Shown: in pieces, positions 1 to 64,000 of the stretch | How the letters are laid out: each line of letters begins with the position of its first letter | How positions within the stretch are numbered: the stretch's first letter is position 1 | Assembly (NCBI RefSeq): GCF_011769525.1 | Contig: NZ_CP050440.1 | Span: forward strand, 7,488,001 to 7,552,000 | DNA length: 64,000 bases | Source of the DNA: Tolypothrix sp. PCC 7910 | GTDB taxonomy: Bacteria; Cyanobacteriota; Cyanobacteriia; Cyanobacteriales; Nostocaceae | Direction of reading: 5' to 3' | The notes under the pieces: model-generated | The model's database searches: none | Told to the model about the DNA's origin: nothing | Seen by the model: the letters and a program-made list of their open reading frames with translations, nothing else | Translations under genes and position numbers: made by a program

Positions 1-92
1 AAATTATTCATAATTTATGTGTTATTAAAATTTCTGTCGCCTATTTTTTTAATAGTCAAAATAAAAGATTTAAATAGATAATATATTCAAAT

Positions 93-117
93 TTCCAAGT
101 AAATATGTTACTTGGAA
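93..117 (-). terminator. Stem-loop downstream of the Wzt-like gene
   Basis: A perfect 10-bp inverted repeat (TTCCAAGTAA at 93-102, TTACTTGGAA at 108-117) with a 5-nt loop lies 52 bp past the stop codon of the ABC ATPase gene. In the minus direction it is followed by AT-rich DNA with short T runs rather than a clean poly-T tract. It may work as an intrinsic terminator for the exporter genes, possibly in both directions. Confidence 0.45.
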
Positions 118-168
118 TTAAAAAATAAAAACCATTTATTATTTGTTACTTAATTGCTAATTAAATAA

Positions 169-1437
169 CTAAACCATCTTCCATGTACCCTTTTCTAAGT
201 AAGTACATTCATCAGCTTGCCATTGATATTCGGGGCGCTCGAAATTATGCATACTGACTTCAAAATTGCAAATCCCCACCAGGTTTTCTAGTAAAGTTTC
301 ACTGCGGCGCTCAGAAAGCCATGTTGTTAACGCATAGGAACCCATGTAGAGCCTTAATTTTGGTATCTCACATCGAATAATGAATGTCCCTGGTTCACGG
401 CGAAATGGCGCTTGTGGTTCGTAATACCAAAATATACAAATAGGTTGTTGCAGAGAGTTGACTATTTGAAAAGAAAACCATAAGGTTTCATGGGGTTGAG
501 CAACATGGAGAGCAAACTCAAAGGCAATTGGTTCTCCCCAGCAGTGAATACCTTGCCCTTCTGAAGTCTCTACTTTTGCCCAGGCTACGTGGTTACCATT
601 TTTATTGGCAGGTGCATGATAATAGCCAGATTTGACTGCTTCGTCTTCATTACCTGCTAGATACAATTGCACCGCTTTACTAGTATTGCCATCAAACTGA
701 ACCTTACCTTTAGATAGTAAGATACAACGCTGAGTTAACTGAGCGATCGCTTGCATACTATGGCTAACAAATAAAACTGTGCGGCCTTCTTTGGTAGCTA
801 CATCCCCCATTTTCCCCAAGCATTTCTTTTGAAAGGAAGAATCCCCTACAGCTAAAACTTCATCAACAATTAAAATCTCTGGTTCTAAATGAGCGGCTAC
901 AGCAAAAGCAAGGCGGACATACATTCCGGAGGAATAACGCTTTACTGGCGTATCTAAAAACTTTTCTATCTCAGCAAAACCAACAATATCATCAAATTTC
1001 TGACGAATTTGGGCTTTACTCATACCCAGAATAGAACCGTTGAGATAGATGTTCTCTCTTCCTGTTAGTTCTGCATGAAATCCCGTACCTACTTCTAATA
1101 GGCTGGCTACTCGTCCTTTAATAGCGATACGTCCCTTGGTGGGTTCTGTAATGCGGCTCAATACTTTTAAAAGTGTTGATTTACCTGCACCATTACGTCC
1201 AATAACACCAATAGCTTCACCTTGTTTAATTTCAAAAGAAACATCATTTAGTGCCCAGAATTCTTCTCTATATGCATTGGCAGCTTGTTTACTATTAGGT
1301 TTAATAAACTTTGTACTGAGCGATTTAGTGCCATCAGCAATTGCATCACGCAGAGTTTTATAACCAGAATTCTCTTTCTGATGGCTAATAATATATTTTT
1401 TACTCAGGTTGTCTACATGAATTACACTATTAGACAT
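169..1437 (-). CDS. ABC transporter ATP-binding protein, polysaccharide export (Wzt-like)
   Basis: A 422-residue cytoplasmic ATPase that would power export of a finished O-antigen or capsule-like polysaccharide with the permease encoded just upstream. Visible motifs are Walker A GRNGAGKST at about 80-88, signature YSSGM at 168-172, Walker B ILIVDE at 188-193 and the switch His at 226. Residues from about 260 form an extra C-terminal region of the size of the Wzt carbohydrate-recognition domain, which in that family binds the capped glycan end before transport; polysaccharide-specific ATPases without it are about 250 residues. The gap to the permease is 15 bp, so the two are surely co-transcribed. 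The substrate cannot be read from sequence. The family assignment is secure; the glycan-binding role of the tail is inference. Confidence 0.93.
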   Translation of the reverse strand: MSNSVIHVDNLSKKYIISHQKENSGYKTLRDAIADGTKSLSTKFIKPNSKQAANAYREEFWALNDVSFEIKQGEAIGVIGRNGAGKSTLLKVLSRITEPTKGRIAIKGRVASLLEVGTGFHAELTGRENIYLNGSILGMSKAQIRQKFDDIVGFAEIEKFLDTPVKRYSSGMYVRLAFAVAAHLEPEILIVDEVLAVGDSSFQKKCLGKMGDVATKEGRTVLFVSHSMQAIAQLTQRCILLSKGKVQFDGNTSKAVQLYLAGNEDEAVKSGYYHAPANKNGNHVAWAKVETSEGQGIHCWGEPIAFEFALHVAQPHETLWFSFQIVNSLQQPICIFWYYEPQAPFRREPGTFIIRCEIPKLRLYMGSYALTTWLSERRSETLLENLVGICNFEVSMHNFERPEYQWQADECTYLEKGTWKMV

Positions 1438-1452
1438 CTGCTTTACTCCTTC

Positions 1453-2298
1453 CTAAATTACATCAGCAAACGTCCGTTCGGTTTTCCGAAAATACCAGAT
1501 ACCTGTGATCAGTAAAAACACAACTAATCCCATAGATAAGATGAATCCTGGCAAGTAAATTTTTGAATTCCCACCTATAATCGCCCAGCGAAAACCATCA
1601 ATTACCCCTACCATTGGATTTAAAGAATAGAGCAAACGCCACTTTTCAGGTACAACGCTACTACTAAATCCTACTGGTGAGATATACAGCCCAAACTGCA
1701 TAATAAAAGGCACAATATAGCGAAAGTCTCGATATTCTACATTTAATGCTGCTAACCACAGCCCTACTCCCATTGAAGCAGCAAAGGCGATAGCTATAAA
1801 TAAGGGTAACGTTAATATCCGCCAAGTAGGTACAAAATTATACCAAGCCATCAATCCTAACAAAATCATGCCAGAAACCATGAAATCAACAAAGCTGACA
1901 GTTACTGCACTGATAGGTACAATCAGACGCGGGAAGTAAACCTTGGATATCAAGTTGGCATTACTAATCAGACTGTTACTGCACTCACCCAAGGCATTAG
2001 AAAAAAACTGCCAAGGTAACATAGCAGCAAATACTAGAATTGGATAAGGCGCACCTTCAGAAGGTAGTTTTGCTAAATTCCCAAATACTACGGTAAATAC
2101 AACCATCGTTAAAAATGGTCGAATAAGCGCCCACGCCATACCAATAAAGGTTTGTTTGTAACGTACCAGAATGTCACGCCAAGCCAGAAAATATAAGAGC
2201 TCGCGATAACGCCATAGGTCTTTCCAATACTGCTGTTCTGTTCGTCCAGCTTCAATGACTAGTTCTCGCTGATCGTCTGTAACTTCTTGGCTATTCAT
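1453..2298 (-). CDS. ABC-2 type polysaccharide export permease (Wzm-like)
   Basis: A 281-residue inner-membrane permease of the ABC-2 (Wzm/TagG/KpsM) family. About six hydrophobic segments are visible, starting near residue 60, after a charged N-terminus rich in W and Y (YWKDLWRYRELLYFLAWRD) that is the amphipathic entry typical of the family. The stretch around ISPVGFSSSVVPEKW near residue 210 and a final segment ending in YFRKTERTFADVI also fit. It lies immediately upstream of its ATPase in the same operon. Together they would move a lipid-linked polysaccharide across the plasma membrane. Confidence 0.92.
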   Translation of the reverse strand: MNSQEVTDDQRELVIEAGRTEQQYWKDLWRYRELLYFLAWRDILVRYKQTFIGMAWALIRPFLTMVVFTVVFGNLAKLPSEGAPYPILVFAAMLPWQFFSNALGECSNSLISNANLISKVYFPRLIVPISAVTVSFVDFMVSGMILLGLMAWYNFVPTWRILTLPLFIAIAFAASMGVGLWLAALNVEYRDFRYIVPFIMQFGLYISPVGFSSSVVPEKWRLLYSLNPMVGVIDGFRWAIIGGNSKIYLPGFILSMGLVVFLLITGIWYFRKTERTFADVI

Positions 2299-2323
2299 AA
2301 GATTAGATATTGATTAAAGATTT

Positions 2324-2851
2324 TTAATGCTGACCCACAAAATGAAAATCTTTCATGCTTTTATAGCCAATTACTTTTGATTGCCTGCGAGTAAATTCGC
2401 CAACAGAAGGATTTCCCTCAGGATGATCTACTCCTGTTACCTGCTGCCAAAGCTCTCTTGGTGCTAGTGAAAGTTCATAGCTACGCTCACCGCACCTATG
2501 GACGTGATACCACTTGGTTTGCTGGCACTGGTCACACCAAAATGCCTCTAACCATTCTCTGTCTATTGGCACAGCACCTTGATGAGCTACTAACATCAAT
2601 GCATTACGCCTACTGATGCCTCGCTGCTGCAACTGTCCTGCTTGGGTAGCATACAGTTGATATTTTTGGCTGACGCTATCTAGATAACAGCCATGACATG
2701 GACAGTAGATAGCGCGTCGCTTTGAGCGTTTCCGATTTCGGTCACACCTTCTCTGCAATTTGACCCCCCATATCAGTAAATAGACAACAAAATTAGGAAG
2801 TTTAGGTTTGGAGGGACTGAGATCAATAAGACCATCAAAGCCCATCTCCAT
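2324..2851 (-). CDS. Cys-rich hypothetical protein, putative zinc-binding
   Basis: A 175-residue protein of no family I recognise. It is basic at the N-terminal side (RRCDRNRKRSKRR) and carries two cysteine pairs, CPCHGC near residue 50 and CDQC near residue 110, followed by His-containing stretches (KWYHVHRC). This pattern suggests a structural zinc site, perhaps a zinc-ribbon-like fold. No signal peptide or membrane segment is obvious. The gene ends 25 bp before the permease start and shares its strand, so it is probably in the exporter operon. A nucleic-acid-binding or regulatory role is possible but unproven. Confidence 0.6.
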   Translation of the reverse strand: MEMGFDGLIDLSPSKPKLPNFVVYLLIWGVKLQRRCDRNRKRSKRRAIYCPCHGCYLDSVSQKYQLYATQAGQLQQRGISRRNALMLVAHQGAVPIDREWLEAFWCDQCQQTKWYHVHRCGERSYELSLAPRELWQQVTGVDHPEGNPSVGEFTRRQSKVIGYKSMKDFHFVGQH

Positions 2852-3543
2852 AAAATTGAAAATAATTTATTCAATTAATCTGCGCTCAAAATTGCTTTAT
2901 TTAAAAGCTCTATAAAAACCGACTGTATCAATGCAGCTAAGATATATTTTGTTCTAATTAAGTCCAGCCTCATCATTTAATAATAAACGGCTATGTTATT
3001 TAGGCAATTACCTGTATAACTTAAATCTCTATTAAAATGTTACGAAAGTAACTATAACATGTTTATTCAGCATAATTACATATTTTTTGTATAAACAAGT
3101 CTCTATTTTATTTGAAGTTTTATATAAAGTCTAAACAGGCTTCTCAGGGAATACTTACGTAGATAAAACCTTTTGGGTTAAGGGTTGTCCAATGTCAAAA
3201 TTCAAAATTACAGCAATATTTTGTTTTAGAATTTGGACAACCTGATTGGCAAATATCCCAAGTTAAATGGGGCAATAGTTACTTAAATAATATTACATAA
3301 TTATATGCCTATATATTAGTTTGAATTGCTCTATTCGTAATAGATAATGAAACCTTAATGTAAATATTATTTACCAAGCTTTCTTATCTAAGTATGTTTG
3401 GCAAAACCTAGCTATCAAACTAATAAATTTACATGACAAATAAGTAAGTCAAACTGTTCCATAAAAGAACAGAAAATGGTGATGATGCACCAGATAAAAG
3501 TAACCAGAAATTTGAACTCTCAAGCCCCAGAATCAACAAACCT
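2852..3543. other. Intergenic gap, AT-rich
   Basis: About 690 bp without a convincing reading frame, between the glycosyltransferase stop and the Cys-rich gene. It should hold the promoter for the 2851-to-169 minus-strand operon. The only structure I see is the inverted repeat listed at 3183-3242. Confidence 0.6.
3183..3242. repeat. Imperfect inverted repeat, MITE-like
   Basis: GGTTGTCCAA at 3183-3192 is repeated inverted as TTGGACAACC at 3233-3242. The arms extend imperfectly inward through AAAATTC/GAATTT-type sequence, giving a hairpin of about 60 bp. It could be a terminator for the upstream glycosyltransferase or a small non-autonomous element. No T-tract follows it. Confidence 0.45.
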
Positions 3544-4893
3544 TTATTTAGTACGGCTTTCTGGCATAGTTACCGCACCTTCAGCAAATATCGCTTGCTG
3601 CAAAACATCAAGGTATTGTTTAGATATGATTTTTGGTGTGTAATGCGATCGTAAGTATTGACGACCCGACTTACCCATGCTCTCTTTTAGTTGTGGATCG
3701 TTACAGAGCAAACGAATAAATTGGGCTAAGCTATGTCCGTCTCCATTGTCAAATGTGCCGCCACAGTTGGCTTCTGCAATCATTTCTCTTAAGTAAGAAT
3801 CTTGCGAACAAATCACTGCTATTGGCCGTCCTGATGCTAAAGCTGAGTACAACTTGCTAGGAACGACCATACTTTCTGAAGATGCGTCTACACTTACTAG
3901 CGAGAGATCGCAAGCGGTTAAGGAATAAGGCAATACTTGCTGGTCTTGATAAGGTAAAAACAAGAAGTTGTTCAACCCCAATAGTTTTACTTCCTCAATC
4001 AGCTCGTTGCGTTTTGCTCCACCGCCAATACAGACAAACTGGACTGGCTCATTATGGAGATATCGAGCAGCTTGCAGGATAGTATCTATGTCATGACAGC
4101 GACCCATATTACCGGAGTAAAGTACGGTAAATTTGTTAACAAGATTATACTTCCAAGCAAACCAGTTTTTATGCTTGTCAATTGGCTTAATCCATTCAGG
4201 ATCTGCCCAACTGTGAATTACAGACACTTTATCAGCTACCTGTGGGCAATTGGCCACTACTCGTTGCTTCATCCCAGGACTTAGCACTATGATCCCCTTA
4301 GCGTTCAACCAAATCTGCTGATTGAGTTTTTGCCATAATCGGGTCATCCAGTTATGTTTTGAGATGACTCCTAGGGCGATTGCAATATCTGGATATAGGT
4401 CATACAGTATGCAGACATAAGGTAACCGGAAAAAGGTGTGAGCTAGATATCCAATGATTGGTAAAAATGGGGGCGCTGTAGTCAACAACAATAGATTACT
4501 GCGCCGCCAGCCTCTCATCAGATGGAGGGCTGCACGCAAGGTATATAAGACACCATTTATTGCTTTCCCACGAATTCTTCCTGGCCAGAGCTGAGCGGTG
4601 CGCGATCGCTGAATTCTCACTCGTCCTAAACGTTCAACAGAGGGAGCACTAGCTGATTGAAACGCATACCCAGGTTGGCTTGTAAAAACCTCAACATCTA
4701 CTCCTTGTTGACCTAAATTTCTCACTAGTTCTTCAACTAACTGTCCCGTAGCTGCATAGTCTGGGGGAAAAAACTGAGTGATGACAGACAATTTCAAGGA
4801 TTTGCGAGTCTTAAAAGAAAGCTGATCCTTTGCTTCTAATTGAGTAGAAATGGATGGAAAGAATTTTTGGTTAATCCATTCATTAAGTCTCAT
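3544..4893 (-). CDS. Glycosyltransferase family 4 (WcaI-like)
   Basis: A 449-residue GT-B fold glycosyltransferase expected to add a sugar from a nucleotide donor during extracellular polysaccharide assembly at the cytoplasmic membrane face. The N-terminal acceptor half shows QFFPPDYAATGQLVEELVRN near 40-60, the opening seen in WcaI-type enzymes. The donor half shows LYSGNMGRCHDIDTIL near residue 265 and SMVVPSKLYSALASGRPIAV near 345, the region of the family's E-x7-E donor-binding motif. A membrane-associated stretch lies near 150-165. It is monocistronic, about 690 bp from the ABC export operon and on the same strand. Sugar specificity cannot be told. Confidence 0.9.
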   Translation of the reverse strand: MRLNEWINQKFFPSISTQLEAKDQLSFKTRKSLKLSVITQFFPPDYAATGQLVEELVRNLGQQGVDVEVFTSQPGYAFQSASAPSVERLGRVRIQRSRTAQLWPGRIRGKAINGVLYTLRAALHLMRGWRRSNLLLLTTAPPFLPIIGYLAHTFFRLPYVCILYDLYPDIAIALGVISKHNWMTRLWQKLNQQIWLNAKGIIVLSPGMKQRVVANCPQVADKVSVIHSWADPEWIKPIDKHKNWFAWKYNLVNKFTVLYSGNMGRCHDIDTILQAARYLHNEPVQFVCIGGGAKRNELIEEVKLLGLNNFLFLPYQDQQVLPYSLTACDLSLVSVDASSESMVVPSKLYSALASGRPIAVICSQDSYLREMIAEANCGGTFDNGDGHSLAQFIRLLCNDPQLKESMGKSGRQYLRSHYTPKIISKQYLDVLQQAIFAEGAVTMPESRTK

Positions 4894-6880
4894 CGGCCGT
4901 ATCCTACAGTGTAAATCTTGCTTTAAGGTGGTACTGAATTTATTAATTCACATGGAAATCAGCCTGGTTTCATCCCAGGTTAATGCATTAATCAACAGGT
5001 TGTAAAATATAGTCTATATATACCTGCAGCTATATCTTCAAGATATACAATTCAAATTCCGCAATTATCACGAACATACAAAAAATAATTACAATTAACC
5101 ATGTTCCCAAAACTTGGGTAGAAAATACTATTACCTAAATCTTCTAGCAAAAAAAGAATCTTAGTTAAAGGAATAAATAGGAATAGTAAGATTAGAGCTA
5201 ATTTGTAACCTCAAGTAAAGTCTTCGTATCTTAAGGGTTTCAGGAATTTGAACTAATTAAGCCTTTATCCTGCGAAAGCTATACCCAGTAATAAATTGGG
5301 CATCCTTAAGATTTTCTTTACGAATCAGATCTTATAATTTGTTTACTAGGAAGTTTTTGTTATGAAGGCAGTTAATTCTATCTCATTCCTTCCTTCTCTA
5401 GCATGTTCTCAGAAATTACTTATCTATATTATAGGTTTTAGGGCTAGTGTTTGATTTGTGAAATTACTCGTAGATATAGGGAACATTAACTCTTAACAGG
5501 GAACACAAAAGAAGGGAATTAGAGTTCTACGAAATATTTTCAAAAATCAAGCTTGATACCTAGTCTTAGATACAAAGTAATTGCTAATCGATTCTAAGTT
5601 TTGTTCTTTTTATTCACATCATTGGTGTTGATTAATTATTTTTTATTAGATGTAATTTTGGGTTAAAGAATGCTTCCAAATGACAGTCCTAATTGCAAAA
5701 CTACCTTTTTCAGTTGTTTTAGCAATTAACCATTACAAACACTCAAGAACTTTAGGCTTGTAATTGCTCATTAAGTCCAACTCTCCTTACAATACCATGT
5801 TTCCAATTTACTTGCGTACTTTATCAGAAATTCATGATTTTCCAAGAAATCTTATACATAATCTTTATAAAATAACCATGACACGACTGATATATTTTTT
5901 ATCAAATCGTCTTGTGTATACAATATTACTATAAATATGAGTTGATATTTACTAAAAGAGTTAAATTCAAATTTAGTTATCAGAAGAATATCAGACATTC
6001 TTACAAGCGGCTAAACTCAGAAATTAGGCAAAAAAGTATCTATTATTAATAGTTAATGTAAATCAACAGTATTGTATATATTCAATAAATATCAGGTGCA
6101 TACATTATGAAATTTTTAAGTATACATTTATAGTAAGTGCTTTTTAATACTAAAAAAATGCTTTATCTGAGAGTGATTTTGGATAGAACTTACTATCCTT
6201 AAGAGGATTTATGAAGAATACTTTTATCTTTGAAAATAAATTGCAAAACACAAATTGCTTACATAAATTAATTTTTAAAAAACTTATTAGTAAAAAAATA
6301 TACTTAAAAATCAGTAAATAGCGTAAGTAAATAAAATTTACATCTAGCCTTTCCAGATTCTGTAAAGACAGATTCAGATAAATGTCTGGCAGTATATTTT
6401 GGCAACATTCAACACTACACCAGAAGTACTAAAAATCATGAAGAGCAGTGGTAAAACTAGGGATCAAAAATTTATCTCTATTTCTAATAGAAAAATCTTA
6501 CTTAAATATTGCCTATTATACTGAGAATAAAAACTGTATAGACTGAGCTTCTAATGAGCTTAAATGTTCAGAAATCAAATAAGATTTTTTATAGATATTA
6601 TGAATTTCATAAAATTAATGTATTAATACGTATGACACTGATTTATAATTTAATAGTTAAACTACTTATATAGTTGACAAAAGCTTGTCAAGTAGGCGGG
6701 TAGCACTCAGCTTGATTTTATATACAGACTTAACAATATACTACTGAGGTATTAACCTAGCCCCGAACTAAACTGTCTAGAGTAGGCTTTAGTTAAGCTG
6801 CTAGTTGCTGTACTATTGATAATTTTTAAAGTTGTTATCCGCGAATTTTACTTTTTTTATTTAATAAATATTCATAAAAG
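4894..6880. other. Two-kilobase gene-free gap upstream of the Wzc-like gene
   Basis: Very AT-rich DNA between divergent polysaccharide genes, presumably holding both promoters and perhaps a long leader for the plus-strand gene. No reading frame of normal size is present. One 36-codon frame (6211-6321) has a reasonable ribosome site (AAGAGGA, 3 nt before ATG) and sits just after a perfect 6-bp hairpin (GGATAG/CTATCC, 6181-6198), but its composition is simply AT-rich. Another possible hairpin (CCAGA...TCTGG) lies near 6353-6397. I recognise no known riboswitch. Confidence 0.5.
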
Positions 6881-9052
6881 ATGGAGAATCATTCTTATCA
6901 ATTCTCAGATTATGACCGCAATAGAAACTCTTTACCAGCATCTTACCTGCCACAAACTGCTCCAGAATTTGAAGATTCAGGAAGTAGTTGGAATTTTCGT
7001 GACTTTATCGGTCTGATCAGGCGAAGAACACTAATTATTGCTGGGGTTTCTACTGTTGTTATGTTAACTTCTGTAATTAATATGAAGTTAAATCAAAAGC
7101 AACCCGAATATGAAAGCAGTTTTCAGATACTAGTTGAACCTGTGAATGATGATAGTAAAGTACTCGATGTTGTCAAAGAAACCAACTCAAGTAATAACAG
7201 TACTTTAGATTATGATAGCCAAATTCAGGTTCTCAAAAGTCCTGAACTCATGAGTAGCCTTGTGCAACAGTTACAAGTTGCATACCCAGAACTCAGTTAT
7301 GACAATTTAATGACTGCTTTGCAGATTAATCGTTTAGGAGAAACAAAAATTATAGAGGTTAAGTATCGTAGCACAGATCCTAAGAAGATTAAAGTAGTTT
7401 TAGACAAGATTTCTCGTGAATATGTAGATTATAGCCGAGAAAGACGACAAACTAAGTTGCGTCAGGGTATTCAATTTGTTGAAAAACAACTGCCTTTTTT
7501 ACAGTATCGAGTAGATCAAATTCAACGCGAATTGCAAATTTTTCGGCTTAATTATAAATTTAATGATCCAGAAGCTGAGGCAAAACAAATTGACGATCAA
7601 ATTGCTAAATTAGCAGAACAAAGACAAACTATTGATATGCAGTTGGGAGAAGCTCGCTCGAAGTTTGATATTTTTAAGGGACAAGACGGAGTTACCTCTA
7701 TACTGAATAATACGAATGCTGTTTTATATCAGCAAATACTAGCCCAGATTCGCCAATTAGATGCTCAGATTGTCCAAGAATCAACACGCTTGCAAGAAGA
7801 CAATCCAGCTATTCAAAGCTTGAAGGATAAGCGTAACAGTTTATTGCCTTTGCTCCAGAATGAAGCACAGCGCTTTATGGATGCCAAGCTATCAGAGATA
7901 ACAACTCAAGTTCAAACTCTAGAGGTACAGGGGCAAGAGATAGACAAAACTATACAAAAACTTGAACAAAAACGTAAGAGATTGCCAGCCTTAGCAAGGC
8001 AGTATAATGCACTGCAACGAAAATTACAGATCACTACAGATAGTCTCAATCGATTTCTTTCTACCCGCGAAACGCTTCAAATTCAAGTATCCCAAACTGA
8101 GCTTGGGTGGCAGCTGCTTAATAAGCCGATTCAGCCGGAACAACCTGTAACTATTTCTAATATCAAACAAAGTTTACTCATGGCATTGGCTACTAGTTTA
8201 GCCGCAGGGATAGGTGTTGCTTTTCTTATTGACAAGGTTGACAACACATTTCATGGTGCCAATGAGCTCAAGGATAAGCTGAAACTACCATTGTTAGGCA
8301 ATATTCCTTTTGAAAAGCAACTGCATATTAGTCCGTCCCCTAGTTCAGAAGGAAATATCCCTTTAATCCGAATCCCAGATTTTCCCCCTGACAGTATTCC
8401 TGGATTAGCAGTCATACCAGATCAGGACTACAGTAATCATTCTGTAAAATTTTTGGAAGCTTTACGAGTACTTTATACTAATATTCAACTTCTGAGTTGC
8501 GATCGCCCCATGCGTTCCATTACCATCAGTTCAGCTATGTCTGGCGATGGTAAGTCTACAGTTGCTTTCCATCTAGCTCAAATAGCTACAGCAATGGGGC
8601 AAAGAGTGCTACTTATAGATGCAAATCTGCGTCAACCTGTAATTCACAATCTTTCACACTTAAATAATCTCTGGGGATTAAGTAATTTAATTTCTACAAA
8701 TTTACCTCCTGGAGAGGTAATTCGGAAATTTCCTTCTATGAGCCAATTATCGGTGATCACGGCTGGGCCCATACCACCCGATCCCACAAAATTGCTTTCA
8801 TCTGAAAAAATGAAGCGCCTGATGGAAGATTTCCATAATACGTTTGACTTAGTAATTTATGACACGCCACCTGTACTAGGTCTAGCTGATGCTAGCTTAT
8901 TAGCACCAAATACTGATGGGATTTTATTAGTAGTTAGGATTGATAAAACAGATTCTTCCAAAGTACAACAAACTTTAGATAACCTTAAAATTTCGCCGAT
9001 GAATCTTTTAGGCATTGTTGGTAATGGGCAAAATAGCAACTTGAATGATTAA
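6881..9052 (+). CDS. Polysaccharide chain-length/BY-kinase-type protein (Wzz-Wzc fusion)
   Basis: A 723-residue membrane protein combining a Wzz-like co-polymerase with a bacterial tyrosine-kinase (CpsD/Wzc) domain; such proteins control polymer length and export in Wzy-type systems. The first membrane segment is at about 49-67. A long coiled-coil periplasmic part covers about 180-410 and the second membrane segment lies near 430-450. The cytoplasmic kinase has Walker A MSGDGKST at about 553-560, Walker A' LLIDANLRQP near 577-586 and Walker B VIYDTPP near 658-664. Unlike Wzc, the C-terminus (NGQNSNLND) has no tyrosine cluster, so the usual autophosphorylation tail is missing. The start follows a weak ribosome site, but no upstream in-frame alternative looks better. 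Confidence 0.92.
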   Translation: MENHSYQFSDYDRNRNSLPASYLPQTAPEFEDSGSSWNFRDFIGLIRRRTLIIAGVSTVVMLTSVINMKLNQKQPEYESSFQILVEPVNDDSKVLDVVKETNSSNNSTLDYDSQIQVLKSPELMSSLVQQLQVAYPELSYDNLMTALQINRLGETKIIEVKYRSTDPKKIKVVLDKISREYVDYSRERRQTKLRQGIQFVEKQLPFLQYRVDQIQRELQIFRLNYKFNDPEAEAKQIDDQIAKLAEQRQTIDMQLGEARSKFDIFKGQDGVTSILNNTNAVLYQQILAQIRQLDAQIVQESTRLQEDNPAIQSLKDKRNSLLPLLQNEAQRFMDAKLSEITTQVQTLEVQGQEIDKTIQKLEQKRKRLPALARQYNALQRKLQITTDSLNRFLSTRETLQIQVSQTELGWQLLNKPIQPEQPVTISNIKQSLLMALATSLAAGIGVAFLIDKVDNTFHGANELKDKLKLPLLGNIPFEKQLHISPSPSSEGNIPLIRIPDFPPDSIPGLAVIPDQDYSNHSVKFLEALRVLYTNIQLLSCDRPMRSITISSAMSGDGKSTVAFHLAQIATAMGQRVLLIDANLRQPVIHNLSHLNNLWGLSNLISTNLPPGEVIRKFPSMSQLSVITAGPIPPDPTKLLSSEKMKRLMEDFHNTFDLVIYDTPPVLGLADASLLAPNTDGILLVVRIDKTDSSKVQQTLDNLKISPMNLLGIVGNGQNSNLND

Positions 9053-9222
9053 GATTTACCAGAAATTTGGTAATGTTATACGAAAATACATTTTTTAACT
9101 ATTGGTTTAGGATGGCTAATTGCTATACCATATATGGCAAACATGAGGCTATCTAATAATGAAATATAGGCTCTATATTTCGCAAATTAATTTTTATTTA
9201 ACCTAATAAAGTTTTATATCAC

Positions 9223-10839
9223 ATGACTCAAAATTTAGTTAGCTCAAAAGCTAATTCGGAAAATATCATTAATCTACTTCCTCACCATGAAGTAGTAAAA
9301 AAACCGGAAGTAGAATCTTCTGATTGGGAAGCAGAAATAGCAAAATTAGTTGGACTTGAAGAACATCTATCTGATATAGAAGAAGTTGCAAAACCAAGCT
9401 CTCTAGAAATATCCCCGAGTACCCCTGAAGTAGCTGCTACTAATAAATCTTTTTCTTCTAATCCTTTTGCAGAACTTATTTTAGTTAGCACTGTTACTTT
9501 GTCTATAGTGTTAATATTAAGCATTTTTTTGTTGCAGTTGATGGGTGGTAATAGCCAAAAAACAGTCAAAAAGAATACTGTTATTTCAGAAGTAGAACCC
9601 ACACCTAAGAACGAAACAGATTCTCTAATTTCAGAAGTAGAAACTCTCAAAACAAAATTAGCACTTACAGAACAAGTCAAAGAAGTCAAAGTAGCGCAAC
9701 AACAACTGAGAAGCCTATTAATACAGCCACGAAAATTGATTAATCAATCGGCTTCTCATATGAAACCTTCAGTGACTTCTAGGGATAGGCTACCAGTAGT
9801 ACAAACAAGAACAGCAACATTACTGCCAACAGTTTATGTGCCTCGGAGTATTCCAGGCAAGTACTCTGTGCAATTAGCGAAGTCTCAACCAAAACTTATT
9901 GCTGTTAAAGTTGCACCGAAATCACAGCAGACATCTGCAAAATTCACCTCTCAATCATTGGGTAGTAAAAAACCATTAGCTACACCCAACAAAACCCCAC
10001 TTCAGACACAACCGAATCGCTCTAACCAGGTGCTTGGAAGTGATCAACCTAATATTAATCCTACTAATTATCAACCTCCAAGAAATACTCAGGTACAGTC
10101 ATCGATCATAAATCCCCAAAATAATCAAACACAAATACAACCACCCCCTGTGGCTAAGCAAGCACAACAAAATATGCCAAAATCGCTAGCTGTAGGTAGT
10201 AACGCCAAAGCAGTTTTAGCTACAGCAGTATTTGGAGAAACTAGTAAATCAAGTTCCAGTACTAACAATGATGAAAGTGGAAAAAACTTATTTGTGGTAC
10301 GGTTGAAAGAGCCATTAAAATCTGTAGATGGAGCGATCGCACTATCTAAACAAACCGAATTATTAACTGAAATTAATTCTATTTCTGAGCAAGGCTTATT
10401 GCAGTTAAATGTCTTGAAGGTTGTTTCACAAAACAATCAAAACATTACAGAAATTAGCCTACCCAACAATGCAATGATGATTCGCGCACCTCAAGGTAAA
10501 CCCCTAATAGCAAATCAATTTTCTAAGAGCGGGGGATCTATTGCTTGGATGGATGCTGGACTCTTCATGCTAGGTGGGTTGGGGAAAGTTGCAGATTTAT
10601 CTAACCGTACTGAATCTCAAGTTGTTACTACAACCGCTGGTAGTACTGTTGTGAGTAACACTAATCCTAAAAGGAATATTTTGACTGGCATTTTAGAAGG
10701 TGGTATTAATTCCTTAGTACCTCAAATTACACAACGTAATCAACAAGCTATTTCACAGTTAATGCAGCGAACCAATATTTGGTTTTTACCGGCTGGTACA
10801 GAACTACAAGTTTATGTAAATCAATCAATGCAGTTGTAG
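9223..10839 (+). CDS. Single-pass membrane protein with Q/N/P-rich linker, EPS-associated
   Basis: A 538-residue protein with an acidic cytoplasmic N-terminus (1-80), one membrane segment (about 84-108), a short coiled coil (about 130-165) and a long low-complexity stretch rich in Gln, Asn, Pro and Ser (about 170-320). A compact C-terminal domain follows. Its ending, FLPAGTELQVYVNQSMQL, resembles the ending of VirB10/TrbI-type proteins, where a periplasmic domain reaches the outer membrane; this likeness is by eye. It lies 170 bp after the kinase gene on the same strand, suggesting a shared role in polymer secretion, for example bridging the periplasm. The exact family is not recognised. Confidence 0.7.
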   Translation: MTQNLVSSKANSENIINLLPHHEVVKKPEVESSDWEAEIAKLVGLEEHLSDIEEVAKPSSLEISPSTPEVAATNKSFSSNPFAELILVSTVTLSIVLILSIFLLQLMGGNSQKTVKKNTVISEVEPTPKNETDSLISEVETLKTKLALTEQVKEVKVAQQQLRSLLIQPRKLINQSASHMKPSVTSRDRLPVVQTRTATLLPTVYVPRSIPGKYSVQLAKSQPKLIAVKVAPKSQQTSAKFTSQSLGSKKPLATPNKTPLQTQPNRSNQVLGSDQPNINPTNYQPPRNTQVQSSIINPQNNQTQIQPPPVAKQAQQNMPKSLAVGSNAKAVLATAVFGETSKSSSSTNNDESGKNLFVVRLKEPLKSVDGAIALSKQTELLTEINSISEQGLLQLNVLKVVSQNNQNITEISLPNNAMMIRAPQGKPLIANQFSKSGGSIAWMDAGLFMLGGLGKVADLSNRTESQVVTTTAGSTVVSNTNPKRNILTGILEGGINSLVPQITQRNQQAISQLMQRTNIWFLPAGTELQVYVNQSMQL

Positions 10840-10947
10840 CGCTTTTATAATCATCTGTACGTTAAGTTAGTGTAACCTCTTATAGAGAATTTACAATTTG
10901 TTATATTGCTATAATCTACGAACGATAAAATTTAAATTTCCTATTGA

Positions 10948-11790
10948 TTATTGCAGTTTTACAAAAACCTTACCTTCTTTAATTTGTACAGGATATAACT
11001 GCAGAGAAACATCAGGAATTGTTAAACATTCGCCTGTTTCTAGGTTGTATTTAAAACCATGATGAGGACAGGTAAGAATACTATTGCTAACGTCACCTTG
11101 ATCCAAAGCATATCCTAAGTGAGCGCAAGCATTTTGATAACAGATAATGTTAAGACCATAACGATATAAAATTAGGGAATTACCTGCTAATGAGGCTGCG
11201 AAAATACCAAAATTTGGTACTTGTTCAACAGTTGCAACTCTCACCCAAGTAGAGCCTCCTGGTGGAGAAAAAGGACTAGTTAAATTTGGCTTTAAATTAT
11301 CAAGTTTTAATTTAGAAGTAACAGCGATAACTTGAGTAATTTCTGGGCAATGAGATTTAATAGCCTGCTCAATTCCTTGTGTTAAAGTCAAAGTAGAAGC
11401 CGGACAATTACTGCAAGTTCCAAGCAATCTAACTTCTACTGTATCTGGAAGCTTAATTGCTACTAGTTCTACATCTCCATTATGGCTTTGTAAGCTTGGG
11501 CGTACTTCTTCCAGGGCTGTATGAATACGTTGCTCTAAAGGCAGTTGTGGTGGTTTAACTAATTCATGATACAGCAATACTGCATAGATGAATTCGTCAT
11601 CTACAGCATGGCGTAAAGCAGTTACAGATTCTTTTTTGAGGTTTTTAATTAAACGTTCTAAAGCAGTTTTATGTAATTCCTCAATTGCTCTTCTTAATCC
11701 TAAAACTACATATCTTTGACTTTCATCCCACTCGGATATAATTGCTTCAAATCTGCTAATCTCTTGAACTAACTCTTCTAGGTTATCCAT
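10948..11790 (-). CDS. NifU C-terminal domain fused to a Rieske [2Fe-2S] domain
   Basis: A 280-residue soluble protein with three parts. Residues 1-80 are helical and uncharacterised. Residues 84-155 are a NifU-like scaffold domain with the CxxC pair C126/C129 (CSNC), which in that family carries an iron-sulfur cluster for transfer. Residues about 180-280 are a Rieske-type ferredoxin domain with C222-x-H224 and C241-x2-H244, complete for a [2Fe-2S] cluster. The fusion suggests cluster delivery coupled to electron transfer. It is the last gene of a minus-strand set with two tiny membrane proteins and a TPR-like protein. A NifU-like gene with similar companions is known between hupSL and the hyp genes of heterocystous cyanobacteria, but no hydrogenase gene is visible here. 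Confidence 0.88.
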   Translation of the reverse strand: MDNLEELVQEISRFEAIISEWDESQRYVVLGLRRAIEELHKTALERLIKNLKKESVTALRHAVDDEFIYAVLLYHELVKPPQLPLEQRIHTALEEVRPSLQSHNGDVELVAIKLPDTVEVRLLGTCSNCPASTLTLTQGIEQAIKSHCPEITQVIAVTSKLKLDNLKPNLTSPFSPPGGSTWVRVATVEQVPNFGIFAASLAGNSLILYRYGLNIICYQNACAHLGYALDQGDVSNSILTCPHHGFKYNLETGECLTIPDVSLQLYPVQIKEGKVFVKLQ

Positions 11791-11833
11791 TTATCAATGG
11801 TCAATTCTCAAGGGTAAAATTGCATGGTGTAAA

Positions 11834-11865
11834 GGTCAATAGTCAATAACTAATGACTATTGACC
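11834..11865. repeat. STRR-type heptamer repeat forming a hairpin
   Basis: GGTCAATAGTCA (11834-11845) is followed after 8 nt by its exact inverse TGACTATTGACC (11854-11865). The left arm contains two tandem GTCAATA heptamers. Short tandem heptanucleotide repeats of this kind are typical of heterocystous cyanobacteria. Being intercistronic, the hairpin could change mRNA stability between the small membrane gene and the NifU-Rieske gene. Confidence 0.7.
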
Positions 11866-11891
11866 AATAACTAAAGATAAATAACTAATAT

Positions 11892-12116
11892 TTATTTGGT
11901 TTTGAAATCTTTCAATAAAAATGGCATTGCTGCACCTGTGACTATACTAGATATAACAATGGGGAGCCAAAAAGGCATTGTAGTTTGTTCCAGCGACAAT
12001 AGTATGAAGGAATAGATAGCAATCGCGATCGCAATTTTTTGTATAAAATGCATGGGATCGCGTAGTAGCCTTCCTTTGAAAAATAATTTAGCAGAAAACC
12101 ACCCAAGCTCAAACAT
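11892..12116 (-). CDS. Small two-pass membrane protein, unknown function
   Basis: A 74-residue protein with two hydrophobic segments (about 22-42 and 47-66) and a basic end (KDFKTK). Family not recognised. It is the third gene in the minus-strand set that ends with the NifU-Rieske protein, about 100 bp from each neighbour. Its upstream sequence contains AGGAGGTATC directly before the ATG, a strong ribosome site, which supports it being real despite its size. A membrane anchor role for the iron-sulfur protein is a guess. Confidence 0.65.
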   Translation of the reverse strand: MFELGWFSAKLFFKGRLLRDPMHFIQKIAIAIAIYSFILLSLEQTTMPFWLPIVISSIVTGAAMPFLLKDFKTK

Positions 12117-12215
12117 GATACCTCCTAGTTATTGGCATTAATTCATAGCATTTATACAGGACAAATAACGCAGATTTTTGCGGATTTTTGTGGGAAAAGC
12201 TTATGAGAAGGCGTA

Positions 12216-12455
12216 CTAAAAATTTGTGAATAAATTTAGTACAGCTAACCCTACTAGAATGGCAGGAATCACACCAGCAGGGCCAAATAATCCACCCAAC
12301 ATAGCAGAAAATTTATAACCTATCTCTTTACCAGCTAGTAGTATCCCGCCAATAGCACCGCCAAGCATAGATAAGACAGTTGCTATTAATACCCACACAA
12401 TTACTGTGGCGATGTTGAGGTTTCCAGATGCTAAACTGGTGAGAAAATTGCTCAC
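12216..12455 (-). CDS. Small glycine-rich two-pass membrane protein, unknown function
   Basis: A 79-residue protein with two membrane segments (about 15-40 and 52-76). The first contains a glycine-zipper-like run (LGGAIGGILLAG) and the second begins in MLGGLFGPAG, a pattern suited to tight helix packing or oligomerisation. A ribosome site (GGAGAGA) precedes the start. It lies between the TPR-like gene and the second small membrane gene on the same strand. Such small membrane proteins accompany NifU-like and TPR genes in hydrogenase regions of other cyanobacteria, as I recall; function here is unknown. Confidence 0.65.
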   Translation of the reverse strand: MSNFLTSLASGNLNIATVIVWVLIATVLSMLGGAIGGILLAGKEIGYKFSAMLGGLFGPAGVIPAILVGLAVLNLFTNF

Positions 12456-12582
12456 GATCTCTCTCCTTGTTGGTCTTGGCTAAAATAACGAATAAATTAT
12501 TAATTGCTAGTGAATACACAGTACACAAGTTGATAATTACTAACTGTTAACTCATAACTTATCTTTTATTGCTATTTGTAAT

Positions 12583-13539
12583 CTATGTAACAATTTCTTG
12601 GATTAATTGGCATAGTAATTGTGATTGCTTTAACTTTTGTTGTTGCCTGAAAATTTCCCAAGCTTCTTGATAGTAAGTAGGGGCATGTAAGAGATGATGC
12701 CAATTATTAGCTTCTGGTTGTTGGGGATTTTCGGGTAAGTTGCGGAGGGCGTTGGCTTTGTTAGAAATGGTATTAGCGTATTCGAGAGGCGTGTCTTGAG
12801 GGTTACGCACCTTTAAAGCTTCATCATAAGCTGCGATCGCTCGCAAGTTATTCTCTAAAGGATGGGTACTGGCTAAATATTGCCAAGCGTTCCCTAAGTT
12901 GTTTTGTAGCATTGCATATTCTCTAGGATATTCACTCAGCTTGATATGCTTCAGTGCTACTAGTAATGATTGCACCGCTAATCCCTGATGCCAATATTCC
13001 CGTTCTGATGCGAGGGGCATGGAAAGATAGGCGATCGCAATATTGTTATATAAGATGGCGTATTCTTGGGGGTAGTCTTGCCAGGTAAATACCTGCAAAG
13101 CCTGATGATAAGCACTGATGCTATCTACTATCCTGGCCAAATTGAAGGGTACTAGTAATTGCAACACCAAACCCAAGTTCATCTGCGTTGCTGCTACTTC
13201 TTCTTTGGTAGCAAACTGCTTTAATAGCGGTAATGCTTCTTCATAAGCAGCTTTCGCTTGCAAAAGCAGTTGCGGCCCTACATTGGGAATTTTCTGTAAT
13301 GCCCTAGCCATCCCGATTTTAGCCTTGGCTTGAAGTAGAGGAAAGTCTGCACCACACATTTCATAAGCCCGGTAATAGAGAGAGATTGCATTCCGCAAGT
13401 CTTTACTAGTTTGGGGCTGTTTTTGCATACCAAATGCTATCTCAATCAGCATCTGAATTTTTTCTTCTGTAGTTGCTGACTCAGATGTAATGGCTACTAT
13501 AGCCGCCTTCACTACTGAACCTGTAATGTTAGGGGTCAT
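12583..13539 (-). CDS. TPR-like helical repeat protein
   Basis: A 318-residue protein built of helical pairs resembling tetratricopeptide repeats. Recurring phrases such as EYAILYNNIAIAYLSMP, REYAMLQNNLGNAWQYL and EYANTISNKANALRNLP are spaced 45-65 residues apart, longer than classical 34-residue TPRs. No signal peptide is present, so it is probably cytoplasmic and mediates protein contacts. It is the first gene of the set leading to the NifU-Rieske protein, 127 bp before the first small membrane gene. The ATG at 13539 is used because upstream sequence in this frame is not protein-like. Confidence 0.75.
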   Translation of the reverse strand: MTPNITGSVVKAAIVAITSESATTEEKIQMLIEIAFGMQKQPQTSKDLRNAISLYYRAYEMCGADFPLLQAKAKIGMARALQKIPNVGPQLLLQAKAAYEEALPLLKQFATKEEVAATQMNLGLVLQLLVPFNLARIVDSISAYHQALQVFTWQDYPQEYAILYNNIAIAYLSMPLASEREYWHQGLAVQSLLVALKHIKLSEYPREYAMLQNNLGNAWQYLASTHPLENNLRAIAAYDEALKVRNPQDTPLEYANTISNKANALRNLPENPQQPEANNWHHLLHAPTYYQEAWEIFRQQQKLKQSQLLCQLIQEIVT

Positions 13540-14863
13540 AACTACCGTAATGTGGCTGTTGAGGGAATTAAATTTTCAATGCCTAAAACAGATGAAGACA
13601 TGCAAATGTCTGTCATTTAGGGCTATAAATAGTCAGCTAATTTACGCAGACGGCGAATCTATTCAGCAGAATTCCCTTGTTTTCCCCTTTTGCCTTTCCC
13701 TTGAACCCTTAACTAAAGGAAGCATCCTTGTTTTCAGATCTGATATCCAAGAATTGTGCAAGCTAAAATTAGGGGTAGGGTAAAAAAATAGAACGCTGCA
13801 TATGTTGCACCAGAAAATGAAAATCCCAGCTACGAAAACATAGGTTTCCTGCCTGATAGTTTTCTATACCCGAGAACATTTTGGAGTTTGGGCAATTTCC
13901 GCAACACCCAAATATTTGGGCAAAGCTTTATCCTCAAGAACTATTCTATAAAAATGAATGATTGAGTATTGCTAGAGGTGTTTACCAGAAATATACTCAA
14001 CAATCCTTAGATGTAATAACTCAAGCTTTTAAACTATAAAGCAAGGTATTGACAAATTTCTAGGGGGTATTTGCCAATATTCAGACAGTTTTGATTACCT
14101 TAAGTATTTGGTGATTAATTTTGTATCATTAGGTAACAAACAGGCAAAAATTATTATGAGTTATTTTAATATCTTATGTGTAATCAATGCATATTTGTCA
14201 GGAAAATGCAACTATTTTTGAATGATTAACTAACATGATATTGCCATGATGATTGGAAATTATGCCGCTTCATCTCTAGATATATTCTAGTTTTAGCAAC
14301 AACTTAAACTAGAACTAGGAATTATCAAAATTATATTAGTCTAAATATTATCCATATTTTTTGAAAAAAAGCTGTTATGTCGAAAACTTTTTTATGAAAC
14401 TTATAGTTGCTCAGATTTTTTGATAATTATTTTGATAATTATGATTTAGCACTTTGACATATATAATTAAAAAACGATCTCTTAATTATGAGAGATAAAT
14501 ATTGAGAAACAGGTGATACGCTACAATACTTATCACCTGAATCATGCATAGTAACCAATAGAAAAACACATAGTCTATGACTAACGTACTATGGCTACAA
14601 GGTGGTGCTTGTTCGGGCAACACCATGTCCTTTCTATAAACGCTATAGAATAAAAATTTGTTAATAAAAAATGTTCTAACTTGAAAATGGGCATGGGGCA
14701 TTGGGCATTGGTAATTTTTGCTCCCCTGCTTGGGACTGTCTCTTGCCTCAAAACAGTAAGTTGTACCTCATGCACTGGAAATATGCTGTAAATGTTAAAA
14801 GAGAAAGATTAGCCAGATTGTTGCACACATGGGAGATGCAGGAATAATCAAGTGGATATGATG
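13540..14863. other. Intergenic gap with hairpins
   Basis: About 1.3 kb separating the iron-sulfur gene set from the CHAT island. No convincing gene is present; the short frames here are low-complexity or cross the repeat. Two clean hairpins are visible: ATCTCT/AGAGAT around 14477-14496, and CAGGTGATA (14510-14518) with TATCACCTG (14531-14539). A heptamer repeat lies at 14689-14711. Confidence 0.55.
14689..14711. repeat. STRR heptamer array GGGCATN x3
   Basis: Three tandem units GGGCATG, GGGCATT, GGGCATT plus a trailing GG. The array is preceded by TTGAAAAT, and the same 14-nt lead TTGAAAATGGGCAT recurs at 21561-21574. This is a typical short tandem repeat of filamentous cyanobacteria. Together with the copy at 21569 it brackets the four-gene CHAT-CHASE2 operon. 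Confidence 0.75.
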
Positions 14864-15631
14864 TCAATATACAAAGGGCTGTGTAGCTAAGTTTTCTAAC
14901 TCAATTGCTTTGAGTAAACTTTTCCAGTCTTCAGCCAGTTCTGCATTTTGAGGATTTGCCAAGCGAAGTTCCGCTAGCCTTGTTAAGGCATCGTACCACA
15001 GTCCCTTTTCAGCATAGATTGCTACTTGTTGTTGTGGGGAAGATTGTTTAAGGCGATCGCGTAATGCGACATCTAATTTCACCCGCTGTACCCAGCCTTC
15101 TACATACTCTAATTTTGCGAATTCTTGATGATTACAAGCTACTTTTACTTTAAAAAACCAGTGATATGACTTGTTGTTTTCTAAGATAGCCGGAGTATTT
15201 TGCAGTTTTACTCGCACAATTCCTGGTACTGAGGGTAGGGAAATATTTGTGCGATAGATGGTTTTATTTTGATCGGTTTGCAAAACGAACTCGATTGCGC
15301 GCAGGGAAGATTGATAGTAAGGAACGTAGAACCAAAAGCTGGGTTGTTCTACACTCGTTAAGCCCCAAACTTGGGTAATTGTAGGGGTTTGGTCTTGGTT
15401 GAGGCTTTGTTGATAGTTAGGTACAAAAGCGGTTAAAGGCACACCTAGCGCTGTACACCCTCCTCGGGAAGCACCTTCTCCTCGATTTCCTGGTGCGCCG
15501 CGATCGGGTGGTGGTGGCGGTGGTGGATTGAAATTAATTGCTGCTGATTTTTCCCCTAGTGCTGGCGGACTGTTGATGACTGTAACTGTGAGTGCAGCCA
15601 TTGAAACTAGTCGCAAAAGAAATAGTCTCAT
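14864..15631 (-). CDS. DUF928 family secreted protein
   Basis: A 255-residue protein of the cyanobacterial DUF928 family. It has a signal peptide (about 1-26, cleavage after PPALG or nearby), then a seven-proline run and a GGC motif (RGGCTALGVPLTAFVP) typical of the family. A beta-rich core contains SVEQPSFWFYVPY near 95-107, which usually begins the conserved domain, and a helical end (about 185-255) follows. It is expected in the periplasm. It is the last gene of an operon, 28 bp after the CHAT-CHASE2 gene. DUF928 genes often neighbour CHASE2 and TpsA-like genes in cyanobacteria; no biochemical role is known to me. Confidence 0.85.
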   Translation of the reverse strand: MRLFLLRLVSMAALTVTVINSPPALGEKSAAINFNPPPPPPPDRGAPGNRGEGASRGGCTALGVPLTAFVPNYQQSLNQDQTPTITQVWGLTSVEQPSFWFYVPYYQSSLRAIEFVLQTDQNKTIYRTNISLPSVPGIVRVKLQNTPAILENNKSYHWFFKVKVACNHQEFAKLEYVEGWVQRVKLDVALRDRLKQSSPQQQVAIYAEKGLWYDALTRLAELRLANPQNAELAEDWKSLLKAIELENLATQPFVY

Positions 15632-15659
15632 CTGTCCTACTCCTAACGAATTTTGAGTC

Positions 15660-18074
15660 CTATCTATTGTTAGTAATCACAAAAATAGGTGTATTTTCCG
15701 TGGAGCGAGGAAAATCTCTAATGTAGTAAGCAACTATGATGCTACTAACCAGGACAATAGTAGGAGGAATCAGCGGTATCCAACCACTCCACTGAATTAA
15801 AATTACTAGACATATCCCGTAGAGGCTGATAATTGCTACTCCCGCTGCAATGGTTAAATAAAGCAGCCGTTGACTATACCAAGATAGTAAAATACCTGCT
15901 AACGACCACCCCCAAATCCAAATAATTTCTTGCCAAATAGACCAAGTCCACAGAAGCGATCGCCCATCGATGGCTGCACTTAACAATTGACTAATCATTT
16001 GCGCTTGCAGGATCACACCTGGTATTTGCTCAATTGCACCTTCACGGGTAATAAAAGGTGTAGATGAGTAGTCTTGAAAGCTTTGGGCGGTTGTACCAAT
16101 GAGAACAATACGGTTTTTAACTGTATTAGGGTTAACTTTGCCTGTGAGTATCTCTGTTAGGGTAACCTGGGGGACAAATTTTTCTAGCGATCGCCCCAAA
16201 CGATAATTCAACAAAATTTGGTGTCCTGCAGCATCGATACCTTGATATCCACTGGTGTGTGCTGTTAGAGGTTTAAAAGTTGCTTTACCCAGTTTCCAAG
16301 CACCATCGTTGGTAAATTTTAAAGAAATATTTGCAGCCGCTAAGTAACGTAGTGCTAATTGCACGCTAAAAGCATAGGATGCTTTGCAAGGTGAAGAAGG
16401 TGGTGGTGTTAATGCTAGTAAATGGCGACGGACAATATTATCTGAGTCAATTACTAAATCGCTAAAACCCAAGCGTTCTGGTGGTATTTCCGGTGGGGGT
16501 TTGATTCCAGGATGTTCGGAATGGGAATCGCTAACTCTACAAACAGCACTCAGTTGGCTTTTATGCATTCGCTTCGCCAGTTCTGGTAACTCTGACTTAA
16601 CAGGGCGATCGCGGTAAATATCTAAACCAATTACTTGTGGTTGATATGTCTCCAATTTTTTCAACAATTTCAACAGTGATTCATCTGACAGAGAACCCTG
16701 TGGTTTTTCCGGTGCTTGTAATTGCACATCTTGTTCTGTAATCGTCACCACCAATAAGCGTGAATCAGGCTTTTCTTCTGGGCGGAGTCGCTGCAATTGA
16801 TCGAATGCATACAACTCAAATGCTTGCAGCATTCCCAAATAACGCCCACCTGCAACTAAACCTGTAATTGCTACACTTGAGCAAATTAGCCAAAAAAGTT
16901 GCATTTTTGAGTGTTTAGCTACCTTTTTAGGCTGTGGATTTGCAGTTGCAGCCGCAAAATCCACAGTTAAATTCTTACCATCTTTAACAGCCTCTTTGCT
17001 GATCAAATCCTGCCAACTCGGCGGGTTCTCAGCCGGATTTTGATAAATTACTGGTAACCAACTGGCGCAGGGAAATTGCCCATCTAATCCTTGCAACCTT
17101 TCTCTGGCTTCTCGAACTGCGAGATAAAGTGATTTACCTCCAGCGTATGCTTGTAAGAAATGTTTGAGAAATGTCTGCGCTACCCGATCCGGTACAGGTT
17201 CCCGCATGACAATTAACTGGGGAATATGCAAAGAAGCAAATTCTCGCGCTAATCCTAAGCCATCGCAGGAGTTAAAAATTGCTAACTTTAAGCCTCTTTC
17301 TACTGCTTGCTTCAAAGCATACTTTAACTGACTAATTGTCAAACTCTCTGTCTGGTTGATGTAAATCTGGCCAGTTTCTCCTGTACTGTGGCTGGAACTA
17401 TGTCCGGCGAAAAACAAAATATCCCAGTTTTGCTGCCAGAGATTATCTGTTAAGTCTTCACGAGATGGTTCAACTAGAAAGTAAATTTTTGTATCAGGTA
17501 GTTCCTGTAGCAGCAATTGGTCTGTTGTGATATCAACTCCTTGACTATCGCCTAACAAGGCCAAAATTTTCACCGTTGCAGTCGGTACAGGAGAAAAATT
17601 TACTTTTTCATAGCTAGGCGCACTTAAGGCGATTTCTGCATTGGGGTAAAGTTCGATCAGATCCCAAAGATGCCAAGGCAGCTTTTGTAGTTGATAGTCT
17701 TGAGTCTGTAGAATAACGCGGATTTTGTCAGATGTTTGAAGCTTCTCTAGCCACTTCTCCCGAATAGGACGAAAAGGTGCTGATTGCAGCCAAGAGTTGA
17801 AGCGATCGCGTAAGTTTTGCGCTGCTTGCAAACACTCTTGATCGCTGGCATTTGGCGACTGTGGTTTGGGTATGCCGATGGGGCGGGCGGAAAAATCCAG
17901 GCTGCGATATATTGCTTGCCAACAATTAAAATGAAGTGGTAATTCTATATCCGGTGGTAATTCGCCCATCACCTCGCTTTGAGGGCGACTATTTTCTTGG
18001 CCAATTTGCAGGGTAACTGGAAAACCAGCCTCAAAGCTACCTTTACCAAATTTCAAAACTACCAATTTAGCCAC
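15660..18074 (-). CDS. CHAT protease domain fused to a CHASE2 sensor
   Basis: An 804-residue membrane protein. The N-terminal 1-165 is an uncharacterised alpha/beta region. Residues about 165-350 are a CHAT (caspase-like) domain with the putative catalytic pair H225 (FFAGHSSSH) and C270 (FNSCDG), both present. A membrane segment at about 393-412 leads to a periplasmic CHASE2 sensor (about 415-690), closed by three membrane helices (about 700-790). The layout suggests an external stimulus sensed by CHASE2 that controls a cytoplasmic peptidase. It starts 34 bp after the AAA gene and ends 28 bp before DUF928. Substrate and stimulus are unknown. Confidence 0.9.
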   Translation of the reverse strand: MAKLVVLKFGKGSFEAGFPVTLQIGQENSRPQSEVMGELPPDIELPLHFNCWQAIYRSLDFSARPIGIPKPQSPNASDQECLQAAQNLRDRFNSWLQSAPFRPIREKWLEKLQTSDKIRVILQTQDYQLQKLPWHLWDLIELYPNAEIALSAPSYEKVNFSPVPTATVKILALLGDSQGVDITTDQLLLQELPDTKIYFLVEPSREDLTDNLWQQNWDILFFAGHSSSHSTGETGQIYINQTESLTISQLKYALKQAVERGLKLAIFNSCDGLGLAREFASLHIPQLIVMREPVPDRVAQTFLKHFLQAYAGGKSLYLAVREARERLQGLDGQFPCASWLPVIYQNPAENPPSWQDLISKEAVKDGKNLTVDFAAATANPQPKKVAKHSKMQLFWLICSSVAITGLVAGGRYLGMLQAFELYAFDQLQRLRPEEKPDSRLLVVTITEQDVQLQAPEKPQGSLSDESLLKLLKKLETYQPQVIGLDIYRDRPVKSELPELAKRMHKSQLSAVCRVSDSHSEHPGIKPPPEIPPERLGFSDLVIDSDNIVRRHLLALTPPPSSPCKASYAFSVQLALRYLAAANISLKFTNDGAWKLGKATFKPLTAHTSGYQGIDAAGHQILLNYRLGRSLEKFVPQVTLTEILTGKVNPNTVKNRIVLIGTTAQSFQDYSSTPFITREGAIEQIPGVILQAQMISQLLSAAIDGRSLLWTWSIWQEIIWIWGWSLAGILLSWYSQRLLYLTIAAGVAIISLYGICLVILIQWSGWIPLIPPTIVLVSSIIVAYYIRDFPRSTENTPIFVITNNR

Positions 18075-18108
18075 TGTAGTTTCTCCAGTACCCTATATAG
18101 GATTCTAC

Positions 18109-20118
18109 TTAATATTTTAAAATTCTTAGAGACAAACTATAGAATAATGTTTCTTTATTCTGATAAGCCTTTCTGGCAAATTCTGGCTTGTATTCATAAC
18201 GTAATATATTCTCTATTTGCTTGATTAGCTGCATTTCTAAACTTTGCTCGTTATCATATATCTGATTATTTTCATCGATGGCGCGTAAAACTTTGATACT
18301 GCCGTTATATCTAATTGCTACTTCTAATTTTAAATACCTTTGCTGATGATTACTTAAAAGTGAATCGACTAGATTATTTGGTAAGGAAATTATTTGATTA
18401 TTTTTAACTAATCGAGGAGTGGGAACAGGGATGCTACTATCTTCGCTGTCTAGTAATTTTGTTGAATTAGGAATGATGGTAAATAATATATCTGTTTTTA
18501 ATTCACTACTATTTCCGTAAAACTGATGAATTACTCGGGAAATAGTTTCGTTATTAACAGAATTTAACCAGTTATTACCAATATTTTTTTGCAAAAATAC
18601 AATCTGAGAAATTAGGATCACAAAAGGAATACCCAAAACTAGCATTGATAACTTAAAGTAATTATTTTTGTAAAATTCATGAATAGCTTTTGTTCTTGAT
18701 GGTGAAATTTGAGATGATTTGGCTCTAACCTCTTGTCCTTTGTTTGAAGCTATTTTTTCTGTATTATCTTGTGTTTCTTTAAGTTTTAAACTCCTAAGAA
18801 TTTGCTGGTCAAATTTACTATAGTTTTTGCTAATATTATTAGCTAGCAAGCTAGCACAAAGAAATTCATAATCTACAACGCTTAATGACTTACCATCAGC
18901 CCACTGCCATGCTTTATACAAAGCTTCTTCTGGCAATAATAAATGGGAATTATTAATGCGACCAGATTGTATCCATTCTTCTAGCTTTTCTGCATAAGGA
19001 CAGCCAAGCTTTTCTAATGTTTTAGTAATCCATTTATGATTAAAAACAGATGCATAAATGTAATTATATATTTTCAATCTGCCTTGGTTTTCCACTAAAC
19101 CAGATAGCAATAAATCTGTTGCTTCTTCGCTATTATCGTATTTAACTATCTTGCCATCTAAAATTGTTCGATATAGATGCAGAACTCCAATTGCATTTTG
19201 ACTTCTCAGTATGCGCTCACTTATTGTTCTTAAATGTTCTGGTTCATCTTGATATTCCCAGTTTTCAATTATTTTTTCGCTGACAATATTTTTAACCCAT
19301 TGTTGTTCTTCCCCAAAGCGAGGAGGTTTAGAAACATTAACGACTATGTCACAGATTTTTTGTGTTAAAAAAGGTTGCCCACTAGTTAAGCTTAAAATTT
19401 CTTTGAGAACTTTTTTAGCTATTTCTAAACTAGAAAATTTTTTAGCTAAACCTTTTGCTAAATGTTCAGCTTCCGAAAAATGGAACCCTGATAGTTCAAT
19501 GGGTTTCCCAAGATTAAAAGGTGTATGATTTTTATCTTGAATTAAATTTGAGGGAGTAGTCACACCTACTAAGGCAAAACTGAGGCGTTTATATTCTGGA
19601 GTATAAGACCTTTTACTATGACAAGTCTTAATAATATTAAAGAATTCATCTGTAGGGAAATCTAGGCATTTGACAAAATCGATTTCATCTATAAAAATTA
19701 CAATTTTCTCAGAAGTAGATTTCAGTAGTTCATCAAGAAATAAACTTAATTGATAAGCAGATGATAAATCTTTGTGTTTCTCCCACCATTCTTTTTGAAT
19801 GATAGGCGTAGTTATTTGTAGATTCATCATTAAGGAGTAAGCAATACCTTTATACCATTGCTGATAATTAAGCTGAGAACCAATTTCTGTGAGGTCAATT
19901 ACGGAACATATAATACCTTCTTTTTGTAAGCGGTGTATGGTATGTACTCTCAAGCTAGATTTACCCATCTGCCGGGAAGAAAATACATAGCAAAATTCCC
20001 CGGTTTTGAGTGCATTAAACAGGTTATCATCTGCTTTTCGTTTAACATAAGTAGGAGCATCATGAGGTAAGCTTCCTCCTACTTGATATCTATATGGTAA
20101 AGTCGTTTCTGCTGACAT
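18109..20118 (-). CDS. AAA-like NTPase with membrane anchor
   Basis: A 669-residue protein of the AAA-like family common in cyanobacteria (AAA_35 type). It opens with [20 protein letters not shown], a typical lead for this family. Walker [10 protein letters not shown] lies at about 47-55, a Walker B-like [10 protein letters not shown] near 140-149 and a sensor-like [12 protein letters not shown] near 185-195. A winged-helix-like region covers about 280-370. One membrane segment lies near 487-510, and the last 150 residues, basic and Tyr-containing, would be outside. It is 10 bp downstream of a second AAA gene and upstream of CHAT-CHASE2. It may act as a switch NTPase in the same pathway. Confidence 0.87.
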
Positions 20119-20128
20119 AGGCTATCTC

Positions 20129-21502
20129 TTAATTTAACCAAACACGAAAATAAAGACGATATAATTGGCATCGCGGTTCTATATTGTTACCTGAGAGGCG
20201 GACTAATCCCATCCTATTTAGCTGACGTACTTGTTCTGGGTTTAACAGTATTGGTTGATTAGCATTTACAAGATTTTTCATCGCTGCAATTAAATGTGGT
20301 TCTTGTTTTAGTTTTACCCAAAGTTCCCAGAGATGATCGGCATATAATCCTGATGGAGTAGCAGCCATATTTAAAACTTCTTCTATTGTGATATGTGGCT
20401 GATTTTTGATATGCAGCAATGCTTTTTGGACTAAGTAAGGATGTCCTCCTACAAGTGCCATTAATTTTTCTACTTGCTTTTCATGCCAATTTAATCCATA
20501 TCTAACTGCTAACTCTTGTACTTGTTCTCTGGTAAATTCTGGTAGCTCGATTATTTGCCCTACATTAAATGGTGATTGATTAATATTTAAAGGAATATAA
20601 ACATCTGTACTATAAGCAAGTATGATCCGTAAATTCTGCCATTGATTGCCATTCCTACCTTTTTCATGCCAAGCTCTTAGTAGTCCAAAAAAGTCAGATG
20701 CTAGGCTAGCATAAGGAAAAATATGATCTACGTTATCTAAGCCGACAACTAAAGGAGTATTTAAATTAGCCAATATATAATCTTGGAAATAAACGCTAGA
20801 CCTCATATTGGAAGATAGAGTTTTATCCCAGTAAATATCCATTTTAGTTGAACCAAATAAAGCATAACCTACGGTATTGCAGAACCAATAGTTTAAGGCT
20901 TCGATATTGCTCATAACTTCTTGGTCGGCTTCTAAAAAATTTATATTGATTGCTGAGTATCCTTGTGTTTGAGAATATTGCAATATCTTTTTTAAAAGAT
21001 GAGTTTTACCTGTTAACCCTGGACTCTTAATGCGAATTAATGCAGAAGGCTGTAATATTTCCCTGTAGCATATAGATTCAACTTGCGGTAAATCGATAAA
21101 TTGTTCGGAATTCAAGGGTAGTTGTTGGATAAAATTTGTGGAGATTTTATTTCTCACTAGTTCTGGTTTATAGGTGGCAAATAGGCTAATTAATTCACTG
21201 CGTCTGGAACGGCGCTCATAAGATTCTTCTTCTTTTAAACCAAATAATTGGCAAATTAAAGAAATTTGCCTTCTTACTGTTCCTGTTTCAATTTTTAATG
21301 CTAAAGCAATTTCCTCATCTGTTTCCCCAGTGAGGAGTTTCAGTAATATCTCTTTGCGTTTAGGCGAACGATTGAGTTGTTTAAATTTTTCATCTAAATC
21401 TTTATTATCCATAATTTTAGACATAGGATATCTCTGGTTACTAATAGGAAATTCTCTGGTATTAAATTTAACAAATCTACGCCTTTTGAGTAGAAATTTC
21501 AT
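20129..21502 (-). CDS. HTH plus AAA-like NTPase
   Basis: A 457-residue cytoplasmic protein and first gene of the four-gene operon. Residues about 35-100 form a LuxR/sigma-4-like helix-turn-helix (TDEEIALALKIETGTVRRQI). The rest is an AAA-like domain with P-loop IKSPGLTGKTHLLKKIL near 158-174, Walker B-like PLVVGLDNVDHIF near 250 and a winged-helix-like C-terminus. It shares the ATPase architecture with the next gene but lacks a membrane anchor. The ATG at 21502 has a good ribosome site (AGAGGATAA) right before it; an inner ATG 26 codons on is a weaker alternative. It may be a signal-transducing NTPase that also binds DNA. Confidence 0.85.
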   Translation of the reverse strand: MKFLLKRRRFVKFNTREFPISNQRYPMSKIMDNKDLDEKFKQLNRSPKRKEILLKLLTGETDEEIALALKIETGTVRRQISLICQLFGLKEEESYERRSRRSELISLFATYKPELVRNKISTNFIQQLPLNSEQFIDLPQVESICYREILQPSALIRIKSPGLTGKTHLLKKILQYSQTQGYSAININFLEADQEVMSNIEALNYWFCNTVGYALFGSTKMDIYWDKTLSSNMRSSVYFQDYILANLNTPLVVGLDNVDHIFPYASLASDFFGLLRAWHEKGRNGNQWQNLRIILAYSTDVYIPLNINQSPFNVGQIIELPEFTREQVQELAVRYGLNWHEKQVEKLMALVGGHPYLVQKALLHIKNQPHITIEEVLNMAATPSGLYADHLWELWVKLKQEPHLIAAMKNLVNANQPILLNPEQVRQLNRMGLVRLSGNNIEPRCQLYRLYFRVWLN

Positions 21503-21568
21503 TTATCCTCTGGATACATAGGGAGAGAAAAGGTAGAAACACCAATGATATGTATCTAGGTTGAAAAT

Positions 21569-21584
21569 GGGCATAGGGCATAGG
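21569..21584. repeat. STRR heptamer array GGGCATA x2
   Basis: Two tandem GGGCATA units plus GG, preceded by TTGAAAAT exactly as in the array at 14689. It lies between the first gene of the CHAT-CHASE2 operon and the small membrane protein gene. Confidence 0.65.
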
Positions 21585-21668
21585 AAAGACAGATTTTCGT
21601 CCTTGGTTGTGCCAAAACCTGGCGTGAATGGCTGTCTGGGAATGCTTGAGGTTATGAGATCAACTTAA

Positions 21669-22058
21669 TTATTTTCGGAAGTAATTCATTAAACGAATCA
21701 CTATATCAACAGATATCCGCAATGTGTCTACACAATTACGAAGGAAGCTGGACAAAGCAGCACAAATCACAAAGGTAAAAAAAGCACAAGCTATAATTAG
21801 CGCTGCAACCTCATTAGTCTTGGCTAACTCAATGGCTTTATCCAGCAGTAAGGGTAGATTTGGTGTTTCTGCTGGGATTGTATAACTTTGTATTGTGAGA
21901 TCTGAATTTTTTCCGGATTTACCTTCACTACTCTTGAAGACTACATTGACCATGTTTTGATGGTTGTTAGCCCATAGGTTCATATTTGGTAACTGACTCC
22001 AGATTGTTTTTGCAGTCAGATACTGAACGTTAGAATCAGAGTTAAATATGTTACTCAT
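21669..22058 (-). CDS. Small single-pass membrane protein, unknown
   Basis: A 129-residue protein from the ATG at 22058. That start is preferred because AAAGGAG lies 8 nt upstream; an earlier in-frame ATG at 22076 overlaps that ribosome site. The N-terminal half is polar (ending near TIPAETPNLP), followed by one strong hydrophobic segment (about 88-108, VAALIIACAFFTFVICAALS) and a short basic tail. I do not recognise a family. It lies on the same strand as the CHAT-CHASE2 operon, about 165 bp before it, and directly downstream of the 44-bp palindrome. It may belong to the system as a membrane component. Confidence 0.6.
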   Translation of the reverse strand: MSNIFNSDSNVQYLTAKTIWSQLPNMNLWANNHQNMVNVVFKSSEGKSGKNSDLTIQSYTIPAETPNLPLLLDKAIELAKTNEVAALIIACAFFTFVICAALSSFLRNCVDTLRISVDIVIRLMNYFRK

Positions 22059-22157
22059 CCGAGTTACTCCTTTCAAAACTTGATTAACGAAATGTCTAAT
22101 TGTTCATCTTGCCAGCACGGCCATGCTGGCATTTGTGAATGAAATTCATGAGGTACT

Positions 22158-22201
22158 ATGAGTGTAAAAGAGTATTCATATGAATACTCTTTTACACTCA
22201 T
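22158..22201. promoter_or_regulatory. Perfect 44-bp palindrome between divergent arms
   Basis: The sequence centred on CATATG at 22177-22182 is perfectly self-complementary over 44 bp with no loop; the left arm begins ATGAGTGTAAAAGAGTATTC and the right arm mirrors it exactly. It lies about 100 bp upstream of the small membrane gene and 377 bp upstream of the sigma-factor gene. No T-tract follows. It could be a cruciform-forming operator, a strong RNA hairpin in a leader, or a small palindromic element. Confidence 0.75.
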
Positions 22202-22420
22202 TTCTGTACTTATTTCACATCTACTGAGCAAAATAGTATGTTCCGGAAAGAAATTAGCAAGACTTTATTCATTTGTATAAAGAATTTAAGCAGTCAATGA
22301 ATGGACTATATATAGTATTCAATTGAATATGTTTGCACCGCTCTCATCCATATTGCTGCTGAATTATCCTCTATAGGTTGACTTCTGGAAAATTACTTAA
22401 AGAAACGTAAATCACCCATA

Positions 22421-22450
22421 CTGAATCAGCTGATTCAGCAATTGAATCAG
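22421..22450. promoter_or_regulatory. Candidate operator: three alternating TGAATCAG half-sites
   Basis: CTGAATCAGCTGATTCAG (22421-22438) is a perfect 18-bp palindrome. A third copy of TGAATCAG follows at 22443-22450, giving half-sites in the order forward, reverse, forward. It lies about 130 bp upstream of the sigma-factor start at 22578. The arrangement suggests binding of a dimeric regulator, perhaps with a second dimer nearby. The LuxR-type protein at 27621 and the HTH protein at 20129 are local candidates. Confidence 0.55.
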
Positions 22451-22577
22451 TAATGCTGAGGTTGACAGCCAAAGTTCTTCTATAATCACATCATAAATTT
22501 TCTACACTTAAGTAAATTAATGACGATCGCAAGTAGTGGAAATTATTTGCTATTTCCTCAATAAAACCAAAAATTTC

Positions 22578-23786
22578 ATGCGCCCAAGACAAGATATTAT
22601 TGAGATTTTTTCTACTTTTGTTCTCTTCAATGGCGATGCTTTTGTCCGTTGGGTTAGCGATCCCAAGCTGCGGCGAAGTATGCAAAATTGTGTAGATCAG
22701 TCTTCGGAACAGGAATCTGCAACATTTTGGGCAATTTATTGGCATCGAGTTTGGCAGATGCAGGCGAGTTCCATAGCAGTTGCTCATCTTGCGGCCTATT
22801 TGCAGGAAGTCTGCTATTGGGTGGCGAGAAAAATGCAGATGAATGTACCAGGACAACATTCAGTTGCTGACTTTTTCCAAACAGCGATCGCTCGCATTGA
22901 TAAAGTACTTAAAGGCTTTAACCCGCAATTAGGTTCAAATTTGAAAGCTTATGCTGAATATGCTTTTAGCAATTTGATTAAAGATTTGTTACGTCAGCGT
23001 CAAGAAGCGGATATCTGTAGTGATTGGGCATTACTGCACAAAGTTAGCCAAAAGCGATTACTAGAATCTCTGCAACAGGCGGGATATAGCTCTCAAATGA
23101 TCAACCGTTATATTCTCGCTTGGAGCTGTTTCCTACAACTTTATGCACCCAAGGATGCTACCTCTGCTTACAAACTGATTAAACCCGAGCAAAGGACATT
23201 ACAAGCGATCGCCCAACTATATAATACTGAACGTCTCAGCCAGTTAAGTTCTCAAAGTCCTGTCATTCCTCCCGAAACTTTGGAAACTTGGCTAGTTACT
23301 TGCGCTCAAGCTGTACGCGCCTTTCAATATCCCACTTCAGTTTCCCTTGATATGTCTGCACCTGAGCAAGAGACAGGGGAATTACTCAATCGCTTCACAG
23401 ATAATTTTCAACAATCGGTATTAAATGAAATTATTGCCCAAGAAGAAGCACAGACAAGAGCACTGCAAAGTACGCAAATCAATCAGATTTTAACTGAGGC
23501 AATAGCAAAATTAGATACCGCAGACCAAAAACTCCTGCAAGCTTACTACCAGCAAGGATTGACCCAGCAGCAGATTGCCCAACAGCTGGGAGTCAAACAA
23601 TATACAGTTTCTCGCCAGTTGACTAAAATCAAACGGACTTTGCTCCTGGCTTTAGCAGAGTGGAGTCAACAAGCATTGCATATTCCTGTGACATCTGACG
23701 TAATCGACAGTATGAGCAATTCTTTAGAAGAGTGGTTGCTAGTTCACTATCGTCATCTTGTTTTGTCTTCTCCTGGGGAGTCCTGA
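22578..23786 (+). CDS. Divergent sigma-70 family RNA polymerase sigma factor
   Basis: A 402-residue protein from the ATG at 22578 (MRPRQDII); an in-frame ATG 14 codons earlier lacks a good context. A region-2-like stretch covers about 70-165, with GFNPQLGSNLKAYAEYAF resembling the core of divergent cyanobacterial sigma factors. A long linker follows, then region 4 with a clear helix-turn-helix at about 322-350 (QQQIAQQLGVKQYTVSRQL). The last 50 residues are an unusual extension. It is translationally coupled to DUF1822, whose start lies 2 nt past this stop. It runs divergently from the CHAT-CHASE2 operon and probably directs transcription of the island. Confidence 0.85.
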   Translation: MRPRQDIIEIFSTFVLFNGDAFVRWVSDPKLRRSMQNCVDQSSEQESATFWAIYWHRVWQMQASSIAVAHLAAYLQEVCYWVARKMQMNVPGQHSVADFFQTAIARIDKVLKGFNPQLGSNLKAYAEYAFSNLIKDLLRQRQEADICSDWALLHKVSQKRLLESLQQAGYSSQMINRYILAWSCFLQLYAPKDATSAYKLIKPEQRTLQAIAQLYNTERLSQLSSQSPVIPPETLETWLVTCAQAVRAFQYPTSVSLDMSAPEQETGELLNRFTDNFQQSVLNEIIAQEEAQTRALQSTQINQILTEAIAKLDTADQKLLQAYYQQGLTQQQIAQQLGVKQYTVSRQLTKIKRTLLLALAEWSQQALHIPVTSDVIDSMSNSLEEWLLVHYRHLVLSSPGES

Positions 23787-23788
23787 CC

Positions 23789-24952
23789 ATGACTTTTATT
23801 CCACCACCATCACCTGCAATTTGTGAACAGCTCACCCTGGAAATTTCCCTGACTTCTCAAATGCAGGAATTACCATCATTTTCGACATCAGGCGGACGCT
23901 GGCGCGCCTACCTTAACCAATTATGCTTAGATACATTTTTACATTGGTTGCGAGTCGAAGAAGTTCCCAATGCCAGAGTGTGGACGCAAACAGGGACATT
24001 ACCCAGCCTTTGGGAATTTACCAATGGTACTGCGATCGCTTGTGACGATATGCGATTGGTATTAATTCCTACAACAGCAATTGACATGGCAGAATTGCGC
24101 GTACCCCAGGAATGGGTGGATATTCCCAATTGGATGGCTGATTACTATATTGCAGTCCAAGTTAATCCTCATGCTGGTTGGATGACAATTTGCGGCTATA
24201 TTACCCATCGGCAATTAAAAACCAAGGGTGTGTATGATGCGAGCGATCGCGCCTACTGTTTGGATGAGAATGATTTAATCAAAGATATCAATGGTCTGTG
24301 GATTACGCGTCAACTTTGCCCAGAGGAAATTTTACGTAATTCAGTTGTACCCTTATCGCAGTTACCTTTAACTCAGGCAGAAAGTTTAATAGCACGGCTA
24401 GGGAATCCGGAAGTAGTGTTTCCTCGCTTAGCCATTCCCTTTGAATTATGGGGCGCATTGCTGGAACATGGCGGTTGGCGACAACGGCTATACGAGCGAA
24501 GACAGGGGTTATCAGAACAGTGGTCTATTCAGCAATGGCTACAAGCAGGAGTGTCTAATTTAGCACAACGATTTGGCTGGGAAATCTCACAATTACAATT
24601 AGCGCCCCGTGGTCTGCGAAGTCGGGAAACTGGTGAATTACAAGTATATTTATCTCGACATTTAATGCTTGCTGGTCATCCCTACGAATTGCGCGTCTTG
24701 TCTAGCGGTAATTTAAAAGACAATGTATGGCGATTTGAATTACGCAATACCAATCCCGATGAAATGATTCCGGTAGGATTTAAATTGCGACTATTAACCG
24801 AAGATTTACAACCATTTGCCAACAATGAGGATACTGCTAAACAGGCGATCGCCCAGCTTTATGTGGATGTCATGCTTGAGCCAGGAGAGGCTTTGGTTTG
24901 GGAAGTAGAACCAACACCAGATGGTTACGATCGAGAAATTTTACGCTTTTAA
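23789..24952 (+). CDS. DUF1822 family protein
   Basis: A 387-residue protein of the cyanobacterial DUF1822 family, started at 23789 (MTFIPPPSPAIC) because this ATG lies 2 nt after the sigma-factor stop and follows GGGGAG. The N-terminal part has W-rich stretches (LHWLRVEEVPNARVW) and the phrase NWMADYYIAVQVN with GYITHRQLK typical of the family. The C-terminal 120 residues are beta-rich and end LEPGEALVWEVEP. It is soluble with no signal peptide. DUF1822 genes very often follow sigma-factor genes of this type, so it may be an accessory or anti-sigma-like protein; that is inference. It converges on the TpsA-like gene with 3 bp between stops. Confidence 0.85.
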   Translation: MTFIPPPSPAICEQLTLEISLTSQMQELPSFSTSGGRWRAYLNQLCLDTFLHWLRVEEVPNARVWTQTGTLPSLWEFTNGTAIACDDMRLVLIPTTAIDMAELRVPQEWVDIPNWMADYYIAVQVNPHAGWMTICGYITHRQLKTKGVYDASDRAYCLDENDLIKDINGLWITRQLCPEEILRNSVVPLSQLPLTQAESLIARLGNPEVVFPRLAIPFELWGALLEHGGWRQRLYERRQGLSEQWSIQQWLQAGVSNLAQRFGWEISQLQLAPRGLRSRETGELQVYLSRHLMLAGHPYELRVLSSGNLKDNVWRFELRNTNPDEMIPVGFKLRLLTEDLQPFANNEDTAKQAIAQLYVDVMLEPGEALVWEVEPTPDGYDREILRF

Positions 24953-24955
24953 GTT

Positions 24956-27514
24956 CTAGTGCTGGCAAGAAATGTTGGGGGCAGTGTGCAAAGAGAAGCT
25001 AGCGTTAGGTCTTTGGGCAATCAACTGCACATTGCCGCGTCGATCCACAACCCATCCTTGAGCTTCTATAATTGGTTGTTGATTTTCACTAGCATTTTTG
25101 GATAAGTGAGTTAGCTTCGCTGGTGCTTGTTGGAAGGTTTCTGTCGGCTCATCCAATGTCACCCATTGGCTAATCACTGCTCTGTGACGTAACGGTTCAC
25201 TGGGACTCAAAGGCAATCCGCCACGTCCTGTAACCACAAAACTATTGCTGCGTGCATTTCTAGCAGTACAGCTTTGAGCGATTTGCTGGGAAGCATCAAC
25301 CAAATTTATCGGTAATTCTACTAAACCTTGAATAAGGTCAACATCGGGGGTGTTGAGTTCTATGATGCCGTCTATGCCCAGTTCTGAACTGGCAGTGATG
25401 TCGCTTAGAAAAGTTGGATTTTGACGAGGCTGAATACCAAAGATACCAAAAGCTGTGATATTTACTTTCCCACCACTACCACTATAAGCATTCGCTGTAA
25501 TATCACTATTTTCCCCAGGTAAGGCAACTATAAAACCATCTGGATTATTGATGGCAATATTACCACCGTTTCCAGTTTGCTGCGCCCTGCCAGCAGTAGT
25601 AGAAATTTCACTTTCACGGCGTAAAAGTAGTAAATCTGTAATGTTCAAATTTAGGTTACCGCCATTACCGGAGTTAGTTTGTGCAGTAATCTGGCTATTA
25701 TATAGACGTACTGAATTAGCAGTGATTTCTAAGTTTCCTGCCTCACCTGCTTGGCTGCTACTAACTGTTGCTTGCGCCCTGTCAGAAAGCAGCAATTGTG
25801 GTGTAGAAATCGTTAAGTTGCCAGCTTTTCCTAACCCTTGAGTACTAGCAGTTAATCTACTAGAACGACCATTATTAGCGCGACCACTTACCTGGATAAA
25901 GTCGGTAGCATCTACTTTTAAAGTACCGCCATTTCCTGAACCTCTGGTTTCAGAGGAAATGTTTGCTCCACCCAAAACCCGCAAACCACCAGTATTAATT
26001 GTCAAGTCTCCAGCTTTGCCAGTACTGTCACTTATAGTAAAAAAGCCACTAGGACTAGTTCCATTAGCAGAACGTCCAATTAACTCTATTTGTGAAGCCT
26101 TGACTATTAAATTACCCCCTGCGCCAGCACCAAGAGTACCACTTCTAATTTGCGCGCCGCCTTGGAGGTTTAATTTTCCAGTTTCTAGATTTAAGTTACC
26201 GGCATTTCCTGTAGTATTAGGGTTGCTTTGAGTGGTTATACTCGTAAAATTTCCACTCATCTCTACTGCTTCAATAGCTTTAATATTTATATCTCCCGCC
26301 TTTCCTATGCTTTGAGTTTCTGATGAGATTGTTCCTGCATTATTCAAAATTAATCGCCTAGTATTAACTGTTAAATTTCCGCCATTACCAATTGCTACTT
26401 GTTCTAGTTGTGATACTCCAGTAGTTAAACTACTGGGAAATCGGCTATTACTTATAGAGTTAAATATTTGTACAGATTCAGAAGCATTGACAGTGATATT
26501 CCCTCCAGTACCACTGTTGAATGTGCGACTAGATACTGTTGATTGTTCGCGAATAGTTAATTGCTTGGAATTAATATTTATATCACCAGCAGGTGCTGAA
26601 GTAAAAGTATTTGCTGTCACAATCGACCTTTGGATATCTACCTGCGAGGCGTTCAGGGAAATTGCACCTTTTTCACTGGGTATTTGGCTGTTAATGTCTG
26701 CTGCGGTTGCAATATCTACAAAACTTCTAGCAATTTGGATATTACCAAAGTTATGAGCATTTTGATAATTAAAAATCCAGCCTTGGTTTGTTTGATTAAG
26801 ATTGACTTGATTAACTCCAGTAACACTACCTAATTCAATTCGACCCCCAGGAGCATTGAGAAAACCACCTTCTAGGATGACATTACCACCTAATAGAGCT
26901 AATGTTTTACCTAAAGCTACTCTCACTCCTAGCCCTTGTAAGCTACTAGCGAAACCACCAATACCTTGCACCCGAATTTCTCCAGGATTGTCTCCGAATT
27001 GCAAGCCTATGGGCGTATTTATGGTTAATAAGGGTGTAGTTTGGGGAGCCGTTGCACTAAATTCAAAACCATTAGTAAATTTCAAGCTACTAGCAGTGCT
27101 ACCTACAAATGAACCGCCAATATCTAAGTGTGCATTCTGTCCAAAAATAATCCCACGAGGATTAATTAAAAATAAATTTGCTGTACCATTAGCACGAACT
27201 AATCCATCAATGTTAGAAACAGAATTACCTGTTACTCGACTAATAATATTTTGAATATTCGTAGGATTATTAAAAAAAGCTGTGCTGTTAGTGGGAATAG
27301 AAAAATCTTGAAAACTGTGAAAAAGATTATTTCCCGCTTGAGTTCCAGCCTCAATAATACTAGTGTTGCCTTCTATTCTAATAGTAGAATTATTTGACAG
27401 AGTACTATCCGGGGTGATTTGAGCCAGGGAGACATTTGGTGAAAACATTGAGATGCTCATGATAGCAATTCCCAATTTTTTTACCCGATACCAATGTATA
27501 GATACTCCAGACAT
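24956..27514 (-). CDS. TpsA-like secreted protein with filamentous haemagglutinin N-terminal domain
   Basis: An 852-residue exported beta-helical protein. A signal peptide (about 1-32, cleavage near SLAQ) is followed by a two-partner-secretion domain (about 33-280) with FLINPRGIIFGQNAHLDIGG near 110-130, the NPRGI-type motif of TpsA proteins. The rest is a repetitive beta-helix rich in N, G and T (phrases like GNGGNLTVNT and AGDINI). A conserved cyanobacterial C-terminus has SCTAR, FVVTGRGGLP and GWVVDRRGNVQL. The ATG has a good ribosome site (AGGAGA). A TpsB outer-membrane partner is not in the window. It probably ends up at the cell surface. Confidence 0.9.
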   Translation of the reverse strand: MSGVSIHWYRVKKLGIAIMSISMFSPNVSLAQITPDSTLSNNSTIRIEGNTSIIEAGTQAGNNLFHSFQDFSIPTNSTAFFNNPTNIQNIISRVTGNSVSNIDGLVRANGTANLFLINPRGIIFGQNAHLDIGGSFVGSTASSLKFTNGFEFSATAPQTTPLLTINTPIGLQFGDNPGEIRVQGIGGFASSLQGLGVRVALGKTLALLGGNVILEGGFLNAPGGRIELGSVTGVNQVNLNQTNQGWIFNYQNAHNFGNIQIARSFVDIATAADINSQIPSEKGAISLNASQVDIQRSIVTANTFTSAPAGDININSKQLTIREQSTVSSRTFNSGTGGNITVNASESVQIFNSISNSRFPSSLTTGVSQLEQVAIGNGGNLTVNTRRLILNNAGTISSETQSIGKAGDINIKAIEAVEMSGNFTSITTQSNPNTTGNAGNLNLETGKLNLQGGAQIRSGTLGAGAGGNLIVKASQIELIGRSANGTSPSGFFTISDSTGKAGDLTINTGGLRVLGGANISSETRGSGNGGTLKVDATDFIQVSGRANNGRSSRLTASTQGLGKAGNLTISTPQLLLSDRAQATVSSSQAGEAGNLEITANSVRLYNSQITAQTNSGNGGNLNLNITDLLLLRRESEISTTAGRAQQTGNGGNIAINNPDGFIVALPGENSDITANAYSGSGGKVNITAFGIFGIQPRQNPTFLSDITASSELGIDGIIELNTPDVDLIQGLVELPINLVDASQQIAQSCTARNARSNSFVVTGRGGLPLSPSEPLRHRAVISQWVTLDEPTETFQQAPAKLTHLSKNASENQQPIIEAQGWVVDRRGNVQLIAQRPNASFSLHTAPNISCQH

Positions 27515-27620
27515 TGTATTCTCCTAGCTTTAAAAGGCTTTTATGTAGATTTTTTAAATAAAATATAATGCTATTATTTTCTTCTTTATTATTATTTTGG
27601 TCTTCTAAAAAAAGTTAGAA

Positions 27621-28232
27621 TTAAATTTGTAAAAATATTTCTTGGTGTAAATAGCCATGTTTTTTTAAGTTAATATTTTTTATATGAAATTTTACAGTAT
27701 TAAGACTCACTCCTAAAGCGGTGGCAATTTGTTTATAGCTATATGATTGAGATAGTAAAGTTAAAACTTCTAGCTCTCGCTCTGTCAGATTGTATTTATT
27801 CTGTTCTATACGCAGTTCTTCTTGTAAAATTGCATTCCGGTCTTCTAAGAAAAAGATGAGCCAAGGATGATTTTCACAAGGAATGTTAACTTTTTCTTCA
27901 ACCTCAGGACTGATATGACAAGCACGAATACGAATAGTTTCCTCTTCTGAAATATCATAATCCATGATGAATACACTATCGAGATTAATCAAGTTTTTCC
28001 TAATCTGATGATATATATCATAAATTACTGGATTGAGGCTATCGTAGTGGGAATTACTATTCCATAATCGCTGACATATTTCTTGCGCTTTTTTATTTAA
28101 ATAAATGGGTTGTAAATTTTCAGATATTATCATTACCCCTTCTTTCACCAATTCAAGCAACATACTCTGGAGTATGTTGAAATTACAGCCAAAGCTAGTG
28201 TAACTATTTTCCATATCTGTATTGGCAAACAT
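27621..28232 (-). CDS. PAS-like/LuxR-type transcriptional regulator
   Basis: A 203-residue regulator. Residues about 25-95 look like a PAS fold (LVKEGVMIISENLQPIYLNK), and the C-terminal about 140-195 is a GerE/LuxR helix-turn-helix (LTERELEVLTLLSQSYSYKQ, then IATALGVSLNTVKFHI). Both are complete in outline. The start may be at 28232 or at the ATG six codons later (MENSYTSF). It lies 106 bp upstream of the TpsA-like gene on the same strand and downstream of the TPR-CHAT gene, so it may control either. No phosphoacceptor receiver domain is present; the signal would be sensed by the PAS part. Confidence 0.85.
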   Translation of the reverse strand: MFANTDMENSYTSFGCNFNILQSMLLELVKEGVMIISENLQPIYLNKKAQEICQRLWNSNSHYDSLNPVIYDIYHQIRKNLINLDSVFIMDYDISEEETIRIRACHISPEVEEKVNIPCENHPWLIFFLEDRNAILQEELRIEQNKYNLTERELEVLTLLSQSYSYKQIATALGVSLNTVKFHIKNINLKKHGYLHQEIFLQI

Positions 28233-28538
28233 AGTTAAATCTCATCCCTATATGCATCCAGTACAAAATCACCTGCAATCTCACCCCAGAATTTGAGAGC
28301 GATTTTCTTTGGGAAATGCTCTGCGATCGCCACGAATTAAGCTGAAGAATTTTGAGCATGAGGGTTTTAGCAACTTCAATCTCTAATGATGAATTGCGAT
28401 GACATCTATCCCTACGTGCGTTACCCAAATATATGCAGGGTGTCCTGTACCTCAGCAAAGGTTGTAAATTTTCTTAATAAACTTGCCCACAGATCAAGAA
28501 GCGAAGCTGGCGTGCTTGTGATTTCTGTTTGATGGCAC
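28233..28538. other. Intergenic gap
   Basis: About 306 bp with a HIP1-type site near 28323 and no supported gene. It should carry the promoter of the LuxR-type gene. I see no terminator with a T-tract. Confidence 0.4.
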
Positions 28539-31250
28539 TCAAAGCCAATTTCCGACTAATACATAGGGTGCCCAAAAAGCGGGACGGCTGTAGTTTGGAT
28601 ACTTTTTCAGGAGAGTTAGTTGAGCATGACGTAGCGCTTCTGCTTTGGTAACTGTGGCAGCAACCAACTCACGATAAAACTCTCCAATTAAAATAGCAGT
28701 TGAGCGATCGCCTACATTCCACAAACTAGCGATCGTACTCCTTGCACCTGCACGCACAGCAACACCTGCTAAACCGAGTGTAGCTCGATTGTCTCCGGCT
28801 GCGGTTTGACAAGCGCTCAAAATAAGCAATTCTATGGCTTCTGGGTATAATTCATCACGACGGCGCAAAAGTAAATCAAAGTCTGTCACATTAATTGGGC
28901 CATCTGTAGCTAAAACATAGGTATTTTCAGGACGAGAACTAAATTGTCCGTGAGTTGCTAGGTGAACAACGTTAAACGGAACAGATTTGAGCTTGCCTTC
29001 TAGCGCTTGACTGGTAAACTCTTGATCTAAAAGTTTTGTGGTTGATACTCCAGCTTTTGTAATCAAGTTAAATTCAGATTTGATTTCTGGTAAAGGCGGA
29101 AATTGAGAAAATGACGATGGCGGTTGCACTAATCCTGCTGCCAGGACTCGCAAATTTTCTTGTGCTAAAAACTTAGGTTTTTGTAATTGTAATCCTAGGT
29201 TTAAAGCAATCGCATATTTTTCAATTAAATACTGTTGACCGTCATGAAGTACTGCCATTGGGACATTTCGCAATGCACCATCCAGTACAAAAACTAAAGT
29301 CTTGACCTGACTACGTTGTAACTCTAACTCTATTGGTTGAATTAGCCAACTATATAATTGCTGAGATAGAGATTTAACTTCCTCGCTTCTGTCAGGTTCA
29401 TTTAAATACTCTCGCAATTGTTGGGAAACATTTTCTATTTGAATTTGAGATTGATTAACAACATAATGCCGCAGTTCTTGTTGAGGAAGTTTAACAATTA
29501 ATTGTAATTTGTCTTTTAAGATAATTGGATAAATAATAGCAGCAGTAGGATTATCCTGATCTACAACTTCATCTAGGACAATTTTTGTTGTATTCAAGCA
29601 AGCTTCGCGAAAAAAATTATCTAATTCTGCTAGCTGTAACGCCTCAATAATTTGTCTAGCTTTATCTAATGTTTGCTGATTGGGCTTTGGTGTTTGGGTA
29701 TCCAAAAGCAATGCTACTAATTCGCGGTAAACAGGCTCTACACTTTCTTTAAATGAAAATTGCACGTCTCGATTAACTGCAACCAAGTCACTTCTCAGAG
29801 ACTGTAATTCATTAACAGCCGCATCATAGGCTGCAATTGCTCCAGTTGTATTACCTTGCGCTTTGAGCAAACGTCCTAGTTGCCAATGCCAGTTGTAAGC
29901 AATATCTGGTGCATCTAGAGATTCAGCCAACGTCAATGCTTGCTGTGTCAGCTTTTGGGCATTCAACCATTGTTGGTTTTGCTCATACAGCTTGCCCAAA
30001 GTACCAATAGCATAAGATTCTGCGCGACCATCGCCAAGGGCTGCGGCTAGTTTCACGGCTGTAGCGAGCATTTTAGCAGACAATTCTGTAGCTGAGGAGC
30101 CATTAATAGGGCTGAGAGATTGCTGCTGCTTGGCAGCTTTAATTAAGCTTTCCGCAAAATGAATTCTGGCATAAACTGCTACTTGTGAGAGGGGGAGACT
30201 ATCTAGCTCTGTACTAATTTGCTTTAGCAGGGGTTGTGCTGGTGTCCATTGCTGTGTAATTAATAGCACACTCACAAGATTGATTTGCCCTTGAACCTTA
30301 GTAATTGCTGAAGGCGCTGTGGCTATAGCTTGTTGATAAAATGCGATCGCAGTTTGGTAATCATCCCCAATTCTAAAATTGTTACCTAAACTGAGTAACG
30401 CTGCGCTAATTTCTGGTTTTGATTGCAAATTCTCGGCAGTTTTGAGGCTATTTTGTAGAGCTTGACGGGATTGCGCTAAATCTCCAGTTAACTGGAGTGC
30501 ATCGCCAAGCGATCGCAATTCTACAGCTTTAGTCAAAGAATCCGGTTGAGATTGTAAATTTTTGCCTACCTCCAGCAACATTGTCAAAGCACGACGGTAG
30601 AATCCTAATATCTGCAATGCCTGTGCTTGATTAATTTGACTGCGATTTATCCCTGTGCGATCGCTCAGTTGAGTATACACTACCTCAGCTTTTTGCCAGG
30701 TTTCTAATGCTTGTTGCGGCTGACCTCGATCTAATTGCACATTACCTTGAATTTCCTGCGTTTGCGCTAAAACTTGCAAATGTGGTTTGGAATTTTCAGT
30801 TGCTAGCAGTTGCAAACTGTTATTGATGGCTGTGGTGGCTTCAGCAAACATCCCACGCTGTTTGTAAACTAGGGCAAGATTGCTGAGGGTTACTGCTTGT
30901 CTTAGTTCGTCTTTTTGCCCTTGATATTGTTGAAATACTCTCAACAAAACTTCTTGTGCTTCTAGTAATCTACCTGTTTCATAGAGTATTTTTCCTTGTT
31001 GCTCTAAATCTTTGACAGCTATTTTTGATGTGGATAAATGCTGAACTGGTAAATCAGTTGCGTAAGATGCTCTCAAGACAGGTGTAACTATCACAAACAC
31101 AGTTAATAGCAATAGCAACAGGTAAGCAGACAAAGGACGAGATTGCTGTTTTTTACTTTTTGCTAACTTTAGAAAAGATATTAACCGATTTCTCATCATC
31201 AGTAAGTGGGCGCAATTAAGCTGAACTCTGGAAAGTTTATGCTTAACCAC
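28539..31250 (-). CDS. Membrane-anchored TPR-CHAT protein
   Basis: A 903-residue protein with a basic N-terminus, a membrane or signal segment at about 41-60 (LSAYLLLLLLTVFVIVTPVL), many TPR units over about 80-490, a helical linker and a C-terminal CHAT domain (about 600-903). The predicted catalytic pair H767 (VHLATHG) and C814 (LSACQTA) is intact. After the N-terminal segment the protein should face the periplasm. The GTG at 31250 is the first start; the tandem ATGs at 31199 and 31196 (MMRNRLISF) are equally plausible. It resembles the caspase-like TPR-CHAT group in gene neighbourhoods with TpsA and sigma-factor genes. Its protease activity is predicted, not shown. Confidence 0.88.
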   Translation of the reverse strand: MVKHKLSRVQLNCAHLLMMRNRLISFLKLAKSKKQQSRPLSAYLLLLLLTVFVIVTPVLRASYATDLPVQHLSTSKIAVKDLEQQGKILYETGRLLEAQEVLLRVFQQYQGQKDELRQAVTLSNLALVYKQRGMFAEATTAINNSLQLLATENSKPHLQVLAQTQEIQGNVQLDRGQPQQALETWQKAEVVYTQLSDRTGINRSQINQAQALQILGFYRRALTMLLEVGKNLQSQPDSLTKAVELRSLGDALQLTGDLAQSRQALQNSLKTAENLQSKPEISAALLSLGNNFRIGDDYQTAIAFYQQAIATAPSAITKVQGQINLVSVLLITQQWTPAQPLLKQISTELDSLPLSQVAVYARIHFAESLIKAAKQQQSLSPINGSSATELSAKMLATAVKLAAALGDGRAESYAIGTLGKLYEQNQQWLNAQKLTQQALTLAESLDAPDIAYNWHWQLGRLLKAQGNTTGAIAAYDAAVNELQSLRSDLVAVNRDVQFSFKESVEPVYRELVALLLDTQTPKPNQQTLDKARQIIEALQLAELDNFFREACLNTTKIVLDEVVDQDNPTAAIIYPIILKDKLQLIVKLPQQELRHYVVNQSQIQIENVSQQLREYLNEPDRSEEVKSLSQQLYSWLIQPIELELQRSQVKTLVFVLDGALRNVPMAVLHDGQQYLIEKYAIALNLGLQLQKPKFLAQENLRVLAAGLVQPPSSFSQFPPLPEIKSEFNLITKAGVSTTKLLDQEFTSQALEGKLKSVPFNVVHLATHGQFSSRPENTYVLATDGPINVTDFDLLLRRRDELYPEAIELLILSACQTAAGDNRATLGLAGVAVRAGARSTIASLWNVGDRSTAILIGEFYRELVAATVTKAEALRHAQLTLLKKYPNYSRPAFWAPYVLVGNWL

Positions 31251-31552
31251 AAGCCGCTTCTCTACAAAAGACTACGCGTAGCTTGCTTCTCTGTAGGAGT
31301 ACGGGTCTATATTAACGCAATCCTTGACATCTTGCGTGCAGGTTGTGTATTGTGAATCCGAGCAAACGATTGTCCCAAGTGTAAAACTGTGGATAATTAT
31401 GGAAAACTATACATGATAAAAAATTCATAACAGGTTATATTTTCTAATCCAACCGGATTAACATAGTAGGAATAACAGAGTTTATTTGATGATTCTATGC
31501 TGTTTTAATTAGAAGGCATTACAATGATAGCGTTTATTAGGAGATAGCTATC
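31251..31552. other. Intergenic gap with small palindromic repeat
   Basis: About 300 bp upstream of the TPR-CHAT gene and of the next plus-strand gene. It contains TCTCTACAAAAGACTACGCG... around 31259-31302, with ACTACGCGTAG as a core palindrome, resembling small dispersed repeats of filamentous cyanobacteria. Confidence 0.45.
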
Positions 31553-31984
31553 ATGGGTGAATCCAAACGTAGAAAACAGCAAGAGGCGAATTACGGCACA
31601 GTTAAAAATCCTGTTAAAAACCTCATGAAAATCTTCTGCCCTTTTTTTGAGGATTACGATAAATTGCAGCATCAAGATGCTGATGCTATATCGTTGATGA
31701 TTGCTAAGGAAGGTTACAAAGAAACGGGATTGAAGGGAATAATTTTAAAAGGATATCTAGCAGAACATTTAGTCAAAGATTATCCACCGGAAGCTGAAAT
31801 CATAGAAGGTTTCAAACAACATGGAAATATTTATGTGACTTCTACATTAGCATTAGCTTATTTGGAGAACTCTCATAATAAAGCGGAAAATCTCCAAAAT
31901 TTCGAGAATTATAACCCATTAAATGAATTTATACTTATTGAAAGCAATGCTAAAAAGTACAATATAAATTTAGTGGCAGTATAG
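31553..31984 (+). CDS. Hypothetical protein with MGESKRRK N-terminus
   Basis: A 143-residue soluble protein. It begins MGESKRRKQQEANYG, a start shared with several short cyanobacterial and plastid proteins (for example the DUF2839 group), but the rest does not match a family I know. The body is mixed helical (DADAISLMIAKEGYKETGLK, then a phrase near 85-105 like a PIN or restriction-fold strand, IYVTSTLALAYLE). The start has AGGAGA about 7 nt upstream. It stands alone between the TPR-CHAT and DUF3122 genes. Function unknown. Confidence 0.65.
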   Translation: MGESKRRKQQEANYGTVKNPVKNLMKIFCPFFEDYDKLQHQDADAISLMIAKEGYKETGLKGIILKGYLAEHLVKDYPPEAEIIEGFKQHGNIYVTSTLALAYLENSHNKAENLQNFENYNPLNEFILIESNAKKYNINLVAV

Positions 31985-32029
31985 CAATTTTGCTGGATTC
32001 TTCTAAAATACTGGTGTAGACATTAATAA

Positions 32030-32551
32030 TTAATCAATCTCTGTTACTAACCATTGCCACTCAGTTACTATGGTGTTGGGTATGTTAAGAACTAGTGGCT
32101 TTTTAGCAGAGATTGGCACATAAAGTTTGAGAGCATCGGTTGTTGGTAATTTAGGTAAAATATTTGTTAATTCATATTCGCCTACATTGGGTGCAGGTGT
32201 ATTCAAAGCATAAGCATCGGATGCTAAAAGCAATTTTCCGCTGACTGTTTCAATTTCTAATGCTTGGGGGTGAGCAATTTCAACTACACCAGGAAATCCC
32301 ACCAAGCGCAACCTTAAGTCTGGAACTACACTATTGTAATTCTGTTTAAATAACAGCACTTGCCAAGCATATCCGAATTCATCTTTGATAGATACTTGGG
32401 AATGGTAACGCAAAATACCAGGTGAAGCGTGATGCTGACGCAGTAGCGCCTGAGCTGATTTCACGCCCAATCCACCAAAAGACAATGCTAGAAGGATGGA
32501 CAGAGTACAACACCAAAAATATTGCCAATATTTTTGTTTCATGTGATACAT
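32030..32551 (-). CDS. DUF3122 family exported protein
   Basis: A 173-residue protein with a signal peptide (about 1-36, ending near KSAQA). A conserved beta domain holds SPGILRYHSQVSIKDEFGYA, WQVLLFKQ and LRLVGFPGVVEIAHPQ, the hallmarks of cyanobacterial DUF3122. It is probably periplasmic or thylakoid-lumenal. It is a single gene with no clear partners. Function is not known to me. Confidence 0.8.
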   Translation of the reverse strand: MYHMKQKYWQYFWCCTLSILLALSFGGLGVKSAQALLRQHHASPGILRYHSQVSIKDEFGYAWQVLLFKQNYNSVVPDLRLRLVGFPGVVEIAHPQALEIETVSGKLLLASDAYALNTPAPNVGEYELTNILPKLPTTDALKLYVPISAKKPLVLNIPNTIVTEWQWLVTEID

Positions 32552-32804
32552 ACACTTAATTTATTTAACTGGGCGATTAAGACTAGCTTGTTGAGAAAAT
32601 TCCCATGACGTACTTATGGGCTTGCAGTTACGAGTCCAGCTGATAAATAATTTGACAGTTTTTTGATAGCAATAAACTGATAATAAATTAAAAGCGATCT
32701 AGAGCGATCGCAATCAAGCGATCAACACTGGAAGAAGTCACCAACTAAGTGCGTAGAGGGTCTGCGTCTTGTCACTAGACATCGCTTGTCATTATACAAA
32801 TGAC

Positions 32805-33197
32805 TTATGAATGCATCAAAGACAAGATACAGCCAACGAGCGCACCCAAAAGTAGCACTACACTACTGAAAGTACTGATGACAAAGCCAATCATGCGTTT
32901 TTCAGCAGCTTGGTAGTATCCCCAAGCGTAAGCAACTCTACCTACAAGCCAGATAGCACCAATTGCAGCCCCCCACAAAGAGTTAACGTAGAAAGAGAAT
33001 ATCCATAAAGCTGGTAGAAAAAAAATCATTTGCTCTATGGTATTTTGCTGGACGCGCAGCACTCGTTCAAAGTTAGCATCTCCTGTCATTTGGGGTGGTA
33101 GTATTTTATATCTGGCTCTAGCTCGACCAACATTAATTGTGATTACGAAGTACAACAGCAATGACAAAGTAGTTATCAGACTCGTCCAGGGCGACAT
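32805..33197 (-). CDS. MAPEG family membrane protein
   Basis: A 130-residue protein with four hydrophobic segments and the MAPEG signature FERVLRVQQNTIEQ around 44-57, whose Glu and Arg residues help bind glutathione in the family. Members are trimeric membrane glutathione transferases or peroxidases. Length and layout fit a complete member. It stands alone; its neighbour on the right is an insertion sequence. Confidence 0.85.
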   Translation of the reverse strand: MSPWTSLITTLSLLLYFVITINVGRARARYKILPPQMTGDANFERVLRVQQNTIEQMIFFLPALWIFSFYVNSLWGAAIGAIWLVGRVAYAWGYYQAAEKRMIGFVISTFSSVVLLLGALVGCILSLMHS

Positions 33198-33374
33198 ATC
33201 AATAAATATTTTTGGGTACCAAAAAAGTATAATTCCTTAGTTTCATAATTGAGCAAGCACCCACAAGAGAATGGCACTAAGAGAAGGGTAAATTCATTAG
33301 ACACGTCCGGAATATGAATTGGGTACAAAAAAATGGTAGAAAGTAAAATTGACCCTCTACCAAAATTTAATTAA

Positions 33375-34286
33375 ATGATTAGTATATTTGATTATATACA
33401 AAAGTATCCACGAAGAGCAAAGCAACTTTTGGGGATTAGTTATGACCAATTTACTGACCTTGTAAACTATGCTAAAAACAGTCATGAAGAAGAACAACTC
33501 AAATTGGAACAGAAGAAAGTTAGAATACATCGTCGTGGAGGTGGACGCAAAGAATTATTATCCATCCCAGAACAAGTATGTTTGTGCTTGTTTTATCTGA
33601 GACAAATACCCACATTTGAAGTTTTAGGAATAATGTTTGGTATATCAAAAACTTTATCTAATGATACTTTTCATTACTGGAGAAAAATATTACGTAAGAT
33701 TCTCCCTTCTAGTTTAATAGAGCAAGTAGAAAATAAAGAAGGAGATTTGCTCATTATACAAGAAATATTAACGAATTTTAAGTTGCTAGTTGATAGCGTA
33801 GAACAGCCTATAGATAGACCATCTGACAACGAAGAACAGAAAAAGTTCTTTTCGGGAAAGAAAAAACAGCATACTATAAAAAACCAGATAGTTTCCTTGC
33901 CAGAGGGAAAAGATATTATTGATGTTACAGTAGGCTCTCCAGGGCCAACAGCAGACATAAAATTATTTAGAGAGCAACAAACAAAATTTGATGAAAAACA
34001 AGAATTTACGGGAGATAAAGCGTATCAAGGTGGGAATAATATTACTACCCCTCATAAGAAGAAAAGAAAACAACAATTAAATGAACAACAAAAAGAAGAA
34101 AATAAAGCTCTATCAAGTAAGCGTATATTTGTTGAGCATTTAATACGTATTGTAAAAATTTTCCAAGTGGCATCACAAAGATTTAGATTAAATGCTGATG
34201 TTTATAATGAAATAGTTTTGTTAGTTTGTGGTCTAGTAAGACTGCGAATTGGCACTTTCGTATTACCGAATAGCGCCATAAATTAG
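33375..34286 (+). CDS. IS5-like DDE transposase (complete)
   Basis: A 303-residue transposase with an N-terminal helix-turn-helix (about 70-110, VCLCLFYLRQIPTFEVLGIM and GISKTLSNDTFHYW) and a DDE_4-type catalytic core. The likely acidic residues are in LLVDSVEQP (first D), TGDKAYQG (second D) and KRIFVEHLIRIVKIF (E). The frame is intact and the HTH reads whole, so it may be active. I could not find inverted ends: the only local dyad is TGGTAGA/TCTACCA at about 33332-33360, just before the gene. The AT-rich coding bias matches its neighbours. Confidence 0.85.
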   Translation: MISIFDYIQKYPRRAKQLLGISYDQFTDLVNYAKNSHEEEQLKLEQKKVRIHRRGGGRKELLSIPEQVCLCLFYLRQIPTFEVLGIMFGISKTLSNDTFHYWRKILRKILPSSLIEQVENKEGDLLIIQEILTNFKLLVDSVEQPIDRPSDNEEQKKFFSGKKKQHTIKNQIVSLPEGKDIIDVTVGSPGPTADIKLFREQQTKFDEKQEFTGDKAYQGGNNITTPHKKKRKQQLNEQQKEENKALSSKRIFVEHLIRIVKIFQVASQRFRLNADVYNEIVLLVCGLVRLRIGTFVLPNSAIN

Positions 34287-34604
34287 TATCAATTAAAAAT
34301 TGTGTTTGCGTTAGGCAAGATTATGTATTTTTCTGCTCTAAACTATCAGTAACTATATCAAACACTTATTGTTCCATTGCAACAGAATCTGCAAGGACTG
34401 GTCTCAAAGCCTTGTAAATATAGGCTTGCGAGTTTTCGGACGGGTCTATTATCTGTAAGGCTTTTGGGTGGGAGGTGTCTAGTTCATGTAGGATGCGTTA
34501 GCGATCGCGCAACGTATCAATTCCAAAGCTGAGATTTTTTCAGAAATCAAATCGGATTCTTATTGTTGGGTTTATTTCCACCGACTTACTTAGTATTAAG
34601 ATAA
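34287..34604. other. Intergenic gap after the transposase
   Basis: About 318 bp with no supported gene. It contains a HIP1-like site near 34500 and leads into the DUF4351-like remnant. It probably includes the right end of the insertion sequence, which I could not define. Confidence 0.4.
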
Positions 34605-34823
34605 GAACAAATTCATTTATCTACCTCAATAAGTATTTTTTACATAAGAAAGCAAGTGGGAGACTTACCCACAAAACTTCAAGAATGCATTCAAAGTCTT
34701 TCTTTAGAGCAGTTGGAAGCACTGGGAGAGGCTTTATTAGATTTTAGTGCGATTTCCCAAGGGGAAACGGCAGAGCCGAACGCTGATTTGTTAAATTGGC
34801 TAGAAGCGAATCAAGCAGTTTAG
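34605..34823 (+). pseudogene. Remnant of an Rpn/DUF4351-type nuclease gene
   Basis: The frame closed by TAG at 34821-34823 reads VGDLPTKLQECIQSLSLEQL then EALGEALLDFSAISQ and DLLNWLEANQAV. This is the C-terminal DUF4351 helix pair of cyanobacterial Rpn-family (PD-(D/E)XK) recombination-promoting nucleases. The frame is open only from about 34605, with a stop before it, and there is no nuclease domain or plausible start. It is therefore the 3' relic of a deleted gene, next to an IS5-like transposase that may have caused the loss. Confidence 0.6.
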
Positions 34824-34857
34824 CCTGGATTTATCTGTAATATATAGTTGTAAAATT

Positions 34858-35592
34858 TTACTGATTGTTCAAATCACTAGCTTTCAGTATTGTCATAGTT
34901 GTTTGGGAAGATAAGCCAACACAAGCTGCTAGTTCTTCTAATGCTACTCGTTCACGTGCGTTTGTATTTAACATTTCCGTTGCAGCTGCAACATAGTCAG
35001 GATTCGTCAAGCTAACCTGATGAGGAACAGTGACTTGGGAATTTAAACTAGCAATCCGCTCAGTTTTGGCTCCAGCAACGGCAAGCTGTTGCATTTTATA
35101 GGCTGCAATTTTCGTAGCTTGTTGGGCTTGTAAGTAAGCCAGATAGTATTGTAAAACTGCTAGGCGTTTTTGCTGTTTGGCTTCTTGCCAACGAGCTTCT
35201 CTCAGGGGTAATTCTTGAATAATGTTCAACAATTTAATGGGATCAAATGTTAATGCAATCCCAAAACTACGTTCGCTTTCAGATGATATTTCGGGCAAGT
35301 TGTAATTAGTTGTGGTTTGAGATGGTGAAAATTCCATACTCAAAACATCGGTGAAAGCACGCCATCCCATCGACGCTTTTGCCTCTTGTACTTGTGAAGA
35401 CTGACGCTGCGCGATCGCTACTAACTGCTCAATAATTTTTAAATCGCGATCGCTAATTTCAGTCTGAAGCGTTTGGGGTTCATCATTATTTAGCTGTTTG
35501 TTTTCTGATAACGCTGGTAAAGGCAAACTCATCAGCATTATCAAAAGCAGAATTTTCCCACTATACTGGCAGATTTTCGATACATAACTCAT
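34858..35592 (-). CDS. Exported helical protein, TolC/OEP-like fragment fold
   Basis: A 244-residue protein with a signal peptide (about 1-29, ending SLPLPALS). Long helices (RDLKIIEQLVAIAQRQSSQVQ and LREARWQEAKQQKRLAVLQY) flank a short beta part (FGIALTFDPIKLL). The layout recalls half of an outer-membrane efflux (TolC-like) protomer, which is normally about 450 residues, so this is either a short relative or a distinct family. It lies 22 bp downstream of the acylase gene in the same operon. Function is not known; a periplasmic or outer-membrane place is likely. Confidence 0.6.
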   Translation of the reverse strand: MSYVSKICQYSGKILLLIMLMSLPLPALSENKQLNNDEPQTLQTEISDRDLKIIEQLVAIAQRQSSQVQEAKASMGWRAFTDVLSMEFSPSQTTTNYNLPEISSESERSFGIALTFDPIKLLNIIQELPLREARWQEAKQQKRLAVLQYYLAYLQAQQATKIAAYKMQQLAVAGAKTERIASLNSQVTVPHQVSLTNPDYVAAATEMLNTNARERVALEELAACVGLSSQTTMTILKASDLNNQ

Positions 35593-35614
35593 AGTCTATA
35601 ACTGGGCGAGGCTC

Positions 35615-37696
35615 TTAAAAAGTTTTGCGTTCCTCCAGATTTGCTAATATCTCTGGACGAGTTCGCCAAACAGGACGCAGTTGCTTGCGTGCAAATAGCG
35701 TTAGCTGATCGCTAATGTGGGGTGAAGCTGGTTGAGTAGCGTTACCGTAACTGAGTAAAGCCATTGCTTTGACTGGCTGAGAAAACTCAATAGCTGCAAC
35801 ATAACTATCCCCAGCTACCGCTTGAAAGCGTTCATCTTTAGCGGGAGCAAAATTGAGGACACGGAATATACCTTGATCCCCATCACCACCATTGGCAGGT
35901 AAATCTAAGTTACCGCTACGCACGCGGAAAACTTCACCCCACGCTACATCTAGCTTGCCATAAGCTTTTTTAACTTTTGTGGCGGCTATTTGTAGTGCTT
36001 TTGCTGCACTTTCTGGATCTTTTAAACCATCAGGCGTGGTACGGGGAGATTTCTCGCTCCAAGGAATAGTAAAGATTTCGTCGTCAGGCATTTCTCGCCA
36101 CCAAAAGGAAAACAATACTGCACCACGACTATCAGCATCAGCATTGCGATCCCAAGCAGCCAAAATATTAGCAGCACGACGAGTTAATTCATTGGCTGAT
36201 TTTTGTGCGGTAGGAATTAAATCATCAAGGATACGTTCTGCAAGTTCCATTTTTGTAGAATGCTTATACTGAATCATTTCCGCAAAGGAAATTTTGTCAT
36301 CTTCAGCTAGCATCCTGGCAGAACGTTGAGCGCGGAAATACATTTCTCCTCGTGGAGCCATATAAGCAGGGTAATCATCAGCTTTGATAGCAGATGGAAA
36401 AGTAGTTGTCCAAGGTGGATCGTTGGCATTTTGCAACCAACCACTAGGAGGATCAATCACACGTGGTAAATCCTCGTATGGGTGCATTTTTGTCCATAAA
36501 GTTCTAGATGTATCACCAGGAATTAAGCCTTGCCAATATTGAAAGTCTCCTTGTTCCCGAACCGGTACCAAACCGTTGAATAGGTGCATGATATGCCCTT
36601 GTCGGTCTGCATACATGACGGTAAACATTGGCAGCTGCAAACGTTGTAATACTTTTTGGAATTGGTCGAGGTTCTGGGAAGCTGCCATATCCCACCATTG
36701 TTCCAACACCCCAGGACGATCTAAACCAACAACTCGTAGTGCCACAGCTTTACCCGCTTTTTCCTGCACTACTACACCGTGGACAGAACTTTTGACCAAG
36801 AAGGGTTGTTCAACGAGGGAGCCGTTTTTTTGTTTAACCTTTAACAAGAAGTTTTCTGTGGTAAAAGGACGGACTTTACCATCTAAAAGATAACCACCGT
36901 CAGCCAACTTCAATTCATATAGATCCCAACCATCATGGGTATTGACGGTATGAGTCCAGCCTAAATTATTGTTAAAGGCGATCGCTAAAACGGGAATCCC
37001 TACCAAGGCGGCTCCATAAGCATTCATCCCTGGAGCCGTTATTTGTGCTTCATACCAGACAAATAAATCTGACCATAACAAGTGAGGATTTGCCAGCAAC
37101 ATCGCCTTACCACTGGCAGAATGTTTCGGTGCGATCGCCCATCCATTAGAACCAGCTTGCGGTTGAGTTTGAGTATTATCTGCTACTTGCTCTTGGTTAA
37201 CAATAAAAGTAAAATACAGCACTCTTTGCAAGTGTGCTAATACATCCTCTGGCTTTACAGGTAATACTATTTCTACTTCATCATCAATTAAATTTGGATG
37301 TGCTTTTCCATAAGCATTGATCCCACTAGCAAAAGCATCTATATAACCACGAAAAGCTGGACTTTGTGCCTGATACCAAGAATTAGCACGATTGGGTACG
37401 CCCATCGTCATTACCCATTTATCAGACTCTAAATAATCTTCTCCCCAGTACTGGGCAGCTTTTCCCCTAGCTTGACCATAAAGGCGCAATAGCAAGTTAG
37501 CATGACTTTGCATCTGTGCCCAACCAAATGCCTGAAAAGCACTTTCAGTATCTTTACCATATATATGCGGTATACCATAGGTATCCCATAATATTTCTGT
37601 AGTTCTGGGTGCAGTTGCAAAACTGTTATTGCCCAAAACTACAATCAAAATTGCACTGAGGATAAAAGCTACAAATCTCAATGATTTTCTTTTCAT
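35615..37696 (-). CDS. Penicillin/acyl-homoserine-lactone acylase family (Ntn hydrolase)
   Basis: A 693-residue precursor with a signal peptide (about 1-28). The alpha part opens with ILWDTYGIPHIYGKD. The predicted self-cleavage site is G182-S183 in AGSNGWAIAP, leaving Ser183 as the N-terminal nucleophile of the beta chain. The family hydrolyses amide-linked acyl chains in the periplasm; a cyanobacterial relative in Anabaena (AiiC) degrades acyl-homoserine lactones. That activity is a reasonable expectation here, not proof. It lies downstream of ExbB/ExbD and upstream of the TolC-like protein on one strand. Confidence 0.88.
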   Translation of the reverse strand: MKRKSLRFVAFILSAILIVVLGNNSFATAPRTTEILWDTYGIPHIYGKDTESAFQAFGWAQMQSHANLLLRLYGQARGKAAQYWGEDYLESDKWVMTMGVPNRANSWYQAQSPAFRGYIDAFASGINAYGKAHPNLIDDEVEIVLPVKPEDVLAHLQRVLYFTFIVNQEQVADNTQTQPQAGSNGWAIAPKHSASGKAMLLANPHLLWSDLFVWYEAQITAPGMNAYGAALVGIPVLAIAFNNNLGWTHTVNTHDGWDLYELKLADGGYLLDGKVRPFTTENFLLKVKQKNGSLVEQPFLVKSSVHGVVVQEKAGKAVALRVVGLDRPGVLEQWWDMAASQNLDQFQKVLQRLQLPMFTVMYADRQGHIMHLFNGLVPVREQGDFQYWQGLIPGDTSRTLWTKMHPYEDLPRVIDPPSGWLQNANDPPWTTTFPSAIKADDYPAYMAPRGEMYFRAQRSARMLAEDDKISFAEMIQYKHSTKMELAERILDDLIPTAQKSANELTRRAANILAAWDRNADADSRGAVLFSFWWREMPDDEIFTIPWSEKSPRTTPDGLKDPESAAKALQIAATKVKKAYGKLDVAWGEVFRVRSGNLDLPANGGDGDQGIFRVLNFAPAKDERFQAVAGDSYVAAIEFSQPVKAMALLSYGNATQPASPHISDQLTLFARKQLRPVWRTRPEILANLEERKTF

Positions 37697-37767
37697 GGGG
37701 ATTGGGGACTGAGGAGATAAGAGAGATAAGGGGGGATGAGGAAGTAGAACAGAAATTCTCGATCCCC

Positions 37768-37802
37768 ATTACCAATTACCGATTACCAATTACCAATTAC
37801 CA
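37768..37802. repeat. STRR heptamer array ATTACCA x5
   Basis: Five tandem heptamers starting at 37768 (ATTACCA, ATTACCG, then ATTACCA three times) lie in the 122-bp gap between the exbD-like and acylase genes. A G-rich stretch at 37696-37735 (GGGGATTGGGGACTGAGGAG) adjoins it. It is a typical short tandem repeat array of heterocystous cyanobacteria. Confidence 0.8.
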
Positions 37803-37818
37803 AACTCCAAACCCCCAA

Positions 37819-38223
37819 CTAAGGCTTTTGAGTTGCAATAGCTAACCTTGCACCTTTAACCTGACGGACTTGATCCATAACTGTGACAATCTTGCCATGT
37901 TCAACTTTGCGATCGGCGTTAATGACAACAATAGTTTCTGGAGTAGAACCCACCAAAGCGCGTAGCTGTTCGGTTAACACATCAACTGTTGTCGGTTTTT
38001 TATTCAAGCTAATTTCGCCGTTGGATTCGACTGTCACTGTAATTTTGGTAGGGACTTGCGACTGTTGGGAGGTTGCAGCTTGAGGTAAATTGACGGGTAA
38101 TCCCTCTTGGCGTGTGAGAAAAAGGGTAGACATGATGAAAAATGTCAAAATAGCAAAGATGACATCAATCATCGGCACGATATTAATTTGTGCAGGTATA
38201 TCCGGCTCATCTTGTAGACGCAT
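37819..38223 (-). CDS. exbD: ExbD/TolR family biopolymer transport protein
   Basis: A 134-residue single-pass membrane protein. The ATG at 38223 (MRLQDEPDIPAQ) is preferred over the one at 38247 because GAGGAG precedes it by about 11 nt and lies inside the longer version. One membrane segment (about 13-37 of the short form) carries the family's functional Asp in NIVPMIDVIFAIL. The periplasmic domain ends AIATQKP. With ExbB it forms the proton channel that energises TonB or TolA. It overlaps the ExbB stop by 17 bp. Confidence 0.9.
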   Translation of the reverse strand: MRLQDEPDIPAQINIVPMIDVIFAILTFFIMSTLFLTRQEGLPVNLPQAATSQQSQVPTKITVTVESNGEISLNKKPTTVDVLTEQLRALVGSTPETIVVINADRKVEHGKIVTVMDQVRQVKGARLAIATQKP

Positions 38224-38863
38224 AGATCTTTTCTCCTCCTCTTTCATAACGACGGCGATACAACAGTTCTAATTGCCCGCCATATTCTTGAATCAAGCCA
38301 GTTTGACGTTGAGCCAATCCACGGAAAGAATTAGCAAAGAACAGGGTGAAAATTGCCACAATTAAGCCGGAAGCTGTGGAAACAAGCGCTTCACTAATCC
38401 CCGATGTCACACCTGCAGTTTTTGTCCCACCGACATCACCAAGATTGAGAGAAGCGAATGAAACAATCAAACCCAGTACTGTACCTAACAATCCAAATAG
38501 AGGTGAAAGTCCAATAATTGTGTCAAAAATCGTATTGAACCGTTTGATAATGGAAAGTTCGGCTTGTGCTTCACTTTCTAGCGCTAACCGAAACTCTTCT
38601 GGAGTGGGTTCTTCCAATTCCAACGCTGCCAGGAAAATTCGGGGAATCGGTAAATTTGCATTCTGACGGGACTTTTCAATGGCTCCCACCAGATTATCCA
38701 TCCGATAGAGATTAAGAATCTCTCGTACTACCTTGGCTTGGCGGGTATTGACTCGATACCAAAACCGCACACGCTCAACAATCAAAGCTACTGCCACAAC
38801 AGAGAACGCAAGCAGGGGCCACATTACCACGCCACCTGCGGCAAATAAGTTTTTTATCCCCAT
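38207..38863 (-). CDS. exbB: ExbB/TolQ (MotA-family) proton channel protein
   Basis: A 218-residue protein with three membrane segments (about 10-32, 115-140, 155-180) and the family core GLSPLFGLLGTVLGLIVSF. Together with ExbD it converts the proton gradient into mechanical work on TonB. It is the first gene of a minus-strand operon (exbB, exbD, acylase, TolC-like protein) and runs divergently from the TonB-like gene. The 306-bp gap upstream likely holds both promoters. I see no Fur box clear enough to name. Confidence 0.92.
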   Translation of the reverse strand: MGIKNLFAAGGVVMWPLLAFSVVAVALIVERVRFWYRVNTRQAKVVREILNLYRMDNLVGAIEKSRQNANLPIPRIFLAALELEEPTPEEFRLALESEAQAELSIIKRFNTIFDTIIGLSPLFGLLGTVLGLIVSFASLNLGDVGGTKTAGVTSGISEALVSTASGLIVAIFTLFFANSFRGLAQRQTGLIQEYGGQLELLYRRRYERGGEKIYASTR

Positions 38864-39169
38864 AAATCCTTTAGTTCAATTTCAATGGATATGCTGATAC
38901 CGTCAATTTCCAGTGGAGTTGAGATATACTCTCAACTGAGAATTATATATTACTGCAAGTAATTCTCAACTTTCTGTGAAAATATAATGACAGTAAATTA
39001 GTAAAATATTCAAGTAGCAATGATGCAATTGCTTTTATTTTATAGTTTTTAGGCAACTATCACTTGAAAAAGTTACGCAAAAGTAATGTCAGAATATTTT
39101 ATAGATATTGATTGACTTTTGCACCATGACACTCTAACCTTTTTAGTGAGAATAGATGGCAATACACTT

Positions 39170-40879
39170 ATGAGCTTCTCCGGCACTACTTTCGAGCAGC
39201 GCGAGAAAGAGACAAAGGCGCTTAAAGGTTTTCTGGTTTTGAGTCTAATAGGTTCCCTCAGCTTTCATGTAGCGGTACTTGCTTCTGGGATTGGTAATTA
39301 CTTCTCCAGAGTCTCCCCAGTTGAAGAGGAACCAATCGAGGTCGCAGTTATCGACACCCCAGAAGATAACAAGTTGGAGGCAGAACCAAAGCCGGAGCAG
39401 TCTCCCCAAAAACTTGAAGTCAAAGAAAAAACAGAGGTTTTGATAAGTTCAACTGTCAAACCAGAGAACCCGGTAAATCCAGTTCCACTCCCTGCCAAAG
39501 TGGAATTACCACCTCCGCAGCCTAAGCAACCTGTTGTATCAGAGCCACCTATCCAAAAATTGGTGGAAAATTTGCGAAAACCTATTGAGCCAGCGCAACC
39601 CTTAGCTAAACCGCTTGTGCCCAATAATCTCAGTAATTCTGGTAATTCCAGCAATAATTTACGCGATACTCTGCGAGGTATTAGAGACTCTAGTCGCAGT
39701 CAGTCGATTGCTACCAATAACGTCAGCGGTTCCACAACACCAGGAAATGGTGCGCCAGGTGGTGGTGGCGGCGGTGGTGGCGGCGGTGGTGGCGGCGGTG
39801 GTGGTACATCAGTTTTAACTGGTAACGGAATTGGCAGTATTGGCGGTTCGGGTACGGGTACTGGTACTGGTAACGGTTCTGGTGTTGGTAGCGGTACAGT
39901 TTCAGGTATTGGCAGCGGTAACGGCTCTGGTGTCGGTAGCGGTAACGGCTCGGGTATTGGTAGCGGTAGCGGTTCTGGTGTTGGTAGTGGTACAGGTTCA
40001 GGTATTGGCAGCGGTAACGGCTCTGGTGTCGGTAGCGGCAATAATGGAGGAGAACGAATAGCTACCACATCCACAACGCCAAAATTACCCAGTAGTGGTG
40101 ATGGTCGGGCAGCTTGTGAAGAATGTAATGTTAAATACTCCGAAAGAGCCAGGCGGCGTAAGACAGAAGGAAGAGTTGCTGTAGCTGTTGATACTGATGC
40201 TAATGGGAAAGTTACTAATGTCAGACTAATTGGTTCTAGTGGTGATAGAGACTTAGATGAAGAACATCTCCGCCAAGCTAGGAACTGGAAACTCAAGCCC
40301 TCTGAAAGTGGTAGACAAGGAGTGCAAATAGCTACAGAGTATGCAATACAAGGTTCCCGTCGCCACAACCAAGTCAGGAAGCAGCAGCAGGATCGAGAAG
40401 AACGTCAAAGACAACGGGAAATAGCAGCAGTTTCTTCAAATAACAACTCTGGTGGAGAAAGCCCAAGGCGCAGGCTGCGTATAGAAGCTGCGGTTTCTGA
40501 GGGTAACGATGTTTCTGTAACATCAACAAGACAGCGAGGTAGTGTAGAATCTGCATCCGAGCAAACCGCTACTAGCAGTAGGGAATCAAGAATTAACCGG
40601 AGATTACAGAGCACCAATACCGCAGAGGCAACACCAACAAGGGTAAGAAGTTCTGATGGAGAAAATTCTCTTGGTAATCGTCTGCGGCGCAGACAACGGG
40701 AGGTAACAGCTGATGTGAGAACATCAGGAGAAACACCACAACGCCTATTGAGAAGACGGCGACGGGCTGTGCAACCATCTTCGCAACCATCAGATAGTGC
40801 AAGTCGTTTGCGGAATGCTCTGCGTCGGAGCAGCGAGACTACTCCTGAGGCTATGCCTAGCCCAAATTCATCACAGTAG
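39170..40879 (+). CDS. TonB-like protein with Gly-rich repeats and an Arg-rich tail
   Basis: A 569-residue protein from the ATG at 39170 (MSFSGTTFEQREKE), preferred to an ATG 17 codons earlier. One membrane segment lies near 24-42. A Pro/Glu-rich rod, a poly-Gly run (DNA 39758-39804) and an octapeptide-like array GSGxGSGx (DNA about 39826-40046) follow. The TonB C-terminal domain (about 308-375) shows GRVAVAVDTDANGKVTNVRL and NWKLKPS. TonB normally ends there, but here about 185 further residues rich in Arg, Ser and Gln follow, a striking extension. It is divergent from exbB/exbD. Confidence 0.85.
   Translation: MSFSGTTFEQREKETKALKGFLVLSLIGSLSFHVAVLASGIGNYFSRVSPVEEEPIEVAVIDTPEDNKLEAEPKPEQSPQKLEVKEKTEVLISSTVKPENPVNPVPLPAKVELPPPQPKQPVVSEPPIQKLVENLRKPIEPAQPLAKPLVPNNLSNSGNSSNNLRDTLRGIRDSSRSQSIATNNVSGSTTPGNGAPGGGGGGGGGGGGGGGGTSVLTGNGIGSIGGSGTGTGTGNGSGVGSGTVSGIGSGNGSGVGSGNGSGIGSGSGSGVGSGTGSGIGSGNGSGVGSGNNGGERIATTSTTPKLPSSGDGRAACEECNVKYSERARRRKTEGRVAVAVDTDANGKVTNVRLIGSSGDRDLDEEHLRQARNWKLKPSESGRQGVQIATEYAIQGSRRHNQVRKQQQDREERQRQREIAAVSSNNNSGGESPRRRLRIEAAVSEGNDVSVTSTRQRGSVESASEQTATSSRESRINRRLQSTNTAEATPTRVRSSDGENSLGNRLRRRQREVTADVRTSGETPQRLLRRRRRAVQPSSQPSDSASRLRNALRRSSETTPEAMPSPNSSQ
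39758..40046 (+). repeat. Coding tandem repeats, poly-Gly and GSGxGSGx units
   Basis: GGTGGTGGC-type codons form a run of about sixteen glycines (39758-39804). A further array has a 24-bp period encoding GSGVGSGN, GSGIGSGS, GSGVGSGT and similar units (about 39826-40046). Slippage here would change the length of the TonB-like linker. Confidence 0.75.
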
Positions 40880-41157
40880 GGTGATTCAGAATCAAATGGA
40901 CAACTCAACTTAATTCACCTCATGTTGGCGATCAACTACAATTTGTTGCTCGTCAACAATTGTGTAATTTGGAGGAGTGCAAAGCATTTTAAATATCCTA
41001 ATTCTATGAGAAAAATGCTCAATTAAGATGTTGAACTTGCAAATGTCAGTAAGTCGCAAAGTTTTTTCCAAGATCTAGGGCGTGTCATTAAATAGGTGTC
41101 AATCTAATTTAGAATTGATAGCCGAGCGCGAGTTGAGTAATAAGGAGGAGTACTAAA

Positions 41158-41941
41158 ATGACGCGCCGCTATGCCTTGCGGGACGACCAGTAAGAACGCA
41201 TCAAAGATTTACTACCAGGGCGAAAAGAGACTGTCGGAGTGACGGCTAAAAATAATCGATTGTTTGTCGAAGCCATACTGTATCTTCCCCTTGCAGGTAT
41301 TCCGTGGCGAGACTTACCCGAACGGTTTGGGGATTTTCGAGTAGTTCATACCCGTTTCAGTCAATGGGCAAAGCGCGGAGTGTGACAACAGGTGTTTGAA
41401 GTGTTAGCAGAGGATGCAGACAACGAATATGCGATGATTGACTCGACCATTGTGCGTACCCACTTTTCCCAGTACCGGGGCAAAGGGGGGGATGCATCAA
41501 GCGAAGCCATCAGACGCAGCAAGGGTGGATTGAGTACTAAGATTCACGCCCTAGTTGATGCCTTAGGTAATCCTATCAGCTTTCACCTGACCCCTGGACA
41601 AGCATGTGACCTTGATGGAGCCGATGTCTTGCTCCACGAGTTGACTGCTGATACACTACTTGCTGACAAAGGATATGATGCTGATGAGCGCGTAATTGAG
41701 CAACTCGAACAACAAGGTAAAACACCAGTGATTCCGCCCAAGCGCAACCGTACTGTTAAGCGTGAGTATGACAAAGACTTATACAAAGCACGACAACGAA
41801 ACTGAAAATTTCTTTGCCAAACTTAAGCGATATCGAGCGATGCCTACGGCGGGCTACGCCTACGCAACACGTTACGATAAGCGAGCAAGGAACTTTCTGG
41901 GCGCAATTTATCTTGCTGCTGCCGTTATCTGGCTTAATTGA
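41158..41941 (+). pseudogene. IS5-family transposase, broken
   Basis: The gene starts at an ATG with a strong ribosome site (TAAGGAGGAG) and reads MTRRYALRDDQ, then TAA at 41191-41193 where family members have Trp. A second in-frame stop, TGA at 41383-41385, again replaces a Trp (RGV-stop-QQVFEVL). The DDE core continues (MIDSTIVRTH, LADKGYDAD). Near 41794 an extra A shifts the frame (expected ARHETENFF). A 21-bp small repeat is inserted in frame at 41842-41862. The last codons read AAVIWLN. It cannot make a functional protein. Confidence 0.9.
41842..41862 (+). repeat. 21-bp small dispersed repeat inserted in the transposase
   Basis: GCCTACGGCGGGCTACGCCT(A) splits a site that would otherwise read GCGATCGCAACACG, a HIP1 octamer inside the YRA-IATRYDKRA region. 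It adds seven codons without shifting frame. Its composition and palindromic style match the small dispersed repeats described in Nostoc-type genomes. Confidence 0.7.
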
Positions 41942-42032
41942 TGACACGCCCTAGCTACTGCTAGCTTAGGTCGGCGGAAATACAGTTATTAGCTAAAATG
42001 GCGAAAAATTTTTCAAAATAAGCATTCGTTTT

Positions 42033-42776
42033 CTACTCAAGTGGATGACGTACTTTTTTCTCCTTTCGCACAGAAAAGAATAGAACAATTGCTAGCAAGA
42101 TAAAGGCGATCGCTGATGCATATTCCCTGGGTAGTGAGAGACCACCATTTTTAATTGGCTTAGTCAAAAAATCTCCGAAAGTGGCTCCGAAGGGGCGTGT
42201 GAAGATGAACGCGAGCCAGAATAGGAGAATATCGCTCAACTTTGTCATGTAGTGAAGGGCGATAACAACACCAATGACGCTGGCTGTCACCAATGCGCCC
42301 TGAATATAGCTTAGTCCTAAGTTGCTGGTCAGAAAATCACCAAAAGCTGTGCCCAAACTGTTAGAGAACACCACAGCCAGCCAATAGGTTGTCTCTGCGT
42401 CTTTCCTAATGATGGGATAAACACTCAAGTCTCGATCTCGGTAGTACCAGATAGCAAGAACGCTTAACAGGCTAGCTACCAGAATCAGCGATCCTACTGC
42501 ATAGCCCAGCCCGAAAGATCGATCCATCAAGTCGGAAATTTCAGTTCCGGCTGTGGTTGTGGCAATAATCGCCACCCAATAAAGGGCTGGACGATATCTA
42601 TCTCCTTGAATTTGAAAAAATAAGAGAATAGCTAGGATGGCGAACGTTACAGCAAAAGCTATGTAATACCCCAGCCCAAGAGTCATTGAGATAAAGTCAC
42701 CTGCGGTCTCGCCGAGCGTCGTGGCGATAATCTTCATAATCCAGAAGTAAATTGTGACTTTTGCAACTTTATTCAT
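42033..42776 (-). CDS. COG4705-type membrane protein with four internal repeats (copy 1)
   Basis: A 247-residue integral membrane protein with about eight hydrophobic segments. Four internal repeats each contain G-x-x-x-[GS]-D: TTLGETAGDFISM, TTTAGTEISDLMD, NSLGTAFGDFLTS and RPFGATFGDFLTK. This is the signature of the uncharacterised COG4705 group. Members often sit with two-component systems and PepSY proteins, as here. Conserved Asp/Thr in the membrane hints at ion transport, but that is inference. It is 125 bp downstream of its paralogue and probably in one operon with it. Confidence 0.82.
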   Translation of the reverse strand: MNKVAKVTIYFWIMKIIATTLGETAGDFISMTLGLGYYIAFAVTFAILAILLFFQIQGDRYRPALYWVAIIATTTAGTEISDLMDRSFGLGYAVGSLILVASLLSVLAIWYYRDRDLSVYPIIRKDAETTYWLAVVFSNSLGTAFGDFLTSNLGLSYIQGALVTASVIGVVIALHYMTKLSDILLFWLAFIFTRPFGATFGDFLTKPIKNGGLSLPREYASAIAFILLAIVLFFSVRKEKKVRHPLE

Positions 42777-42901
42777 TTATGCTTCCCAAAAAATACTAAG
42801 TCATCATTGGCAGTAAGAAAATCTCTAAGCTATGTTGCATAGGCACTACAGCTTTAAAAGCTATTGAAGAGTGAAGAGATTAGTCAGGCGATCGCAAATT
42901 A

Positions 42902-43669
42902 TCAATCTTCTCGGTCAATCGCCACTAAGCCTGATTTCTTCCGCTTAAAGCTTAAGTAAATTACTAGGCTGATAATGATACAAAGAAAAAGCATACTGGT
43001 TCCCACCGTACCATAGCCAAAACCACCATTTTTAGTAGGTTGAGATAGTAAATCACCTACCGATGCTCCAAATGGACGAGTCAAGATGTAAGCTAACCAG
43101 AATGCCAAAACTGCATTCATCTTTAAGTAATAATAACCACTAGTTATGATTGCGATCGCCAATCCAAATACCAATGCTGATTGTGCATAACCTAATCCCG
43201 AAGCCTCTGCTAAGAGGTCTCCTGTTGAAGTACCTAAGGCAAATGTTAATAAAATAGCTATCCAATAAAAAATTTCTCTTTTAGCGGTGTAGATAGAGTG
43301 CATGGCTAATGTCTTTTCGCTGAAATACCAAAATGCAAAAACTGCCAATAATGCACAACTAAAAACTATGGTGGTTGTCACCAAACTCACGCCAAAATTA
43401 TCTACTAAGCTATCAGTAATTAATGTTCCAACGATACTTATTAAAACGACGACTAACCAATAACTTAGTGGAACATATCGCTTCAGCCTAAACTGATTTA
43501 AAAGTGCAATCAGTAATAAGCTGCTCATAATATATGATGTGATGCTTAAACCAAAGTTGAGCGTTATTGATAAATAATCAGCCGCAGTTTCGCCTACTGT
43601 GGTTGCTAGAATCTTAATAATCCAGAAGTAAATTGTCACCTCTGGAACTCTATTTAAAATCTTCCTCAT
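42902..43669 (-). CDS. COG4705-type membrane protein with four internal repeats (copy 2)
   Basis: A 255-residue paralogue of the previous protein, sharing VTIYFWIIKILATTVGETAA at its start and the final repeat TRPFGASVGDLLSQPTKNGG. The four repeats are again visible (TVGETAADYLS, IVGTLITDSLV, ALGTSTGDLLAE, PFGASVGDLLS). The upstream gap contains a 21-bp operator in this gene's orientation (43861-43881) that matches one in front of the divergent PepSY gene. The two copies probably arose by tandem duplication. Confidence 0.83.
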   Translation of the reverse strand: MRKILNRVPEVTIYFWIIKILATTVGETAADYLSITLNFGLSITSYIMSSLLLIALLNQFRLKRYVPLSYWLVVVLISIVGTLITDSLVDNFGVSLVTTTIVFSCALLAVFAFWYFSEKTLAMHSIYTAKREIFYWIAILLTFALGTSTGDLLAEASGLGYAQSALVFGLAIAIITSGYYYLKMNAVLAFWLAYILTRPFGASVGDLLSQPTKNGGFGYGTVGTSMLFLCIIISLVIYLSFKRKKSGLVAIDRED

Positions 43670-43860
43670 GATATTTGTTATCCTTGATTTTCGGTAGAAA
43701 TGAAATTAGAGAATACGCGATAAACCTATTTTTGTAGCCTAAATTTAGCGTCGTTAATCACAAATCTCCTGCTATTTATCCCAAATTGGTCACATAACTA
43801 CTGATTCTGCAATTTTTTCATAATTTGAATTATGTGCAGAATGATTAGACTTTACACAGC

Positions 43861-43881
43861 AAAAGTCAAGAAAAAGTCAAG
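43861..43881 (-). promoter_or_regulatory. Operator-like direct repeat, minus orientation
   Basis: Read on the minus strand this 21-mer is CTTGACTTTTTCTTGACTTT plus a final T: two CTTGAC hexamers 11 bp apart, one helical turn, as expected for OmpR/PhoB-type response regulators. It differs at only one position from the site at 43993-44013 on the other strand. It faces the COG4705 pair, and its TTGACT may double as a -35 element with TAATCA 16 bp downstream. Confidence 0.72.
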
Positions 43882-43992
43882 ATTTGATTTTTAATGACGT
43901 TTATGTCTTATAAATAGACTTACAAAAGCTAAAATTTCTAATTCAAAGTGAATTATGCTATTTAATCTTTAATCTACAAAATTAAATTTAAT

Positions 43993-44013
43993 CTTGACTT
44001 TTTCTGGACTTTT
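43993..44013 (+). promoter_or_regulatory. Operator-like direct repeat, plus orientation
   Basis: CTTGACTTTTTCTGGACTTT plus a final T; the hexamers CTTGAC and CTGGAC are 11 bp apart. It lies 50 bp before the PepSY start codon. It is 20/21 identical to the inverted copy at 43861-43881, so both divergent promoters probably answer to the same regulator, most simply the OmpR-type protein at 46498. Confidence 0.72.
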
Positions 44014-44062
44014 ATTACCTATTGTGAAAATACAAACCCAGAATTAGAGAGATTCTACAAGT

Positions 44063-44557
44063 ATGAAAACTTCAACAAAAATCATTTTGGCAGTAGCTTG
44101 TGTTGGGACTTTGGGCTTTGCTGGATTGTCGAGAGTTGTAGGAGCAAAACAACCACAATCTCCGGTAGCAGTTATACATCAGCATCATATTGCTACCCAA
44201 GTCGCCCAAGGCAGTGATGGTGATGGTGAAACAAACGATGATGTACAAGAACAGCAAGAAGCAGCAAAACTGCAACCACTAGCTAAAATTACAGCAAAAC
44301 AAGCACAACAAGCTGCTGAAGCATCCACAGGAGCTAAGGCCAGTAGCGTCAAACTGGAAAATGATGATGGCAACGTAGTTTATGCTGTAAAAATTGGTCA
44401 GCAAGATGTGAAAGTTGATGCTGGTAATGGCAAGGTTTTATATGCCGAAAATGACAATCAAGAAGATGAAAAAAATCAAGCTATTCGTCCCAAGAGTAGT
44501 ATTCAAGTTTCAGAGACTGATGATGGCGATCGCGAAACCAATGATGATGGGAAGTAA
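44063..44557 (+). CDS. PepSY-domain exported protein
   Basis: A 164-residue protein with a signal peptide (about 1-26) and one PepSY domain (about 75-130, ITAKQAQQAAEASTGAKASS then VYAVKIGQQDVKVDAGNG). Acidic low-complexity stretches (GDGETNDD near both ends of the mature protein) could bind cations. PepSY domains bind or inhibit peptides and are common near metal- or envelope-stress two-component systems. It has its own promoter with the operator-like site. A weak hairpin (GGGAT...ATCCC, about 44597-44630) follows the stop. Confidence 0.85.
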   Translation: MKTSTKIILAVACVGTLGFAGLSRVVGAKQPQSPVAVIHQHHIATQVAQGSDGDGETNDDVQEQQEAAKLQPLAKITAKQAQQAAEASTGAKASSVKLENDDGNVVYAVKIGQQDVKVDAGNGKVLYAENDNQEDEKNQAIRPKSSIQVSETDDGDRETNDDGK

Positions 44558-44689
44558 GAAACTGTTGTAGCCTAGACTAACTAAACATCTAATACATGGG
44601 GATTGTTGAAGATAACCTTCATAAATCCCTAATTTGTAGATACAAGCTCATTATAATTAAGGAAACTTTAAATACTGTGGAAAGGTGAA

Positions 44690-45139
44690 GTGAGATCTAA
44701 GCGTTCAACTGGTTTATTAGCAATTGTAATTTATAAGGCTTTTGTTGCTTCCCTACTAGCTGTTACATCTATAGCCTTGCTCTTTACCCTAAAAAATTAT
44801 CAGAATTTGGCTCTGTTTTCTGAATCTTATATTTTAGAAACTAAATTCACAATTATTGAATGGCTAATAGATAAAATTCTCAATATTAGTCCGGCAAAAC
44901 TCAAATTTAGTGGAATAGCTATTGGAGTTTATGCTATTGTAACGGCAATTGAAGCCATTGGTTTATGGTATGAGAAACCTTGGGCAACACTGTTAGTTCT
45001 AGGATTAGTTGGAATTAGCATACCTCCGGAAATATTTGAATTAATTAAAGGAGTAACAATACTAAAGTTGATAGTATTTTTAGTGAATGTAGCGATATTC
45101 TTGTATTTGTTACGTCATTTTCCTATACATAAAAAATAA
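44690..45139 (+). CDS. DUF2127 family membrane protein
   Basis: A 149-residue protein started at a GTG (44690). Four hydrophobic segments are visible (about 7-30, 63-85, 93-112, 122-142). The phrase IAIGVYAIVTAIEAIGLWYEKPWA near 76-99 followed by PPEIFELIKG is the DUF2127 hallmark. The family is uncharacterised, and members are found by two-component and COG4705 genes. It lies 132 bp after PepSY on the same strand and converges on the histidine kinase with 30 bp between stops. Confidence 0.8.
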   Translation: MRSKRSTGLLAIVIYKAFVASLLAVTSIALLFTLKNYQNLALFSESYILETKFTIIEWLIDKILNISPAKLKFSGIAIGVYAIVTAIEAIGLWYEKPWATLLVLGLVGISIPPEIFELIKGVTILKLIVFLVNVAIFLYLLRHFPIHKK

Positions 45140-45169
45140 TATTATTTATTATTGATCGAGTTTTGGTAG

Positions 45170-46402
45170 TTAAGAAACTGGTAAACGCACAGTAAAACAA
45201 CTACCAACTCCTAATTGACTAGTAACAGTAATTAATCCACCGTGATTTTGTGCGATCGCTTGAGCAATGGCTAATCCTAAACCAGAACCACCAGAATTAT
45301 AAGAACGTGATTTATCTGCTCGCCAAAAACGCTCAAAAACTTTGTCGAGATGCTCTGGTGCAATTCCTATGCCTGTATCTTGTACTTTGACATCAATCTG
45401 AGAACCAACACGAGTGGTTTTGATTTCAACCACGCCTTTTAATGGTGTGTAATGGAGTGCGTTTTCAATCAAATTAGAAAATAGCCGCGTTAGTTGAACT
45501 GAGTCACCCATCAAGTAAAGATTTTCTGTTAACTGAGAGATCAAATTAATTTCCTTGGCTTGAGCTTGAGGTTTATAAAGTAGCAATAAGTTTTCCAAGA
45601 TTGACGTTAAATTGAGGCTATGCCAATCTCTATTCGGAACTTGATCGGTACGTGCCAAGAACAGTAAATCTTCTGTGAGGCGAGTCATCTGGTTAGTAGC
45701 ACTGGCGATCGCCTGAAACTTTTCTGCATCTTTTGGCCCAATTTCCATAGGATATTCTAACGGTAACTCAGCATTAATTTTGATTGCCATTAAAGGACTA
45801 CGCAGTTCATGGGAAGCATCAGCAGTAAACTGTTTGAGCCTTTGAAAACTCTCCTCAATAGGTTGCATCGCTTGACGAGTTAATAAAATTCCACCAATCC
45901 CACTCAGAACCAAAGTTATCAGAATTCCACCGCCTAATCCCCAGTCTAATTTTTTGAGAGTTTCATCAAATTCTTCTAAAGATTGACTCACCCTCACATA
46001 CCCAACCAACTGATTATTGTTGCTATTAATAATTGGTATAGTTGCAGCTTGGATACGAACTTTGCCGCTCTGAACTTGTACTATTTTGTTTGGTAATAAG
46101 GGTGAATTTAAGACAGTTTTTCCTTGTTGAGTAACTAAATGGCCTTGAGTATCAAACCACTGTAATGCTTGATGACGAGCAATTAGGTCTTGTGGACGAA
46201 AATCACTTTCAACCTTAAGGCGACCTGCTTCAAATTCTACATTTGCAGCTGCACCTTGTCCGATAGCTGTGAGTTTATCTTTGATTTGTTGAGTCAGACT
46301 ATGAGCGAAAACTATTCGGACTGCGAGCGCAAATATTCCTAGCAGTGATGCAAAAACCACCAAGTAAGACAACAATAAACGATATCGAATTTTTTGAAAC
46401 AC
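45170..46402 (-). CDS. Sensor histidine kinase
   Basis: A 410-residue membrane kinase. Membrane segments at about 10-32 and 156-176 enclose a periplasmic sensor of about 120 residues. A HAMP-like linker leads to HisKA with phospho-acceptor H198 (ADASHELRSP). HATPase motifs are complete: N box NLIENALHYTP, DTGIGI and GSGLGLAIAQ. The overall form is close to the RppB/NrsS-type kinases of cyanobacteria. It is encoded 95 bp after its partner response regulator. The stimulus is unknown; PepSY and COG4705 neighbours suggest an envelope or ion signal. Confidence 0.92.
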   Translation of the reverse strand: MFQKIRYRLLLSYLVVFASLLGIFALAVRIVFAHSLTQQIKDKLTAIGQGAAANVEFEAGRLKVESDFRPQDLIARHQALQWFDTQGHLVTQQGKTVLNSPLLPNKIVQVQSGKVRIQAATIPIINSNNNQLVGYVRVSQSLEEFDETLKKLDWGLGGGILITLVLSGIGGILLTRQAMQPIEESFQRLKQFTADASHELRSPLMAIKINAELPLEYPMEIGPKDAEKFQAIASATNQMTRLTEDLLFLARTDQVPNRDWHSLNLTSILENLLLLYKPQAQAKEINLISQLTENLYLMGDSVQLTRLFSNLIENALHYTPLKGVVEIKTTRVGSQIDVKVQDTGIGIAPEHLDKVFERFWRADKSRSYNSGGSGLGLAIAQAIAQNHGGLITVTSQLGVGSCFTVRLPVS

Positions 46403-46497
46403 ATTTTTAGGGATAGCAAATTATTGGTTATTAACTAAAGTTTAGGATAGTACTCATATAAGTAATGATTGAGAGCAATATTTCTAATTAAACTATT

Positions 46498-47172
46498 TTA
46501 ATGATTTCGTAAACGATAACCAATGCCATAAACATTTTCAATCAAGTCTTCTGAACTTCCAGCAGCTTTGAGTTTATTCCGCAAATTTGTAATATGAGTT
46601 TTGATACTTCCTTCCCCCGAAGTTTTATCAAATTCCCACAGCTTGTCAAAGATTGCTGAACGAGTCACAACTTGATTTGGATGTCTCAAAAAATATTCTA
46701 GTATCATGTATTCTTTAGGTGTTAACGACAGAATATTTTCTGCATAAGTAACCTGTTGGCTAGCCGGATCTAATTGCAAATCACCGTGGATTAAAATTGA
46801 TGGGCGTATCTCTGGACTTCTTCGTGCTAAAGCTCTGATACGTGCTGCTAACTCTTTTAGCTCAAAGGGCTTGACCAAGTAATCATCAGCACCAGCATCG
46901 AGTCCAATAATTTTATCGCTTGTTGTATCTCGTGCTGTCAGCATTAAAATCAGAGCATTAGATGAAGCAGCACGTAAACGCTGACATAGAGTAATGCCAT
47001 CTAATTTAGGCAGCATTAAATCTAATAAGATTAACTCATATAATCCTGATTGCGACCATTCCCATCCCTCAAGCCCATCGGTTGCGATATCTACAATATG
47101 GTGTTGTCGTCTTAAATACTCGGCTAATGGTTGAGCAATGCGATCGTCATCTTCAATTATCAAAATTCTCAT
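46498..47172 (-). CDS. OmpR/PhoB-family response regulator
   Basis: A 224-residue regulator with receiver domain (about 1-115; acidic pocket EDDD at 7-10, phospho-acceptor D51 in LILLDLMLP, Lys in YLVKPFELK) and winged-helix DNA-binding domain (about 130-222, LTPKEYMILEYFLRHPNQVV then IKTHITNLRNKL). OmpR-type regulators bind direct repeats spaced 10-11 bp, exactly the spacing at 43861 and 43993. It is co-transcribed with the kinase. Confidence 0.93.
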   Translation of the reverse strand: MRILIIEDDDRIAQPLAEYLRRQHHIVDIATDGLEGWEWSQSGLYELILLDLMLPKLDGITLCQRLRAASSNALILMLTARDTTSDKIIGLDAGADDYLVKPFELKELAARIRALARRSPEIRPSILIHGDLQLDPASQQVTYAENILSLTPKEYMILEYFLRHPNQVVTRSAIFDKLWEFDKTSGEGSIKTHITNLRNKLKAAGSSEDLIENVYGIGYRLRNH

Positions 47173-47255
47173 AATACTTCATCTCTTAACTTATTAGAGC
47201 TTGGTAACATCAAGTTAGGGATGATTTTAGTTACAAACTTTTACAATGTAATTAA

Positions 47256-47678
47256 TTATAAATGATTTGAATTATTGAACACTAATAACAGTGCTGCCAC
47301 TAATGCAAAGATGCTACTAATTATAAAAGTACTTGTTGATCCAAAGTGATGCCATAATTCACCAGCTAAAATACTGGCTGGTAAAAGTGCTATGCCTACT
47401 GCTAGATTGAGAAATCCAAATGCAGTACCTCGTAATGCAGCTGGAACTTTATCTGCTACCAGTGCTAACAATACGCCCTGACTCATACCCAAATGCAAAC
47501 CGTACAGAGCAAACAAAACCCAGACTTGCCAAGCAGCTTGAACAAAAGCAAAGCCCAAGTAAACTAGGGTATACAGTAAATATCCCGCCAATAGTAGTTT
47601 TACACGTCCCAAGCGATCGCCCTCTTCCATCTGCGGCCGCGCAAGGCTGTTGCGCGGTCGTACCTCTTGAAACTCTTG
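47256..47678 (-). pseudogene. 3' fragment of an MFS transporter gene
   Basis: The intact-looking 124-codon frame from 47630 covers only the last four or five helices of a major facilitator protein: DRLGRVKLLLAGYLLYTLVY corresponds to the cytoplasmic loop and helix VIII or so, and LRGTAFGFLNLAVGIALLPA is typical of the C-terminal half. The N-terminal eight helices are absent. The same frame is open upstream to 47678 but runs through a GC-rich hairpin (47634-47660) unrelated to MFS sequence. It is therefore a truncated relic. Confidence 0.8.
47634..47660. repeat. GC-rich hairpin at the MFS breakpoint
   Basis: CGGCCGCGCAA and TTGCGCGGTCG are inverted over 11 bp with one mismatch and a 5-nt loop. 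The GC content is far above the surroundings, like a small dispersed repeat. It sits exactly where the MFS homology stops. Confidence 0.65.
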
Positions 47679-48050
47679 CTATTCAAGCTTTTTAGCAGAG
47701 TAATCAATCTTTTTCTTACTTTTATTTCTTACTTACAATCAATATCATCAGTAAATACATCATAAATTTTTATAAACCATTGACTCGAATCTATATTTGA
47801 GCTTGATCTCTTCAAACCCTAAAAAACTCAAATGTAGCCAATACATACATGGTATATATTTGAAATTTTGTAATTATTTGTTACACACTAAGCAGCGATG
47901 ATATGGCGCGATCGCTTCTTTCCATGACTACTCATTCAAGGAATGGAGTGGCGAGGACGGCGTAAACTGAAAACTAAAATATGGCGAATCTTCTTGATTC
48001 GCTTATAATACTGTTTCAGTACTAATTTAGTACCGAACTTGTCTAATCTT
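47679..48050. other. Intergenic gap between MFS relic and IS
   Basis: About 370 bp with no gene. It includes a HIP1-type site near 47908 and AT-rich DNA. It may contain decayed transporter sequence, but I see no recognisable frame. Confidence 0.4.
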
Positions 48051-48084
48051 AGAGGATGTTTGAAAAGTTTTGAGGAGTTAAATT

Positions 48085-48898
48085 TTATGCTAATCGCCGA
48101 ACCATAATTCGGATCATGGCAAGGTAGATAAACGTCTCCGATGTTTCGGGTAATAGCTCATAGTCTCTGACTAGTCGCCGGCATCCCATCAACCATCCAA
48201 AAGTACGTTCAACGACCCACCGTTTTTTAAGTACAGTAAAGCCCTTGGTTTGTTCTGGTCGCAGAACAACCTGCACAATCCAACGAGAAAAATTCATTAC
48301 CCACTGCATAAACGGTTCCCCATCAAAGCCGCCATCGACCCAAATGGTTGTCAATCGAGATACTTGGTTTTTAGATTTTTTGACTCTTTTGAGAACTTTT
48401 TTACCCCCTTCCCTGCGGGACGCTAACGCGAACACGCTCACCTACATTGGCAGCCGCAACCAAGACCCGCAAGACTAAACCCAAGGTATCGACTGTTATG
48501 AATCTCTTGCGCCCTTTAATTTTCTTGCCTGCATCGTAGCCCACGGCTTCATGTACCATTGCAGCAGTTTTCACACTTTGACTATCGATGATTGCCTCTG
48601 ATGGACTCGGGCGGCGCTCAATATCGATTCTCGTCCACTCCCGCAAATGGTCGTGGATGTTCAACCACGTCCCGTCTTTACGCCAGTTGCGAAAATATGT
48701 ATAAACTGTCTGCCAAGGAGGAAAGTCTCCTGGTAAGGCTCGCCATCGAACTCCTTCTACCAGGATATAAAAGATGGCATTGAGGACTTCCCACATCTCA
48801 ACTTCGCGAGGACGACCACCTCTTTTTGGTTCTGGAATTAAATCACTAATAAGTTCATATTGAACATGGGTCAAGTTGCTCTTGTATGCTTTACTCAT
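48085..48898 (-). pseudogene. IS5-family transposase split by a 22-bp insertion
   Basis: The N-terminal part (from ATG 48898, MSKAYKSNLTHVQYELISDL) runs through the catalytic IIDSQSVKT and GYDAGKKIKGRKR to VAAANVGER, then leaves frame. The C-terminal part resumes as REGGKKVLKRVKKSKNQ, WVDGGFDGEP and RWVVERTFGWL (catalytic E) to the stop at 48085. Removing 22 bp at 48414-48435 would restore one continuous frame, ANVGEREGGKK. It is probably not functional; programmed frameshifting is the alternative. Confidence 0.85.
48414..48435. repeat. 22-bp small dispersed repeat inserted in the transposase
   Basis: TGCGGGACGCTAACGCGAAC(AC) splits sequence that would read TTACCCCCTTCCCGCTCACC. Because 22 is not a multiple of three it shifts the transposase frame. 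It belongs to the style of CGCGAACGC/GCGTCCCGC repeats frequent in Nostoc-type genomes, and is a different family from the insert at 41842. Confidence 0.7.
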
Positions 48899-49029
48899 GT
48901 CGCTCTCTCGGTGCTGTGTCTTTCACTATTCGCAGCTTACACTGAGAGAGTTTTTTTACAAACTACCCGACTTTTCAAACAACCTCTCAGATATTTTAGA
49001 AAAACGCAACCCTACATAACACAAGTTAT

Positions 49030-49054
49030 TGTAGAGAAGTTAAACTTCTCTACA
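49030..49054. terminator. Hairpin after the MbtH gene
   Basis: TGTAGAGAAGT (49030-49040) and ACTTCTCTACA (49044-49054) form a perfect 11-bp stem with a 3-nt loop, 42 bp past the MbtH stop in the minus direction. No T-tract follows, so it may be a processed mRNA end, a weak terminator, or a dispersed palindromic repeat. Confidence 0.5.
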
Positions 49055-49095
49055 AATAGCGATTGATAATTTATTGATAATTAACCTTGACTAGA

Positions 49096-49305
49096 TCATT
49101 CCTCCATTTTCTTTCTTAAACTCAGGGGTCTCATATCAGTCCAGACTTCCTTGACATATGCTAAACATTCAGATTTGAGTCCACTTTTACCTGTATCTCG
49201 CCAACCAAGAGCATTTTCTCGGTCAGCAGGCCAAATAGAATATTGCTCTTCATGATTGACAACAACCTTATAAATTGTTGTATCTTCAGAAGTGGTTTGG
49301 TTCAT
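49096..49305 (-). CDS. MbtH-like protein
   Basis: A 69-residue member of the MbtH family, small chaperone-like partners that bind and activate NRPS adenylation domains. The signature [20 protein letters not shown] and [11 protein letters not shown] is complete, including the conserved Trp residues. A ribosome site (AGGAGAT) precedes the ATG. It is the last gene of the peptide-synthetase operon, 139 bp after the aminotransferase. Confidence 0.93.
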
Positions 49306-49444
49306 TTTTATCTCCTATTAGTAAACTAAAATTTTAAAAAGTAGCATGAGAAGGTGTAGTATATCCCAATTAAGTCGAGTACGTATCTTCGTAAAGAAAA
49401 ATATATTCTGCCCCTACCCATGTCTCTCATTCCCACGAGCAATG

Positions 49445-50881
49445 CTATAAAAATCCTCCAAACCGTAATTGTTCTACACTCTGCTTAACAGCTTGCAGAA
49501 TGTAGTTTATATCTTCCTCTGTATGAGATGTAGATAAATAACCGCTCACTCCTAAAAGGTGAACTCCTTGATTAAGTAGATGATATTTTAATAAACTCAT
49601 AGCTACTGAAGCAGCAGAATCTTCCTCAGTAAATTCTACAGATGCTGAACCAAAGAGTGAGCCAAAGTTCGCCATTTTTAGAGGGATATCTTCTACGGTA
49701 AAATAATCATTCAAAGCATTAACAAATTTTGTTGTACGTTCATTTAACTTTTGATATAGTGATGACCCTTCACTTTGCAAATAGGTCATAACTGCTTTTG
49801 CAGCCGTCATCGCTAAGGGATGCTTACAAAAAGTACCTGCAAAAAATGTTTTCTGCGTTTGTGGGTAGGAATCATCGCCATAATTCCACATACCTCCATC
49901 AATTGCATCCATATATTTACGTTTACCAGCAATCACTCCAATAGGCAGTCCACCGCCTACAATTTTGCCATAGGTAGCTATATCAGCTTGTATACAAAAA
50001 TAAGCTTGTGCGCCACCAGGATGAATGCGAAAACCTGTAACCATTTCATCAAAAATTAAGGCAATATTAGACGCTTGAGTTAATTCCCGTAACTGGTGTA
50101 GAAATTCCTTGGGTTGTAAAGCAGGTCTACTAGTTTGTACAGGCACTACCAAAACTGCTGCTAATTCTTGCTGATGAGTTTTGATGATTTCTAATGATTC
50201 AATATTGCCATAATCTAACACTAAAACATCATTAACAAAATTTGGCAATACTCCAGGTGCTATTGGTAGTGCAGAGTGATTATTTTCTGTCTGATTTGCT
50301 TTAATTAAAGTGCCATCAAAATGCCCATGATAAGAGCCAGAAAATATAACGATTTTGTTCCGTCCTGTGACGGCTCTAGCAACGCGAATAGCAGACATGA
50401 CAGCTTCTGTACCCGTATTACTAAAACAAACCCGCTCCATTCCCGTGAGTTGAGAAACTAACTCAGCTACCTCACCCACAAGTTCTGATTGAGGGCCAAT
50501 TTGAATACCTTTATCTAGTTGAGTGATTAAAGCTTCTTTAATAAAAGATGGGTTATGACCAAAAAGATTAATACCCAAACCCATCATTACATCTACATAT
50601 TCATTACCATCTACATCCCAAATTCTAGAACCCAAAGAACGACTAGCGACTATAGGATAATAAAGTTCTTTAAAGAGTAAATGAAACTCTCCTAAGTTTT
50701 TATCATCGGCTAAGACAGGGCGATAAGTTTCAGAAATTTGCTTTGATTTTTGGGTGCGTGTGTTGTAGCGATTAATCAAATCTCGCAAATACCTTTGTTG
50801 CTGTTGAGTAAGTCCATCTGTAGCTAATAGCTCGTTTAAATACTCTGGAGTCTGAGGTAATTTAACTGGTGTGATATTCAT
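49445..50881 (-). CDS. Class III aminotransferase, glutamate-1-semialdehyde type
   Basis: A 478-residue PLP enzyme. It shows FSNTGTEAVMSAIRVARAVT, IFDEMVTGFRIHPGG (cofactor-stabilising Asp) and the PLP lysine K306 in TYGKIVGGG. The N-terminal 60 residues are extra relative to housekeeping HemL. In NRPS operons such enzymes can aminate a reductively released aldehyde, as MxcL does in myxochelin B biosynthesis, or act on carrier-bound beta-keto chains. Because a reductase domain is encoded just upstream, amination of the released aldehyde is the most economical role; this is inference. Confidence 0.88.
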   Translation of the reverse strand: MNITPVKLPQTPEYLNELLATDGLTQQQQRYLRDLINRYNTRTQKSKQISETYRPVLADDKNLGEFHLLFKELYYPIVASRSLGSRIWDVDGNEYVDVMMGLGINLFGHNPSFIKEALITQLDKGIQIGPQSELVGEVAELVSQLTGMERVCFSNTGTEAVMSAIRVARAVTGRNKIVIFSGSYHGHFDGTLIKANQTENNHSALPIAPGVLPNFVNDVLVLDYGNIESLEIIKTHQQELAAVLVVPVQTSRPALQPKEFLHQLRELTQASNIALIFDEMVTGFRIHPGGAQAYFCIQADIATYGKIVGGGLPIGVIAGKRKYMDAIDGGMWNYGDDSYPQTQKTFFAGTFCKHPLAMTAAKAVMTYLQSEGSSLYQKLNERTTKFVNALNDYFTVEDIPLKMANFGSLFGSASVEFTEEDSAASVAMSLLKYHLLNQGVHLLGVSGYLSTSHTEEDINYILQAVKQSVEQLRFGGFL

Positions 50882-50955
50882 AATTAGTAAAAAAGAAGTA
50901 AAGGTTTAAATTCAAGTGAATTGTGAGGTTTTATTTGTAATTAATCCCTATTAAC

Positions 50956-51714
50956 TTACAGCTTACTTATGCTTTTATAACAAACAAAATATACACATCC
51001 AGGGGTTTGAGCAATTCCTAAATCATGATGTGCATCATAACGGTTAATGTTACTAAAACCTGCTATTTTCAAAGCTGATATTAATTCTTCTTTGGTGTAG
51101 CATTTTTCTAAAATAGTGCTATCCAAACGCTGCCAGCTTTTCTCTATTAACGAGAATATAGTCAAATTAATTTCAGCTATTTTAGTTTCCGAATCATAGC
51201 TATTGCGCGCAGCCCATGCGTAGTCTTCTTTCACATTACCAGTAATTTTACCGCCCCAGTTGTACTGATATTCTTCCTCTAAAAATAGATAAAATAAGAA
51301 TATACCGTTGTTTACCAGAGCTTGGTAAACATTATGAAACACACTAGTTAATTCTTCCAGGCTCATGACATGGTTAAATGCTCCGATGGAAATGACTGCA
51401 TCAAACGTAGGAGCAAAATTAACAAAACGCGCATCTTTAAGAATTAATTTTGCGTTTGGTGCATTTTCCTGAGCATAGCGTAACATTCCTTCCGAAGCAT
51501 CAATTCCTGTGACTTGATAGCCTTGTTCAAGTAGTTTTTGTGCTAAATGTCCTGTACCACAACCGAGGTCAAGAATTTGTGCATCCTTGACTAAATTTGG
51601 TAATATAAGTTTTTCTAAAGCTGGTAGTGTCTCTTGAAAAACTCCTAATGCCCAATCTTCGTTATATATGCGTGCTAAGGGATCATAACCAGCACATAGA
51701 TTTGTGGTAGCCAT
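50956..51714 (-). CDS. SAM-dependent methyltransferase (class I)
   Basis: A 252-residue soluble methyltransferase, started at 51714 (MATTNLCAGYDPLARIYNED) because AGGAGA lies about 8 nt before it; an ATG nine codons earlier overlaps that site. SAM-binding motif I is LDLGCGTGHLAQ near 53-64; the second acidic residue is in VTGIDASEG, and ILKDARF with FDAVISIGAFNHV follow. It likely N- or O-methylates the peptide or its precursor. It lies 77 bp after the terminal NRPS and 74 bp before the aminotransferase. Confidence 0.88.
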   Translation of the reverse strand: MATTNLCAGYDPLARIYNEDWALGVFQETLPALEKLILPNLVKDAQILDLGCGTGHLAQKLLEQGYQVTGIDASEGMLRYAQENAPNAKLILKDARFVNFAPTFDAVISIGAFNHVMSLEELTSVFHNVYQALVNNGIFLFYLFLEEEYQYNWGGKITGNVKEDYAWAARNSYDSETKIAEINLTIFSLIEKSWQRLDSTILEKCYTKEELISALKIAGFSNINRYDAHHDLGIAQTPGCVYFVCYKSISKL

Positions 51715-51818
51715 AGAATAATATCTCCTAATTTTGTTCAAAAATTTTGGTTTTACGCTCTAGATGCAGAGAGTATGAGGGTGAGAGATTAAATATTGAT
51801 CTGGTTTTATGATGTGTT

Positions 51819-54800
51819 TTATTTTGCAAATTTAGTTGTCATAAATCCATGTTCTATTAGATAAGAAAAATAAACGCTTAGTAATTGATTGTCTATTGGC
51901 GGACAAGTAATGGATGTACCTACTAGACCATTGATGACGTTTTGGTTATCAATTTGTAAAAATCCTGATTGGGAATTTTCTGCTTGAGCTTGTCTCGTTG
52001 TGAAAAATGGTATTAATGAATATAAAGGATGTTCTAATGAACCTTGAGTAATATCAATTAATTTCTCTCGCCATTGGTCATAAGAAATTTGCTCAATTGC
52101 ATAACCCAAGGAGCGAATCTGCTCAATTAGCATATTGGAGTGGAGAGTTTGAGGGTGAACTAAATGAAAGGTTTTACCAAAAGATGTTTCCTGCTTAGAT
52201 AAATGAACTATGGCTTTGCTAACATAATCAACAGGAACTATATTTTCTTGAATATCTACATCTGGCGCACTTCCTAATTGCACACAACCAATGATCAGTT
52301 TATACAGAAAATCATTACTATTAAAAACACCAGTTTGACTATGTCCAGATATGCGAGATGGTCTGTAAATCGAGATAGGAATTCCTCTTTCAGCCGCCGT
52401 TTGTAGTAATTTTTCAGCTACCCATTTAGTTTGACAATATCCGCTATTAGGAAATTCGCTTTCATTGAGGCTATCTTGTTCCTTAACTATTTGAACCCCA
52501 GATTCAACATTTGAGGAGACAACACCAGAACTAGAAATAAAATGTACTGGTTTGGTTTTAATTTGACTGGCTAATCTCAGAATTTCTTGTGTACCAAGTA
52601 CATTGGCTGGCTTCAGGATAGAGTAGGGATAAATATGATGTACCCAAGCTCCATTATGGTAAATGACATCAATGATAGATGCTAATTGGTGAAATTTTTC
52701 AGTTTCTAAACCCAAAAGTGGCTTTGATAAATCACCGACAATGGGAATGATTCTAGAAGTCCAAATTTCCTGCCAAATTCCATAAGATTTGAGGATATTT
52801 TGTAGTTTTTGATGGGTATCATCAAAATTATCTGCACGCACTAAGCAATAAATATCTGCTGTGGTTTGTTGCAGAAGTTCAGCTAGTAAAAATGCGCCTA
52901 AAAAGCCTGTAGCTCCAGTTAATAAAATTGCTTTAGGTTCAGGGATAAATTTACCAACAGTTTGAGGATAAATTGTTTGGTCTAAAACTGTTTCGGCTTT
53001 AATATCCAAAATGGGAGACTCAATTTTTGCCTGACAAACTTGATCAATATTCTCTGCTAAACCTGCTACAGTAGGATTTTCTAACAAACTGCGTAAAGAT
53101 ATATCCAAGTTAAAAGCTTCTTTAACTTTTGCAAGTAGCTGAGTTGTTAATAAAGAATGTCCACCCAATTCAAAGAAGTTATCGTAAATGCTAACTTTCT
53201 CAACTTTTAAAACCTGTTCCCACATTTGAGTGAGCATTTCTTCTACAGGAGTGCGAGGAGCAACAAATTCTCCGATTAAATCTGAGCTGATTTGTTCTGG
53301 TGCAGGTAATGCTTTCTTATCAACTTTACCATTGGGACTTAGAGGAAATTCTTTGAGTAGCACTACAGCCGATGGTAGCATAAACTCTGGTAGTTTATCT
53401 TGTAGAAAATTGCGTAATTCATTAACTGTAGTGGCTGATTTCAGATGAGGGACTACATAAGCTACTAAGCGTTTGTTTCCTGGGACATCTTCACGCGCAA
53501 TCACTACTGTTTCTTGCACATTTGGATGTTGATTTAATAATGTTTCTATCTCACCTAATTCTATACGGAAGCCACGAATTTTTACTTGGTTGTCAATGCG
53601 TCCTAAAAACTCAATATTGCCATCATTTAGATATCGTCCTAAATCGCCAGTTTTGTACAGACGCATTCCTGGTATTTGATTAAAAGGATGAGGAATAAAG
53701 TTCTCAGATGTAATTGCTGGCTGATGTAAATATCCTCTAGCTAACCCTTCACCGCTAATATAAATTTCACCAGTCACACCAATAGGAACTGGGTGTAAGT
53801 GAGAGTCTAGGATATATATTTGTGTGTTAGCGATGGGACGACCAATAGATATTTGTGTTTTAGTTTCTACAGAATGACAATGGTAGACACTACTCCAAAC
53901 GCTTGCTTCTGTCGGCCCATACTCATTAAATAGAGATGTTTCTGACTGGAATTGAGTGTGATTTTCTACCAATTCTAGTGGACAAGCTTCACCCGCAACT
54001 ATGACAGCACACAGAGAATTTAACTGTTCTGGTTGTGCTTGTTGCAAAATTAAATTATATAGAGAGGGAAGACTTAATAAATGAGAAATACAATGTTGGG
54101 AAATTAATTCTACAAGTTGAGGTACTTCTCGTTGAACACCTTCTGCTGGTAAATGTAGAGTTCCGCCACAACAAAGCGTCCAGAAAATACCTGCTACTGA
54201 ACTATCAAATGCAAAGGATGAAAGTAATAAAAAGCTGGTGACAGGTTCTTGATAGTAGGAGATACGTGCAGTTGTGGAATGAACTAGGTTATGATGTGCG
54301 ATCGCAACTCCTTTAGGTTTACCTGTAGAACCAGAAGTGTAGATGATATAAGCCAAGTTCTCACCAGATGCGGTAATTAGCGGGTTTTCCTGGCTCTCTT
54401 GTGCTATTGTTTTCCAATCTGTATCTATGCAAATGGTCTGTGCATTGTGCTTAGGTAAGCCTTCCAGTAAATGCTGCTGGGTCAATAATACAGATACTTG
54501 CGTATCCTCTAGCATAAAGGCTAAACGCTCTTGGGGATAGTGCGGGTCGAGGGGAACATAAGCACCACCAGCTTTGAGAATACCCAATATACCAATGAGC
54601 ATTTCTAGGGAACGTTCCACAGAAATTCCCACTAATACTTCTGCGCCTACACCCAAACTTTGCAAGTAATGAGCTAATTGATTTGCACGCGCATTGAGCT
54701 CAGTATAAGTAATTTGCTCCTGGTTAAATGCAACAGCGATATTATTGGGTGTGCGTTCTACTTGCTCTATAAATAACTGGTGAATGCACTTATTTTTTGG

Positions 54801-56165
54801 GTAATTAGCATCAGTTTTATTGAACTTAAATAGAATTTGGTGTAGAGTGCGATCGCTTAATATATTGAGCTTACTAATTAGCTCGTCTGAATGCTGAATA
54901 ATACTAGTTAATAATTGAGAAAATTGCTCTGCTATAAGTTCGATGCTTTCAACATGGAATAAATTAGAGTCATAATGAAACTCTAGATTTAAAGCCTCAG
55001 CTTGCTTGTCACCAGCAAGCCTTATTTTAAACTTTTCAATACAAGTATACTGCTGTTGAATAGCAAAGGTTACATTCCCGGCATCAAAACTAAAAGTTTC
55101 TTGCTGAAAATCAAAGCCAAAAGGAAAATTAGTTAACTTTTTAGCAGAAGAATTGACTTGCTCCCAAGTAAAACATTCTTGCCATTTATTTATTTCCACG
55201 ACGGATTCACTAACTTGTTGTAAAACTTGGCTAAAAGTTAAATTTTCTGTCAAATGAAAAGTTAAAGGTAAATATTTAGCAAATAAACCTAAAGAACTTT
55301 TTAATTCATCATATTGTCTACCATCTACACCCACACCAATGATAATTTCTGACTGCTCAAGCAGCCGCCAAAGTAAAATCTGCCAGCAAGTAAGCAGAAA
55401 TACATCAATAGAAGTATTATTTTTATTAGATAGAAATTTTATGGGTTGCACCAAATCATGTTCAATTATTGATTTGAGAATTTTTGGTGAAAACTGATGT
55501 TTGTTTGAATTATCCAGTTCGCAATGTAGCTTTAAATTTTCCAGAATAAATAAATTTTGTTTTAACCAATATTTTCTGCCAATCTCTGTTTCTGCTGATG
55601 CTAATATTTGGTTCTGCCATTCAGAGAAATCTGCATATTGTAGCGGTTTTTCAGATAATTCATGCTCCGAACTACCTGAATAAGCACTAGCAATTTCTCG
55701 CGTTAAATTCTGGAAAGTAACACTATCACCACAAATGGCAGGTAACCCGTGATATAAAAGGTGATGCTCTAACGAGAGAGTGATTACAGCATTCTGTAAA
55801 TTTAAACCCTTTTCTAAATCAAAAGGTAAACATCTCAAATCTTGAATAATCGCCTTAATTTGTATCTCTTGTTCCTCAGCAGTAAAATCAATCAAATTAT
55901 ATATTTGAGATAAATTTACTTTGCTATTTGTAATTTCCTGAACTGGGATAGTCATCCCTGGAAGACAACGAAAACAGGTGCGGAGTATTTCATGGCGATT
56001 AACAACAACTTGTAAAGCTAACTCCAAGCATTTGATATCAAGATTACCTGTAATTGAAATTATACAATCACTGCGATATATAGATTTATTGTCAACTTGC
56101 TGTAGTGACCATAAATGCTCTTGCTGCGGCGACAGTGGAAACCCTTCAATAATTGCTGTTTGCAT
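51819..56165 (-). CDS. NRPS module, C*-A-T with terminal thioester reductase
   Basis: A 1448-residue synthetase. Residues 1-430 are a condensation-like domain in which the HHxxxDG motif reads PAICGDS, so the catalytic His is missing. The adenylation domain (about 455-960) is complete ([45 protein letters not shown]). The carrier attachment Ser is near 1004 (ELGGHSLL). Residues about 1078-1448 are an SDR-type reductase (LLTGATGFLGAFLLAELL; GYCQTKWVAEKLL holds the catalytic Tyr/Lys), predicted to release the peptide as aldehyde or alcohol. By-eye pocket residues are D-S-A-S-I-A-E-V; substrate uncertain. It is last in the assembly line. Confidence 0.9.
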   Translation of the reverse strand: MQTAIIEGFPLSPQQEHLWSLQQVDNKSIYRSDCIISITGNLDIKCLELALQVVVNRHEILRTCFRCLPGMTIPVQEITNSKVNLSQIYNLIDFTAEEQEIQIKAIIQDLRCLPFDLEKGLNLQNAVITLSLEHHLLYHGLPAICGDSVTFQNLTREIASAYSGSSEHELSEKPLQYADFSEWQNQILASAETEIGRKYWLKQNLFILENLKLHCELDNSNKHQFSPKILKSIIEHDLVQPIKFLSNKNNTSIDVFLLTCWQILLWRLLEQSEIIIGVGVDGRQYDELKSSLGLFAKYLPLTFHLTENLTFSQVLQQVSESVVEINKWQECFTWEQVNSSAKKLTNFPFGFDFQQETFSFDAGNVTFAIQQQYTCIEKFKIRLAGDKQAEALNLEFHYDSNLFHVESIELIAEQFSQLLTSIIQHSDELISKLNILSDRTLHQILFKFNKTDANYPKNKCIHQLFIEQVERTPNNIAVAFNQEQITYTELNARANQLAHYLQSLGVGAEVLVGISVERSLEMLIGILGILKAGGAYVPLDPHYPQERLAFMLEDTQVSVLLTQQHLLEGLPKHNAQTICIDTDWKTIAQESQENPLITASGENLAYIIYTSGSTGKPKGVAIAHHNLVHSTTARISYYQEPVTSFLLLSSFAFDSSVAGIFWTLCCGGTLHLPAEGVQREVPQLVELISQHCISHLLSLPSLYNLILQQAQPEQLNSLCAVIVAGEACPLELVENHTQFQSETSLFNEYGPTEASVWSSVYHCHSVETKTQISIGRPIANTQIYILDSHLHPVPIGVTGEIYISGEGLARGYLHQPAITSENFIPHPFNQIPGMRLYKTGDLGRYLNDGNIEFLGRIDNQVKIRGFRIELGEIETLLNQHPNVQETVVIAREDVPGNKRLVAYVVPHLKSATTVNELRNFLQDKLPEFMLPSAVVLLKEFPLSPNGKVDKKALPAPEQISSDLIGEFVAPRTPVEEMLTQMWEQVLKVEKVSIYDNFFELGGHSLLTTQLLAKVKEAFNLDISLRSLLENPTVAGLAENIDQVCQAKIESPILDIKAETVLDQTIYPQTVGKFIPEPKAILLTGATGFLGAFLLAELLQQTTADIYCLVRADNFDDTHQKLQNILKSYGIWQEIWTSRIIPIVGDLSKPLLGLETEKFHQLASIIDVIYHNGAWVHHIYPYSILKPANVLGTQEILRLASQIKTKPVHFISSSGVVSSNVESGVQIVKEQDSLNESEFPNSGYCQTKWVAEKLLQTAAERGIPISIYRPSRISGHSQTGVFNSNDFLYKLIIGCVQLGSAPDVDIQENIVPVDYVSKAIVHLSKQETSFGKTFHLVHPQTLHSNMLIEQIRSLGYAIEQISYDQWREKLIDITQGSLEHPLYSLIPFFTTRQAQAENSQSGFLQIDNQNVINGLVGTSITCPPIDNQLLSVYFSYLIEHGFMTTKFAK

Positions 56166-56203
56166 ATTGATACCTGCTATTATTTGTTGATTTAGAGAGT
56201 AAT

Positions 56204-59200
56204 TTACTTAACGGACTTACGTCTAATATTACTCAGTTGTTGTTTCAAGGAATTTTTATAACTTATTTCTTGAGTAAGTCTATTTTGTTTGTCTGCTTCC
56301 GCTAGTATTTCTTTAATTTCATTGATTTTGATAGCTGGTTCATGCACAATCTTGCTCAAAATTATTTTGAAATCTTTGAGCATTTGAGAGATAGTGTCAG
56401 CTTCAAATAAATCTGTACTATATTTCAATAATCCTATCAAGCCTTGCTCTGTATCTTTAATGTCAAAGAGTAAATCAAAGGTGGCTGTTTTGCTTTTTAT
56501 TTCCAAATTCTGAAAAGTTAAGCCTGAAATATTTAAAGCAGTTGCAGGGGTATTTTGGAGAATTAATTTCACTTGAAATAATGGTGTTGTGTGTAAATTA
56601 CGCTCTGGATTTATAGCTTCTACAAGTTTGTCGAAAGGTAAATCCTGATGTGCATAAGCATCTAAAGCGACTGACCGAACTCTTTCTAGTAATTCTTTAA
56701 AACTAGGATTACCATCTAACTTAGTACGTAATACTAATTGATTAACAAAAAAGCCAATTAATCCCTCACTTTCTCCTTGGTTACGGTTAGCGACATCTGT
56801 ACCAATTACAATGTCATCTTGCTCGCTGTAGTAGTGCATTAAGGTTACAAAAGCGGCTTGCAATGTCATGAAAAGCGTTACACCCTGTTGGTTACTCAAG
56901 CTTTTTATTTGTTGAGATAATCTCTGAGAAAGTGTAAAAGTTTGTGCTGAACCTTGATATGTCGGTGTGATAGCTCGAGGATAATCCGTCTTTAATTTGA
57001 GCGTTGGGAAATCCTTAAGCTGATATTGCCAATATGTAACTAATTTATCTAATACTTCTTCCTGCAACCATTGATGTTGCCAAATAGCAAAGTCTGCATA
57101 TTGAATTGGTAATTCTGGTAATGGAGATGGCTGATTCAGAGAAAATGCTTGATATAGTGATACTATTTCCTGAATTAAGATGCCTGTAGACCAACCATCA
57201 GAGATAATATGATGAGTAGTCAATAGCAGCAGATATTCTGTGTCAGCTAAACGTAAAAGTGTAACTCTTAATAGCGGATCTGTAGTTAAGTTAAATGGCT
57301 TTTCAGCTTCTTTTTTAACCAAATTATGCGCTGTTTCCTCTCGTTCTACTTCTGATAATTGGCTCATGTCTATAATATTTAATTTTAAATTACAAGATGG
57401 GGCAATAACTTGGATGGGTTGTCCATTTTCTAAAACAAAGTTGGTGCGGAGGATTTCGTGACGACGAATAATTTCATTGAAGCTTTGTTTTAAAGCTGAG
57501 ATATCTAGTGAACCAATGATCCGCACTGCATCAAATATATTATATGCGGTGTTATGAGTTTCCAATTGGTCGAGATACCATAGCCTTTGTTGAGCATATG
57601 AAAGGGGAATATTACCTATTATATTAGTCTTTTCTATATTGGGTAATTTGAATTTTAAATCCGCTTGCTCAATTTCTGTGGCTAATTCTGCTACTGTTGG
57701 TGATGCAAATAAACAGCGCAAAGGCAACTCTATCTTGAAGGCTTTGCGAATTTGCGAAATCACACGAGTTGCTAATAGAGAATGTCCACCTAATTCAAAG
57801 AAATTGTCGTGAATTCCTATGTGTTTTATACCTAAGATTTCTACCCAAATACCAGTGAGAATTTCTTGCACAGGGGTCAAAGCTAGAGAAGTATTTTCTT
57901 CTGATTGCTGTCTGGGTTCAGGTGCAGGTAAGGTGCGACGGTCAATTTTACCATTGGGTGTGAGAGGAAGTTTCTCTAACACTACAAAGGCAACAGGTAT
58001 CATATAGTCTGGTAATTTAGTTTTTAAGAAATGACGTAATTCTAGGACAGAGATTTCTGTAGATTGGGGAACAATATAAGCTACAAGACGTTTATCATTC
58101 GGTATATCTTCTCTAACGATAACTATAGCTTCTCTGACTTCTGGGTATTGATTAATTTGTGCTTGAATTTCCCCAATTTCAATGCGGAAACCACGAATTT
58201 TAACTTGATAATCAATGCGTCCGATAAATTCTATTTCACCATTAGGCAGGTAGCGAGCTAAATCACCAGTTTTGTATAAACGCGAACCACCTTGATTACT
58301 CAAGTGATTAGGAATAAATTTTGCGGCTGTTAGTTCAGGACGGTTTAAATACCCTCTAGTAACACCAATACCACCTATATATATTTCACCAGTAACTCCT
58401 ATAGGAGTAGGCTGTAAATGAGAATCTAAAATATAAATCAGTGTATTATTAATTGGCTTACCAATTGGCACTTCAACAATTGCAGTATTGACTTTTTGTA
58501 AATAATTCAAGCTACTAGTAGTGGCGACTATAGTTGTTTCTGTGGGGCCATAAGAATTAATTAACTTTACTGTTTCGTTAAATTTTCTCTGCCATACATC
58601 TAGATGTTGCCTTGATGCCATTTCTCCACCAATAATAGCTAAACGTAATTGCTCAGGTAGCTGCAAATTATGTTCAGCTATTTCAATTATTATTTGATGC
58701 CAAAAAGCTGTTGGTAGGTCTAAAATAGTAACTTGAAAATCGTTGCATTGCTGTAAAAATGCTGGGATTGAGCTCAAAATTTTATCGCTGCGTAGGACTA
58801 ATGTAGCACCTTGTACTATGCAGGGAAATATTTCTTCTGCGGCTGCATCAAAGCAAATAGAGGCAAATTGAAGAATGCGATCGCAGCTTTCAATTTGATA
58901 ATGATCACAAGAAAATTCAGTATAATTAACTAAAGATTGATGCTCTACCATCACCCCTTTAGGTTTCCCTGTAGAGCCTGATGTATAAATAATATATGCC
59001 AAGTTTTTGCTTGTAACTTCGGTATGAAGATTTTCTAAATTTTCTTGATTGATTACCTGCAAATTATCATCTATAGCTATAATTTTTGGCTGATTTTGAG
59101 GAAATAATTCCCTTAATTTTTTTTGAGTTAATAATAGAGGTGTATTTGCATCTTCTAAGAGAAAAGCTAACCGCTCTTTGGGATATGCTGGGTCTAGTGG

Positions 59201-60826
59201 TAGATATGCTCCACCCGCTTTGAGAATACCAAGAATACCAACTATCATTGCTAGGGAACGCTCTACACAAATCCCTACTAATACCTCTGGTTTTACTCCT
59301 AGTTTTTGCAGATAATGTGCAAGTTGATTGGCTTTTTGGTTGAGTTCTTGATAAGTTAAAGATTCATTTTCAAATACTACAGCAACAGCATCAGGGGTTT
59401 TCTCTACCTGTGCTTCAAATAATTGATGAATACACTTATCTTGAGAATAATTTATCTCAGTATTATTCCACTCTATTAATAATTGATGTCGTTCACTAAC
59501 AGTTAAAAAAGATAAATCTTTAAGACGCTGGTGCGGATTATTCGCTATACTTACCAGCAAAACTTGAAGATGTCTCAGCATTCTTTTGATAGTAGCAGAA
59601 TATAGGCGATCGCTCTGTTGATAAGTTATATTTAGCAATAATTTTTCACCGGGCACAATACTCACAGTCAGAGGATAGTTAGTCTTATCAAAACCACTGC
59701 GATTTTTTATCTCTAGGTTGATATCTGGGTCTCGTAATGAAGCTTCTATCGGATAATTTTCAAATACTACTATGCTTTCAAATAAAGGCGAACCAGGAGG
59801 AATATCACTCCATTTTTGAATATCTGATAGTGGAGTATATTCATATTGACGCGCCTCTACTTGTTGAGCTAAAAGCTGCTTTAACCAGGGAAGCAAAAAC
59901 TGTTCAGGGTCAATTTGTACTCTCACGGGCAATGTGTTGATGAATAATCCCACCATTGCCTCAGCTTTAGGTAAACTGGGGGGACGGCCGGAAACTGTAG
60001 TTCCAAAAACAATATCTTCCTCACCGCTGTAACGGCTCAACAACAAAGCCCAAGCACCTTGTACTAAAGTATTAAGAGTCAATTGATGTTGTTTGGCTAG
60101 AGATTGCAGTGCAGATGTTGTCGTCGCAGAAAGTTTAATTTCCTGTTCTCCGTTGTCGGTAGAGTGCTGAGTAATTGGTTTAATTCCAATAGGTGTAGGA
60201 GCAGCAAAACCTTTAAGAAGATTGCGCCAAAAAACTTCAGCTTGACTAATACTTTGCTGTTGTAACCAAGCAATATAATCTCGATAAGGACGAGGTGATT
60301 CTAAGTAAATACTTTTATTTTGACAATATGCTTTGTAATAAGTAATAACTTCCTGAAAAATAATCGGTGCTGACCAACCATCCAAGAGAATATGGTGATG
60401 ACTCCAAGTAAAGTGATAGACTTGTTCACCCAGACGAATCAGGAACAAACGCATTAATGGAGCTTGTGAAAGTTCAAAACCTCGCTGTTGGTCTGCTGTT
60501 AATAAAGCTGCTAATTTTTGCTGTTGTTCTTTTGCTTCAATTCCCCGCCAATCTTCTTCATACCAAGAAAATTTTACCTGGCGACCAACAATTTGTAGAG
60601 GCTTTTCGAGGTTTTCCCACACACAAGCCGTTCGCAAAATGGGATGACGTGCTATTACTTGTTTCCAAGCTTGAGCAAATGCAGATATATTTAATTCCCC
60701 ATGCAATTCAAAGCTAGTTTGTTCACAATAAACACTAGATTCAGGAGCTAAAAGGCTATGAAATAGCATCCCTGCTTGCATGGGAGATAACGGATAAACA
60801 TCTTCAATGTTTTTTGTGGCTACCAT
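56204..60826 (-). CDS. NRPS, C-A-T-C
   Basis: A 1540-residue synthetase. It begins with a condensation domain (about 1-440; active HHILLDGW at 144-151), then adenylation (about 465-970; [45 protein letters not shown]), carrier Ser near 1016 (ELGGHSLL) and a second condensation domain (about 1085-1515; HHIISDGW near 1205-1212). It ends with a basic tail, KQQLSNIRRKSVK, without an A domain. Pocket residues by eye are D-A-E-D-I-G-S-I, acidic in a way seen in basic-residue codes such as bacitracin Lys; tentative. Because the upstream protein ends in an epimerase, the first C domain should accept a D-donor. Confidence 0.92.
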   Translation of the reverse strand: MVATKNIEDVYPLSPMQAGMLFHSLLAPESSVYCEQTSFELHGELNISAFAQAWKQVIARHPILRTACVWENLEKPLQIVGRQVKFSWYEEDWRGIEAKEQQQKLAALLTADQQRGFELSQAPLMRLFLIRLGEQVYHFTWSHHHILLDGWSAPIIFQEVITYYKAYCQNKSIYLESPRPYRDYIAWLQQQSISQAEVFWRNLLKGFAAPTPIGIKPITQHSTDNGEQEIKLSATTTSALQSLAKQHQLTLNTLVQGAWALLLSRYSGEEDIVFGTTVSGRPPSLPKAEAMVGLFINTLPVRVQIDPEQFLLPWLKQLLAQQVEARQYEYTPLSDIQKWSDIPPGSPLFESIVVFENYPIEASLRDPDINLEIKNRSGFDKTNYPLTVSIVPGEKLLLNITYQQSDRLYSATIKRMLRHLQVLLVSIANNPHQRLKDLSFLTVSERHQLLIEWNNTEINYSQDKCIHQLFEAQVEKTPDAVAVVFENESLTYQELNQKANQLAHYLQKLGVKPEVLVGICVERSLAMIVGILGILKAGGAYLPLDPAYPKERLAFLLEDANTPLLLTQKKLRELFPQNQPKIIAIDDNLQVINQENLENLHTEVTSKNLAYIIYTSGSTGKPKGVMVEHQSLVNYTEFSCDHYQIESCDRILQFASICFDAAAEEIFPCIVQGATLVLRSDKILSSIPAFLQQCNDFQVTILDLPTAFWHQIIIEIAEHNLQLPEQLRLAIIGGEMASRQHLDVWQRKFNETVKLINSYGPTETTIVATTSSLNYLQKVNTAIVEVPIGKPINNTLIYILDSHLQPTPIGVTGEIYIGGIGVTRGYLNRPELTAAKFIPNHLSNQGGSRLYKTGDLARYLPNGEIEFIGRIDYQVKIRGFRIEIGEIQAQINQYPEVREAIVIVREDIPNDKRLVAYIVPQSTEISVLELRHFLKTKLPDYMIPVAFVVLEKLPLTPNGKIDRRTLPAPEPRQQSEENTSLALTPVQEILTGIWVEILGIKHIGIHDNFFELGGHSLLATRVISQIRKAFKIELPLRCLFASPTVAELATEIEQADLKFKLPNIEKTNIIGNIPLSYAQQRLWYLDQLETHNTAYNIFDAVRIIGSLDISALKQSFNEIIRRHEILRTNFVLENGQPIQVIAPSCNLKLNIIDMSQLSEVEREETAHNLVKKEAEKPFNLTTDPLLRVTLLRLADTEYLLLLTTHHIISDGWSTGILIQEIVSLYQAFSLNQPSPLPELPIQYADFAIWQHQWLQEEVLDKLVTYWQYQLKDFPTLKLKTDYPRAITPTYQGSAQTFTLSQRLSQQIKSLSNQQGVTLFMTLQAAFVTLMHYYSEQDDIVIGTDVANRNQGESEGLIGFFVNQLVLRTKLDGNPSFKELLERVRSVALDAYAHQDLPFDKLVEAINPERNLHTTPLFQVKLILQNTPATALNISGLTFQNLEIKSKTATFDLLFDIKDTEQGLIGLLKYSTDLFEADTISQMLKDFKIILSKIVHEPAIKINEIKEILAEADKQNRLTQEISYKNSLKQQLSNIRRKSVK

Positions 60827-60839
60827 TTACTTATCTCCC

Positions 60840-63800
60840 TTAAAAAGAAACTTGCCTAAAAATTGTGTCGAGTTGTGATTGATCTAGCTGTGCTAGGGGA
60901 AAATCAGAAGGAGTAAAGCCTCCAACTTCAGGGGATTGACAGTGGTGAATGAGCGATCGCAAATTGGTAATAAACCCGTGAGCTAAATCTTCTATAGTGG
61001 ATAGATGATAAAGATTTTGGCTATAAGCCCATTTAAATTGAAATTTACCTGACTCCACACCACCATAAATATCTAGTAGATAAGACCGATGATTACGCTG
61101 GCTTTCGTTGTAATTGTTGGACTGTGGTGTTAATTTAAACAGCGATGATTCAGTTAAACCTTGGTCAAATTGTCCTAAATAGTTAAAGCTGATTTCTGCT
61201 GGAGATAAATTATCAAATAACTGAGAAATACCATCTTCCTGACTAAGATATCGCAGCATTCCGTAACCAATTCCTCGATTGGGAACACTTCGCAATTGCT
61301 CTTTTACAGTCTTTAAAACTTCTCCTAAATCAGTCGTTGTCTCACAACTCAAGACTACTGGAAATACAGATGTAAACCAACCAACAGTCCGCGATACATC
61401 CACATCATCAAATAGCTCTTCTCTGCCGTGTCCTTCTAAATCAAATAGTAGTGTATTGTTGCCTGTCCATTGGCTAAATGTTAATAGTAATGCAGTGAGC
61501 AAGACATCATTAATTTGAGTGTGATAAACTGAGGGAATTTCTTGCAATAATGCTTGAGTTTCGGCTTGGCTGAGATGAACTGCTACAGTTCTAGTGGAAG
61601 CAATAGTGTTTTCTCCACCAGGAGAATCTATTGGTAATTTGGCAATAGGTTGATCCAAATTTGTGAACCAATAATCCAGTTCCGCCCTAGCATCTGATGA
61701 CTGAGCATATTCTTGTATTCGTTCAGCCCATTGTTTAAAAGCTGTGGTTTTTGCTGGCAATTTAATCGCTTGACCTTGTGATATCTGTTGATAGGCTGTT
61801 TGCAAATCTTCTAGTAAAATACGCCAGGAAACTCCATCAACAATTAAGTGGTGAATAGTTACAAATAAGTAACTATTTATATGTTGACCGAGATTAAATA
61901 GAGCGACTCGCAACACTAAACCCTCAGACAAATTTAGGCTAGATTGAATATTCTCTATTGTGGAGGCGATCGCACAATCTAATTCATCTGAATTTAGACT
62001 AGAAAAATCAATTTCTGCAACTAATTCCCGATGTTCTAAATCATTAATTATTGGTTGCCATCCAGATGCTAATTTCTGCCAGTGTACACGCAAAATATCA
62101 TGATGCTCCAGCAAAGATTGCACCACTTGTTGTAATAGTAAAGGATTGAGCGTTTCCTTAACTTCTAGCAATACAGATTGATTGTAATGATGGGGGTCAA
62201 TAAAATTTTGCTCAAAGAACCAATGTTGAATTGGTATGAGGGGAAATGAGCCAGTGACTAAACCTTGTTCAGCTAATTTAGAAGTAGTGAAACTAACTAC
62301 TGTAGCTAGTTCAGCAATGGTTTGATGTTGAAAAATTTGTTTAGGTGTTAAATGTAGTCCCATTTGAACCGCCTTGGAGATTACTTGCAAGCTCAAAATT
62401 GAATCTCCACCCAATTCAAAAAAGTTCTCATTTACCCCAACTTCTTTTAATTCTAATACCTCAGCCCAAATTTGAGCTAATTGTTTTTCTACATTGTTAT
62501 CAACTGGGATTATCTGCGCTGCTTGGCTAGGATTAAATTGAAATTTTGGTAATGCTTGACGGTTGACTTTACCATTAGTTGTAAGAGAAATAGATTCTAG
62601 CAGCATGAAAGCTGCGGGTATCATATATGCTGGTAATTTATCTGTTAAAAATTGGCGTAATTCAGACAGTAATTCCGAGTTGGAAGCATTGGCTACTATA
62701 TAAGCTACCAAACGTTTATAGCCATTTTCATTATCTATAGCTAAAACAACGGCTTCCTTAACGTTTGGATGTTGACTCAATACCGCCTCAATTTCTGCTA
62801 ATTCGATTCGGAATCCTCGGATTTTTACTTGTTGATCAATCCGGTCTAAAAATTCAATTTTACCGTCATTCCGGTAGCGTACTAAATCGCCTGTTTTGTA
62901 AAGCTGAGAATTTGCTTCTTGGCTGAATGGGTTAGGAATAAATTTCTCAGCCGTTAAGTCTGGTTGATGCAAATATCCCCGTGCTACCCCTGCACCACTA
63001 ATATATAATTCACCAGGAACACCAATAGGAACAGGTTGTAAAAATCGGTCTAAAATATAGGTTTGAATATTAAAAATTGGTTCACCAATGGGAAGTTCTT
63101 TGTTAAAAGATTGTCCAGATAAATCGCAGACTGTCGCTACTACTGTAGTTTCTGTAGGCCCATAACTGTTGACTAGTCGCACCGGGGTAGCTAAGTTTTG
63201 TTGCCAAGTAGATAGTCTATCTGGAAGTGCTTTTTCACCACCAATAATAACTAAGCGAAGAGAGGCTGGTAAGGATAATTCACTACTAGATAACTCAGCA
63301 GTTAATTGATGCCAAAAGGCTGTAGGTAAATCTAAAACTGTTAGTGATTGGTGAGAGCAATGTTCTAAGAAGATACGTATAGAACTTAACATTTCTTCAG
63401 GTCGCAGTACCAGAGTTGCACCCTGCACTAAACCAGGGAAAATTTCTTCAGCCGCAGTATCAAAACTGATAGAGGCAAATTGTAGAATGCGATCGCTAGC
63501 TGTAATTTCATATTCTGCAATTGCTGCTTGAGTGAAGTTGACTAAAGATCTATGTGCAATCATTACACCTTTAGGTTTACCAGTAGATCCAGATGTATAG
63601 ATGATATAGGCAAGATTTTCTGGTTTAGTCTGAATAGTTAAATTATCTTGCGGTTGTGCATCTCTCAACTTGGTATGGTCTATACATACAATTTCTGCTG
63701 CACAATTTGGCAGATTCGCTAATAGATGTTCCTGTGTCAACACTACAGAAACTTGAGCATCAGTTAACATGAAAGCGATACGCTCTTGGGGATAAGCGGG

Positions 63801-64000
63801 ATCAAGAGGTACATATGCACCACCAGCCTTGAGAACAGCCAACAATCCCACTACCATTTCTATAGAACGCTCTACATATAGCCCTACCAATACCTCTGGT
63901 TTAACTCCCAGCTTGTGCAAATGATTGGCTAATTGATTAGCTCGTTGGTTCAGTTCTCGATAGGTTAATTGTTGATTTGCAAATACTATCGCTACAGCAT
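60840..64000 (-). CDS. NRPS, A-T-E (5' end outside the window)
   Basis: At least 1053 codons; the frame is open to the window edge (reading [20 protein letters not shown] at its visible start, the beginning of an adenylation domain), so N-terminal domains lie beyond 64000. The adenylation domain is complete downstream of that ([32 protein letters not shown]). The carrier shows [10 protein letters not shown], the GGDS form usual before epimerases. The epimerisation domain has [13 protein letters not shown] and the EGHGRE motif and ends ...DTIFRQVSF. It would load one amino acid and convert it to the D-form. Pocket residues by eye are D-T-E-D-I-G-S-V, nearly those of the next module. It starts the visible operon and is 13 bp from the next gene. 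Confidence 0.92.

Follow-up and report, generated by a model that had tools for sequence, protein, structure and literature searches.

To our knowledge, a role has been assigned to only a minority of the caspase-like proteins of cyanobacteria. The described system closest to the locus considered here is the EACC2-caspase system predicted by Kaur et al. 2021 (PMC8195603), in which, according to excerpts of that paper, a constant N-terminal caspase-like module with a variable C-terminus, CHASE2 being one of the variants, forms a core with an adjacent sigma factor and a DUF1822 protein. In excerpts of PMC10028731, the CHAT protease Csx29 of the Craspase/CASP system is described as cleaving Csx30, an inhibitor of CASP-sigma, and in Anabaena the protease HetF has been reported to cleave PatU3, which limits HetZ (excerpts of PMC12288457).

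The window analysed here is a 64,000-nt stretch of the Tolypothrix sp. PCC 7910 genome, and the island under study occupies positions 14864..31250 within it (Table 1). An earlier note had read ten adjacent genes in this island as one pathway, and all ten open reading frames it listed are present. Its statement that no described pathway joins them was too strong, because the excerpted text of Kaur et al. 2021 (PMC8195603) describes a caspase/ECF sigma/DUF1822 neighbourhood that includes CHASE2. DUF928, the TPS and TPR-CHAT genes and the kinase exchange reported below are absent from the excerpted portions of that paper, and no description of DUF928, the output genes and the kinase exchange as parts of the module was found in the literature searched.

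Table 1. Features of the island, in window coordinates
Feature	Length	Position	Strand	Family match and remarks
DUF928 protein	255 aa	14864..15631	-	Pfam E 6.8e-60; proposed periplasmic CHASE2 partner
CHAT-CHASE2 protein	804 aa	15660..18074	-	Pfam CHASE2 E 1.2e-66, CHAT E 2.9e-16
AAA_35 NTPase, a-type	669 aa	18109..20118	-	Pfam E 1.5e-27; one membrane segment; not core
AAA_35 NTPase, b-type	457 aa	20129..21502	-	Pfam E 3.8e-125; N-terminal sigma-region-like HTH; not core
135-aa protein	135 aa	21669..22076	-	One membrane segment, 90-108; local insert
Perfect palindrome	22-nt arms, no loop	22158..22201		Single genomic site
Sigma-70 family factor	402 aa	22578..23786	+	Long region between sigma2 and sigma4
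DUF1822 protein	387 aa	23789..24952	+	Pfam E 3.5e-118; proposed sigma partner and protease target
TPS-domain protein	852 aa	24956..27514	-	Pfam TPS E 3.6e-68
LuxR-type regulator	203 aa	27621..28232	-	GerE E 9.6e-12; not a conserved neighbour
TPR-CHAT protein	903 aa	28539..31250	-	Pfam CHAT E 1e-59, plus TPRs

A recurrent module and a local addition

The island is real, yet it is not a single ten-gene system. Six genes form a recurrent module, comprising those for the sigma factor, DUF1822, CHAT-CHASE2 and DUF928 and, less strictly, those for the TPS and TPR-CHAT proteins, and four are local, namely those for the two AAA_35 NTPases, the 135-aa membrane protein and the LuxR regulator. The core is thus a signalling unit that is widespread among cyanobacteria, and the remainder of the island is a local addition. 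Pfam and NCBIfam matches bore out the domain calls of the earlier note for DUF928, CHASE2/CHAT, both AAA_35 proteins, the sigma factor, DUF1822, TPS, LuxR and TPR-CHAT, but the PAS domain it had given to the 203-aa LuxR regulator was not found by Pfam at E≤0.01. The catalytic cysteines had been named correctly (C270 and C814), with H225 and H767 as their histidine partners. The conserved co-occurrence that it had proposed as a check was above chance for the core genes, but not for the four local genes, which are not conserved neighbours, and the proposed sensor-protease cascade is supported for the core and not for all ten genes. As the genome holds 60 CHAT matches, the presence of a CHAT domain is by itself weak evidence.

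Comparison with orthologous loci (the fetched loci are numbered with the prefix L) separated the two parts. In eight orthologous Nostoc-type loci (L142-L149) the segment with the AAA_35 genes, the 135-aa gene and the palindrome is missing, homology resumes on both sides, and the CHAT-CHASE2 and sigma genes are directly divergent; on this ground the ten-gene island as one unit was rejected. The only orthologous loci with the segment are L139 and L140, which are 97%-identical; these two and the window are also the only compared loci with the 135-aa protein, for which no Pfam or NCBIfam family match was obtained. It is nonetheless conceivable that all ten genes act together, with the AAA_35 pair and the LuxR protein as regulators, since two of the five DUF1822 genes in this genome have an AAA_35 gene within 5 kb (a count reached by 9/5000 shifts) and an AAA_35-like gene lies next to DUF928 in L144 and L145. 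However, the AAA_35 models, which are low in reach because they were built from few sequences, matched just two loci among 80 loci and the window, both from this genome, and eight further AAA_35 pairs in the genome lie more than 10 kb from any match to CHASE2, DUF928 or DUF1822. With the orthologous loci largely refuting it, we regard such a ten-gene system as very improbable. The b-type NTPase also matched TIGR02983 at residues 6-81 (E 2e-5), under the cut-off of that model. The LuxR model matched the window and L058 among the 80 loci and the window, and L156 among the further loci compared.

The intergenic gap that had been called palindrome-rich holds two palindromes: the perfect one in Table 1 and a 20-nt one at 22421-22440, seen as an inverted BLAST match. 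No second genomic site for the larger palindrome was found at ≤3 mismatches, its central 36 nt are exact in 1/207 fetched loci (L140), and L139 has it at 97.7%. It sits in the lineage-specific segment, and because it belongs to that inserted segment, co-regulation of the island through it is not supported; for the same reason, and given its single genomic place, it was rejected as the regulatory site of the module. A shared promoter footprint upstream of the sigma gene was also sought, and nothing convincing was seen in 11 aligned sequences.

Pairing of the sigma factor, DUF1822 and the CHAT protease

The sigma factor matches TIGR02937 (NCBIfam, E 1.2e-38) and sigma-70 region 4 (Pfam, E 1.5e-8), and its start was chosen by conservation at ATG 22578. 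By consensus, DUF1822 probably starts at ATG 23789, 2 nt past the sigma stop, so the 54-nt overlap of the two open reading frames is probably not real. DUF1822 is present in 48/78 genomes of the class, and 80/84 DUF1822 ORFs are immediately preceded by a sigma-like gene, a direct pairing of the kind expected of an anti-sigma factor. A DUF1822 model built from the window missed 21 of the 80 loci, while rebuilt short, middle and long models matched all 80. The types of the two proteins correspond, as judged by models built from the very genes compared: short sigma factors stand with short DUF1822 proteins (40/40), variant ones with middle (8/8) and long ones with long (26) or middle (6). Sigma genes of the short type, which mostly encode 210-260 aa, score under the family cut-offs, and their match to the profile of the long type has a probability of just 22%; all six variant sigmas scanned miss the Pfam cut-offs, although the variant group does match the long type, with 98.9% probability.

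Distances between sigma factors were correlated with those between their DUF1822 partners beyond a null in which partners were permuted within genomes (2000 permutations). The correlation was r 0.73 against a permuted mean of 0.36 for the short type (n=40) and r 0.72 against 0.45 for the long type (n=32), neither reached by any of the 2000 permutations; the variant type (n=8) gave no signal (981/2000). DUF1822 and CHAT distances were likewise correlated (n=35, r 0.51 against 0.29, 0/2000; n=13, r 0.78 against 0.46, 6/2000), and for sigma and CHAT the observed values were reached by 5/2000 and 4/2000 permutations. This co-inheritance of sigma, DUF1822 and CHAT could arise from linkage alone.

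CHAT genes of this type lie within 300 nt after DUF1822 on the same strand in 48 of 58 cases, and in the aligned proteins, window included, the catalytic His is present in 58/58 and the Cys in 56/58. The locus shares with the EACC2 system an ECF-type sigma gene and a DUF1822 gene beside the caspase gene and a constant N-terminal module, equated with EACC2 from architecture, that carries the His/Cys pair ahead of a variable C-terminus. Many matches extend no further than about residue 357 from residue 1, although the lengths of the frames differ greatly. At 26/80 DUF1822 loci there is no CHAT gene of this type, and CHASE2 is lacking at 43/80. Several large neighbours were not matched by the CHAT model, and those scanned include nSTAND1-WD40 proteins (L049, L065) and a Peptidase_C14 caspase directly 3' of sigma/DUF1822 (L084). 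Conversely, L141 has CHAT-CHASE2 and DUF928 (78% identical), and neither sigma nor DUF1822 was found in its 22 kb, even with the rebuilt models.

What DUF1822 does to its sigma factor can be read in more than one way. A role as a membrane anti-sigma factor is not supported, a hydrophobic segment being N-terminal in 4/83 proteins and present anywhere in 19/83. The AF2 model (pLDDT 88.9) combines alpha and beta elements, with a beta region at the C-terminus; the excerpted text of PMC8195603 calls DUF1822 a TPR protein, but no helix-repeat array was seen in the AF2 secondary structure and no TPR was matched by Pfam. Foldseek gave no PDB match at E≤0.001 and sequence profiles gave no meaningful one (best MHC chains, E about 0.1), so no likeness to Csx30 or to a solved anti-sigma factor was found. 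Fusions of sigma with DUF1822, or of DUF1822 with CHAT or CHASE2, which would point to contact, were not found among the 84 ORFs. It is conceivable, although in our estimate unlikely, that DUF1822 assists the sigma factor as a positive partner, or that the sigma factor with its long middle region is itself the CHAT substrate; the protease would then end the response and not start it. This reading is favoured by the lack of anti-sigma similarity and by a pairing with sigma that is almost constant, also at loci that lack a nearby CHAT of this type, but the Csx29/Csx30/CASP-sigma precedent (excerpts of PMC10028731) and the unchanged gene order around the short sigma type speak against it.

The CHASE2 sensor, DUF928 and exchange for a kinase

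The 804-aa protein has hydrophobic segments at 391-409, 742-760 and 764-782, and hydropathy suggests a cytoplasmic caspase-like module with a membrane-anchored, extracytoplasmic CHASE2 domain; by the same rule both expected membrane regions are present in 26/38 CHAT-CHASE2 proteins. DUF928 follows this sensor, lying within 3 kb of 32/37 CHAT-CHASE2 genes against 0/20 CHAT genes without CHASE2. In Tolypothrix sp. PCC 7910, seven of nine DUF928 genes, one of the nine scoring under the family cut-off, have a CHASE2 no more than 5 kb away (shifted mean 0.15), and the family is present in 64/78 genomes of the class. With a signal peptide-like hydrophobic segment at 1-19, the DUF928 protein may meet CHASE2 physically in the periplasm. 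Its AF2 model (pLDDT 85.5) has beta strands followed by four helices, and the one PDB fold match at E≤0.001, the C-terminal domain of MtxA (TM 0.35/0.46), is uninformative.

CHASE2 histidine kinases, cyclases and GGDEF/EAL proteins share this sensor domain and often have DUF928 as a neighbour, but here a protease takes the place of the kinase, cyclase or GGDEF/EAL domain. Two further loci of this genome, L182 and L183, show such an exchange, as they contain DUF928, a CHASE2-histidine kinase-receiver gene, a second receiver-bearing gene, TPR-CHAT and TPS, with hybrid histidine-kinase genes where CHAT and sigma/DUF1822 would stand. In L182 the second receiver gene encodes a receiver together with a kinase ATPase domain, in L183 the edge of the locus truncates its counterpart, and no DNA-binding response regulator was seen in either locus.

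These neighbours bear on whether the module instead serves immunity or cell death, as in the proposal of Kaur et al. 2021, with a protease that self-activates by autoproteolysis and the sigma factor as a later transcriptional step. The authors propose that reading for the caspase/ECF sigma/DUF1822 neighbourhood (excerpts of PMC8195603), and the variable CHAT C-termini would suit it, as would weak PADLOC matches of TPR-CHAT to BovA (E 4.5e-4) and of the sigma factor to HTH models. PADLOC gave no match for CHAT-CHASE2, DUF1822 or DUF928 at E≤0.001, however, and the CHASE2 form, which retains its proposed periplasmic partner and surface genes and gives way to a histidine kinase at other loci, looks like envelope signalling. 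We consider a role in immunity or cell death rather unlikely.

The TPS and TPR-CHAT genes

The 852-aa protein has an N-terminal TPS domain (residues 31-274, 230.7 bits against a cut-off of 33.5) and is presumably exported; no cognate outer-membrane transporter gene was found among the ten genes and eight other window ORFs scanned. In the TPR-CHAT protein a membrane segment at 40-58 precedes the catalytic pair H767/C814 (positions 284 and 331 within its final 420 aa), which is conserved in 30/30 aligned proteins, window included. We propose that TPR-CHAT is an extracytoplasmic protease, but an N-terminal hydrophobic segment is present in only 17/29 TPR-CHAT proteins.

These genes may instead be an independent secreted system that often resides here outside the control of the sigma factor, with a surface adhesin or a secreted conflict protein and its processing peptidase. 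That would agree with the 14/31 TPS genes of this genome that lie within 10 kb of a CHAT gene regardless of CHASE2 (shifted mean 3.71, 31/5000 shifts), with relatives of TPR-CHAT fused behind a TPS domain in L040 and L061, and with the processing of secreted proteins by caspase-like domains (excerpts of PMC3482391). At 5 kb, TPS genes of this genome were not enriched near CHASE2 (1/14, reached by 1636/5000 shifts). However, TPR-CHAT or TPS lies within 8 kb of 24/37 CHAT genes with CHASE2 against 5/20 without, and the pair recurs with the CHASE2-kinase loci, leaving independence unlikely. No joint account of CHAT domains and two-partner secretion was found in the literature searched.

Discussion

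The reading we prefer, held tentatively at just under an even chance as a full model, is that the core is a transmembrane proteolytic relay in the place taken by a sensor kinase in sister loci. Gene linkage, co-inheritance, domain content and conserved catalytic pairs are observed for it. Periplasmic DUF928 and the CHASE2 domain would sense an envelope or outside signal and activate the CHAT protease that the CHASE2 polypeptide carries in the cytoplasm. DUF1822, bound to the co-transcribed sigma factor and keeping it inactive, would be cleaved by CHAT, and the freed sigma factor would drive transcription, its probable targets being its own locus and the TPS and TPR-CHAT output genes beside it. 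TPR-CHAT would act beyond the cytoplasm, either on the TPS surface protein or together with it.

Protease-controlled transcription is proposed here by analogy with Craspase, whose locus likewise combines a CHAT protease with a sigma factor and a third protein. Unlike in Craspase, the trigger would be a membrane sensor and not RNA, and no Cas family is among the Pfam/NCBIfam matches of the ten proteins. The relay would share with HetF and PatU3 a cyanobacterial caspase-like protease whose substrate is the inhibitor of a regulator, but the window protein carries CHASE2, its locus carries the sigma pair, and it scores 36.5 bits against the HetF NCBIfam equivalog cut-off of 1200. If the model holds, an envelope signal would lead to sigma release as in anti-sigma proteolysis of the DegS/RseA type (named in excerpts of PMC10028731), yet with sensor and protease in one polypeptide, the protease inside, and a DUF1822 mostly without membrane-like segments. 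More doubtfully, the one-polypeptide sensor protease with sigma/DUF1822 could be the proteolytic equivalent of sensor-kinase signalling, a CRISPR-free relay parallel to Craspase in which the two chemistries are exchanged behind the same DUF928 sensor and before the same TPS/TPR-CHAT output.

As a small, testable unit, the module offers DUF1822 as candidate substrate, the sigma regulon as read-out and DUF928 as candidate periplasmic partner. If the relay is true, protease-controlled sigma factors would extend from the RNA-triggered CRISPR setting to membrane signalling, and there would be working hypotheses for DUF1822 and DUF928, two widespread families without an assigned function.

Gene family content and association beyond chance

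All ten open reading frames ascribed to the island by the earlier note were borne out, and nearly all of its domain labels held, the exception being the PAS domain of the LuxR protein, where none was found. The CHAT-CHASE2 protein has 97% identity to loci labelled Nostoc linckia FACHB-104 and Calothrix membranacea FACHB-236. With 60 CHAT matches in the 8.76 Mb genome of the strain, a pair of CHAT genes within 16 kb is unremarkable on its own; the other families have 14 (CHASE2), 5 (DUF1822), 32 (TPS), 23 (AAA_35) and 9 (DUF928, one of them below cut-off) matches.

Association within this genome was assessed by shifting the positions of one family against another's 5000 times, on chromosome C1 only (57 of 60 CHAT, 31 of 32 TPS and 21 of 23 AAA_35 matches used). 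DUF1822 lay within 10 kb of CHASE2 in 4 of 5 cases, versus a shifted mean of 0.17, DUF928 within 5 kb of CHASE2 in 7 of 9 (versus 0.15), and TPS within 10 kb of CHAT in 14 of 31 (versus 3.71). The same test yielded no enrichment within 5 kb of TPS near CHASE2 (1 of 14 CHASE2) or near DUF1822 (1 of 5; 652 of 5000 shifts), and none of AAA_35 near CHASE2, DUF928 or TPS; AAA_35 was enriched near DUF1822 (2 of 5 within 5 kb, a count reached by 9 of 5000 shifts).

For the class, 48 genomes out of 78 were found to have DUF1822; for the phylum, where a strict E ≤ 1e-60 was required, 33 out of 146 had it. Loci were fetched around DUF1822 (80) and, as controls, at fixed positions (20); L numbers denote fetched loci. 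Window-built models detected DUF928, CHAT of the window's type, CHASE2, DUF1822 and TPS in 0 of 20 controls, and sigma and TPR-CHAT matches in two controls each. DUF928 occurred in 32 of 37 loci with CHASE2, 4 of 43 without it and 0 of 20 controls; for TPR-CHAT or TPS the counts were 24 of 37, 10 of 43 and 2 of 20.

Coordinates of the features discussed, within the named sequence
Sequence	Coordinates	Feature
C1	7488001-7552000	window
Window	14864-31250	island
Window	18109-21502	AAA_35 pair
Window	21557-21632	~75 nt missing from otherwise ~95% identical L139 and L140
Window	22158-22201	palindrome, within the inserted segment
C1 (partly L183)	8001482-8042336	nine TPS matches in 41 kb, then TPR-CHAT, DUF928, CHASE2-histidine kinase
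L040	14473-19551	single ORF: glycosyltransferase 2, TPS domain, C-terminal CHAT
L045	5553-9196	two genes between sigma and DUF1822, one bearing FHA and ferredoxin-reductase-like domains
L049	3615-8663	large protein by sigma/DUF1822
L063	11249-16294	large protein by sigma/DUF1822
L065	13582-18666	large protein by sigma/DUF1822
L068	10579-15558	large protein by sigma/DUF1822
L084	6795-9056	Peptidase_C14 caspase in the usual CHAT place, downstream of sigma/DUF1822

Sigma factor, DUF1822 and CHAT genes

With rebuilt models, a sigma-like gene was found directly upstream, on the same strand, of 80 of 84 DUF1822 ORFs. The exceptions are in L040, L045 (two intervening genes), L086 (a 93-residue fragment) and L106. 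Three types of sigma gene can be told apart, long (32), short (40) and variant (8), and the DUF1822 types go along with them; since the models derive from these very genes, this match is descriptive only. The window's sigma factor is firmly identified (TIGR02937, E 1.2e-38), and profile comparison gives a good identification of the variant type (98.9%; 0 of 6 reach the Pfam cut-off). Identification of the short type, which falls below cut-offs, is weak (profile comparison 22%).

In 48 of 58 cases, CHAT of the window's type lies downstream of DUF1822, at most 300 nt away and on the same strand; four follow further off, five are divergent, as is the window's CHAT-CHASE2 gene, and one is opposite. 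No such CHAT was found in 26 of the 80 DUF1822 loci. When partners were permuted within genomes, sigma proved to co-vary with its own DUF1822, and DUF1822 with its own CHAT, in both the short and the long type but not in the variant type (n = 8); tight linkage by itself could also give such co-variation. In four loci, proteins of ~1,660-1,690 residues adjoin sigma/DUF1822; the two scanned, in L049 and L065, are nSTAND1-WD40 proteins, and DUF928 comes after the large protein in L049, L063 and L068, TPR-CHAT in L049 and L063.

Local additions to the island

Eleven loci are related to the window. Eight of these (L142-L149, 71-79% identity) have sigma and CHAT-CHASE2 in direct divergent arrangement and lack the AAA_35 pair and 135-residue gene between the two; L139 and L140 (97% identity) carry the pair and the 135-residue gene. 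BLAST against the first ten relatives showed that homology to L142-L149 runs from window position 17875 to ~18087 and resumes from ~22531, the intervening 4.4 kb having no counterpart in that place, and AAA_35-like sequence lies beyond DUF928 in L144 and L145. The layout of L141 differs: CHAT-CHASE2 and DUF928 are present, and AAA_35 was not found, nor sigma or DUF1822 in 22 kb. Either the partner is encoded elsewhere, or this module has lost sigma/DUF1822.

Across the strain's own genome (C1 and C5), AAA_35 genes come in nine neighbouring pairs, each of one strong and one weak member and one of them in the window, which makes the insert a cassette that recurs in its own right. A CHAT match lies in the same open frame in 5 of 12 strong members, and in a sixth the CHAT match is interrupted by stops. 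These pairs appear to be a distinct modular system, and the window's copy carries an HTH resembling a sigma region in place of the CHAT match. The LuxR gene model matches only the window, L058 and L156.

DUF928 and the CHASE2 sensor

With the window, ORFs under 380 residues and identical sequences left out, DUF928 lay within 3 kb of 32 of 37 CHAT-CHASE2 genes versus 0 of 20 CHAT genes without CHASE2; DUF928 tracks CHASE2 rather than CHAT. Of 20 DUF928-centred loci drawn from the whole class, 10 have a CHASE2 gene adjoining DUF928 (four with cyclase, two with CHAT, four without a label from the seeds used). No adjacent CHASE2 gene was found in the other 10, and DUF928 therefore also occurs without CHASE2.

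Proposed mechanism and relation to earlier work

A CHAT-inside, CHASE2-outside topology fits hydropathy (complete pattern in 26 of 38), and the catalytic His is kept in 58 of 58 and the Cys in 56 of 58. The gene pairing resembles that of a sigma factor and a regulator dedicated to it, and CHAT is the third gene. Caspase-like proteases are described as cleaving the inhibitor of a regulator in Csx29/Csx30 (PMC10028731) and HetF/PatU3 (PMC12288457). Because of the pairing pattern and these two precedents we favour a relay, in which a signal would activate CHAT, active CHAT would cleave DUF1822, and this cleavage would release sigma, the substrate and the sign of the effect being those we infer.

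The EACC2-caspase/ECF sigma/DUF1822 neighbourhood is already known from Kaur et al. 2021 (PMC8195603), who report variable C-termini including CHASE2, propose autoproteolytic activation and label DUF1822 a TPR protein. That label is contradicted by the predicted structure here (AF2 pLDDT 88.9, pTM 0.85), a good model with no PDB match at E ≤ 0.001. A 2012 survey has the same topology idea for a Trichodesmium metacaspase-CHASE2 protein (PMC3501461), and a 2017 WD40 paper mentions that CHASE2 and DUF928 are neighbours in a single species and cites a DUF928 protein as responding to acid (PMC5587647). For the DUF928 rule, the TPS/TPR-CHAT output and the replacement of CHAT and sigma/DUF1822 by histidine kinase genes, no description was found in one open-access library, although one may be in print elsewhere.

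As to the output, fusions in which CHAT comes after a TPS domain occur in L040 and L061 and, by the models used, in 4 of 20 DUF928-centred loci, which suggests that TPR-CHAT acts outside the cytoplasm; an N-terminal hydrophobic segment is present in 17 of 29 TPR-CHAT proteins. To find a glycosyltransferase ahead of the export domain, as in L040, is odd, and an ORF artefact may be the cause.

In two loci of the strain's own genome, L182 and L183, DUF928 occurs with TPR-CHAT, TPS, a CHASE2-histidine kinase-receiver and a further gene that bears a receiver. In L182 this further gene combines the receiver with a kinase ATPase domain, and in L183 it is truncated by the edge of the fetched locus; a DNA-binding response regulator was seen in neither. 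A third, L180, has DUF928 with CHASE2-GGDEF-EAL. Sensor and output thus stay the same where the signalling chemistry that links them differs.
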